Shown here: positions 1 through 37,572 of the stretch, one piece after another
Numbering within the stretch: position 1 is the first letter of the stretch
Layout: each line of letters opens with the position of its first letter
Source of the DNA: Roseburia sp.
GTDB lineage: Bacteria > Bacillota > Clostridia > Lachnospirales > Lachnospiraceae
DNA: 37,572 nt
Direction: 5' to 3'
Assembly (NCBI GenBank): GCA_022771695.1
Contig: JALEKJ010000067.1
Location: forward strand, 1 to 37,572
Translations under genes and position numbers: made by a program
Notes under the pieces: generated by a model
The model's database searches: none
The model's input: only the letters and a program-made list of their open reading frames with translations
What the model was told of the DNA's origin: nothing

Positions 1-2
1 AT

Positions 3-578
3 TTTTCGACGATGACAGCATATGCGATTCATGCCTATGAGTTCCGGCTGAAGAGATTTATCTATCCATTTATTCTGATGGTCATGATGATTCCGACTCA
101 GGTAACGGCGCTCGGTTTTGTACAGTTGGTAAGTAAAATGAGCCTGGAGGACAGCTTTATACCGTTGATAGTTCCGGCGATAGCGGCACCGGTGACATTC
201 TTTTATATGAAACAGTATATGGAGAGTGCACTGCCGTTGTCTCTGATTGAGGCTGCACGTATTGACGGTTCCGGCGAATTCCGTACCTTTAATGCGATTG
301 TGTTGCCGCTTATGAAACCGGCGATTGCCGTGCAGGCGATTTTCACATTCGTAAGTAGCTGGAACAATTACTTTACGCCGGCATTGATTCTGCATGATGA
401 CAAGAAAAAGACGCTGCCGATTCTGATTGCGCAGTTGCGTGCAGCAGACTGGCTGAAGTTCGATATGGGTCAGGTGTATGTCATGATTGCGTTCTCCATA
501 TTCCCGGTTATCGTTGTGTATCTGATTTTATCGAAACACATTGTACAGGGCGTGGCGCTGGGCAGTGTCAAAGGTTAG
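3..578 (+). CDS. Carbohydrate ABC transporter permease, MalG type (5' end cut by window)
   Basis: This is the C-terminal part of an inner-membrane permease that pairs with a MalF-type partner to import sugars. The reading frame is open to the window edge (F-S-T precede the first ATG at 12), so the real start lies upstream. The visible part has the conserved cytoplasmic EAA loop (EAARIDGSGEF...LPLMKPA) that docks to the ATPase, several hydrophobic helices, and the usual GSVKG end of the family. Full-length homologues have about 280 residues, so about a third is missing. It is the last gene of an operon, followed at once by a terminator (586-624). The substrate cannot be told. It is a different lineage from the LplB/YtcP pair at 3911-5801. 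Confidence 0.93.
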   Translation, partial: FSTMTAYAIHAYEFRLKRFIYPFILMVMMIPTQVTALGFVQLVSKMSLEDSFIPLIVPAIAAPVTFFYMKQYMESALPLSLIEAARIDGSGEFRTFNAIVLPLMKPAIAVQAIFTFVSSWNNYFTPALILHDDKKKTLPILIAQLRAADWLKFDMGQVYVMIAFSIFPVIVVYLILSKHIVQGVALGSVKG

Positions 579-585
579 CAGACTT

Positions 586-624
586 AAATATCTTCAATCA
601 GTAATGGTTGGGGATATTTTTTTT
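586..624 (+). terminator. Rho-independent terminator of the sugar permease operon
   Basis: The stem AAATATC-TTCAATC (586-599) pairs with GGTTGGG-GATATTT (606-619), allowing G-U pairs, over a 6-nt loop, and is followed by a run of T to 624. It lies 8 bases after the permease stop codon. Confidence 0.85.
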
Positions 625-672
625 ATGTTAGAGATGCTATAATGAAAAATACAATATGTTATAAAGTGCGAA

Positions 673-876
673 ATGTGGTGCTATGCGGTTCCGCTTGGTT
701 TTCTGGCAGCCTTCGTGTTTCAACTTCCGGTTATGTGGGTGTATTTTCTGCTGTGTACGGATGAGTTTGTGAAATGGCCGTGGGTTATCAAACACTATCG
801 GAGCGGAAAGTGGCTGAATAACATTACCAGAGACAATCTGTTTGACTCGGAAGACATTAAGAATGGAGAAAACTGA
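673..876 (+). pseudogene. C-terminal remnant of a MATE-family efflux transporter
   Basis: The 67-residue frame reads as the end of a MATE-type multidrug efflux protein: a hydrophobic helix with AVPLGFLAAFVFQLPV, then WVYFLLCTDEFVKWPWV and the basic tail HYRSGKWLNNITRD. That is the pattern I know from the last helix and cytoplasmic tail of clostridial MATE proteins. A working transporter has about 450 residues and 12 helices, and here only the last 65 or so remain. I see no convincing ribosome binding site before the ATG and no upstream frame that continues it, so it is most likely a deletion relic. Its last 14 bases overlap the start of the DUF4317 gene. The family call rests on recall of the motif, not on a search. 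Confidence 0.6.
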
Positions 877-1462
877 TGTGCTTAACAGAGAAGACATGTT
901 AGAACTAACTCGCCGGATGACAGTGGCAAGGACATCTTTTACACGTATCGCGGGAGCTTATATGGATAGAGACGGAGAGATTGACGGGAGCTTTAATACG
1001 AATTTCCTCAATTTATCCTCCGCAGAAAAGGAAAAGAATTTGGCGTTTGCCAAGGCGATTCCTTTTTCCAAAACCAATGAACAACTGCAGGAACGTGAAT
1101 TTTCTGATGCTGCAGACGCGCGGGGCATGCGTCAGCTTTTAACTGGTATGAAGGAATGCGGACTGAAAAATGACGCACTTATGTACACGTTCTATGAGAT
1201 TGTGGCAGAGCATTATAAGACCGGCGAGGAATATGCGATTTTGGTGTTTCATGACAGATACGATGTGCCGCTAAAGGCGGCGGATAAGGAGCGCATGGGA
1301 GAATCTGAGGAAGTATATGAGTACTTGATTTGCGCAATCTGCCCTTTGGTCGGAGAATATGAAGCGGGCATGCCGGAGTGTGGTTTTTTGTTTCCGTCAT
1401 TTTCGGACAGGAGTAGCGATGACGGTCATATTGCGGTATATCATAGAAATCCGGGAGAATAA
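863..1462 (+). CDS. DUF4317 family protein, short (N-terminal half only)
   Basis: The 199-residue product resembles the N-terminal half of DUF4317 proteins of Lachnospiraceae: an opening helix (MLELTRRMTVARTSFTRIAG) and the later blocks YAILVFHDRYDVPLKA, SEEVYEYLICAICPL and GFLFPSFSDRSSD. The ATG at 863 is chosen because GGAAG sits 9 bases upstream (849-853); an upstream in-frame ATG at 842 lacks such a site. Family members I recall are about twice as long, and this one stops cleanly after the Y-H-R-N-P-G-E block, just before a terminator. It is therefore truncated or a natural short form. The function of the family is unknown. Confidence 0.75.
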   Translation: MEKTDVLNREDMLELTRRMTVARTSFTRIAGAYMDRDGEIDGSFNTNFLNLSSAEKEKNLAFAKAIPFSKTNEQLQEREFSDAADARGMRQLLTGMKECGLKNDALMYTFYEIVAEHYKTGEEYAILVFHDRYDVPLKAADKERMGESEEVYEYLICAICPLVGEYEAGMPECGFLFPSFSDRSSDDGHIAVYHRNPGE

Positions 1463-1472
1463 TTGTTAAGAT

Positions 1473-1508
1473 GAGAAGTTTGGGAAAAATCCTAACTTCT
1501 CTTTTTTT
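1473..1508 (+). terminator. Rho-independent terminator after DUF4317 gene
   Basis: GAGAAGTT (1473-1480) pairs with AACTTCTC (1494-1501). Inner G-C pairs close an A-rich loop, and seven T follow (1502-1508). Confidence 0.88.
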
Positions 1509-1564
1509 ATTTTAATAAAATGTAAACATTTCTTTAGCAATTCCAAAACATCCTCCTAGTAAGA

Positions 1565-1610
1565 TTCAACTATCAAATGAAACAACCAAACAAAATCAAA
1601 GATAGTTGAA
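1565..1610 (+). promoter_or_regulatory. Leader hairpin touching the ribosome binding site
   Basis: TTCAACTATC (1565-1574) is the exact reverse complement of GATAGTTGAA (1601-1610), enclosing 26 bases made almost only of A and C. The Shine-Dalgarno GGGAG (1611-1615) begins directly at the foot of the stem, 7 bases before the ATG at 1623. The hairpin may stabilise the messenger or control access to the site. There is no T-run, so it is not a terminator. Confidence 0.6.
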
Positions 1611-1622
1611 GGGAGAAAAAAC

Positions 1623-2006
1623 ATGGAAAAGAAACATTTTGGAACATTGCTGATGGGAGTTATCGGAGGATTAGTTTTTGCACTGGGAATGTGTATGTGT
1701 CTGATTGCAGAATGGAACATGGCAAATCCGGGAATTGCAGTTGGCTGTGTGGGAGGACTTCTGCTTATTGCGACTGTAATCAGATGCAGAAAGTTAGCAG
1801 GTATGGAGCCGATTCATGTAAGTATCAAACTAATCGGGAAAATCCTTTACGCATTCTTTGCAGCACTGGTTTTTGGTGTTGGAATGTGTATGACAATGGT
1901 GCTTGAGGGAATGATGGTACAGGGTATCTTAGTCGGTATCGTAGGAATTTTGCTTTTGATTTTCGTGATTCCAATGTGTTTGGGATTTAAGAAAACGGAG
2001 GCGTAA
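1623..2006 (+). CDS. Small four-helix membrane protein with internal duplication
   Basis: The 127-residue protein has four predicted membrane segments arranged as two copies of one unit. The first copy (about residues 7-57) contains GGLVFALGMCMCLIAEWNM and GIAVGCVGGLLLI. The second (about 70-120) contains AALVFGVGMCMTMVLEGMM and GILVGIVGILLLI. The repeated G-M-C-M core is striking. The start is fixed by GGGAG at 1611-1615. I do not recognise the family. Similar tandem G-x-C-M membrane proteins occur in Lachnospiraceae, but no function is known to me. It is followed by two more small genes on the same strand, and the three share a terminator at 2527-2575, so they are probably co-transcribed. 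Confidence 0.8.
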   Translation: MEKKHFGTLLMGVIGGLVFALGMCMCLIAEWNMANPGIAVGCVGGLLLIATVIRCRKLAGMEPIHVSIKLIGKILYAFFAALVFGVGMCMTMVLEGMMVQGILVGIVGILLLIFVIPMCLGFKKTEA

Positions 2007-2064
2007 TAGGCACTTTTGGCAATATAGTAAATAAGAATAAAAAGAGAAAAGGAGAAAAAAGAGT

Positions 2065-2298
2065 ATGGCAACATCAAAATTCATAGAGGCAAACAAGAGA
2101 ATTGAGGAAGGCGTTGTAGGTGGTTACAAGAAAATTGAAGAGGGCGTTGTAAGCGGCTACAAGAAAATTGAAGAGGGCGCTGTAGAGGGATTCAACAAAA
2201 TCTCTGACAAGTTTGTAGACAAGTTCCTGACCAAAGAGGGCGAGACCGTAGAAGATGCAAAAAAGAGAATGAACGAAGAGATTGAAGCAATGAAATAG
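2065..2298 (+). CDS. Small protein with three 11-residue amphipathic repeats
   Basis: The 77-residue charged protein has no membrane segment or signal peptide. Residues 13-45 are three near-identical 11-residue repeats (IEEGVVGGYKK, IEEGVVSGYKK, IEEGAVEGFNK), partly continued by ISDKFVDKF. The helical C-terminus is acidic and basic (EDAKKRMNEEIEAMK). Repeats of 11 residues with a K-x-x-EGVV core form membrane-binding amphipathic helices in alpha-synuclein and related proteins, and the likeness here is plain, although common ancestry is unlikely. GGAGAAAAAAGAGT precedes the ATG. It sits between two small membrane proteins, which fits a membrane-surface role. That role is inference. Confidence 0.8.
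   Translation: MATSKFIEANKRIEEGVVGGYKKIEEGVVSGYKKIEEGAVEGFNKISDKFVDKFLTKEGETVEDAKKRMNEEIEAMK
2101..2199 (+). repeat. Three tandem 33-bp coding repeats
   Basis: Units at 2101-2133, 2134-2166 and 2167-2199 each begin ATTGA(A/G)GA(A/G)GGCG and encode one 11-residue helix repeat. The first two are the most alike, and the third has diverged at its end. Confidence 0.85.
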
Positions 2299-2314
2299 AA
2301 AGGGTAGGTGCAGT

Positions 2315-2512
2315 ATGAGCGAAAAAGCATGTGCAGCAGGTAAGATGGCACTGAAAATAATGGGTGCATCCGCAGCGGCGGTAGGCGTGGTAACGCTCAG
2401 TGCGATTGTTGCGAGTGGTGTGGCAGCAGGTTCTATGGCAGCAGGGCTTAAGACAGCGGGAAACACGGTAAAAGAAATCTTGAAAAAAGAGGAAGAAATC
2501 TGCGAAGAGTAG
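2315..2512 (+). CDS. Small Ala/Gly-rich single-span membrane protein
   Basis: The 65-residue protein has one long hydrophobic Ala/Gly/Val-rich stretch (about residues 16-45, with GASAAAVGVVTLSAIVASG) and a charged C-terminal tail (KEILKKEEEICEE). AAAGGGTAGG lies upstream of the ATG. It is 16 bases after the repeat-protein gene and 14 bases before a strong terminator, so it is the last gene of the three-gene small-protein unit. I do not recognise the family. The glycine and alanine pattern would suit helix packing in the membrane. Confidence 0.7.
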   Translation: MSEKACAAGKMALKIMGASAAAVGVVTLSAIVASGVAAGSMAAGLKTAGNTVKEILKKEEEICEE

Positions 2513-2526
2513 ATAAAAAGTAGTGT

Positions 2527-2575
2527 AAAAAAGGTATCCCAAAAGTTGTGAAACAACTTTTGGGATACCTTTTTT
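2527..2575. terminator. Bidirectional terminator between convergent genes
   Basis: This is a perfect 22-bp stem: 2527-2548 (six A, then GGTATCCC, then AAAAGTTG) pairs with 2554-2575, with a 5-nt loop TGAAA. A-runs and T-runs flank it on both strands, so it can end both the small-gene unit (+) and lacI (-). Confidence 0.95.
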
Positions 2576-2582
2576 ACGATAG

Positions 2583-3593
2583 CTATAAAATAGAATCCTT
2601 ATAAATAATCTGCGGATTAATATAAGTAAGCTCGAAAGGCGCGTCCGGATGCTCCATGCGGTAGATAATCTGCATAGAAAGGCGTTTGCCAAGGAGGCTT
2701 GTCTTGACATTTGCGGTGGTAATTAAGCCATCTACATTAGAATATTCGCGGCTTCCGTCGTATCCGGTCACAAGGATTCCGCCTGAAACACGCGCAGGAT
2801 GCTCGGAAAAATAGCGCTGGAGAAAATGTGCAATATAGTCACTGGCACAGATAAAGCCCTGCGGAAGCGTATCTAAAGAATCTAAAAATGCGCTGAGCTC
2901 CTGATAATAGGAAAAAATGCCGATACTATGGGTCAGGCAGATGCGTTCATTGATTTCCAAGTGATGGTCCTTCATACATTGACAGAACCCGTCATAACGG
3001 TCCAGATTGGTTTTGGCATAATGAATATCGCCGATGAAACCCAAATCGGTCAGCCCACGGGCAATGACTGATTCCGTAATCTGATAGAGTGTGGTATAGC
3101 CTTCTAATAAGACTAAATCTCCGTGCAGTGCGCGGTTATTAATCTGTGGAACTGTATCCAGAAAAACCTTTGGTAAATCCAGTTGGTTGATAAGCTCAAT
3201 GAGTCTGGCATCGTAAACATTCAAAATAATGGCGCCCTGGATGGTGCCGCTGGTTAAGATGGAGGGCAGGGTAAAGCCTTCGGTGTAATTGCTGGGCATA
3301 TAGGTATATAATAAATTTGCATTATGGTAAGAAAGCTCCTGTGCCAAGCGGTGGATAATGTTTGTCCAGAATGTGGAAGAATCCGGTCTTGACACAATTA
3401 AGGAAACGGTCTTTTCCTCCTCTGTGGAGACTATTTCCGCATTCGTCTTCAGATATCCCATTTCTTTCGCTTTATCCAATACATTTTCACGAAGCGTCTG
3501 TGATACGCCGGCGTGATTGTTAAATACTTTCCACACTGTGACGCGGGAGATGCCCAAAGCGTCTGCGATGTCCTGCATGGTCACTTTACTCAT
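2583..3593 (-). CDS. LacI-family transcriptional regulator of the glycan operon
   Basis: The 336-residue repressor has an N-terminal helix-turn-helix (VTMQDIADALGISRVTVWKVFNN) and hinge region (about residues 1-60), followed by a periplasmic-binding-protein-like sugar-sensing domain (about 65-336, including GFICASDYIAHFLQ and GGILVTGYDGSREY). A longer frame reaches 3617, but the ATG at 3593 is chosen because AGAGGGA precedes it and the HTH then starts at residue 3, as in the family. The gene diverges from the ABC transporter and glycosidase operon. A 13-bp element occurs near both promoters, so it probably represses that operon and perhaps itself. The inducer, probably a mannose-containing oligosaccharide, is inferred from the operon's content. 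Confidence 0.93.
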   Translation of the reverse strand: MSKVTMQDIADALGISRVTVWKVFNNHAGVSQTLRENVLDKAKEMGYLKTNAEIVSTEEEKTVSLIVSRPDSSTFWTNIIHRLAQELSYHNANLLYTYMPSNYTEGFTLPSILTSGTIQGAIILNVYDARLIELINQLDLPKVFLDTVPQINNRALHGDLVLLEGYTTLYQITESVIARGLTDLGFIGDIHYAKTNLDRYDGFCQCMKDHHLEINERICLTHSIGIFSYYQELSAFLDSLDTLPQGFICASDYIAHFLQRYFSEHPARVSGGILVTGYDGSREYSNVDGLITTANVKTSLLGKRLSMQIIYRMEHPDAPFELTYINPQIIYKDSIL

Positions 3594-3641
3594 AAGAATC
3601 CCTCTGTATTCGATCAATATTAGTAGTTTATTTCTTAAAAC

Positions 3642-3670
3642 AGTATAGCATTTTTAACTTTGAAAAGCAA
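3642..3670 (-). promoter_or_regulatory. lacI promoter (minus strand)
   Basis: On the minus strand, TTGCTT (plus-strand 3665-3670) and TATACT (plus-strand 3642-3647) are separated by 17 bases. This is a good sigma-A promoter about 50 bases upstream of the lacI start. Confidence 0.65.
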
Positions 3671-3678
3671 GAAGAATT

Positions 3679-3691
3679 AACAAAAGTTAAC
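3679..3691 (+). promoter_or_regulatory. Candidate LacI-family operator, copy 1
   Basis: AACAAAAGTTAAC lies just upstream of the lacI -35 box. It is identical to the copy at 3872-3884. Confidence 0.5.
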
Positions 3692-3834
3692 TAATATAAA
3701 AAGTCAATAGGAAAAAGGTTATGATTTTTGCACAGAGACTTAAAAAAATAAACAAAAATACACAACAAAAATTAGATAATGTGTTAAAATGCATAAAAAA
3801 CTACGGAAAATGTAAAATAAATAGTGCGAATCTG

Positions 3835-3863
3835 TTGACAAAAAGATAATGCGGTGTTAACAT
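3835..3863 (+). promoter_or_regulatory. Promoter of the ABC transporter/glycosidase operon
   Basis: TTGACA (3835-3840), a 17-bp spacer and TAACAT (3858-3863) form a near-consensus sigma-A promoter. The expected transcription start, near 3870, falls at the second operator copy. The AT-rich stretch 3594-3910 contains no gene. Confidence 0.7.
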
Positions 3864-3871
3864 TTTATTGC

Positions 3872-3884
3872 AACAAAAGTTAAC
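3872..3884 (+). promoter_or_regulatory. Candidate LacI-family operator, copy 2
   Basis: AACAAAAGTTAAC occurs again 8 bases after the -10 box, where a bound repressor would block initiation. A further GTTAAC half-like element overlaps the -10 (3856-3861). Confidence 0.55.
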
Positions 3885-3910
3885 AAAGAAAATCGGCAGG
3901 GGGAGAAAAG

Positions 3911-4864
3911 ATGGCGAAAGAAAAGAAAAAGTGCAGGAAGCGTTCATGGACGAGAAATGACACAGAACTGACTTTGCTGGCGCTGCCAACAACGGTGTGG
4001 TATTTGTTATTTTGTTTCCTGCCGATGTTCGGACTCATTATCGCATTTAAGAATTATAAGGCTGTCGGAGGGAAGAGCTTCATTTACAATGTACTGCACA
4101 GTGAATGGGCGGGATTTAAAAATTTTGAGTTTTTGATTAAGTCCAATGACCTGTTTGTGATATTGAGAAATACAATCCTGTACAATCTGGTGTTTATTGT
4201 ATTGGGACTTATCTTATCAGTAGGATTGGCGATTATGATAAGCCTTTTACACAGCAGAAGAAAGTCGAAGATATATCAGACGCTGATGTTTTTCCCGTAT
4301 TTTATGTCATGGGTTGTCGTGGCATATTTTGTGGATGCGTTTCTGAATGTAGACCACGGTATGCTCAACAACATGATTCGCGAGGCGGGAAACACACCGG
4401 TACAATGGTATATGATGCCGAAGGTGTGGCCGTTCATTCTGATTTTTATGTATATCTGGAAAAATACAGGTTATAACATGGTCATTTATCTTTCCAGTAT
4501 CTCTGGAATTGACCAGACGCTGTACGAGGCAGCGGTTGTGGATGGGGCAAATAAAAGACAACAGGTGTTTTATATTACCCTGCCGTGCCTGAAGAATGTG
4601 ATTATCATGATGTTCATTTTGAATGTGGGAAAGATATTCTATTCTGACTTCGGACTGTTCTATCAGATTTCACAGGGAGCGAAGGGGTCTATATTTAATG
4701 CGGTGGCAACGATTGATACTTATGTGTTTAATGCACTGCAGTCGTCCACGCCGATTGGAATGACTTCGGCAGCAACATTCTTCCAGTCCGTATCCTGCTG
4801 TATTACGATACTGCTGGCGAATGCACTGGTGAAGAAGCTTGATGAAGACAGCGCGATTATATAG
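3911..4864 (+). CDS. Oligosaccharide ABC transporter permease, LplB-type
   Basis: The 317-residue inner-membrane protein has a basic N-terminus, six predicted helices and the EAA loop YEAAVVDGANKRQQVFYITLP (about residues 206-226). The opening helix (TTVWYLLFCFLPMFGLIIAFKNY) and the ending L-D-E-D-S-A-I-I are typical of the LplB branch, which forms a heterodimer with a YtcP-type partner. Here the partner is the next gene. GGCAGGGGGAG upstream of the ATG is a strong ribosome binding site. It is the first gene of the LacI-controlled operon. No ATPase is encoded nearby, so a shared MsmX-type ATPase encoded elsewhere presumably powers it. The substrate is inferred from the downstream GH130, GH38 and GH20 enzymes. 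Confidence 0.95.
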   Translation: MAKEKKKCRKRSWTRNDTELTLLALPTTVWYLLFCFLPMFGLIIAFKNYKAVGGKSFIYNVLHSEWAGFKNFEFLIKSNDLFVILRNTILYNLVFIVLGLILSVGLAIMISLLHSRRKSKIYQTLMFFPYFMSWVVVAYFVDAFLNVDHGMLNNMIREAGNTPVQWYMMPKVWPFILIFMYIWKNTGYNMVIYLSSISGIDQTLYEAAVVDGANKRQQVFYITLPCLKNVIIMMFILNVGKIFYSDFGLFYQISQGAKGSIFNAVATIDTYVFNALQSSTPIGMTSAATFFQSVSCCITILLANALVKKLDEDSAII

Positions 4865-4874
4865 GAGGGTAGAA

Positions 4875-5801
4875 ATGGCAAAGACAAGAGAGGTGGAAGA
4901 TTCGATGTCAAGATTGAATCGGATTAAGCCACAGACAAATATTATTTTTAATATCATTTTTCTCCTGTGTGCAGCGGTCTGCATTATACCGGTTATTTTC
5001 GTATTTATGATATCTGTCTCGTCAGAGGAATCGATTAAGCTGAATGGATATCAGTTTATACCGGAAACCTTTTCGCTGGAATCTTATCAGTTTCTGTTTA
5101 AAGAGGGTGAAATGATATTACAGGCATTGGGCGTATCGGTATTCGTGGCGGTTGTCGGGACGGTAATCGGGCTTGCGCTGACAAGTACAATGGGGTATGT
5201 GCTTTCGAGAAACTCTTACAAGCTGAATGGATTTTTGACGATGGTCGTATTTATACCAATGATATTTAATGGAGGTATGATTTCCGCTTATGTGGTAAAT
5301 ACACAGATGCTTCACTTAAAGGATACCGTGTGGGCATTGATATTACCGTTATGTGTGTCGTCCTTCAACGTGGTAATCTGCAGGACGTTTTTTAAGACCA
5401 ATATTCCGGATTCGGTGATTGAGTCGGCACAGATTGACGGTGCAAGCCAGTTTAAGATTTTTACGAGGATTGCACTGCCGTTATCAAAACCGATGCTGGC
5501 GACGATTGCGTTGTTTTTAACATTTGGTTACTGGAATGACTGGTTCCAGTCATCCTTATACATTACAAATACAAAGCTGTTTTCTTTACAGGCGCTTTTG
5601 GACCATGTGCAGAGAAATATCGAAATGATGGCGAAAAATCCGGCGATGGGACTTACCATGCAACAGTATGTAAACAGCATGCCGAAAGAGGGTGCGAGAA
5701 TGGCGATGGCGATTATCATTATTATTCCGATTGCATGTACCTATCCATTCTTCCAGAAGTACTTTATTTCGGGGCTTACGGTTGGAGCAGTCAAAGGCTG
5801 A
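4875..5801 (+). CDS. Oligosaccharide ABC transporter permease, YtcP/LplC-type
   Basis: The 308-residue inner-membrane protein has six helices and the EAA loop IESAQIDGASQFKIFTRIAL followed by LSKPM, and ends in GLTVGAVKG like other MalG/YtcP permeases. The frame opens at 4839 inside the upstream gene, but the ATG at 4875 has AGGAGGG 5 bases before it and begins 10 bases after the lplB-type stop, so it is the real start. It would form the membrane channel with the preceding protein. Confidence 0.95.
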   Translation: MAKTREVEDSMSRLNRIKPQTNIIFNIIFLLCAAVCIIPVIFVFMISVSSEESIKLNGYQFIPETFSLESYQFLFKEGEMILQALGVSVFVAVVGTVIGLALTSTMGYVLSRNSYKLNGFLTMVVFIPMIFNGGMISAYVVNTQMLHLKDTVWALILPLCVSSFNVVICRTFFKTNIPDSVIESAQIDGASQFKIFTRIALPLSKPMLATIALFLTFGYWNDWFQSSLYITNTKLFSLQALLDHVQRNIEMMAKNPAMGLTMQQYVNSMPKEGARMAMAIIIIIPIACTYPFFQKYFISGLTVGAVKG

Positions 5802-5837
5802 CAACATAGAATTTTAGGAGGAAAAGGAGAAAAAGGT

Positions 5838-7328
5838 ATGAAGAAAAAGAATTTGATGGCATTGACACTTGCATGTGTACTTGGGGTAAGCACACTGGCA
5901 GGATGCGGTTCGGGCGGGGGCAATGCGAATACTCCGAACACGGATGGCGGAGGAGCGGTCGGGACGGAGAGCCAGAGCGCAGCCCAGACGCCGGATGAGG
6001 TAGTGACCTTAAAATGGATTCAGGTAGGAAATGGAATGCCAAGCAACTATGAAGCATGGCTTGCACAGATTAATCCTTATCTGGAAGAAAAAATCGGCGT
6101 GAATGTGGAGATGGAAATCGTACCATGGGGAGACTGGGATAACAGAAGAAGTGTTATCGCAAACTCAGGGGAAGCATTTGATATTCTTTTTACAGATCAG
6201 ACGCGTTACAACTCAGAGGTCGGAACCGGTGTATTTATGGATATCACGGATTTAGTAAAGAAAGCATCTCCGGATTTATATGCAATGATTCCGGAAGATT
6301 ACTGGAAAGCGGCATCTGTGGATGGCAAGGTATATGCGGTTCCTACATACAAGGACAGTTCCATGACCAATTACTTTATTTGGGATGTGGATATGGCAGA
6401 AAAATACGGGATTGATTACCAGAACATCGATAATTACGAAGATCTGGCTGTCGCACTAAAAACAATTAAGGACGGCGAGAATGACGCACCGTACTGCATG
6501 TCTAAAAACGGAGCAGATTATCTGATTGCATATTATGACCAGCTTGGAGCAGGACTTCCGGTGCTTGGTGTCAAATATAATGACACGGAGAAAACGGTTG
6601 TAAACCCATTGGAGGATCCAGAGATTGTTGCAAATCTGGAAGTCATCCATCAGATGTATGTGGACGGAGTTATCAATGGAGATGCACCTACAGCCGATGA
6701 TTCCAACGGATACCGTACTTTCTTTACCGCACAGGGATGGAGCGGTGCAGCAAAATCAAACTGGGGACCAAACAACGGCATCGAAAATTGTGAAGCAATA
6801 CAGTATGGAGAGACGATTGTATCAAATACATCTGTACGTGGTTCTATGAATGGTATCTATGCAGGATGCGAGCATCCTGAAAAAGCGCTTCGGTTATTAG
6901 AGCTTGTAAACACTGATTCTAAAGTGCGTGATATGTTCTTCTATGGAGTAGAGGGTGAGAACTTCCAGTACAACGCAGACGGCAAGGTAGAGAAGCTTAA
7001 TACAGAATGGTCTATGGCTGGTTATACACAGGGTACGTTCTTTAATGTTACACAGCTTGCCGATGTAGAGGTAAACGAGTGGGATGAAGTAAAAGCGTTA
7101 AATTCAAATGCAACACCGTCCGTTATGCTGGGGTTTGATATGGATACCAGCGAGGTAGAGACGGAGTTGGCAAACTGCCGTGCGGTATACGAGAAGTACA
7201 AATCAGAACTGTGGACCGGTGCACAGGATCCGGAAACTTTAATTCCGCAGATTTTATCTGAACTGGATGCAGCAGGATGGGAGACAATCCGTGAGGCAGC
7301 ACAGGCACAGGTTGATGCGGCAAAATAA
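5838..7328 (+). CDS. Lipoprotein sugar-binding protein of ABC transporter (DUF3502 C-terminus)
   Basis: The 496-residue protein starts with a lipoprotein signal (MKKKNLMALTLACVLG...LAGC) with the lipidated cysteine at residue 23, then a Gly/Ala/Asn linker. The rest is an LplA-like type-1 extracellular solute-binding fold. Its last 80 residues match the DUF3502 pattern found only in this subgroup (VMLGFDMDTSEVETELANC, then DPETLIPQILSELDAAGW). It would be anchored outside the membrane and deliver oligosaccharides to the two permeases encoded just upstream. GGAGGAAAAGGAG precedes the ATG. An inverted repeat without a T-run follows, probably allowing more messenger for this gene than for the enzymes downstream. 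Confidence 0.95.
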   Translation: MKKKNLMALTLACVLGVSTLAGCGSGGGNANTPNTDGGGAVGTESQSAAQTPDEVVTLKWIQVGNGMPSNYEAWLAQINPYLEEKIGVNVEMEIVPWGDWDNRRSVIANSGEAFDILFTDQTRYNSEVGTGVFMDITDLVKKASPDLYAMIPEDYWKAASVDGKVYAVPTYKDSSMTNYFIWDVDMAEKYGIDYQNIDNYEDLAVALKTIKDGENDAPYCMSKNGADYLIAYYDQLGAGLPVLGVKYNDTEKTVVNPLEDPEIVANLEVIHQMYVDGVINGDAPTADDSNGYRTFFTAQGWSGAAKSNWGPNNGIENCEAIQYGETIVSNTSVRGSMNGIYAGCEHPEKALRLLELVNTDSKVRDMFFYGVEGENFQYNADGKVEKLNTEWSMAGYTQGTFFNVTQLADVEVNEWDEVKALNSNATPSVMLGFDMDTSEVETELANCRAVYEKYKSELWTGAQDPETLIPQILSELDAAGWETIREAAQAQVDAAK

Positions 7329-7343
7329 ATAGGAGTGCAATTT

Positions 7344-7373
7344 GATAGGGAATCTGTGAATGGATTCCCTATC
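7344..7373 (+). promoter_or_regulatory. Intercistronic hairpin after the binding-protein gene
   Basis: GATAGGGAATC (7344-7354) pairs perfectly with GATTCCCTATC (7363-7373) over an 8-nt loop. No T-run follows, so it more likely protects the 3' end of the upstream messenger than ends transcription. Confidence 0.65.
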
Positions 7374-7406
7374 GTTGTCTAAAAGTATATGGAAAAGAGG
7401 AAAGTC

Positions 7407-8396
7407 ATGAGTAAAATTATTGGGCAATCATTGCCGGGCATTCCGTGGGAGGAGAAACCGGAGGGATACCGGATGCCGCTGTGGCGTTATAGCGGGAATC
7501 CGATTATTGGAAGAAACGGAAATAAGATATCCAACAGTGTGTTTAACAGCGCGATTGTACCTTTTGAAGACGGGTTTGCCGGTGTGTTCCGCTGTGACAG
7601 CCGTTCTATCAGCATGGATATTTTTGTGGGAAGGAGCAAAGACGGAATTCATTGGGAGATTGAGGATGAGCCGGTGCAGTTTACGGGTGCGGACGGGGAA
7701 ATCTTAAAGCGGGAGTATCGTTATGACCCAAGAGTCTGTTTCTTAGAGGACAGATATTATATTACATGGTGTAATGGATATCATGGACCGACCATCGGAG
7801 TGGCTTATACGTTTGATTTTAAGAAATTCGTACAGTTGGAGAATGCATTTTTGCCTTGCAACAGAAACGGTGTGCTTTTCCCGAAAAAAATAAATGGAAT
7901 GTACATGATGCTCAGCAGACCGAGTGATAACGGGCATACGCCATTTGGCGATATCTTTATCAGCCAAAGTCCGGATATGGAATTCTGGGGACGGCATCGT
8001 CATGTGATGAGTCCGATTAAGGATGATTCTTCTGCATGGCAGGGGACGAAGGTAGGACCGGGACCGATTCCAATCGAGACAGATGAAGGCTGGCTTATGA
8101 TTTATCACGGTGTTATTACGACCTGTAATGGATTCGTATATCGGATGGGAGCAGCCCTTTTAGACCATGAAGAGCCGTGGAAAGTCCTCTATCGCTCGAA
8201 AGATTACATTTTGGCACCGCAGGAGTATTATGAATGCGTGGGAGATGTACCAAATGTGGTGTTCCCATGTGCAGCGCTTACGGATGCTGCGACAGGAAGA
8301 ATTGCCGTGTATTATGGATGCGCGGATACGACGACAGGCATTGCATTTACAACAGCAAATGAGTTACTATGTTATCTGAAAGAGTATCATATTTAA
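7407..8396 (+). CDS. GH130 glycoside phosphorylase (beta-1,4-mannosyl type)
   Basis: The 329-residue five-bladed beta-propeller enzyme of family GH130 is cytoplasmic, with no signal peptide. Visible family features are the N-terminal [11 protein letters not shown], the [20 protein letters not shown] block, the [21 protein letters not shown] block, [20 protein letters not shown] and the MIYHGV motif. GH130 enzymes phosphorolyse beta-1,4-mannosides to mannose 1-phosphate. With GH38 and GH20 beside it, the likely substrate is Man-beta-1,4-GlcNAc from N-glycan cores, though a manno-oligosaccharide is possible. An in-frame ATG at 7389 exists, but GAGG at 7397-7400 supports 7407. It lies between the hairpin at 7344 and the GH38 gene. 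Confidence 0.9.
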
Positions 8397-8414
8397 CAGA
8401 AGTGGGAGGCTTTA

Positions 8415-11400
8415 ATGGATTTTTTAGACAAGAGAGTCAAAGGTATTTGCGATGAATTAAAAAAGCTGAAAATAAAGCAACGTTTCCCGATTGGAATCTG
8501 GGAGTATAAGGAAGGAAACTATATCCATCCCAAAGATGTAATGGAGGATAAGCAGCCGTGGAAAACGTTTGACAGTCAGACGATGCATTGGTATGGGCCG
8601 GATTGTCATTATTGGTTTAAAACCAGCTTCACCGTGCCGAAGGAATTGGACGGAAAGGCGATGTGGATGCATGTCTGCACGCAGATTGACGAATGGGATG
8701 ACGGGAAAAATCCACAGTTTTTGCTCTTTGTCAATGGGAAAGTAACGCAGGGCATGGATATGAACCACAGAGATGTACTCTTGTCAGCTTCGGCGGTTGC
8801 AGGAGAAACACTGACACTGGAACTGCAGTCCTATACGGGAACACTGCATCGCGAATTTAACCTGATTGCAGAAATGGAAGAAGTAGACGCCCAGATTGAA
8901 AAGCTTTATTACGATTTATGGGTTCCGTTGTCTGCATTTTCGCGAATGGACGAGGATGACAAGACGCGCAGGGACATCGAACATATTTTGAATGATACCA
9001 TCAATTTTCTCGACCTAAGGACTCCGTATACAGATGCATTTTATGCGTCCCTGCAGGAGGCCTCCGATTATATTGACAGAGCGCTTTACTCGGATATGGC
9101 AGGATATCAGGATGTGATTGCCACCTGTATCGGACATACGCATATTGATGTGGCATGGTGGTGGACCGTGGCGCAGACCCGGGAGAAGGTCGCAAGAAGC
9201 TATGCGACGGTTCTAAAATTGATGGAAGAGTATCCGAACTATAAGTTTATGTCCAGTCAGCCGCAGCTTTATCAGTTTCTGAAGGAGCGTTACCCGGAAC
9301 TGTATGAGCAGGTAAAGGAGCGGGTAAAGGAAAAGCGCTGGGAGCCTGAGGGCGGTATGTGGGTAGAGGCAGACTGCAACCTGACTTCCGGTGAATCGTT
9401 AGTGCGTCAGTTTATCCATGGCAAACGTTTCTTCCGGGAAGAGTTTGGAGTGGATAACCGGGTGCTGTGGCTTCCAGATGTGTTTGGCTACTCGGGGGCG
9501 CTTCCGCAAATTATGAAAAAGTGCGGTATCGACTATTTTATGACGACAAAGCTTGCGTGGAACCAATTCAACAAGATTCCGTATGATACGATGCTTTGGC
9601 GCGGAATTGACGGAACAGAGGTGCTGACACATTTGATTACGACGCTGGGTGTCGACCAGCCGATTAAGGATTTCTTTACGACCTATAACGGGATGCTGCA
9701 TCCCGATGCTATCATGGGAGGCTGGATGCGCTATCAAAATAAGGATATCAATAATGACATTCTTGTCTCTTACGGGTACGGGGATGGCGGCGGCGGTCCG
9801 ACCAGAGAGATGCTTGAGACTTCGCTCCGCATGGAAAAGGGGATCAAGGGAATCCCGAAGGTACGTCAGGAATTTTCGCGCACCTACTTTGAAGAACTGG
9901 AAGCGCGTGTGAAGGATAACAAGAGACTTCCGGTTTGGGAAGGTGAGTTCTATTTTGAATATCATCGTGGAACGTATACTTCTATGGCACGGAATAAGCG
10001 TGCAAATCGAAAGTCAGAGTTGGGGCTTATGGATCTTGAGCTGTTAGCGGTTATGGCGGATGAAAAGCTTCCTTATCCGACCAAAGAACTGGATGCCATG
10101 TGGAAAACTGTGCTGTTAAACCAGTTTCATGATATCCTGCCCGGCTCCTCGATTCATGAAGTGTACGAGGTGACAAAGCGGGAGTACGCAGAGATTTCCG
10201 CCCTGAGGGAAACACTGGCAAGGGAGCGGATGGAAACCCTCGCAGGAAGCGGAACAGGCGTGACGATTTTCAACACCATTGGAAAAGGGCGCAGTGATGT
10301 GGTAAAGCTTCCGGATATGGAGGCAGAGGCGCTTGTGGATGAAAACGGAATCCGTTATCCGGTGCAGAAGACGGCAGAGGGCTCTATTGTTTATGTGAAA
10401 AATTTGCCATCCAAGGGATATAAGACTTTTTCGAAGGCGGATACGAAAGAGCCGGTACAGATACCGTTTGTGCTTGTGAGTGATTATAAACTCGAAACCC
10501 CTTATTACACGATACAGCTGGATGAGGATGGGTTGTTTACGAGCATTTATGATAAGGAGAATGGACGGGAAGTCATAAAACCGGGAGAACGGGCAAATCT
10601 GATGCGGATGTATGAAGATAAGCCTATTTATTATGATAACTGGGATATTGATATCTACTATACGGAAAAATTCTGGGATGTAGACCAGCTAGAACAAATG
10701 GAATGGACCGAGCTTGGACCGGTTCGGGCGACACTTGTGCTGACAAGGAAAATCAGTAACTCTCTCATCCGGCAGGAGATTCATTTTTATGCGGAAAGTA
10801 GACGCATTGAATTTGAAACGTATGTGGATTGGAAAGAGCACCAGCATTTGTTGAAGGTGCACTTCCCTGTGGATGTACATACGGACGAGGCAACCTTTGA
10901 TATCCAGTTCGGCAATCTTACAAGGAAGGTACATCAGAATACAAGCTGGGATAAAGCTCGCTTTGAGAGCTGTGGGCAGAAGTGGATGGATGTATCGGAG
11001 GGACACTACGGTGTCAGCCTTTTAAATGACTGCAAGTATGGACATTCCGTTAAGGATTCCAATATCGCGTTGACATTGATTAAATCCGGAATTGAGCCGA
11101 ATCCGACGACGGACTATGAGGAGCATTTCTTTACTTATGCACTTTACCCACATGCAGAAGGATGGCGTGCAGCAGGAACGGTAAAAGAGGCATATATGCT
11201 GAATCAGCCACTTATCGCGGTGAATGGTGGAGAAGCGCAAAAGAGCAGTTCTTTTGCCAGTGTTGATAAGGAAAACGTTATCCTGGAAACCATTAAGAAG
11301 GCCGAGGACGGAGAAGGAACCATCCTGCGTATGTATGAGTCGGAGAATGCAAAAACAAACGCGTGGTTGACGGTAAACAGGCGCTTTGCCAAGGCATATA

Positions 11401-11504
11401 TCTGTAATTTGTTAGAGGAAGCAGAGACAGAAGCAGAAGTGGATGGAAATCGTATTGCGGTACCGATAAAGCCCTATGAGATTGTGACAGTAAAGATAGT
11501 ATAA
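8415..11504 (+). CDS. GH38 alpha-mannosidase
   Basis: The 1029-residue cytoplasmic glycosidase has no signal peptide and a length typical of bacterial GH38. The N-terminal part is a jelly-roll-like region (about 1-230). The catalytic domain opens at THIDVAWWWTVAQTREK with the zinc-binding H243 and D245. The likely nucleophile is D355 in WLPDVFGYSG. Then follow FMTTKLAWNQFNKIP, the helical mid domain (LLNQFHDILPGSSIHEVY), and long beta-sandwich C-terminal domains ending near LEEAETEAEVDGNRIAVPI. It removes terminal alpha-mannose from imported N-glycan or mannoprotein fragments. The ATG has GGGAGG upstream and lies 18 bases after the GH130 gene. Confidence 0.95.
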   Translation: MDFLDKRVKGICDELKKLKIKQRFPIGIWEYKEGNYIHPKDVMEDKQPWKTFDSQTMHWYGPDCHYWFKTSFTVPKELDGKAMWMHVCTQIDEWDDGKNPQFLLFVNGKVTQGMDMNHRDVLLSASAVAGETLTLELQSYTGTLHREFNLIAEMEEVDAQIEKLYYDLWVPLSAFSRMDEDDKTRRDIEHILNDTINFLDLRTPYTDAFYASLQEASDYIDRALYSDMAGYQDVIATCIGHTHIDVAWWWTVAQTREKVARSYATVLKLMEEYPNYKFMSSQPQLYQFLKERYPELYEQVKERVKEKRWEPEGGMWVEADCNLTSGESLVRQFIHGKRFFREEFGVDNRVLWLPDVFGYSGALPQIMKKCGIDYFMTTKLAWNQFNKIPYDTMLWRGIDGTEVLTHLITTLGVDQPIKDFFTTYNGMLHPDAIMGGWMRYQNKDINNDILVSYGYGDGGGGPTREMLETSLRMEKGIKGIPKVRQEFSRTYFEELEARVKDNKRLPVWEGEFYFEYHRGTYTSMARNKRANRKSELGLMDLELLAVMADEKLPYPTKELDAMWKTVLLNQFHDILPGSSIHEVYEVTKREYAEISALRETLARERMETLAGSGTGVTIFNTIGKGRSDVVKLPDMEAEALVDENGIRYPVQKTAEGSIVYVKNLPSKGYKTFSKADTKEPVQIPFVLVSDYKLETPYYTIQLDEDGLFTSIYDKENGREVIKPGERANLMRMYEDKPIYYDNWDIDIYYTEKFWDVDQLEQMEWTELGPVRATLVLTRKISNSLIRQEIHFYAESRRIEFETYVDWKEHQHLLKVHFPVDVHTDEATFDIQFGNLTRKVHQNTSWDKARFESCGQKWMDVSEGHYGVSLLNDCKYGHSVKDSNIALTLIKSGIEPNPTTDYEEHFFTYALYPHAEGWRAAGTVKEAYMLNQPLIAVNGGEAQKSSSFASVDKENVILETIKKAEDGEGTILRMYESENAKTNAWLTVNRRFAKAYICNLLEEAETEAEVDGNRIAVPIKPYEIVTVKIV

Positions 11505-11584
11505 ATATTTATCGTGGAGACGGAAGATAGGAAGGAAATAAAAACCCCACAGGAGATTTTGCTGATGGATGGAGGAGTGTTGCT

Positions 11585-13453
11585 ATGGAAGGAAACCATG
11601 AAATGTACTTAATACCAAAACCGAAGCAGTTAGAAAAACAGAGGGGCAGTTTCTGGCTTCGTTATGACAGCAGGATCGTGCTCTCGCCGGAAGTCGGTAG
11701 CAATGGCATGGTTTATGCCAATATTTTGAAGTCATGTATACAGACATGGACAGGGCAGAGACCGGAGATTGTAAAGGGCAAGCCGAGGGAAGGAGATATA
11801 TTTCTTTGCCGTGCCGAAGGGCTTGATGCAGAGGAATATCGCCTTACCATAGGGAAACAGGAGATTGTTGGAGCGGGAGGCGATGGCGCAGGCATTTTAT
11901 ATGCCGTCCAGACACTCTGCCAGATAGTGGAACAGTGCAAAGGTGAGCTCCCCTGTGTGGAGATTGCAGATAAGCCCGACCTGAAACATCGCGGTTATTA
12001 TCTGGATGAGACGAGGGGAAGAGTTCTTAAATTGGATTATTTGAAGCGCACAGTAGACCGGCTGTGCCGTTACAAAATAAATGAATTCCAGCTATATATT
12101 GAGCATACATACTTATTTCAGGGACTTTCTGAGATGTGGAGAGACGAGACACCGCTTATGGCAGAAGAGATATTGGAACTGGACTGTTACTGCAGGGAGC
12201 GTCATATCGAATTGATACCATCCTTGGCGAGCTTTGGGCATCTTTACACATTGCTTTCGACAAAAAGCTATGAAGAATTGTGTGAGATGGAGGATGCCTC
12301 GCAGCAGCCTTTTTCTTTCTGGGACAGAATGAAGCATCATACCGTAAATGTGACAGATGAGCGTGTACTTCCATTGATTAAGGGGATGCTCGAAGAGTAT
12401 ATGGCGTTGTTTTCTTCGGATAAGTTCAATTTCTGTGGGGACGAAACCTTTGACATTGGAAAAGGAAAGACAAAGGCATATGCAAAGGAGCACGGTGTGC
12501 ACCGCATGTACATCGACTATGTGAAGGAGCTTTGCAGTTTTTTGGTGGAAAAGGGAAAGCAGCCGATGTTTTGGGGGGATGTAATCTGCGCGGAGCCGTT
12601 TTTGATAAAGGAACTGCCGGAGGAGATTGTCTGCCTGACGTGGGGGTATGCGCCAAACCAGCGGGAAGATGAGAGCCGCAAGATGGCAGAAACCGGAGTA
12701 AAACAGTATTTATGTCCGGGAGTCGGTGGCTGGAATCAGTGGCTGAACCTGATAGAAAGTTCCTATGAGAATATTGTGCGGATGTGTTCCTATGCCAAGA
12801 AATATAAGGCAATCGGGATATTGAATACGGATTGGGGAGATTTTGGGCATATCAATCATCCAGAGTATTCGGTTCCCGGCATGATTTACGGTGCTGCATT
12901 TTCATGGAACTATGAGGTGTTGCCATTTGAAGAAATCAACCGGCAGATTGCCAAAATAGAATATTGCGATGCTTCGGAGACACTTGTAAATCTGTTGGCA
13001 AAGCTGTCGGCATACTCCCTTTTTACCTGGTGGGATGCTGTGATGTATTATGAGATAAGAGAACTGGGCGGAGACGAGAAGGAACTGCCGGCACTGGATA
13101 GGGTATCTGACGGGGCGGAAGTGAAAATGACAGATGCCAAGCTGGAAACGCTTTGCCACCAAATTCAAAAGACTGCAATTCATATGGATAGCCGTGGCTT
13201 GGAAATTTTACGCGCTTATGATATGACTATTGAAGGCATGCGCATCTGGAACGAAATCGGTACAGCTCTGGCGGGCCAGAAGACAGAGCCATTTCTTCTG
13301 GCAGAACGCTTGGAAACGTGGTTTATGCATTATAAGGCTTTATGGCGGGAGATTAGCAAAGAGGGAGATCTTGCGCATGTTGCGGAGATTGTGTTCTGGT
13401 ATGCAGATTTGCTGCGCGGCAGAACACGGAGAAAAAGGAGGCTGGAATGTTAG
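11585..13453 (+). CDS. GH20 beta-N-acetylhexosaminidase-like glycosidase
   Basis: The 622-residue protein has an N-terminal GH20b domain (about residues 7-125, from YLIPKPKQLEKQRGSF to the AGILYAVQTLCQIV block) and a TIM-barrel catalytic domain starting at HRGYYLDETRGRV. The GH20 catalytic pair Asp-Glu is D286-E287 in FNFCGDETFDIG. The enzyme uses substrate-assisted catalysis to release terminal GlcNAc or GalNAc. There is no signal peptide, so it acts on imported sugars. GGAGGAG about 9 bases before the ATG at 11585 fixes the start. Its last 7 bases overlap the ROK kinase gene, implying translational coupling. The C-terminal region after about residue 480 is helical and does not match anything I know. 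Confidence 0.88.
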   Translation: MEGNHEMYLIPKPKQLEKQRGSFWLRYDSRIVLSPEVGSNGMVYANILKSCIQTWTGQRPEIVKGKPREGDIFLCRAEGLDAEEYRLTIGKQEIVGAGGDGAGILYAVQTLCQIVEQCKGELPCVEIADKPDLKHRGYYLDETRGRVLKLDYLKRTVDRLCRYKINEFQLYIEHTYLFQGLSEMWRDETPLMAEEILELDCYCRERHIELIPSLASFGHLYTLLSTKSYEELCEMEDASQQPFSFWDRMKHHTVNVTDERVLPLIKGMLEEYMALFSSDKFNFCGDETFDIGKGKTKAYAKEHGVHRMYIDYVKELCSFLVEKGKQPMFWGDVICAEPFLIKELPEEIVCLTWGYAPNQREDESRKMAETGVKQYLCPGVGGWNQWLNLIESSYENIVRMCSYAKKYKAIGILNTDWGDFGHINHPEYSVPGMIYGAAFSWNYEVLPFEEINRQIAKIEYCDASETLVNLLAKLSAYSLFTWWDAVMYYEIRELGGDEKELPALDRVSDGAEVKMTDAKLETLCHQIQKTAIHMDSRGLEILRAYDMTIEGMRIWNEIGTALAGQKTEPFLLAERLETWFMHYKALWREISKEGDLAHVAEIVFWYADLLRGRTRRKRRLEC

Positions 13454-14361
13454 TTGGAGGGATTGAGGCAGGCGGCACAAAGATGGTGTGTGCGATTGGA
13501 GAAATTGACGAGGTATCGTTGAAAGAGAGAGAAAATATCGGGGCAGTACAGGTGCGGATTTTAGAGAGAGTTTCGATTCCGACTGAAAACCCGGCAAAGA
13601 CGTTGCCGCGCATGGCAGACTTTTTTGCGGGAAGAGGAATCAAAGCATTAGGAATTGGATGTTTCGGACCGGTAGATTTAAATAAGAAATCCAATACTTA
13701 TGGTTATATCACCAAAACTCCGAAAGAGGAGTGGGCAGATTGTGATATGGCAGGAACGTTTCAAAAAGCGCTCGGTGTGCCGATCGGATTTGATACGGAT
13801 GTCAATGCGGCTGTCCTGGGGGAAGTGACCTGGGGAGTGGCGAAAGGGTGTGATACGGCAATCTATATTACGGTTGGAACCGGTGTGGGCGTAGGCGTGT
13901 ATTGCAACGGAGACCTTTTGCATGGTCTGGTGCATCCGGAGGCAGGGCATATTCTTTTACAGCGTCATCCGAAGGATACCTATGCAGGCAGGTGTCCGTT
14001 CCATGCAAACTGCATGGAAGGACTTGCGAGTGGCCCTGCTGTGGAAGCCCGTTGGGGAAAGCCTGCAATAGAGCTTGCTGCTTGCCGAGAGGTCTGGGAA
14101 ATGGAAGCATATTATATTGCGCAGGCGATTGTAAATTATACTCTTACATATTCACCTCAGAAGATTATCCTTTGGGGAGGGATTATGCATCAGGAACAGC
14201 TTTTTGCGATGGTGCGGAACAGGGTACAGGAAATGCTCGGTGGTTATGTACAGCATCCATTGCTTCAGGGAAGTCTGGAAGCGTATATTGTTGCGCCGGG
14301 ATTGGGCGAGAATCCGGGAATTATGGGAGCCTTTGCCCTTGGATTGCGTGAGCTTGCATAG
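13447..14361 (+). CDS. ROK-family sugar kinase (fructokinase/mannokinase type)
   Basis: The 304-residue cytoplasmic kinase has the N-terminal phosphate-binding motif GGIEAGGTKMVCAIG, the catalytic aspartate D118 in FDTDVNAAVLGE, the adenosine-binding region ITVGTGVGVGVY, and the ROK zinc site (H168 and C183-P-F-H-x-x-C189-x-E-G). Its overall form is that of GmuE/YdhR-type fructokinases, which sit in mannoside operons. It could phosphorylate free mannose, or fructose or GlcNAc released by the upstream enzymes. Which one is not decidable from sequence. AAGGAGG lies before the ATG, and the start overlaps the GH20 stop (ATGTTAG). It is the last gene of the operon. Confidence 0.92.
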   Translation: MLVGGIEAGGTKMVCAIGEIDEVSLKERENIGAVQVRILERVSIPTENPAKTLPRMADFFAGRGIKALGIGCFGPVDLNKKSNTYGYITKTPKEEWADCDMAGTFQKALGVPIGFDTDVNAAVLGEVTWGVAKGCDTAIYITVGTGVGVGVYCNGDLLHGLVHPEAGHILLQRHPKDTYAGRCPFHANCMEGLASGPAVEARWGKPAIELAACREVWEMEAYYIAQAIVNYTLTYSPQKIILWGGIMHQEQLFAMVRNRVQEMLGGYVQHPLLQGSLEAYIVAPGLGENPGIMGAFALGLRELA

Positions 14362-14427
14362 TAAAAGATACATGCTTTTCAGAAACTTTTTATTCGGCAA
14401 ATATAGGTAAAAATTGGATGAAATATC

Positions 14428-14456
14428 AAAAATACCACAAAATGTGGTATTTTTTT
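14428..14456 (+). terminator. Terminator of the glycan operon
   Basis: AAAAATACCACA (14428-14439) pairs with TGTGGTATTTTT (14443-14454) over a 3-nt loop, with the T-run continuing to 14456. Confidence 0.92.
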
Positions 14457-14479
14457 GTATGGTTGGTCAGTTATACTTT

Positions 14480-14540
14480 AGTGAGTGAAAGTCCATGTGA
14501 GGACTATTCGACACGAAAGAAACAAACTTTCTTCTTTTTT
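14480..14540 (+). other. Unassigned structured non-coding stretch
   Basis: Within the 334-base gap 14362-14695, two short hairpins follow each other: AGTCC/GGACT (14490-14494 with 14501-14505) and GAAAG/CTTTC (14515-14519 with 14527-14531). A pyrimidine-rich run ends at 14540. It could be a weak second terminator or a small RNA. No family is recognised. Confidence 0.25.
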
Positions 14541-14588
14541 CTGGTCAATACTTAAGAAAAATTTTTTGCTCTTTTTTGAATAGAAAAT

Positions 14589-14616
14589 TTGACTTTTGGC
14601 AATAATTGAGTATGAT
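14589..14616 (+). promoter_or_regulatory. Promoter of the SleB-type hydrolase gene
   Basis: TTGACT (14589-14594), a 16-bp spacer and TATGAT (14611-14616) form a plausible sigma-A promoter. Confidence 0.55.
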
Positions 14617-14630
14617 AAGGCTTTGTGTTG

Positions 14631-14651
14631 TGGCAGCTTTTGGGGCTGCCA
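14631..14651 (+). promoter_or_regulatory. Hairpin at the start of the SleB-type leader
   Basis: TGGCAGC (14631-14637) pairs with GCTGCCA (14645-14651) over a 7-nt loop, a few bases after the expected transcription start. Only a broken T-rich tract follows. It could stabilise the 5' end or act as a weak attenuator. Confidence 0.4.
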
Positions 14652-14695
14652 TGCATTTTATATAGATAGGTATCATTCTTGAGGAAAGGAGCAAA

Positions 14696-15370
14696 ATGAA
14701 CAAGAAAATATTGGACGTAACAGTTGCGTTTACATTTTGTATTTGTCTCATCGTTACGACCAAGATTGAAGAGAAGGATAATGCGCAGTATATCCGGGAG
14801 GAGATTGCTGTGACGGAAGAAAAAGAAGCAGTTACAGCAGGTGTGTGCAATGTCCTTTCTGAGTATTCATTTACGACAGAATCAGATGAAGAAACAGGTA
14901 TTGCAAAAAAAGAGGTAATCGTGGTTACAACACCTTCCGGAGAGGAAACGATTACAGAAAATGATAGAGAGGATGAGAACGAGGCGTTAGAGGAAGAAAC
15001 ATATCAGAACAGATGGAATATTTCTCTGACGGCAGAGGAAATTGACTTGTTGGCCAAGATTGTTTGGCTAGAGTCAAGAGGTGAACCCCAGGAGGGGCAG
15101 GAGGCTATTGTGGAAGTGATTTTTAACCGCATGGTTTCCGATAAGTATCCGGATACGCTCTACGATGTACTGAGCCAGAAGAACCCTGTACAGTTTTGCT
15201 CTTGGAAAAACAGAGAAAGTGCAAAGCCTACGGAAAAGGAATATCAGTCCATTGCGAACGTATTGAACGGAAATACGAATATATTAAGAAATGATACACT
15301 TTATTTTTCTACGGAGCCGTTGACATCCAGACTGGATGTTATGATTGGCGGACATAGCTTCTGCTATTAA
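14696..15370 (+). CDS. SleB/CwlJ-type cell-wall hydrolase
   Basis: The 224-residue protein has an N-terminal membrane anchor or signal segment (about residues 6-21, VTVAFTFCICLIV), a Glu/Thr-rich linker (about 25-105), and a C-terminal Hydrolase_2 domain (about 108-224) with LLAKIVWLESRGEPQEGQEA, a V-I-F-N-R-M block and the C-S-W block. The domain is found in SleB and CwlJ, lytic enzymes acting on cortex or peptidoglycan. The key glutamate of the family is the E in WLESRGEP. With a single anchor it would act outside the membrane on the wall. AGGAAAGGAGC precedes the ATG. Whether it serves sporulation or vegetative wall turnover cannot be decided here. Confidence 0.88.
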   Translation: MNKKILDVTVAFTFCICLIVTTKIEEKDNAQYIREEIAVTEEKEAVTAGVCNVLSEYSFTTESDEETGIAKKEVIVVTTPSGEETITENDREDENEALEEETYQNRWNISLTAEEIDLLAKIVWLESRGEPQEGQEAIVEVIFNRMVSDKYPDTLYDVLSQKNPVQFCSWKNRESAKPTEKEYQSIANVLNGNTNILRNDTLYFSTEPLTSRLDVMIGGHSFCY

Positions 15371-15392
15371 GTGAACGGTGGCGCAGAGAAAG

Positions 15393-15428
15393 AAAAAAAG
15401 AGTGCCGGGAAAACCGACACTCTTTTTT
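15393..15428. terminator. Terminator between convergent hydrolase and cold-shock genes
   Basis: The left arm A-run with AGAGTGCCGG (to 15408) pairs with CCGACACTCT and a T-run (15414-15428), with one mismatch, over a GAAAA loop. A-runs and T-runs on both sides suit use in both directions. Confidence 0.85.
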
Positions 15429-15517
15429 CATCCATTGTTTACAATATCTTAATCTAACAAATAAAACAAGTCTATTTTAAAGAAAAAGGTACATGAAACT
15501 AGTGATTAGAACAGCAA

Positions 15518-15718
15518 TTATTTGATTACTGTTACGTTGGTTGCCTGAGGTCCCTTGGATCCTTCTACAACTTCGAATTCTACTGCAGCGCCTTCTTCGA
15601 GGGATTTGAATCCTTCCATGTTAAGTCCTGAGTAGTGTACGAATACGTCATTTCCTGCTTCGTCGGAGATGAATCCGTAGCCCTTTTGGTTGTTGAACCA
15701 TTTAACTGTACCTTTCAT
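15518..15718 (-). CDS. cspA: Cold-shock protein (CspA family)
   Basis: The 66-residue single OB-fold nucleic-acid-binding protein has both RNA-binding motifs: RNP1 as KGYGFI and RNP2 as VFVHY. The opening [19 protein letters not shown] is typical of Firmicute CspA/CspB. The length equals the family norm. A TTG one codon upstream could also start, but the ATG at 15718 has GGAGG (plus strand 15728-15732) at a 9-base spacing. It is a monocistronic gene that probably acts as an RNA chaperone. Its leader contains a perfect 12-bp palindrome (15748-15759). Confidence 0.97.
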
Positions 15719-15747
15719 CAAAAAGTACCTCCAAAAAATAATACTAA

Positions 15748-15759
15748 CTGTTTAAACAG
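15748..15759. promoter_or_regulatory. Palindrome in the cold-shock gene leader
   Basis: CTGTTTAAACAG is a perfect 12-bp palindrome about 30 bases upstream of the csp start codon. It could be a regulator site or an RNA structure. Which one is unknown. Confidence 0.35.
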
Positions 15760-15804
15760 CTATAAGTACCATAACATAATAGTTTATAAAAGTAAAGCAA
15801 TAAA

Positions 15805-16308
15805 TTATAGTTCCTCGAAAGCAATTTCGTGGTTCTTAAGGAAGCGTTTTACCAGGGAATCCCACTCCTGCTCCAGACTCTTATCCACAGAAAAAATCCG
15901 GTAAGAGATGCCGGTAGTAAGGAGAAGCTGACCGTTCTGAAATATGAGATTGAGAAACATTCCGGTGATGTCCTCCGGCGAAAAAGTGCTATGCGTCTGT
16001 GCCAGTGTTCGAGTAAGGTTTGCAGGTGAAAGCAGGAATACAAACTTGAAATAGGAAGGAGTCCTCTTCCCCTTGATTAAATTGAAGCATTGTGGACGCA
16101 CCTGACCAAAGGGGATATAGGAAAGTCCATCCAGTTCTTGTTCTTCGAGTTCTTCGGAGGAATAGAAATCAGTATGAAGAGTTCCGTCCATCTCCCACGT
16201 GCAGCCGCCGCAAATGGAGGCTTCACGCAGTAAGAAATTGTCGAATGTTTCCGTACAGAGCAGTTTATTCATGAAGTCTTTGATTTCAATCAGATTTAGT
16301 GCGAGCAT
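15805..16308 (-). CDS. DUF5721 family protein
   Basis: The 167-residue soluble protein resembles DUF5721 proteins of Lachnospiraceae. The N-terminal pattern NLIEIKDFMNKLLCTETFDN and the central CFNLIKGKRTPSYFKFVFLLS are the blocks I recall. The frame extends to 16326, but the ATG at 16308 has GGAG (plus strand 16315-16318) and gives the family's usual M-L-A-L start. There is no signal peptide or membrane segment. The function is unknown. It stands alone, divergent from the secretion operon, and its promoter lies within the intergenic stretch shared with that operon. Confidence 0.8.
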   Translation of the reverse strand: MLALNLIEIKDFMNKLLCTETFDNFLLREASICGGCTWEMDGTLHTDFYSSEELEEQELDGLSYIPFGQVRPQCFNLIKGKRTPSYFKFVFLLSPANLTRTLAQTHSTFSPEDITGMFLNLIFQNGQLLLTTGISYRIFSVDKSLEQEWDSLVKRFLKNHEIAFEEL

Positions 16309-16340
16309 AAGTAATCTCCGTTCCATTTTTCATATGGGAT

Positions 16341-16370
16341 ATTATAGCATTAACCGGATAGAGAATACAA
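16341..16370 (-). promoter_or_regulatory. Promoter of the DUF5721 gene
   Basis: On the minus strand, TTGTAT (plus-strand 16365-16370) and a consensus TATAAT (plus-strand 16341-16346), preceded by an extended-10 TGC, are 18 bases apart. Confidence 0.65.
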
Positions 16371-16434
16371 TAAGTGAGAAAAATATGTACATAAAAAGGT
16401 ATGCAAACGTAGTTAATATGGGACTAATTGACTA

Positions 16435-16463
16435 TTGTAGTATTAACAGGCGCGTGATAAAAT
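16435..16463 (+). promoter_or_regulatory. Probable promoter of the type VII secretion operon
   Basis: A weak -35 TTGTAG (16435-16440), a 17-bp spacer and an extended -10 TGATAAAAT (16455-16463) lie 55 bases upstream of the PP2C start. A TTGACT at 16428-16433 is too far from this -10 (24 bases). Confidence 0.5.
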
Positions 16464-16517
16464 GGTAACGTTTGGGAGCTATGGCAACAATAAATTATGA
16501 CAGGAAGAGCAGAAAAT

Positions 16518-17285
16518 ATGAGATTTGTAACAGGATTTTGTTCCGAAACCGGTATAGCAAAAAAAATAAATCAGGATAGTCTGTGTATAAAACAAGCCCA
16601 GACACCGGAGGGGGAAATCGTGATGGCGGTTATATGTGACGGAATGGGAGGACTGTCAAAAGGCGAGCTTGCAAGTGCAACAGTAATACGAGGGTTTTCA
16701 GATTGGTTTGTCACAGAATTACCTGCAATCGTAAGAAGGTGTGAACTTGAATCCATTCCGGAGCAGTGGACACGGTTGGTAGAAGAACAGAATCAGAAGC
16801 TGTGGGAGTATGGAAGAGCAAATCGTGTTGAACTTGGGACAACGCTCACAGCAATGATAATTTTTGAACAAGGGAAATACTTTATTGCACAAGTGGGAGA
16901 TACACGAGCCTATGAACTTGGCATTCATATTGCGCAATTGACGGAAGACCAATCTTATGTGGCGAGAGAGGTTAAGCGGGGGAATATGACACCTGAACAG
17001 GCACGCATAGATTCAAAAAGAAACGTATTATTGCAATGTATAGGAGCTTCTGCACATGTAATGCCAGAAATCACGCAGGGAACTGCAAGAACTGGCAACT
17101 CTTACTTATTGTGTTCGGATGGGTTTCGACACGAGCTTAGAGAGGAAGAGATGTTGAGGGCAGTCAACGCAGGGGATATTTCAGACAGCACAGCGATTAC
17201 ACATCTGTTGACCGAAATGGTTCATCTCAATGAAGAACGTGGTGAAAAGGACAACATTTCAGCACTTCTTGTACATATCAAATAA
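16518..17285 (+). CDS. PP2C-family Ser/Thr protein phosphatase
   Basis: The 255-residue cytoplasmic metal-dependent phosphatase has the motifs in order: NQDS (D20), a metal-binding CDGMGG (D41), a G-T-T block in RVELGTTLTAMII, VGDTRAYEL, an LLCSDGFRHEL block and EKDNISALLVHI (D245). All PP2C metal ligands are present, so it should be active. An in-frame ATG lies at 16497, but AGGAAGAG 8 bases before 16518 decides the start. It is the first gene of the operon, 27 bases before the kinase gene, so the two probably form an antagonistic pair acting on threonines of the secretion apparatus. No PP2C is found in the canonical Staphylococcus or Bacillus ESX loci. Confidence 0.95.
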   Translation: MRFVTGFCSETGIAKKINQDSLCIKQAQTPEGEIVMAVICDGMGGLSKGELASATVIRGFSDWFVTELPAIVRRCELESIPEQWTRLVEEQNQKLWEYGRANRVELGTTLTAMIIFEQGKYFIAQVGDTRAYELGIHIAQLTEDQSYVAREVKRGNMTPEQARIDSKRNVLLQCIGASAHVMPEITQGTARTGNSYLLCSDGFRHELREEEMLRAVNAGDISDSTAITHLLTEMVHLNEERGEKDNISALLVHIK

Positions 17286-17312
17286 TAAATTATATCCAGT
17301 GGAGAAATAAAA

Positions 17313-18995
17313 GTGGCAACGATTGGAACATTGATTGAAGGAAAGTACGAGATTCTTAAGATGATTGGTAAGGGTGGCATGTCGGAGGTCTACCTTGCCA
17401 TGGACAAGAATCTTAATAAGCAGTGGGCAGTAAAGGAAATTCAGAAAAAAGCATGGGACAAGAATAATCAGGTCGTGGTACAAAGTGCTTTGGCGGAAGC
17501 TAACATGATGAAAAAGCTGGATCATCCGTGTTTGCCGCGAATTGTAGACATTATTGAGAAGGATGATGTTATCTATGTAATCATGGATTATATAGAAGGA
17601 GAACCGTTAAGTAAAGTATTGGAAAAGGAAGGTGCGCAGGATCAGGAAATAGTGATCGGTTGGGCAGAGGACCTTTGTGGGGTATTGGATTATCTGCATG
17701 CACAGGATCCGCCGATTATCTATCGGGATATGAAACCTGCCAATATCATGCTGCAACCCAATGGCAATATCAAATTGATTGATTTTGGTATTGCCAGAGA
17801 ATACAAAGAGCAGAATCTGGAGGATACGGTAAGTCTCGGTACAAAGGGGTATGCAGCGCCGGAGCAGTTTGGCGGAAGAGGGCAGACAGACCAGAGGACA
17901 GATATTTATTGTCTGGGAGTTACGTTGTATCACCTGGTGACGGGTAAGAATCCCTGTGAGCCGCCATACGAGATTTATCCAATTCGTTATTGGGACCCAA
18001 AACTCTCGGCAGGTCTTGAAAGTATCATATTGAAATGTACACAGTTAAATCCGGAAGACAGATTCCAATCCTGTGCGGAACTGCTATATGCCATTTACCA
18101 CTATGAAGAGGCAGATGATACCTATCGCAATAAGCAGAAAAAGAAGGTAAATATTTTTGTAGGTGTGGCAACCATAGCATTACTTTGTTTTGTAGTGGGA
18201 ATTGCTGGACTGCTGCTCAAAGGAAATGCCCAGAATAACGATTATGAAAATAATATGCTTCAAGCAGCGGCGGCATCCAATAATGAAGAGAAAATTGATT
18301 ATTACCTTAAGGCAATTGATATCAAACCGACCCAGACAGCAGCGTATTTGGAACTAATAGAGGCATTTAAGGATGACGCAGCATTTTCTATTGAGGAAGA
18401 AGCAGAGCTTAAAAAGAAGATTAACCTGAATCTTGCAGGTTTGCAGCAAGAGGACAATTATGCAAATCTGGCTTACGAGATTGGAAAATTATACTGGTAT
18501 TATTACGATTATGGAAATACAGGGAGCACGGACAACCAGATTACCAGAATGAAAAGTGCAGTTCAGTGGTTTGACGATGCTTATACATATGGAAGCGAGG
18601 AAAGTGATTACTATGTCATTACACAGGTATATCGTGAGATTGGACAGTTCAACCGTGATGTGACATTAAAGGTTGAGGAGGCTGAAGATAAGGGAACTTA
18701 TGCGCCTTACTTTGAGAGCCTTAAGCATATGTATCAGATTGTTTCGGAAGAGGAGAATGAAATCGTCAATCTTGAGACATATAAACTTTGCATGTACTCT
18801 ATAGAGAATTATGCGCGAAAGTTTATGTTGGATGAGATTCCACAGGAAGACTTGACGGAGTTCTATCAGAATGTACGTGATTCTGTGGCAAAAATGGAGC
18901 CGACGACGGAAAAGACAGAGAACATGAAGAATGAAATCGTAGAGCGGGAGTCATACGCGAAACAGGCAATCGAGCATGCATATGAAGCGCAGTAG
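17313..18995 (+). CDS. Transmembrane Hanks-type Ser/Thr protein kinase
   Basis: The 560-residue protein starts with GTG, preceded by GGAG. The N-terminal kinase domain (about residues 8-265) has the glycine loop IGKGGMSEVY (18-27), the catalytic lysine K41 in AVKEI, the catalytic loop YRDMKPAN (D139), DFG at 157-159 and the activation segment end GTKGYAAPEQFGG. A single membrane segment (about 281-302) leads to an outer region of about 255 helical residues that looks TPR-like, rather than PASTA repeats. All catalytic residues are intact. It probably phosphorylates T-x-x-L motifs in the next gene's product and in the FHA protein at 24634, and itself. The outer domain may sense secretion or the envelope. 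Confidence 0.95.
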   Translation: MATIGTLIEGKYEILKMIGKGGMSEVYLAMDKNLNKQWAVKEIQKKAWDKNNQVVVQSALAEANMMKKLDHPCLPRIVDIIEKDDVIYVIMDYIEGEPLSKVLEKEGAQDQEIVIGWAEDLCGVLDYLHAQDPPIIYRDMKPANIMLQPNGNIKLIDFGIAREYKEQNLEDTVSLGTKGYAAPEQFGGRGQTDQRTDIYCLGVTLYHLVTGKNPCEPPYEIYPIRYWDPKLSAGLESIILKCTQLNPEDRFQSCAELLYAIYHYEEADDTYRNKQKKKVNIFVGVATIALLCFVVGIAGLLLKGNAQNNDYENNMLQAAAASNNEEKIDYYLKAIDIKPTQTAAYLELIEAFKDDAAFSIEEEAELKKKINLNLAGLQQEDNYANLAYEIGKLYWYYYDYGNTGSTDNQITRMKSAVQWFDDAYTYGSEESDYYVITQVYREIGQFNRDVTLKVEEAEDKGTYAPYFESLKHMYQIVSEEENEIVNLETYKLCMYSIENYARKFMLDEIPQEDLTEFYQNVRDSVAKMEPTTEKTENMKNEIVERESYAKQAIEHAYEAQ

Positions 18996-19007
18996 GAGGA
19001 AATGTAA

Positions 19008-19658
19008 GTGAGTGCAGAAGTATATCAGATGATATCAATGGTGGCGTTTGGCTGTGGCGGAATTCTTACATTGATAGCAATTATATTGTTCATTAAATTT
19101 GATGTTCCATCTTTGATAGGCGAGCTTAGCGGAAGAACAGCGGAGAAGAAGGTTCAGGAAATCCGCGAACAGAACCGACAGGCAGTGTCAATGAGACAGC
19201 GAGGATCGGAACGGCGACGTAAGGTGCCAGCATATGCGACGGACACGAAAGACGCGATAGGCGGCAATGAGACAGCAAGTAAGACAGCGGAAGAGAAGAA
19301 GGCTGGAGGCGTGACAGCGGTGGCAGAAAGCAAAACGCAGATAAGAAAGCCGATACAGTCGGACGAGGCAACCACAGCATTAGATGAGGCAACCACAGCA
19401 TTAGACGAGGCAACCGCAGTATTAGACGAGGCAACTGCAGTATTAGATGAAGCAACCGCCGTTTTGGGGAATGAGGGAACTACTTTGTTGAATGAAGGCG
19501 ATAATGAAAGCTTTCAGGCAGAACCGCAAACCACGCTTCTAAGCGAAAAAATGGCAGAAGAACAGACGACGATATTAAGCGAAGCAACTGTATGGGGAGA
19601 TGCTGATTTTAGCATGGTACAGGATGTAGTAGAAGTGCATACCGATGAAACAATATAA
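19008..19658 (+). CDS. Small membrane protein with repeated TxxL phosphoacceptor-like motifs
   Basis: The 216-residue protein starts at GTG with GGAGGA 7 bases upstream. One membrane helix lies near the N-terminus (about residues 5-27, with FGCGGILTLIAIILFI), followed by a basic cytoplasmic stretch and a Thr-rich acidic tail. Residues 119-153 are five exact 7-residue repeats of the form DEAT(T/A)(A/V)L. Further copies are EGTTLLNEG, PQTTLLSEK and EQTTILSEA. FHA domains bind phosphothreonine with selectivity for the +3 residue, and here that residue is regularly Leu. Its place between the kinase and the FHA proteins suggests a multi-site phosphorylated scaffold. I know no named family. The role is inference. 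Confidence 0.8.
   Translation: MSAEVYQMISMVAFGCGGILTLIAIILFIKFDVPSLIGELSGRTAEKKVQEIREQNRQAVSMRQRGSERRRKVPAYATDTKDAIGGNETASKTAEEKKAGGVTAVAESKTQIRKPIQSDEATTALDEATTALDEATAVLDEATAVLDEATAVLGNEGTTLLNEGDNESFQAEPQTTLLSEKMAEEQTTILSEATVWGDADFSMVQDVVEVHTDETI
19362..19466 (+). repeat. Five tandem 21-bp coding repeats (DEATxxL)
   Basis: There are five head-to-tail units of GA(C/T)GA(G/A)GCAAC..., each encoding D-E-A-T-(T/A)-(A/V)-L. The first four are nearly identical in DNA, so copy number could change by slippage or recombination. Confidence 0.92.
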
Positions 19659-19693
19659 GATTTATTTCGGAGTAAAAGAGGAGAATATCAAAA

Positions 19694-22600
19694 ATGAAAA
19701 AGACGGGATTTATAAGAAGAATGCTGGCATTGCTGGCAGCATTCATTGTATGCTTTGCATCAATGCCGATTGTTCCGATTGAGGCTGCCGGAACAGAGAA
19801 CGCTGAATTACAGAAGAATGCGGCAGAGGATGATGGCGCAGACGATGACGGTGATGGCACAGACGATGACGGTGATGGCGCAGACGATGACGGTGCGGGC
19901 AACGCAGACGATGATGCAGAAAGCGACGATGAAGGTGATGACGAGACGACAGAGTATGCATTAGATGTTATTTATGATGCAATGTCAGGAAGCATCGTGG
20001 TTAGAGAATTGTCTTCCGAAGCAGAGACAGAAGTGACAGGAACAGATACAGAAAGCGGCAAGAATTATGTTATGGAAGCCGGAAAAAAATATGAAATTGA
20101 GATAACAGCAGAAACGGGATATGAAATTGACACGATTGATGTAAATGAGACGAATCAGTTTGATGTTTATTTGGAGCAGTATACATATACGATTGAGTCT
20201 GCGGCAGAGGAGATTGCACTTAGTGTGTCATTTAAAGTCGCAACAAATATGATTCGGGTTAACATGAATACAGAACAGGGGGATGCCACAGTGACAGAGT
20301 GTTCTTCCGGTAATGAAGTAACTGCGGACATGGATGAGCAGGGAAATCTTTGCTATACCGTAGTGAGAGGAAGTAGTTATGAAATTAAGGTCTGCGCGAA
20401 AGAAGGTTATGAACTTGTATCTGTGCCGGAAGGTTTTGTAAAAGCAGAAGATGAAGAATGTTGTACATATACAATAAATCCGGTGGCAGGAGACAGTGAA
20501 TATAATTTGTCCTTTCAGGAAATTTTAAATCCAATCGCTGTAGAAGCAGAAGGAAACGGAACTGTTATTTATACTGCCGAAAACGGTGAAGAAAAAGAGT
20601 TTATTTGTGAAGATGCGAGCGCTTATATACAGGGAACACAGGACATCGTATACGGAAAAGATGCAGTATTCACATTGCTTCCGGACAATGGATACTATGT
20701 ATCCGAGGTAAAGATTAATGGTAGTGATATCAAGATAGATGATGCACAGGTCACATTAAATGAAGATGGCAGTAGTGTCTATACATTTGCACGCGTGACA
20801 AGTGAGCAGAGTATCAGCGTGGTATTTTCTAAGATTGAAAAGCAGCAATTATCGATACAAGAGGATGAGACTGCGGATGAAATGCTTGCACGCGGTAACA
20901 TAGAATTTTTATTTAGTAAGGAAACGGATAGAAATAATGTGCAGCAGGGAGAGGGTGAAAGCACCTATATACTGACGCATCATCAGAAGGTGACCGTTCA
21001 GGTAAAAGAAGACGAGACAAGTGGATATGAGATATTGGATCATAATGTATTTGTGACAGCTTATGATATTACAAGCAGTGCAGATGGGATTATGAATCAA
21101 TATGTGCTCAGAAGAACCAAAGGAGCATGGGAAGGCAGTGTTGTCCGTTACTGCACCGGATATGAGTGGAATTTTGTAATTGACAATACAGCACCGGAAG
21201 TTTCCGTCAGTGGAGATTCGTTTGTCTGGGTAAGCGGTAAAGAGTCGGATGTTGTAATTGCAGGAAAGGTATCAGATGATTGTACCGGTATTAAGAAAAT
21301 AGTATGGTTTACAACACAAAAAAATGTTACATCGGAAGAAGAGGAGATTGTTGCAGAAACAACGAATGTAGCAGAGGTACAGAACGGTGCATACACGATT
21401 ACAATCGGTACGGCGCCAACTGCAGATACGAATTACTACATTTATGCGGTGGATGAGGCATGCAATATCGCAGAAACACAGGTCGAGTATCATGTGGATA
21501 CAAAAGGACCGGAAGTAACAGTTGAATTGGAGAAGACAACAAAATGGTGGCAGAGAGTCTTTTTCAATAAAGAGGAAATTACAGTTATCTTGACTGCGGA
21601 TGATGCGGATGGTTCCGGTGTGGATACCGTAACCCTCTTTGTGAATGGGGAAGAATATTGTACCGAGAAATATCGCGAAAATGGGAAAAACATTTTTGTT
21701 GTGACATTGAAGAAGGGAAGAGAACATACTTTTACGGCAATCGCGACCGATAAGGTTGGCAATAAGACGGGAGAACCGGAATGCGGCGGTACGGTATATT
21801 ATGACAATGACTTACCGATAATGAAGTTTACTGCAGGAGACGGCGCCTATGAAAAAAATGAGATAATTTATAGCGCCGCTGACATTGTAATGCAGCTTCA
21901 GGTAGAAGACAAAGATTCCGGTCTTGCAAAAGTAGAAATTGAGATAAAAGGCCAGCCCATTACTGCGGATGCAAACGGGAAAGCCATTGATATAGATTAC
22001 ACAAGCTTTGATACGCAGACCTTCCGTGATGAATTCGTGCTGAATACGGCATTGGGACAGCCGGATGTAAATGGAAAGTATGTGATTACGGTTAGAGTGT
22101 ATGACGTTGCGGAAAATGAAGCAGTACAGTACTTTACCGTATACAAAGATGAGACGGCACCGGAGATTACCGGATTACAGGTAACAGGAGCAAATGCAGC
22201 CGGTGAGGAGATTGTGGCAGAGGGAAGCGGCACAGTTGGTACAACATCTTCTGAAATCTATGGTTATTATGCTGCAAATCAGCTACTGATTGATGCGTCA
22301 ATGACGGATGGAGTTTATGGCTCCGGCGTTGAGACTCTCAGCTATATCTTAAAGAATGCAGATGGTACGGTTAGAAAATCCGAGACTGTAGTATTAAACG
22401 GAAAAGAGACCATGGCTATTACGATTCCTGCAGATTTCAAGGGAAGTATCTATGTAAAAGCGAAGGATTATGTTGGAAATGAGATGTCTGATTATGCGAC
22501 AGTGGATGATATGATTGCGGAGTCGCAAGAGCAGTTTGATAATACGGCAGGTATAGTAATGACAGCGCCGGGTACAACTTCAAAGGATATCGATGGAAAT

Positions 22601-24622
22601 AATCTTTATGCAGGGAACATCACAATTCCTGTTGTGGTGACAGACACTTACGCGGGTATTCGTTCGATTGAGTGGAGTATAAGGGCACCGCAGGATAGCA
22701 ATGCAAATCAGAGTGGCACGATTGTGGTTGACAATGCAGGAAACAGTTCCGAGAATAATTGGCGTGTAACAAGTTTTGACCGGAACCTTGCGACCTGCGT
22801 AGAGGGAGCAATTATAATAAACGCAAATAGCAATGCAATCGTTGTAGATGTGAAGATGACAAATCGCGCAGGGTACGTCACGACACAGAGTATGACAGTA
22901 AGTATTGATAAGACAACACCGGTGGTTGAAATCAGTTTTGACAACGAACAGGGAGATGCTACTTATACAGAATATTTCGCAGAGAGCCGTACTGCTGCGA
23001 TTACGGTGAAAGAGCGTAACTTTGATGAGGCAGGCGTAAGCCTGGATATTTCCAACACAGAAGGAAACATTCCGGCTCTTTCAGGATGGACCGCTACAGG
23101 CTCCGCAGATGAGACGGTATATACGGCAGAACTTGTATTTGATGCAGATGGAGATTATGCCGTATCCATGCAGTTCACGGACATGGCAGGGAATAAAGCA
23201 ACAACCTTTGATACACAGGAGTTTACAATCGATAAGACAATGCCGGAGATTGAGGTAAGCTTTGACAATGAGCAAAGTATAAACGGAAATTACTTTGCGG
23301 CAGAGAGAACGGCAACCGTCCGCGTCACAGAGCATAATTTTGACGCAGACAGAATCGAGATTGTAGGTACGGCAACAGATAACGGAAATGCAATTACATT
23401 TCCGGTTACTAGCCATTGGAGTGATGAGGGAGATGAGCACACAGCAACCATCACGTTTGAACGTGACGGACAATATTCCTTTGAAGTTACCGGGGGAGAT
23501 ATGGCAGGAAATGAAGCTGATATGGTTGAGGTAGAAGAATACTACATCGATTTGACAGACCCGGTGATTGAAATCCTTGGTGTGGAGGATATGTCTGCCA
23601 ACAACGGTTCCGTACAGCCGACCGTACAGATTATAGATACGAACTATAGTCAGAGCGATGTGGAAATTCAGCTTGTGGGTGCAAACCGTGGAACTGTCAT
23701 ACCGGAGGGGACATTTGTTGCTTCCGAGAATGGTCAGACATTTCGGTTTAGTGATTTTGCAAAAGAGCAGGAAGTGGATGATATTTATACACTGACAGCC
23801 ACAGAGACAGATATGGCAGGCAATACAGTGACAGAGAGTATTACTTTCTCAGTAAACCGCTTTGGGTCTGTGTACACTTTAGATAGCGGATTAGAGGAGA
23901 TTACCGGAAGCTATATCAAAAAAGCAGTGGATATTGTTCTGACGGAAACAAATGTGGATGCGTTAGATGAGAATTCTATTGAGGTAGTACTCAGTGCCAA
24001 CGGAACACCGCACACTTTGGAGAAGGGTACCGATTACACACTTACCAAATCCGGTGGCAATGGCTCTTGGAATCAGTATGAGTATAATTTGCATAAAGAA
24101 AACTTTGCAGGAGATGGAACTTACAAGGTCACAATCTATTCTGTGGATGCAGCCGGCAATATTAATGAGACAGTGAATGAAGAGAAAAAAGCAGAGATTG
24201 AATTTGGTGTAGACGGAACTGCGCCGGTAATCGTGCCATTGAACATTGAGGATGGTGGAAATTATGATACAGAGGAATTGACGGCAAGTTTCTCCGTACA
24301 GGATAATCTGGTTCTTGACAATGTAAAGATTACATTAAACGGTGAGCCGATTGAGTGCCAAAATCAGGGAGATACCTATGAGTTCGTGATACCGGAAGCC
24401 TCTAAGCGTCAGTCTGTTGTCGTCTTAGCGCAGGATGCAGCCGGAAACGCGCTGGCATGCGAAGTGACGGAGCTTTTGGTATCAACCAATGGATTTGTGC
24501 GTTGGTACAACAATAAGCCACTGTTTGCAGGTACACTGGCAGGTACAGGTGTGGTAGCCGGCGGAGCAGGAGCATTTTGGGGACTCCGCAGAAAGAATTA
24601 TATTAGAATTAAGCGTAAATAA
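19694..24622 (+). CDS. Large Ig-like repeat surface protein of the secretion locus
   Basis: The 1642-residue protein has an N-terminal signal or anchor (about residues 1-33, MLALLAAFIVCFASM), an Asp/Gly-rich low-complexity region (about 45-85), and two or three small beta domains with the G-Y-E-(I/L) signature of InlB-B-like repeats (about 90-390). At least eight Ig-like beta-sandwich units follow, marked by repeated D-x-T-x-P-x-(V/I) and D-x-A-G-N edges. The C-terminus is a Gly-rich membrane helix (TLAGTGVVAGGAGAFWG) and a basic tail (LRRKNYIRIKRK). There is no LPxTG motif. It is thus held in the membrane with a long outer arm, a topology like EsaA/YueB of canonical systems, though the sequence is unrelated as far as I can see. 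It sits inside the operon, between the kinase and FHA genes. Confidence 0.88.
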   Translation: MKKTGFIRRMLALLAAFIVCFASMPIVPIEAAGTENAELQKNAAEDDGADDDGDGTDDDGDGADDDGAGNADDDAESDDEGDDETTEYALDVIYDAMSGSIVVRELSSEAETEVTGTDTESGKNYVMEAGKKYEIEITAETGYEIDTIDVNETNQFDVYLEQYTYTIESAAEEIALSVSFKVATNMIRVNMNTEQGDATVTECSSGNEVTADMDEQGNLCYTVVRGSSYEIKVCAKEGYELVSVPEGFVKAEDEECCTYTINPVAGDSEYNLSFQEILNPIAVEAEGNGTVIYTAENGEEKEFICEDASAYIQGTQDIVYGKDAVFTLLPDNGYYVSEVKINGSDIKIDDAQVTLNEDGSSVYTFARVTSEQSISVVFSKIEKQQLSIQEDETADEMLARGNIEFLFSKETDRNNVQQGEGESTYILTHHQKVTVQVKEDETSGYEILDHNVFVTAYDITSSADGIMNQYVLRRTKGAWEGSVVRYCTGYEWNFVIDNTAPEVSVSGDSFVWVSGKESDVVIAGKVSDDCTGIKKIVWFTTQKNVTSEEEEIVAETTNVAEVQNGAYTITIGTAPTADTNYYIYAVDEACNIAETQVEYHVDTKGPEVTVELEKTTKWWQRVFFNKEEITVILTADDADGSGVDTVTLFVNGEEYCTEKYRENGKNIFVVTLKKGREHTFTAIATDKVGNKTGEPECGGTVYYDNDLPIMKFTAGDGAYEKNEIIYSAADIVMQLQVEDKDSGLAKVEIEIKGQPITADANGKAIDIDYTSFDTQTFRDEFVLNTALGQPDVNGKYVITVRVYDVAENEAVQYFTVYKDETAPEITGLQVTGANAAGEEIVAEGSGTVGTTSSEIYGYYAANQLLIDASMTDGVYGSGVETLSYILKNADGTVRKSETVVLNGKETMAITIPADFKGSIYVKAKDYVGNEMSDYATVDDMIAESQEQFDNTAGIVMTAPGTTSKDIDGNNLYAGNITIPVVVTDTYAGIRSIEWSIRAPQDSNANQSGTIVVDNAGNSSENNWRVTSFDRNLATCVEGAIIINANSNAIVVDVKMTNRAGYVTTQSMTVSIDKTTPVVEISFDNEQGDATYTEYFAESRTAAITVKERNFDEAGVSLDISNTEGNIPALSGWTATGSADETVYTAELVFDADGDYAVSMQFTDMAGNKATTFDTQEFTIDKTMPEIEVSFDNEQSINGNYFAAERTATVRVTEHNFDADRIEIVGTATDNGNAITFPVTSHWSDEGDEHTATITFERDGQYSFEVTGGDMAGNEADMVEVEEYYIDLTDPVIEILGVEDMSANNGSVQPTVQIIDTNYSQSDVEIQLVGANRGTVIPEGTFVASENGQTFRFSDFAKEQEVDDIYTLTATETDMAGNTVTESITFSVNRFGSVYTLDSGLEEITGSYIKKAVDIVLTETNVDALDENSIEVVLSANGTPHTLEKGTDYTLTKSGGNGSWNQYEYNLHKENFAGDGTYKVTIYSVDAAGNINETVNEEKKAEIEFGVDGTAPVIVPLNIEDGGNYDTEELTASFSVQDNLVLDNVKITLNGEPIECQNQGDTYEFVIPEASKRQSVVVLAQDAAGNALACEVTELLVSTNGFVRWYNNKPLFAGTLAGTGVVAGGAGAFWGLRRKNYIRIKRK
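19841..19903 (+). repeat. 21-bp repeats encoding an Asp/Gly-rich segment
   Basis: Units of GACGATGACGGTGATGGC plus one codon (19841-19861, 19862-19882, then a diverged third) encode D-D-D-G-D-G-(T/A). The D-x-D-G pattern could bind calcium. Confidence 0.8.
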
Positions 24623-24633
24623 GGTAGAGGAAA

Positions 24634-25674
24634 GTGTCAAAGTATAAAGTAGCATCAAATAAAAGTCTGATAAAAATTATAAGAAAATTTTGGGGAAAGG
24701 TTCCTGTAAATGAGCGGGAGTTTAAGGTTTTTGAGGAAAACCTGCTCCCGGGATTTTTCCGCCCACAGATGGATGGGAAGCATAAAATTGTCTATACGGC
24801 ACCGATTAGCATTCCGCTTCGGGCATATATGGAGAAGGGCTTGACGATTCACAAGCTGTACAACGTATTGGCACAGGTGGTAGAGGTTACCAAGAAGATT
24901 GATATGTATGGCTTTTATCTCAATAACCTTGTGTTGGACGAACAGCTTATCTATGTCAAAGAAATAACAGGAGAACTCTACTTTTTGTATGAGCCGTTGG
25001 AGGGCAGAGACAATAGCACAAATGTCTATGCATTTTTGAGTGATATGCTTGCGAAGTTCAAATCGGATGACCGAGAGGTTATGGAGGAATGCAAGCGGAT
25101 ATGTACATTTTTGAATGATGTGGGGAATTACCGTACCGAGCAGTTAGAGACATTTATTATGGATGTCTATCCGCAGATTTACCAGCAGGTGACACGTGCA
25201 GAAAAGGGAATGAGCGGTTTCATTACGAGCAGCCGCCTTTCCTATCGTCAGCACTATGGAACTGAGCAGACAACAAGTAGGGACGAAGGCGGAACTGTGC
25301 TCCTGAAAGGAGAGGAAGGCGGCACCGTGTTGCTACAGGAGGAAGGAACAGTATTATTGCAGCAGCCAAGAAGCATTGCACAGCTACATAGAAAGCGCAC
25401 CGGCGAGAAAATTGAAATACGAGGCGGCGAGTTCCGTATCGGAAAAGATGTCACAGCGGATTATTCTATCCGTGACAATAAAGCAATCAGCAGACACCAT
25501 GCGGTTATCTGTTGCAATGGCAACGAGTATTTGCTACGGGATGAGAATTCGACGAATCATACATATCTGAATGGAAGGATGTTGGAACCGGGACGAGTGG
25601 AAGTGTTAAGTGAGGGAGATGTAATCCGGCTGGCGGATGAGGAGTTTTCGTTTGCAATAGAGCTGACAGAATAG
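24634..25674 (+). CDS. DUF6382-like protein with C-terminal FHA domain
   Basis: The 346-residue cytoplasmic protein starts at GTG, 11 bases after the surface-protein gene. The N-terminal domain (about residues 1-195) resembles the DUF6382 domain of clostridial FHA proteins, with GFYLNNLVLDEQLIYVKE followed by FLYEPLEG. The linker (about 209-246) holds three copies of a (G/E)TVLL motif. The FHA domain (about 255-346) has the phosphothreonine-binding elements R268-I-G-K, ISRHHAVI and S-T-N-H-T-Y-L-N-G. The linker threonines may be targets of the locus kinase. It could replace EssB, whose pseudokinase-like domain is missing here, but that is speculation. The DUF name is from recall. Confidence 0.85.
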   Translation: MSKYKVASNKSLIKIIRKFWGKVPVNEREFKVFEENLLPGFFRPQMDGKHKIVYTAPISIPLRAYMEKGLTIHKLYNVLAQVVEVTKKIDMYGFYLNNLVLDEQLIYVKEITGELYFLYEPLEGRDNSTNVYAFLSDMLAKFKSDDREVMEECKRICTFLNDVGNYRTEQLETFIMDVYPQIYQQVTRAEKGMSGFITSSRLSYRQHYGTEQTTSRDEGGTVLLKGEEGGTVLLQEEGTVLLQQPRSIAQLHRKRTGEKIEIRGGEFRIGKDVTADYSIRDNKAISRHHAVICCNGNEYLLRDENSTNHTYLNGRMLEPGRVEVLSEGDVIRLADEEFSFAIELTE

Positions 25675-25684
25675 GAGAAGAGCG

Positions 25685-26656
25685 ATGAGCGAAGAAATAT
25701 TTGCCGGACAGGTAACGGAAGTAAAAAATAGTGTTCATGCAGAGTATCTGCTTAACAGCAATGATACTTTTTATGATATTGGATTTCGTGTGATGAAGAA
25801 TCAGCAAAGCGGATGTCTATTACCTTGTCATAGGTTGAAATATAATGGCAGGATTAAACTTGTGTATTTTACAGATGGCTTGGTGCCTCTGGAACAGAAG
25901 TTAGCAGAGATGGACGTAGAAAAGATGCGTATTCTTCTCTCAAATTTGTTTGAGGCGATAGAAGAAGTAGAAAGCAACGGTTTTTTGAATACGAGCTGCA
26001 TTGAACTTCGATTAGAGAAAATTTATGTGGACAATCGGACATTTGCCATCAAGCTTATCTACTTACCGATTAATCAATCGCTTGGAAATGGAAACAATTG
26101 TGATATTGAGAGTGAGATGCGGGCAAAGCTTATCAAAGCGATGCGGGATATCCGGCTGGCAGACCATCCTCGCGTGCAGAGTGTTGTAGATGTCTTAATG
26201 GACGGAACATTGGATATTGACGGGGTAGTAAGAAGCCTCCGGGATGGAATACAGATGAGTGCACCTGCAGAAACATATGTGTCTGCGACAAAGGAATCAA
26301 GAGAAGAAATTACACCTGCGGTAAGTGTACATGCGTCAAAAATGTTATATGAAGAGCCGGCATCGGCACTTACATTGAGGGCAGTAGACGGTTCCGTGAC
26401 ATTTGTGATTGACAGACCGGAATATATATTGGGGAAAAACAGCGAGAGAGTCGATGGAGTAATTACAGGCAATCCGGCAATCAGCCGGGTTCATTGCAAG
26501 ATATCACGTGAAGGCGGGGCATTCTATATTACCGATATGGGAAGCTCGAATGGTACGTTTTTGGATGGAAAGCGACTGGCACCATCAGAACGGGCGAAAA
26601 TCAGGCAGGATAGCCGTATAAAAATTGCTAATATGGAATTTATGATATGGAGATAA
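25685..26656 (+). CDS. Second FHA-domain protein
   Basis: The 323-residue cytoplasmic protein is built like its upstream neighbour: an N-terminal alpha/beta domain of about 190 residues (LPCHRLKYNGRIKLVYFTDGL and RLEKIYVDNRTFAIKLIYLP correspond to blocks in the first protein), a variable linker, and a C-terminal FHA domain (about 235-323) with the elements Y-I-L-G-K, ISRVHCKI and a canonical MGSSNGTFLDGK. The pair look like old paralogues. The linker lacks TxxL motifs, so this one may only read phosphothreonine. AGGAG precedes the ATG. It lies 4 bases upstream of the MinD-like gene. Confidence 0.9.
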   Translation: MSEEIFAGQVTEVKNSVHAEYLLNSNDTFYDIGFRVMKNQQSGCLLPCHRLKYNGRIKLVYFTDGLVPLEQKLAEMDVEKMRILLSNLFEAIEEVESNGFLNTSCIELRLEKIYVDNRTFAIKLIYLPINQSLGNGNNCDIESEMRAKLIKAMRDIRLADHPRVQSVVDVLMDGTLDIDGVVRSLRDGIQMSAPAETYVSATKESREEITPAVSVHASKMLYEEPASALTLRAVDGSVTFVIDRPEYILGKNSERVDGVITGNPAISRVHCKISREGGAFYITDMGSSNGTFLDGKRLAPSERAKIRQDSRIKIANMEFMIWR

Positions 26657-26660
26657 GAGG

Positions 26661-27713
26661 ATGAGCAGACTATTAGTGGTAATTGCGGACGAGGATGAGA
26701 AATATCTATCGACATTAGAATACAAGTTTTTACAAGAATTGGATGATAAGATTGACTTGGAAATCATATCGGACAAAACATATTTTGAGAGCTTTTTTTC
26801 TTCACCAAAGACAGCAGAGATTGTTGCAGTGTGCGAGTCTTTCTATTCCCGAGAACTGCAAAGACATAACATTAACAACCTTTTTGTAATGACGGAAAAC
26901 AAAGGGGATGGGGATACTGCAGAATTGGCAGTCAATCAGATTTATAAATATACGGGAATCAAAGAAATATACAATGAAATGATATACCGCAGCCGCGATA
27001 AGATCGAAGATGATGACGCGGCAGAGAAAGAGACAAAGATTATAGCCATGCATTCGGCAATCGGGGGTTCCGGAAAGACCGTGTTGGGGATGGCATTGGC
27101 GGACAGCCTCGAGCAGAATCATCGCAAGGTGCTCTATATCAATGCGGAATCCATACAGGAATTTGGGTATTATCTGAAGGATAAGAGCGGAATGACAAAC
27201 GAGGCGATTCGCTCATTGAAGAACGACTTAAATCACATCTATACGAATGTACGTCCTTTCATTCGCAAGGAAGGCTTCTCTTATCTGCCGCCGTTCCAAG
27301 TGACGCTGGATGCACTCAATCTCGAGGAATCAGTTTATGAAAATCTCGTGCGCACTGCAAAGGAAAGCAAAGAATACGATTTTATTATTGTAGATATTGA
27401 GGCAGGCTACAGCAGAGAGAAGATGGGTTTGTTGCAGCAGGCGGATCGGGCACTGGTAATATTGTTGCAGGATGAACTATCCGTAAATAAGACGGAGTAT
27501 CTTCTGCGCAACATTGATGTACGCGACCGGGAAAAATATCTGTTCGTATGCAACAAATATGATGAGACGGGATTCAATGCCTGCATGGGTGCGGATGCAC
27601 AGACCCGTTTTACGGTAAATGAGTATGTCGAACTGATGAAAGAACCAATCAAAGAAACACGCCAGTTTTCAAAATTGCAAGGAATTCAGAAACTGGCATA
27701 TATGTTTATATAG
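26661..27713 (+). CDS. MinD/CpaE-like P-loop ATPase with receiver-like N-terminus
   Basis: The 350-residue cytoplasmic protein has an N-terminal domain (about residues 1-115) with the alternating pattern of a degenerate receiver domain (LLVVIADEDEKYLSTLEYKF), as in CpaE. The C-terminal part is a SIMIBI-class ATPase: P-loop SAIGGSGKT (K139, T140) and a Walker B-like FIIVDIEAGYSREKM. The signature lysine of the deviant ParA/MinD P-loop (K-G-G-x-G-K) is replaced by I134. CpaE-type ATPases place pili and secretion machines, and mycobacterial ESX loci also carry a MinD-like protein (EspI). It may position or energise the secretion complex. The genes on either side are 4 and 11 bases away. Confidence 0.88.
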   Translation: MSRLLVVIADEDEKYLSTLEYKFLQELDDKIDLEIISDKTYFESFFSSPKTAEIVAVCESFYSRELQRHNINNLFVMTENKGDGDTAELAVNQIYKYTGIKEIYNEMIYRSRDKIEDDDAAEKETKIIAMHSAIGGSGKTVLGMALADSLEQNHRKVLYINAESIQEFGYYLKDKSGMTNEAIRSLKNDLNHIYTNVRPFIRKEGFSYLPPFQVTLDALNLEESVYENLVRTAKESKEYDFIIVDIEAGYSREKMGLLQQADRALVILLQDELSVNKTEYLLRNIDVRDREKYLFVCNKYDETGFNACMGADAQTRFTVNEYVELMKEPIKETRQFSKLQGIQKLAYMFI

Positions 27714-27724
27714 AGGGCAGAGGT

Positions 27725-27979
27725 ATGGGCGATAAGGTAGTTGTTGAATTTAATAATTGCGTAGATATGAGTAAACAAGAAATAGAAATTCCGCTGGATA
27801 TAACTGCCCAGGAACTTGCTATGGCATTGAACAGTGCATTTTCGCTGGGGATGAATGTGGAGGATCCTTTTGCGTGTTATTTGGTAGCTGAAAATCCAAT
27901 TGCTTTCTTAAGAGGAAATAAGACGCTAAGGGGATTTGGCATTCGCAATGGTTCACAGATTATATATAAGAGGGATTAG
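27725..27979 (+). CDS. esaB: YukD/EsaB ubiquitin-like protein of type VII secretion
   Basis: The 84-residue protein has the beta-grasp pattern of EsaB/YukD: VVVEFNNCVDMSKQEIEIPLDITAQEL, a helix with LAMALNSAF, and the ending LRGFGIRNGSQIIYKRD. The length equals the family norm of about 80. In Staphylococcus and Bacillus it is a small cytoplasmic component needed for secretion. It sits 2 bases upstream of essC, the usual arrangement. Confidence 0.9.
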   Translation: MGDKVVVEFNNCVDMSKQEIEIPLDITAQELAMALNSAFSLGMNVEDPFACYLVAENPIAFLRGNKTLRGFGIRNGSQIIYKRD

Positions 27980-27981
27980 GT

Positions 27982-30900
27982 ATGGAGTATCAATACAAAA
28001 TAATAATCAGCAATAGGTCCGTTTATAAAGAAATCGAAATTCCGGTAGAGGTGGAGCAAATTAAGATAGGAACAACTTCGGCATGCGAGGCACGCCTTAA
28101 TCCGGATTTGTTTTTTGACAGCATAGAGATTGAGGTAGAAAAAACGAATAATCAATGGCAGTTATTATGCTCTGATACCGTGTACATTAGTAAAGGCGAT
28201 ATGCGTAAGTTATTGTCTTGTGAACTACAACACGGAGATGTATTAATGCTTCGTTATGCGGAATCGGGAGATTTGGTTTTTGAATTACGTTTCATGATAG
28301 ATTTTGAAGCCAAAACACCATTCTATAACTGGAAAATTGATCTTTCTGATAGAAATGATATTGTCATCGGAGATACATCTAATTGCGATATTATTATTAG
28401 CAGTCAGTTTAGTGGAAATAATAAGCTTAGATTGGTTAGAAGTGACGATGGGTTTGACTTAGAAGAAATGCAATCTGAGTTTGGAGTCTATGTCAATGGA
28501 AAGCAGATTGAGAATATTGCGAAATTAAAAAATCATGATTTCTTTTCGGTAGCAAATTTCTTTTTTTACTATAAAAAAAATCAGTTGTATTTCGATATCG
28601 AAGGAATATCTGCTCCGGAGGAAACGATTATTGAAATTGAACCGCAGGGAAGTTTTCAGTATCCGCTTTTTGTGCGGAATACAAGAATAAGAGGAAAAGT
28701 TGATGAGACACCTATTAAGGTGCTGGAGCCTGCCTCTAAACCGACGAAACCGGAGTTGAATATTGTGACATCACTTATGCCGACGCTGGTAATGTTCGTA
28801 TTAGTGGTAGTAATGCGTGGCATTATGAACACATCTGCGGGTTCGTATGTATTATTCACCATATGTTCTATGGGAATGGGAGTTGTGACGTCTGTACTGA
28901 GTATTATTAATACGCAGAAAAAATATAAAAGGGAGTGTGCTCAGAGAGAATCGCAGTACTTGAGCTACATTGAAAAAAAGAAAGAAGAAATCTCATGCGC
29001 CAGACAACATGAGCTGGACTGCTTAAATGAGACGTATATCAGTACGGAACGTGATATTAATAATATTCTAAAATTTGATGACCGGTTATTTGAACGGTTG
29101 CCGGAAGATGAGGATTTTTTAGACATATATCTGGGAGAAGGAAGAGTCGCAGCGAAAAAACTAATTGATTATAAAGAGCAGGAAAAGCTGGAAATTGGAG
29201 ATGAACTCAGTCAAATCCCTTCCGGAATATATGCAGATTTTAAGTATATTGATCATGCACCTGTGATTATGAAATTAAAAGGTGCCAATGCGGTGGGAAT
29301 TGTGGGAAATTCAGAACAGCGGTATCAGCTATTTAAAAAGATTCTTATTGATATTGTAAGCAGACAATACCATGGTGATGTGAAAATATATGTCCTTTTG
29401 GATGATGACGTTAAACGGTATGATTGGATTAGAGAATTGCCGCATATACAGAACAATGGAAGTGTAAGAAATATTGTTTGCGACAATGAGAGCAAGAATA
29501 ACATTTTTGAATATCTGTATAAAGAACTGACGTATCGCAGTGAGGTAAAGGGTGAGCATGTTTATAATGTCATTCTGGTTATGGATGAGCAAGGCATCAA
29601 GAGCCACCCGATTTCAAAGTTTATTGAGAAAGCAGGCGAACTGAATACGGTCTTTGTATTCTTTGAGGAGAAAGAGGAATACCTGCCTTTATATTGCAGC
29701 AGTATTGCAAAGCTGCAAGAGGGAAACCAAGGTGTATTGTTTGAAAGTATGGATAGAGGGCAATACCAGAGTTTCCAATATAAGGACATTTCAGATGCAG
29801 ATATGTATAGAATTGTTCAGAAGTTAGCACCTGTATATTGCGAAGAGATAAGTCTTGAGAGTTCACTTAGAAAAAATATCTCGCTATTTGAATTGTTAGG
29901 TATTTATTCAGTGGATGATTTGGATTTGGGAAGCAGATGGGATTCTGCACAGATATATAATACGATGGCTGTGCCGCTGGGTGTGAACGTAAAAGATGAC
30001 ATTGTTTATCTGAATCTCCATGAGAAAGCGCACGGACCACATGGATTGGTTGCAGGTACTACGGGTTCCGGTAAAAGTGAAATTTTACAGACATACATTT
30101 TATCTGCAGCGACGCTGTTTCATCCGTATGAAATTGGATTTGTAATTATTGACTTTAAAGGTGGTGGCATGGTAAATCAGTTCAAGGATTTGCCGCACCT
30201 CATAGGAGCGATTACAAATATTGATGGAAAAGAGATTGATCGTTCATTAAAATCCATTAAGGCAGAGCTGTTAAAGCGGCAGACGCTTTTTGCAGAGGCA
30301 GGTGTAAATCATATTGATAAATACATAAAGGCATTCAAAGAAGGTAAGGTAAAAGTTGCACTACCTCATTTGGTTATCATTGTAGATGAGTTTGCCGAGT
30401 TAAAGGCAGAACAGCCGGAATTTATGAAAGAGTTGATTAGTGCAGCCAGAATTGGACGAAGCCTTGGTGTTCATCTGATTTTGGCAACACAAAAACCTGC
30501 CGGTCAGGTCAACGAACAGATATGGAGCAATTCAAAGTTCAAATTATGTCTGAAGGTGCAGACGCAGGAAGATAGTAACGAGGTATTGAAGTCACCGTTG
30601 GCGGCAGAGATTCGTGAACCTGGACGAGCATATCTTCAGGTTGGAAACAATGAAATCTTTGAACTTTTTCAATCGGGATATTCAGGAAGTCCGGAGAAGA
30701 GCGATGATGGAAATTTGAAAGATATTACACTTTATAGTTTGGATTTTACAGGAAAACGCAAAGAAATTTTTAAGCAGAAAGCGAAAAAAGAGACTAGCGC
30801 AAGAACGCAGTTGGAAGCAGTTGTTGATTGTGTGAATCAGTATTGTAAAGACAAGAATATTAAGAAACTGCAGCAGATATGTCTTCCTTCGCTCGAAAAG

Positions 30901-32502
30901 GAAATTATTTTTGATTCTGAGAAATATGCAGGTGCAAAGAATGTTGAGATGACCTGTGCAATCGGAATTTATGACGATCCGGATAATCAGTATCAAGGAT
31001 TGGCAAAAATTAATTTGGCATCACAGAATACATTAATTATTGGGTCTTCACAGTATGGAAAAACTAATTTGTTAGAACTGCTCATCCGAAATCTGGCAGA
31101 GACATACACACCGGATGAAGTGAATATGTATATCATCGATTTTGGCTCAATGGTACTTAAGAATTTTGAGAAGCTGAGCCACGTGGGCGGTGTTGTATGT
31201 CCATCTGATGATGAAAAACTAAAGAATTTGTTTAAGTATTTGAACGATCAGATTCAGTATCGCAGGGAAAAGCTGCTGGCAGTTGGAGTGAGTTCGTTTG
31301 CATCATATATGGAAGCGGGCTATAAGGATATACCACAGATTATTGTTCTGATAGATAACCTCACGATGTTGAGAGAATTGTATCTTATGGATAATGATAT
31401 ATTGTTAAATTTGACAAGAGAAGGAAGTTCTGTCGGTATTAACTTTGTGGTTGCCAATGCGCAGACGAATGGCATAGGTTACAAGTATTTGGCAAATTTT
31501 GCGTCAAGAATTGCATTGTTCTGCAATGAAGCAAGTGAATATAATACACTGTTTGGTACATGTAGGTTGAGACCTGATGAAGTTCCAGGTAGAGGTATGA
31601 TTGAAATCGATAAGACAATTTTTGAGTATCAGACTTTTCTTGCATTTCAAGGTGAAAAAGAAATTAATCGTGTTAAGGATATGCAGGGATGTATCGATCG
31701 GATTAATGAAAAGAATGCAGGAATGCATGCAACATTGATTCCGGAGATACCGGAAACACTGACGGATGGATTTATCTTTGAGAAGTTTGGATATCTGATA
31801 CAGACAAAGGATAAAGTTGTTCTTGGTCTTAACTATGCAACAATAATGCCAATCGCTTTAGAGATGCGGAAAAATAATATGCTGGCTGTTTCGGGACGTG
31901 AAAACTCAGGAAAAACCAATTTTATCAAATATTTTGTTCGTGCAATCAACGCGTTTGGCACGCAAGCAGAGATTACAATTTTTGACGATTATCGAAAGAA
32001 GCTGCGTGAGTTGCAGGATGAGGAAAACGTTGTTTTATACAGCATTAGTGTAGAGAGTGTCAAGGAGGCATTTGCTGAGTTAGAGGAATGCTTGCAACAA
32101 CGATATGAAGCACTTATCAATGAGCAGCCGGTGGAAACTACGTGGAAAGTTCTCATCATCAACAATGCGGATGTGGTTGACACAATGAGCACAGATAAGG
32201 AAGTGCTAAATGCATTTAAGAATTTGATTGGAAAATATAAGATGTTAAATGCATTTATCTTATTTGGCAGCGTTCCGAATACGCCAATTCCATATGGAGC
32301 GCCGGAAGTGTATAAAATCATCAAGGAAAATAAAAATATTTTATTCTTTGAGGACCTGGATAATTGCAAGATACTGGATATTCCACTCAGTGTGACGCGG
32401 GCGAACAAGAAGAAGCTGGAAGTGGGAGATTGCTACCAATTAATCGGAAATGACTGTTATAAGATTAAAACACCGTTAGCAGTCGTAAGAAACATGAAAT
32501 AA
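27982..32502 (+). CDS. essC: EssC, FtsK/SpoIIIE-type ATPase of type VII secretion
   Basis: The 1506-residue membrane ATPase is the motor of the secretion system. Two FHA-like beta domains lie at the N-terminus (about residues 1-95 and 100-220), then two membrane helices (about 264-310), a coiled region, and three P-loop domains. D1 has GTTGSGKS (K698) and a full Walker B, VIIVDEF (D802, E803). D2 has GSSQYGKT (K1027) with a Walker B ending D1125-N1126. D3 has GRENSGKT (K1311) with N1394-N1395 instead of acidic residues. An intact D1 with weakened D2 and D3 is known for EssC/EccC. The length matches the family. It should bind EsxA at its C-terminal domain. Confidence 0.97.
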   Translation: MEYQYKIIISNRSVYKEIEIPVEVEQIKIGTTSACEARLNPDLFFDSIEIEVEKTNNQWQLLCSDTVYISKGDMRKLLSCELQHGDVLMLRYAESGDLVFELRFMIDFEAKTPFYNWKIDLSDRNDIVIGDTSNCDIIISSQFSGNNKLRLVRSDDGFDLEEMQSEFGVYVNGKQIENIAKLKNHDFFSVANFFFYYKKNQLYFDIEGISAPEETIIEIEPQGSFQYPLFVRNTRIRGKVDETPIKVLEPASKPTKPELNIVTSLMPTLVMFVLVVVMRGIMNTSAGSYVLFTICSMGMGVVTSVLSIINTQKKYKRECAQRESQYLSYIEKKKEEISCARQHELDCLNETYISTERDINNILKFDDRLFERLPEDEDFLDIYLGEGRVAAKKLIDYKEQEKLEIGDELSQIPSGIYADFKYIDHAPVIMKLKGANAVGIVGNSEQRYQLFKKILIDIVSRQYHGDVKIYVLLDDDVKRYDWIRELPHIQNNGSVRNIVCDNESKNNIFEYLYKELTYRSEVKGEHVYNVILVMDEQGIKSHPISKFIEKAGELNTVFVFFEEKEEYLPLYCSSIAKLQEGNQGVLFESMDRGQYQSFQYKDISDADMYRIVQKLAPVYCEEISLESSLRKNISLFELLGIYSVDDLDLGSRWDSAQIYNTMAVPLGVNVKDDIVYLNLHEKAHGPHGLVAGTTGSGKSEILQTYILSAATLFHPYEIGFVIIDFKGGGMVNQFKDLPHLIGAITNIDGKEIDRSLKSIKAELLKRQTLFAEAGVNHIDKYIKAFKEGKVKVALPHLVIIVDEFAELKAEQPEFMKELISAARIGRSLGVHLILATQKPAGQVNEQIWSNSKFKLCLKVQTQEDSNEVLKSPLAAEIREPGRAYLQVGNNEIFELFQSGYSGSPEKSDDGNLKDITLYSLDFTGKRKEIFKQKAKKETSARTQLEAVVDCVNQYCKDKNIKKLQQICLPSLEKEIIFDSEKYAGAKNVEMTCAIGIYDDPDNQYQGLAKINLASQNTLIIGSSQYGKTNLLELLIRNLAETYTPDEVNMYIIDFGSMVLKNFEKLSHVGGVVCPSDDEKLKNLFKYLNDQIQYRREKLLAVGVSSFASYMEAGYKDIPQIIVLIDNLTMLRELYLMDNDILLNLTREGSSVGINFVVANAQTNGIGYKYLANFASRIALFCNEASEYNTLFGTCRLRPDEVPGRGMIEIDKTIFEYQTFLAFQGEKEINRVKDMQGCIDRINEKNAGMHATLIPEIPETLTDGFIFEKFGYLIQTKDKVVLGLNYATIMPIALEMRKNNMLAVSGRENSGKTNFIKYFVRAINAFGTQAEITIFDDYRKKLRELQDEENVVLYSISVESVKEAFAELEECLQQRYEALINEQPVETTWKVLIINNADVVDTMSTDKEVLNAFKNLIGKYKMLNAFILFGSVPNTPIPYGAPEVYKIIKENKNILFFEDLDNCKILDIPLSVTRANKKKLEVGDCYQLIGNDCYKIKTPLAVVRNMK

Positions 32503-32517
32503 TTGCCAATGGCAATT
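32501..32517 (+). promoter_or_regulatory. Hairpin between essC and esxA
   Basis: AATTGCC (32501-32507) pairs perfectly with GGCAATT (32511-32517), starting at the essC stop codon. An AT-rich stretch with a run of six T follows. It may be a leaky terminator or a messenger processing site. Confidence 0.5.
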
Positions 32518-32552
32518 ATATAAATTATTTTTTATTTAAAGGAGGAGCCAAA

Positions 32553-32849
32553 ATGGCAACAGGACAGATCAGAATTACACCAGACGCAATGCGAGGCAGA
32601 GCGTCAGAGTACAGAACAGAGGCTGCAAACGTAGAAGCCGTAATCACAAAAATGGATTCTTTATTGGAGGCTTTGTTAGGTGAGTGGGAAGGTGCTGCAA
32701 GTGAAGCGTACAACGATAAGTTCGCAGAGTTGAGACCTTCTTTTGTTAAAGCGAAAGAGCTGATCGATGATATTGCAACTGCATTAGATCAGACAGCAGC
32801 TGCTGTAGAAGAGACAGACAGCAACATCGCAGGCCAGTTCAGAGGCTAA
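32553..32849 (+). CDS. esxA: WXG100 protein EsxA (secreted type VII substrate)
   Basis: The 98-residue helical hairpin protein has the defining W45-E-G47 turn in GEWEGAASEAYNDKF and a C-terminal helix with V-E-E-T-D-S-N. These are the marks of EsxA-like proteins, which are exported as dimers and act as a core substrate and partner of EssC. There is no signal peptide. AAAGGAGGAG upstream of the ATG is the strongest ribosome binding site of the locus, in line with high expression. It is separated from essC by 50 bases with a hairpin and is followed by a second, strong hairpin. Confidence 0.97.
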   Translation: MATGQIRITPDAMRGRASEYRTEAANVEAVITKMDSLLEALLGEWEGAASEAYNDKFAELRPSFVKAKELIDDIATALDQTAAAVEETDSNIAGQFRG

Positions 32850-32856
32850 TAGTACA

Positions 32857-32885
32857 TACCCGCTTTCCCTTGTGGAAAGCGGGTA
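32857..32885 (+). promoter_or_regulatory. Strong hairpin after esxA, without T-run
   Basis: TACCCGCTTTCC (32857-32868) pairs perfectly with GGAAAGCGGGTA (32874-32885) over a 5-nt loop. The next bases, CTATTAAGAGG, carry no T-run, so it is more likely a 3' messenger stabiliser or a weak terminator. Confidence 0.7.
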
Positions 32886-32891
32886 CTATTA

Positions 32892-33035
32892 AGAGGTTGG
32901 GAAATAAAGAGAGTAAATGGATTTTTAGTTGAATTTAATAACTTTGAAAATTATGAAATGGATGATATATATATTACAATTGCAATTAAGGGTGGAATTG
33001 TAAACATGACATTGTCGTACATAACATGGGATTAA
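32892..33035 (+). pseudogene. Headless fragment of an unknown small protein
   Basis: The frame is open from 32853 (through the hairpin) to the TAA at 33033-33035 and reads like real protein (R-V-N-G-F-L-V-E-F-N-N-F-E-N-Y, then D-D-I-Y-I-T-I-A-I-K-G-G). It has no start codon with a ribosome binding site; the first ATG is at 32958. It is probably the 3' part of a gene whose front was deleted. Part of a 500-base stretch of broken frames between esxA and the next intact gene. Confidence 0.35.
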
Positions 33036-33047
33036 GTCGAGGTATAT

Positions 33048-33186
33048 ATGAAAGGATTTGCAAAGTTTAGTTCCTCTATACATACTTGCAGCAGTTTGTA
33101 GTATTTGTGTGGTAGTGGCTGTCTGGAAAAGGGCGACTTATTATAAAGATGCGGTTGCAGAGGGGGCAAACCATGAGCGAGATTAA
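33048..33186 (+). pseudogene. Frameshifted small single-span membrane protein
   Basis: An ATG at 33048 with GAGG 5 bases upstream begins M-K-G-F-A-K-F and would stop after 17 residues. A shift of frame near the AAGTTTAG at 33063-33070 gives a continuous read into V-P-L-Y-I-L-A-A-V-C-S-I-C-V-V-V-A-V-W-K and on to the TAA at 33184-33186. Joined, this is a plausible 46-residue protein with one membrane helix. A TTG at 33058 could restart the second frame as a 42-residue product, so activity cannot be excluded. Confidence 0.45.
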
Positions 33187-33247
33187 CGTAGAAGTAATTA
33201 ATTATAAGAATATTATAAATGAACTTTTGGAGCAGATGGGATATTAA
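33173..33247 (+). CDS. Tiny reading frame (24 residues) with strong ribosome binding site
   Basis: ATG at 33173 follows GAGGGGGC and encodes M-S-E-I-N-V-E-V-I-N-Y-K-N-I-I-N-E-L-L-E-Q and three more residues before TAA-TAG. It overlaps the end of the frameshifted membrane gene, as coupled genes do. It may be a truncated gene start or a small peptide. The bases after the stop resemble those at 35111-35137. Confidence 0.3.
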   Translation: MSEINVEVINYKNIINELLEQMGY

Positions 33248-33269
33248 TAGAGTTTTGTAGATTACAAAA
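33243..33269 (+). repeat. 27-bp diverged repeat, copy 1
   Basis: This stretch, beginning ATTAATAGAG and containing TAGATTA, matches 35111-35137 at 24 of 27 positions. Both copies carry tandem stops (TAA TAG) that end a tiny frame. Confidence 0.6.
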
Positions 33270-33324
33270 AGGTGTCTATTAAGATAACTTTTTGCAAAAT
33301 ATAGGAAAATGAAGAGGAAACCAT

Positions 33325-33378
33325 ATGACATTAGGTGATGCAATAAGCAACAGGGATAGTTGGCAGCGGATGGTTTAG
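33325..33378 (+). other. Truncated 17-codon frame with ribosome binding site
   Basis: ATG at 33325, with AGAGGA upstream, encodes M-T-L-G-D-A-I-S-N-R-D-S-W-Q-R-M-V and then TAG. It has the look of a gene start cut short by a stop, but could be a leader peptide for the membrane-protein gene 30 bases on. Confidence 0.25.
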
Positions 33379-33408
33379 TAATATATTTTGGTAGAAAGAG
33401 GTGATAGA

Positions 33409-34131
33409 ATGGAACGGAAAGATTACCAATTATTAGCAGATATTTATTACAGGGGAAAGACAAACATATCGAAGGAACCTGTTAAGGCCGGAGTGCTAGG
33501 AGTTATTGCATTGTTGATATTCTTTGTGGGAGCATGGGCATTTCAGGATGTAGAAGGGACATGGAAGTTTGCATGCTATATCTACTATGCAATACAAGTA
33601 GTAATGTCTTTAATTGTAAGTTTGCGGTTGATGTTTGTGAAAAAAGAGAAGCTTACAGCAATGGATGCAGCAGTGTATATGTGGGCTAACGCAATGGGGG
33701 CAAGCATGACAATAACATGGATTTTTATTAGAGGATTATTGGATGATTCAGAAGTGCTCGCAATTACCTTTTTGATATTTTTAGGTGTAATTTGTATAGG
33801 ATTTTGGATTACGACAGCAAGAAGAATGCAAAAAAAGTTACAAGCGGGTGGATATCGTACACAGAATTATAAGCCAATAAAACAGTGGCAGGTGTGGATT
33901 TGGGGTTTGGCGGCATTGCCATTTGCACCGTTGATGAGAATCCTGGGTAGAAGGGTCTGGTTTCCGACTTTAGAAGTAGAAGTGCAGCGGCTAATATTTA
34001 TGTATATGATACTATGGGGATGGTTGTTACTTATATATACGGTGTTTGTGCCAACTGCGTTGTTTATTCGTCTAGAGAAAAGGATGGAGAGAGAAGATGA
34101 TGATAAAGAAAAAGATGCTGGTAATGAATAA
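33409..34131 (+). CDS. Six-helix membrane protein of the effector module
   Basis: The 240-residue protein has six predicted membrane segments (near residues 28-48, 55-78, 86-110, 120-142, 165-185 and 200-225), an N-terminal cytoplasmic stretch (MERKDYQLLADIYYRGK) and a highly charged C-terminus (KRMEREDDDKEKDAGNE). The frame opens upstream of 33409, but AGAGG 8 bases before this ATG supports it. I do not recognise a family. Polytopic membrane proteins next to LXG genes can be immunity or docking partners, which is a possibility here only by position. Its 3' end overlaps the next gene by 35 bases. Confidence 0.75.
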   Translation: MERKDYQLLADIYYRGKTNISKEPVKAGVLGVIALLIFFVGAWAFQDVEGTWKFACYIYYAIQVVMSLIVSLRLMFVKKEKLTAMDAAVYMWANAMGASMTITWIFIRGLLDDSEVLAITFLIFLGVICIGFWITTARRMQKKLQAGGYRTQNYKPIKQWQVWIWGLAALPFAPLMRILGRRVWFPTLEVEVQRLIFMYMILWGWLLLIYTVFVPTALFIRLEKRMEREDDDKEKDAGNE

Positions 34132-34561
34132 TGTAATCAGTGTTCAAAAAGTTGTAATGAATTCGCAAGAAATAGATAAGGTAGCATTCGACTTAAGAAG
34201 AGCAGTAATCAGCAAAGGGCTTTATCCTACCGGACCAATCGTGTATCAGCAAAGGCAGTTGGAGGGTGGAACCTATGAGTATACTTTGTATGTATCTGTT
34301 AATCAGCCGATAGAGATAAAGGAAGAAGGAAATATAAAATTTATTCCTAGATTGGAAATTACGCAGGGGCTGTGTATGCGCCATATGTCAATGGACGATG
34401 ATGTGACGAGAGAATACCTATTGCTAGAAGAATGTGCAAAAAGAAATCATATGGAATTAGAAAAACCATACTACCAGATTTGCATGAATGTGTATGGCGA
34501 GACGATTATTGATGTGTTTGCACCTATAAGTGGAGAAAACAACAATGATAATGAACTATGA
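34097..34561 (+). CDS. DUF5085-like protein, first of a tandem pair
   Basis: The 154-residue soluble protein has an alpha/beta pattern like GyrI-type effector-binding domains (GLYPTGPIVYQQR, then YTLYVSVNQPIE, and in the C-terminal half PYYQICMNVYGETIIDVF). DUF5085 proteins with this look are common in LXG gene clusters of Firmicutes and may be secretion adaptors. The start is ambiguous between ATG 34097 and 34100, both after GGAGAGAG. Either makes the N-terminus line up with the next gene's product (M-x-x-x-x-x-x-x-M-x-N-V-(I/V)-S). It overlaps both neighbours. The family name is from pattern recall. Confidence 0.65.
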   Translation: MMIKKKMLVMNNVISVQKVVMNSQEIDKVAFDLRRAVISKGLYPTGPIVYQQRQLEGGTYEYTLYVSVNQPIEIKEEGNIKFIPRLEITQGLCMRHMSMDDDVTREYLLLEECAKRNHMELEKPYYQICMNVYGETIIDVFAPISGENNNDNEL

Positions 34562-35003
34562 AGCATTAACGATGAAAAATGTGGTATCCAAGAGATACTT
34601 TACGGACAAGGAGCATATTGAGGAGGCTCAGAAAACTTTTTTGAAAGAATTACTTTCTTTGAAAGGTGCTGTAATCAAGGGACCATTTGTATACATGATT
34701 GAGTATACAACACCGGAAGAAATTCTGGCGATATGGTTTATGACTTCAGTTGGAAATGATGATAGCACGATATTTCATGATTATCGATATGATAGCTATT
34801 TCGGGTTAGAGGAGGCAATTTGCTGTAAAATATATCCGGAGGAGATGCAGAAAGAAGCTGATAACTTGTATGATAAAATGGAAAAAAGATGTTTGCAGGA
34901 TGATGTGAGGATGATTTCGCCGATTTATTTTGTAAAAAATGTGCTTGAAGAAGCTGGATTTTATTCGCTGTATGCAGCCGTAGAAAAAATTCAAACGCGG
35001 TAA
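34545..35003 (+). CDS. DUF5085-like protein, second of a tandem pair
   Basis: The 152-residue soluble protein has the same layout as its upstream neighbour: N-V-V-S near the start, LKGAVIKGPFVYMIEYTTPEE matching the G-x-x-x-x-G-P strand-turn of the first protein, and the C-terminal YFVKNVLEEAGFYSLYAAVEK. The ATG at 34545 is chosen because GGAG lies 9 bases before it; 34551 is possible. It overlaps the upstream gene by 17 bases. The pair may form a heterodimer serving the LXG protein at 36763. That is inference from position. Confidence 0.65.
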   Translation: MIMNYEALTMKNVVSKRYFTDKEHIEEAQKTFLKELLSLKGAVIKGPFVYMIEYTTPEEILAIWFMTSVGNDDSTIFHDYRYDSYFGLEEAICCKIYPEEMQKEADNLYDKMEKRCLQDDVRMISPIYFVKNVLEEAGFYSLYAAVEKIQTR

Positions 35004-35064
35004 GGTAGCGCTGGCAGATTATATATAGTTTTTTAGGACATATAAGGAGCAAGGGGACGAAAAG

Positions 35065-35094
35065 ATGAGCAGTATAGCAGAATTAGAGAGATAG
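35065..35094 (+). other. Aborted nine-codon frame with ribosome binding site
   Basis: ATG at 35065, with AAGGGG upstream, encodes M-S-S-I-A-E-L-E-R and then TAG. The start resembles coiled-coil WXG-like proteins such as DUF5082, so it may be the head of a lost gene. The surrounding 35004-35155 stretch holds no intact gene. Confidence 0.2.
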
Positions 35095-35110
35095 ATAATG
35101 GTGGAGGAGC

Positions 35111-35137
35111 ATTAATAGAGGTTTATAGATTATAAAA
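35111..35137 (+). repeat. 27-bp diverged repeat, copy 2
   Basis: This matches 33243-33269 at 24 of 27 positions and likewise starts at tandem stop codons closing a tiny frame. Confidence 0.6.
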
Positions 35138-35155
35138 CAGAAAGAGGAAATGAAG

Positions 35156-35497
35156 ATGAAAGAGGAAAAAAAGTATTTACCACTAGGAAGCATTGTAATT
35201 TTGCGAGGAGGAGTACAGAAAATTGTGTTGATTGCCCGGGGAATGGTGGTCAGAGTGGGAGAAGAGCCGATGTTTTTTGACTATGGCGGCTGCTTATATC
35301 CACAGGGACTGGTCAGTGAACATATTATGTACTTCAATAAGGAAGACATTCAGAAAGTTGTATTTGAAGGATACCATGACGATGATGACGATCTGATGTC
35401 GGCAAATATCTGTGAATGGTATGATAAATCTGGATTTCAGAAAGGAGACACACAAAAGTTAAAAGCACAGCAGCCGGGGGAGCGACATGTCAAATAA
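35156..35497 (+). CDS. DUF4176 family protein of type VII secretion
   Basis: The 113-residue soluble beta-rich protein matches DUF4176: KYLPLGSIVILRGGVQKIVL, an R-G-M-V-V-R block, FFDYGGCLYPQGLVSE, FNKEDIQKVVFEGYHDDDD. DUF4176 proteins occur in LXG clusters of Streptococcus, Listeria and Bacillus, where they act with effectors. The ATG at 35156 has AGAGGA 7 bases before it; the ATG at 35150 is too close. It overlaps the next gene by 11 bases. Confidence 0.88.
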   Translation: MKEEKKYLPLGSIVILRGGVQKIVLIARGMVVRVGEEPMFFDYGGCLYPQGLVSEHIMYFNKEDIQKVVFEGYHDDDDDLMSANICEWYDKSGFQKGDTQKLKAQQPGERHVK

Positions 35498-35927
35498 TAA
35501 CAATGAACAGCTGCGAACCGCATTAGGTGCGCAGGTAGGGCAGTACGAAAATGAGCGTGCATGGCAGCAGCAATGCTATGCAGAGAATGAGGCGAAAATT
35601 TCCCGATTACAGGAAGCAAAGCAGGCAATACAGCAGTCAAAAGAAAATGTCGAAGCATGTGCGGACGTGTGGAAAACGATATCACTGAATTTTGAAGCGG
35701 ATCAAGATTGGGAAGGGGCACATAAGAACGATATTTTAAACTGCATGAGCACTGCAGTAGAAACGGATTATAACACATATATCAGTAATATCGATGCAGT
35801 ATTGGACGCGATTTGTGATGAAATCACGCGTCTGGAAAATGAGAATTGGAAGACGATGGGTATTATCGGTCATCTGAGTGCGCTTATCAATTCTTTATGG
35901 AATGAGATCTCAAAACTATTTAACTAG
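35487..35927 (+). CDS. WXG-like helical protein (DUF5082/YwqH-like)
   Basis: The 146-residue all-helical protein has long coiled-coil segments (about residues 10-60 and 95-125) and a central F-E-A-D-Q-D-WEGAHKNDI that resembles the W-x-G turn. YwqH/DUF5082 proteins of about 130-150 residues precede LXG toxins and are thought to be secretion partners that bind the LXG domain. GGGGGAG lies before the ATG. It is 10 bases upstream of another small helical gene. Confidence 0.7.
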   Translation: MSNNNNEQLRTALGAQVGQYENERAWQQQCYAENEAKISRLQEAKQAIQQSKENVEACADVWKTISLNFEADQDWEGAHKNDILNCMSTAVETDYNTYISNIDAVLDAICDEITRLENENWKTMGIIGHLSALINSLWNEISKLFN

Positions 35928-35937
35928 GAGAATGATG

Positions 35938-36219
35938 ATGATTGGAACAGTAGGAATTAAAGAAGCAGTATTTGCGGCGAGATTTACCGAACTGGCAAAT
36001 GCAACATGGCCATTGCTTACGACTGATTTAGATACCAGTGGATTATCGTATGAGTCAACCGTACTGGACAAATATGTAGACCTTTTTCAAGAACTTACGG
36101 AAGCGGTCAGATTATACAAGTCCTTGGTGCAACAGGATTCGGTTACCATCCGGACAGTTGCAGAATCGTATCTGGCATTAGATGAGGACATTATGAGTAT
36201 TTGGAGGGTGGTACAGTAG
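35938..36219 (+). CDS. Small helical LXG-associated protein (DUF5344/TIGR04197-like)
   Basis: The 93-residue protein has two long helices (about residues 8-25 and 40-90, with DKYVDLFQELTEAVRLYKSL then D-S-V-T-I-R-T-V-A-E-S-Y). The Y-x-x-L-x-x-x-D-x-x-x-I-x-x-x-A-x-x-(F/Y)-x-x-x-D spacing recalls YwqI-type proteins that accompany YwqH and LXG toxins. The frame opens at 35878, but AGGAG at 35926-35930 supports one of three ATGs at 35932-35938; 35938 has the best spacing. The family call is tentative. Position between YwqH-like and LXG genes supports it. Confidence 0.6.
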   Translation: MIGTVGIKEAVFAARFTELANATWPLLTTDLDTSGLSYESTVLDKYVDLFQELTEAVRLYKSLVQQDSVTIRTVAESYLALDEDIMSIWRVVQ

Positions 36220-36220
36220 T

Positions 36221-36745
36221 ATGCAAAAATCAAAGAATTATGGGGAGCATAGAAAGGAAGAAGTGATAGCGATTGTTTTTGCCTGCGTATTTTTATTTGG
36301 GCATTATATTTTTGGACAAACAGGAAGAGGGACAATGCTTAGTTTTATCTGTATGAGTTTGGTTTTTCTGGTAGCTGACATTTATGTCATATATCTATTG
36401 GTAACCGGCATAAAAAAGAAACTGGTAAAAACTGTGTCATCCACCTCCCTGATGATGTTAGCGGTGGTGCTCGTTTTAAGCTGGATTGTCTCAAGTCAGA
36501 CCGTGGATGTCATTAAAGATATACAGCAGGGAACGCAAACAGGGATATTAACGGAATGCAGTGTGCAGACGACCTCTGGACCGAAAGGTCTCATCAATCG
36601 TCACTATTACTTGATTGGATATGACGAAAATGGAGATAAGCAAAGATTTGAGATTTCGGGAAAAGATGCTGACAAGCTAAGAAACCGGACTCAGGTCGGA
36701 ATCGAGTATTATTCCAATATAGAGCGTATTTACCAATATTATTAA
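36221..36745 (+). CDS. Three-helix membrane protein with DUF3592-like outer domain
   Basis: The 174-residue protein has three hydrophobic segments (about residues 15-32, 40-66 and 75-92) followed by an 80-residue beta-type domain (TGILTECSVQ, then YYLIGYDENGDKQRFEIS) that resembles DUF3592. The ATG follows a GGAGGG about 14 bases upstream and lies 1 base after the previous stop. It directly precedes the LXG gene, so an immunity or export-helper role is possible. No motif proves it. Confidence 0.7.
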   Translation: MQKSKNYGEHRKEEVIAIVFACVFLFGHYIFGQTGRGTMLSFICMSLVFLVADIYVIYLLVTGIKKKLVKTVSSTSLMMLAVVLVLSWIVSSQTVDVIKDIQQGTQTGILTECSVQTTSGPKGLINRHYYLIGYDENGDKQRFEISGKDADKLRNRTQVGIEYYSNIERIYQYY

Positions 36746-36762
36746 AGGCATAGGGCAGACGA

Positions 36763-37572
36763 ATGAACAATACATCATATCAGATTCGATACAGTGCGAT
36801 GGACACCTTTTATATGCAGGTAAGCCAGCGTATTGGTGCATGGAAAGAAGATCTGGCGGCAATCCAGACAGCACTTAACAATGTAGTAAATATGGAGGGT
36901 TTTTCGGGAGATGCGGCAGACAATTTAAGGGCATATGTAAGCGAGGTCCATCTTCTGGCATACCAGACATTGCTTCAGGTAATGAGTGAGTATCAGTCAC
37001 GATTACTGTTATACAAAGACGGATATCATGACATCGATTCGAATATCTATGCAACAATGACGAAATGGACGATGTCAGATTACTATAATAAAGTACAACA
37101 GAATGAAGCCGATATGCTATCGGAAGCAGCAGCTATCCGGCAGGCACTTATGAATGTCAGCGATTTGCTGTGGGTAGGAGAGCCTGGAAAAGGGACCCTG
37201 CAGACGGACATGGAATACATATTGTCAGAGTCAGATAAATTGGATGCTACCATTACATCCTATGAAAGTGCGGAGCAGGCGCGGGCAATAAACAGTTTGA
37301 CGAACTTACTTGACAGTCTGCATGAGATGCTGACATACTATAAAGGGCTAAACAGTGATATCCAAGGTTATCAGAAGGGAGACTATGCTACAAATGAGAT
37401 AATTCAGACCCTTGCGGGTAACTATCAGGTAAGCATGGAGTATCTGGCGGATAATCAGGAAGCAGCGAATGCAGCATATGAGCGTCTAAGCGCGAGTTAT
37501 GAGCAGATGCGGGCGGACTATGAAGCTGCGTGTGAAGCCAGAGAGGATGCAGGACGAGCAGAGATTATCATG
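36763..37572 (+). CDS. LXG-domain type VII secretion toxin (3' end cut by window)
   Basis: The frame is open for 270 codons from the ATG at 36763 to the window edge. The product is fully helical and matches the LXG layout: an N-terminal W-K-E-D-L-x-x-I-Q-x-A-L helix, MEGFSGDAADNLRAYVSEVH (the F-x-G-x-A-A-x-x-x-x-x-Y signature), then a long helix ending in LLLYKDGYHDID, and further coiled coils rich in Glu and Tyr. LXG domains of about 200-250 residues target polymorphic toxins to EssC. The toxic domain would lie beyond the window, so its activity is unknown. The ribosome binding site is weak. Confidence 0.88.
   Translation, partial: MNNTSYQIRYSAMDTFYMQVSQRIGAWKEDLAAIQTALNNVVNMEGFSGDAADNLRAYVSEVHLLAYQTLLQVMSEYQSRLLLYKDGYHDIDSNIYATMTKWTMSDYYNKVQQNEADMLSEAAAIRQALMNVSDLLWVGEPGKGTLQTDMEYILSESDKLDATITSYESAEQARAINSLTNLLDSLHEMLTYYKGLNSDIQGYQKGDYATNEIIQTLAGNYQVSMEYLADNQEAANAAYERLSASYEQMRADYEAACEAREDAGRAEIIM

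Follow-up and report, generated by a model that had tools for sequence, protein, structure and literature searches.

The window, by which we mean the whole stretch of DNA analysed (37,572 nt, positions 1 to 37,572 of the forward strand of contig JALEKJ010000067.1, Roseburia sp. assembly GCA_022771695.1), carries a type VII secretion operon of ten genes on the + strand at 16497-32849, arranged in the order F, D, K, I, J1, J2, V, B (EsaB), C (EssC) and A (EsxA). The first-pass annotation had counted nine proteins in this region, and its statement that the spacing is 2-50 bases throughout agreed with the gaps measured, which from F to A are 27, 12, 35, 11, 10, 4, 11, 2 and 50 bases. The following features were recognized:

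16497..17285, + strand: F, PP2C-type Ser/Thr phosphatase, TscF/TseF/TsjF-like (PP2C_2 PF13672, 42.3 bits)
17313..18995, + strand: D, membrane Ser/Thr kinase (Pkinase PF00069, 172.8 bits)
19008..19658, + strand: K, one-helix membrane protein with eight TxxL sites in its cytoplasmic tail (candidate phosphothreonine array)
19694..24622, + strand: I, secreted Ig-like giant of 1642 aa, TsdI/TseI/TsjI-like (Big_13, 52 bits; Big_3_3, 44.3 bits)
24634..25674, + strand: J1, DUF6382 domain (EssB-pseudokinase-like), linker with TxxL sites, and FHA domain
25685..26656, + strand: J2, DUF6382 domain (EssB-pseudokinase-like) and FHA domain
26661..27713, + strand: V, TadZ/MinD-like ATPase, TsfV-like (AAA_31, 37.1 bits)
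27725..27979, + strand: B, EsaB/YukD-like (YukD PF08817, 23.9 bits, under the cut-off of 27)
27982..32502, + strand: C, EssC ATPase whose two N-terminal FHA domains are degenerate (TIGR03928, 1119.7 bits; cut-off 778.4)
32553..32849, + strand: A, EsxA-like WXG100 protein (PF06013, 75.9 bits)
34097..37572, + strand: likely substrate cluster of two DUF5085 proteins, a DUF4176 protein, a YwqH-like protein and an LXG protein, the last truncated by the contig end at 37572

F may start at ATG 16497 or at the in-frame ATG 16518 chosen in the first-pass annotation, and scored 159.2 bits against NF033484, under the model cut-off of 230. D consists of a kinase domain, a single helix at about residue 277 and a TPR-like outer domain (97% against a TPR family in hhalign); its catalytic D139, K141, N144 and D157-F158-G159 were invariant in all 20 aligned rows. 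I has a hydrophobic stretch at its N-terminus. J1 and J2 matched the FHA family with 61.4 and 61.3 bits and DUF6382 with 47.4 and 45.8 bits, respectively, and no membrane helix was found in either sequence. The top PDB match of V was 3fkq (E 4.6e-10). EsaB, EssC and EsxA, which had all been called clear, were all recognized, EsaB with a score under its cut-off, and a B-type gene recurs adjoining EssC in relatives. A scan for promoters and terminators yielded promoter-like sites at chance level (56, against a mean of 52.2).

The models of the EssA, EssB and EsaA families gave no match in any of the ten operon proteins up to E 0.1. When the whole genome was searched (3.28 Mb, 99.99% complete), neither EssA (PF10661) nor EssB (PF10140) was matched, and EsaA (TIGR03929) gave two sub-cut-off matches of 62 and 57 bits on a different contig (cut-off 122); the same model also gives sub-cut-off matches in 6 of 14 control genomes. 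Since EssA and EssB are unmatched and EsaA is matched below cut-off only, canonical essA, essB and esaA, which the first-pass annotation had named as the genes that would speak against it, do not occur elsewhere in this genome above cut-off. Its central observation, a type VII operon with kinase, phosphatase and FHA proteins and without EssA, EssB and EsaA, was thus borne out by family models for both operon and genome. The system shares with T7SSb (S. aureus Ess, B. subtilis Yuk) an EssC with two FHA domains, EsaB, EsxA and LXG substrates, and differs from it in the absence of these three components above cut-off.

Eight subtypes, T7SSc-j, have been described by Garrett, Higginson & Palmer 2024 (PMC11217815), several of which have a PPM phosphatase, a membrane kinase, an Ig giant, a DUF6382-FHA protein or a TadZ-like ATPase, and phospho-regulation and the comparison with type VI secretion were already proposed for them. 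The suggestion of a distinct type VII subtype therefore stands insofar as the system is non-canonical and not T7SSb, but subtypes with kinase, phosphatase and FHA proteins and without EssA, EssB and EsaA, as well as the T6SS analogy, are already published (PMC11217815). A search of the main text of open papers met 'T7SSe' in that paper only, and searches for DUF6382, TsfV, T7SSf and T7SSj found T7SS terms, among the papers listed, only there as well.

Judged by its EssC sequence, the window falls within T7SSf: the clade of the window EssC grouped with T7SSf EssC with an SH-aLRT of 100 in a quick tree of 52 of the 155 rows and with 0.871 in FastTree. The T7SSf components A, B, F, J and V were all found in the operon. 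The T7SSf reference locus in G686, which we take as C. acetobutylicum, has in common with the window the EssC lineage and A, B, C, F, J and V, with V adjoining B and C in both, whereas the window additionally has D, K, I and a second J, and the reference TsfJ has two membrane helices where J1 and J2 have none. T7SSf was found to be kinase-less and the kinase/Ig block was reported for T7SSd/e/j (PMC11217815); contrary to that pattern, D is linked to EssC in the window, and L192, which stands beside the T7SSf reference in the tree, also has a linked kinase. The presence of this block in a window of T7SSf lineage is new.

Two other homes were considered and set aside. T7SSj (PMC11217815) fits best by gene content, having A, B, C, D with a TPR-like outer domain, F, I, J and K-type genes; however, the window EssC lies in a clade separate from TsjC and groups with T7SSf, and the window has V, of which that paper reports none for T7SSj. 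T7SSe (PMC11217815), which also has genes of the D, F, I, J, K, B and C types and was for that gene content the initial candidate, appears to be at odds with the EssC trees, in which the window EssC falls in another clade than the T7SSe-like rows, these being assigned by gene content without a named T7SSe reference. T7SSe also needs TseH and a second WXG100 protein, TseA2 (PMC11217815), neither of which was found in the window operon, where a single small membrane protein and a single WXG100 protein occur.

The best 80 of at least 276 relatives were kept, and 98 of 99 related loci were annotated (L057 was left out). Forty related EssC loci had 9 kb or more of sequence to either side; 35 of them contain V, 35 contain J, 25 a kinase gene (with a window-like outer domain in 11), 14 PP2C and none EssB, and six more have a window-type kinase just outside the stretch covered. 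With these counts, the kinase-to-ATPase block, whose absence from related EssC loci would have refuted the earlier proposal, is common but not universal. Kinase matches in L176 and L130 cover the kinase domain only, and in L108, L111 and L112 the kinase is followed by a gene other than K. L225 overlaps L156 on the opposite strand. Relatives often carry F-D-K-I directly upstream of J-V-B-C-A, and the idea of one machine was upheld in that the genes make up one recurring system across related loci. F-D-K-I may also sit apart from EssC, 270 kb away in Rossellomorea (L167, L223) or on other contigs (L221, L222, L224), and in G686 T7SSf is without a window-type kinase of its own, which the T7SSj system there has.

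The earlier description of K as a TxxL-repeat membrane protein was correct, as its eight TxxL sites compare with 1.49 expected. Across relatives, the K tails consist of acidic T-x-x-L sites in arrays, with 183 sites against 37.0 expected and a maximum of 56 in 1000 shuffles, while SxxL was not enriched (22 against 21.2 expected). This set was reduced from 39 HMM matches to 38 by the removal of one tail shorter than 40 aa, and to 33 after copies were removed; the copies L195, L201, L203 and L227 were excluded from both the K and the FHA counts. Clusters of three or more TxxL sites occurred in 38 of the 4282 ORFs of the scan, which covered forward ORFs only, and all were K, K-like or J: 25 were K by HMM, 8 were J and 5 were judged to be K (3 copies, L166, and L127, which is cut at the locus edge). 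The term 'TxxL' is absent from the main text of PMC11217815, and the tail arrays make K a new candidate for the phospho-acceptor. Since K and J have the same motif, F-D-K-I and J-V-B-C-A appear tied together. This, and the frequent position of the one block directly upstream of the other, argues against F-D-K-I being a separate envelope-sensing switch that acts on transcription or wall synthesis and is merely co-transcribed with the secretion genes, an explanation that would suit the loci where the block lies away from EssC and that we regard as unlikely.

The FHA domains of J mostly retain the residues for phosphothreonine binding, SRxH being present in 73 and lacking in 30 of 103 and N[GHAS][TSV] present in 98 of 103. 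SRxH was found in 0 of 132 EssC FHA domains. Within the window clade, EssC FHA2 showed [ST]xxH in 7/94 and SRxH in 0/94, and FHA1 in 8/74 and 1/74, respectively; both FHA domains of the window EssC are without these residues. That they are mostly kept in J and mostly absent in the EssC of this clade is a new observation, which speaks against the K phosphothreonines being read directly by EssC, as was suggested for T7SSe/j, with J as a side regulator. EssC does have two FHA domains in that position, and FHA2 retains [ST]xxH in 3/3 T7SSj and 12/15 T7SSe-like sequences, in contrast to the window clade, for which we consider direct reading by EssC quite improbable. As in J1, the FHA protein GarA/OdhI carries a phosphothreonine motif of its own (ETTS) in a flexible segment; it is a metabolic regulator rather than a secretion adaptor, with a single motif and without DUF6382 (PMC5448819).

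By family models nothing in the operon resembles EssB, as had been noted at first; in profile-profile comparison (hhalign), however, DUF6382 of J resembles the T7SSb EssB pseudokinase, with 91.3% and E 9.3e-7 against at most 2.1% for controls. The match was retained in 8/8 half-samples (80.7-89.8%), its 119 columns align in order, and reversed profiles gave about zero; the wider decoys comprised two additional families, one of them K. We conclude that DUF6382 is probably a remote homologue of the EssB pseudokinase, and this EssB-like domain in the J FHA proteins is likewise new. A PDB sequence search with DUF6382 returned no EssB match. Chance or a general kinase-like fold, with J bringing phosphorylated K to another partner, would agree with the evidence being profile-profile only and with both domains weakly touching a kinase profile (20.6% for DUF6382, 22.3% for EssB); the stability and order of the alignment and the near-zero controls and reversed profiles make it a poor explanation. 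We think it just as doubtful that D rather than J corresponds to EssB, as an active kinase that later decayed to the pseudokinase. D and EssB do share the order of kinase-like domain, membrane helix and outer helical domain, which was noted for TscD (PMC11217815), and their helix and outer parts matched with 55.7%, but this fell to 0.6% without the membrane helix, and we rejected the equation of the two outer domains: that of D is TPR-like, whereas EssB's reaches about 1% against the TPR family. The cytoplasmic half of EssB is also closer to DUF6382 than to the D kinase domain (22.3%).

According to two studies, the YukC pseudokinase binds the FHA region of YukB in an E. coli assay (PMC9600267), and S. 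aureus EssC requires FHA2 for EssB (PMC9436818). From these patterns we infer, with about even confidence, a phospho-switched system of T7SSf lineage in which both blocks act from one operon and J serves as a phosphorylation-dependent EssB. D would sense the envelope via its TPR-like outer domain and phosphorylate the T-x-x-L threonines of the K cytoplasmic tail, plus the similar sites of J1. The FHA domains of J1 and J2 would bind these phosphothreonines, pulling J to the membrane, and its DUF6382 would dock on the degenerate FHA domains of EssC. With its FHA domain on phosphorylated K and DUF6382 on EssC, J would thus be a detachable EssB; in T7SSb the EssB/YukC pseudokinase docks without phosphorylation. 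EssC would be part of the K-I-D envelope complex only for as long as K stays phosphorylated, F would reset the switch, V may position the machine and I may fill the wall-spanning role of EsaA.

In type VI secretion, the membrane kinase PpkA, the phosphatase PppA and the FHA reader Fha form a threonine-phosphorylation switch. The window has the same three parts by its genes, whereas its secretion core is unrelated and its presumed target is a tandem TxxL membrane tail; PpkA/PppA/Fha gating is cited as a comparison in PMC11217815. More tentatively, the DUF6382-FHA protein could be the detachable, ancestral form of EssB, its pseudokinase docking on the EssC FHA domains and its membrane tether being solely the phosphothreonine-FHA contact with the multivalent TxxL tail. 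T7SSb would then have hard-wired it by fusing the pseudokinase to a membrane helix, dropping kinase, phosphatase and K tail, and the kinase block could work in trans, even across subtypes, as possibly in G686 for T7SSf with the T7SSj kinase. We hold this combined reading to be possible, with the balance somewhat against it.

With these results, genes so far listed as co-occurring can be drawn as a wiring diagram open to testing. DUF6382 gains a likely identity, and EssB, on which the Staphylococcus and Bacillus systems centre, a possible origin; the adaptors J look like a standard component in detached form, and this hints at a mechanism for the switch. If this is true, T7SSf would not be kinase-less but would use a block sometimes located elsewhere in the genome, and many gut Clostridia would control toxin export fast and post-translationally.

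Ten same-strand genes, one more than the nine proteins counted in the first-pass annotation, span positions 16497-32849, and the tight spacing described there was borne out, with intergenic gaps of 2-50 bases. In order, all on the forward strand, they are:

F, first gene: PP2C phosphatase
D, second gene: membrane kinase
K, third gene: membrane protein with one helix and TxxL repeats
I, fourth gene: Ig protein of 1642 aa
J1 and J2, fifth and sixth genes: DUF6382-FHA proteins
V, seventh gene, 26661-27713: TadZ/MinD-like ATPase
B, eighth gene: EsaB
C, ninth gene: EssC
A, tenth gene: EsxA

The catalytic residues of D (D139, K141, N144 and DFG) were kept in 20/20 aligned rows. The top PDB match of V was 3fkq, a structure from the gut bacterium E. 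rectale that was solved as a TadZ but may in truth be a type VII V protein. Since the contig ends coincide exactly with the window, the LXG gene downstream is truncated and its toxin domain lies outside the available sequence. This gene belongs to a likely substrate cluster (33388-37572) that also encodes a four-helix membrane protein, two DUF5085 proteins, a DUF4176 protein and a YwqH-like protein; DUF5085, DUF4176, YwqH-like and LXG genes are habitual neighbours of type VII antibacterial substrates. Upstream lie a sugar-use locus (2583-14361; LacI regulator, ABC transporter, GH130, GH38, GH20 and ROK genes) with a gene set as for N-glycans of host or plant and, about 1.1 kb before the operon, a gene for a secreted cell-wall hydrolase (PF07486; 14696-15370), which might open the wall for the secretion machine or have no connection with it.

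The operon had been described as lacking EssA, EssB and EsaA, and a search for canonical copies elsewhere agreed with this: EssA and EssB had no match across the window's whole genome, and the EsaA model gave two matches, of 62 and 57 bits, both under the cut-off of 122 and on another contig, where two adjacent frames of 717-739 aa match the EsaA N-terminal model under its cut-off. Within this family, 36 of 150 genomes had an EssC above the cut-off and 7 an EssB (12 at E 0.001), so that in this set EssC alone is more frequent than EssC together with EssB.

The further claim that nothing in the operon is EssB-like held for family models only, since J carries a domain, DUF6382, that resembles the EssB pseudokinase. 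An initial profile comparison (60 versus 9 rows) gave 68.2% (E 4.7e-5), and deeper profiles (177 and 74 rows) gave 91.3% (E 9.3e-7, score 45.2, 119 columns in order) and 87.7% in the reverse direction. Random half-samples scored 80.7-89.8% in 8/8 cases with the register unchanged. The control profiles (F, V, WXG100, B, the FHA part and the EssB outer part) did not exceed 2.1%, the TPR profile and the reversed ones stayed within 0.3%, and two extra decoys within 0.2%; the D kinase domain gave 20.6% against DUF6382 and 22.3% against EssB. A PDB sequence search with DUF6382 did not find EssB, returning only interferon beta (E 0.12) and CK2 kinase (E 0.32). Judged from sequence profiles, the two domains are remote homologues.

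For the lineage of EssC we used a FastTree of 155 sequences and an IQ-TREE of 52 of these. One Clostridium genome, which we take to be C. acetobutylicum ATCC 824, holds three EssC loci: F-J-V-B-C-A (T7SSf), D-J-F-C-B-A (T7SSj) and one with EssB (T7SSb). The window and its relatives clustered with T7SSf EssC (FastTree 0.871; IQ-TREE SH-aLRT 100) in a group adjoining T7SSb (91, IQ-TREE), and T7SSj and T7SSe-like rows fell outside it in both trees. Among the matches listed, the named relatives were Lachnospiraceae, Oscillospiraceae, Clostridium and one member of Bacillaceae, Rossellomorea aquimaris. The latter carries both gene blocks (see below) about 270 kb apart, with a kinase 61% identical to D over its length and an EssC adjoining a Clostridiaceae EssC in the 52-row IQ-TREE; to judge by these sequences, its blocks look like horizontal acquisitions.

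Subtypes T7SSc-j were defined in PMC11217815, where T7SSj comprises A, B, C, D (TPR), F, I, J and K, and T7SSf comprises A, B, C, F, J and V, a kinase not having been found. Two blocks, [J-]F-D-K-I and J-V-B-C-A, recurred when 95 loci were annotated using HMMs seeded with the window's proteins; the EssB HMM had no match. The proposed conservation of the kinase-to-ATPase block in related EssC loci held in part. Of 98 annotated clade members, 40 had 9 kb or more of stored sequence to either side. V and J were each present in 35/40 of these, a kinase gene in 25/40, F in 14/40 and EssB in 0/40; the block is thus common without being universal. The outer domain of the kinase was like that of D in 11/25 loci and unlike it in 14/25. 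In six further full loci a window-type D lies just past the stored stretch, on the same strand in five (L134, L133, L126, L123, L170) and about 13 kb off on the opposite strand in L156. Among the remaining nine, six have one elsewhere in the genome (L128, L138, L163, L167, L175 and L162, the last supported by a search match only), L176 and L130 have matches covering the kinase domain only, and for L185, the Clostridium T7SSf locus, the T7SSj kinase is the only window-type D. An intact F-D-K-I block located apart from EssC was seen in L221-L224. T7SSf is therefore probably not kinase-less. The Clostridium genome (L185, L187, L212) has three type VII systems (b, f and j) but one window-type kinase, that of j, which its T7SSf may use; such sharing could explain the co-occurrence of T7SSf and T7SSj.

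TseK, a K protein of the published systems, has one helix and a short unstructured cytoplasmic stretch (PMC11217815). An HMM built from residues 1-62 of the window K, a stretch without TxxL, matched 39 proteins, 33 of them distinct and with usable tails. These tails held 183 TxxL motifs against 37.0 expected (maximum over 1000 shuffles, 56), with at least two in 32/33 and an acidic surrounding sequence. SxxL, TxxI, TxxV, TxxD and TxxxL were not enriched in the 33 tails; TxL was (107 versus 41.5 in 38 tails), because the +2 position is frequently V or L. An earlier, broader set took whichever small ORF followed each kinase; its 50 ORFs, of which 48 were scored, gave 210 TxxL versus 69.6, the excess being slight or absent in longer TPR-type ORFs. 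In L108, L111 and L112 a TPR-type membrane protein of 529-539 aa takes K's place after the kinase. At least three TxxL per 100 aa occurred in 38 of 4282 forward ORFs, every one K, K-like or J. FHA domains have a pThr+3 preference compatible with TxxL, and K is a candidate phospho-acceptor. PMC5448819 gives ETTS of the FHA protein GarA as a phosphorylated motif of a similar kind.

The putative readers differ. The FHA domains of J carry SRxH in 73/103 and N[GHAS][TSV] in 98/103, versus 0/132 and 51/132 EssC FHA matches from the same loci. In a looser search, EssC FHA1 gave one SRxH among 74 matches, and FHA2 had [ST]xxH in 7/94 of the window clade, 3/3 of T7SSj and 12/15 of T7SSe-like rows, the latter two consistent with PMC11217815; T7SSb rows gave only 4 domain matches, too few for use. 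J linkers held 106 TxxL versus 42.8 expected, yet just 54/103 had at least one.

In E. coli, the YukC pseudokinase is reported to bind the YukB FHA region, from which the authors inferred that phosphorylation is not needed (PMC9600267); in S. aureus, the association of EssC with EssB is reported to depend on FHA2 (PMC9436818). If DUF6382 retains the EssB-type contact, J would bridge phosphorylated K and EssC, every contact here being one that we infer: an active kinase would phosphorylate K, J would be recruited and EssC engaged, and the phosphatase would set the off state. V may position the complex, and I may span the wall, as proposed for TsdI (PMC11217815).

The suggestion of a distinct subtype with post-translational signalling stands as to its gene set, which is real and not canonical. 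It does not stand as a novelty, since PMC11217815 had already suggested phospho-regulation of such T7SS subtypes and compared it with T6SS; the central proposal was thus in print, at least in broad terms. The operon is a new variant of a published class, and the wiring proposed for it is more specific and testable than that found in the literature searched.
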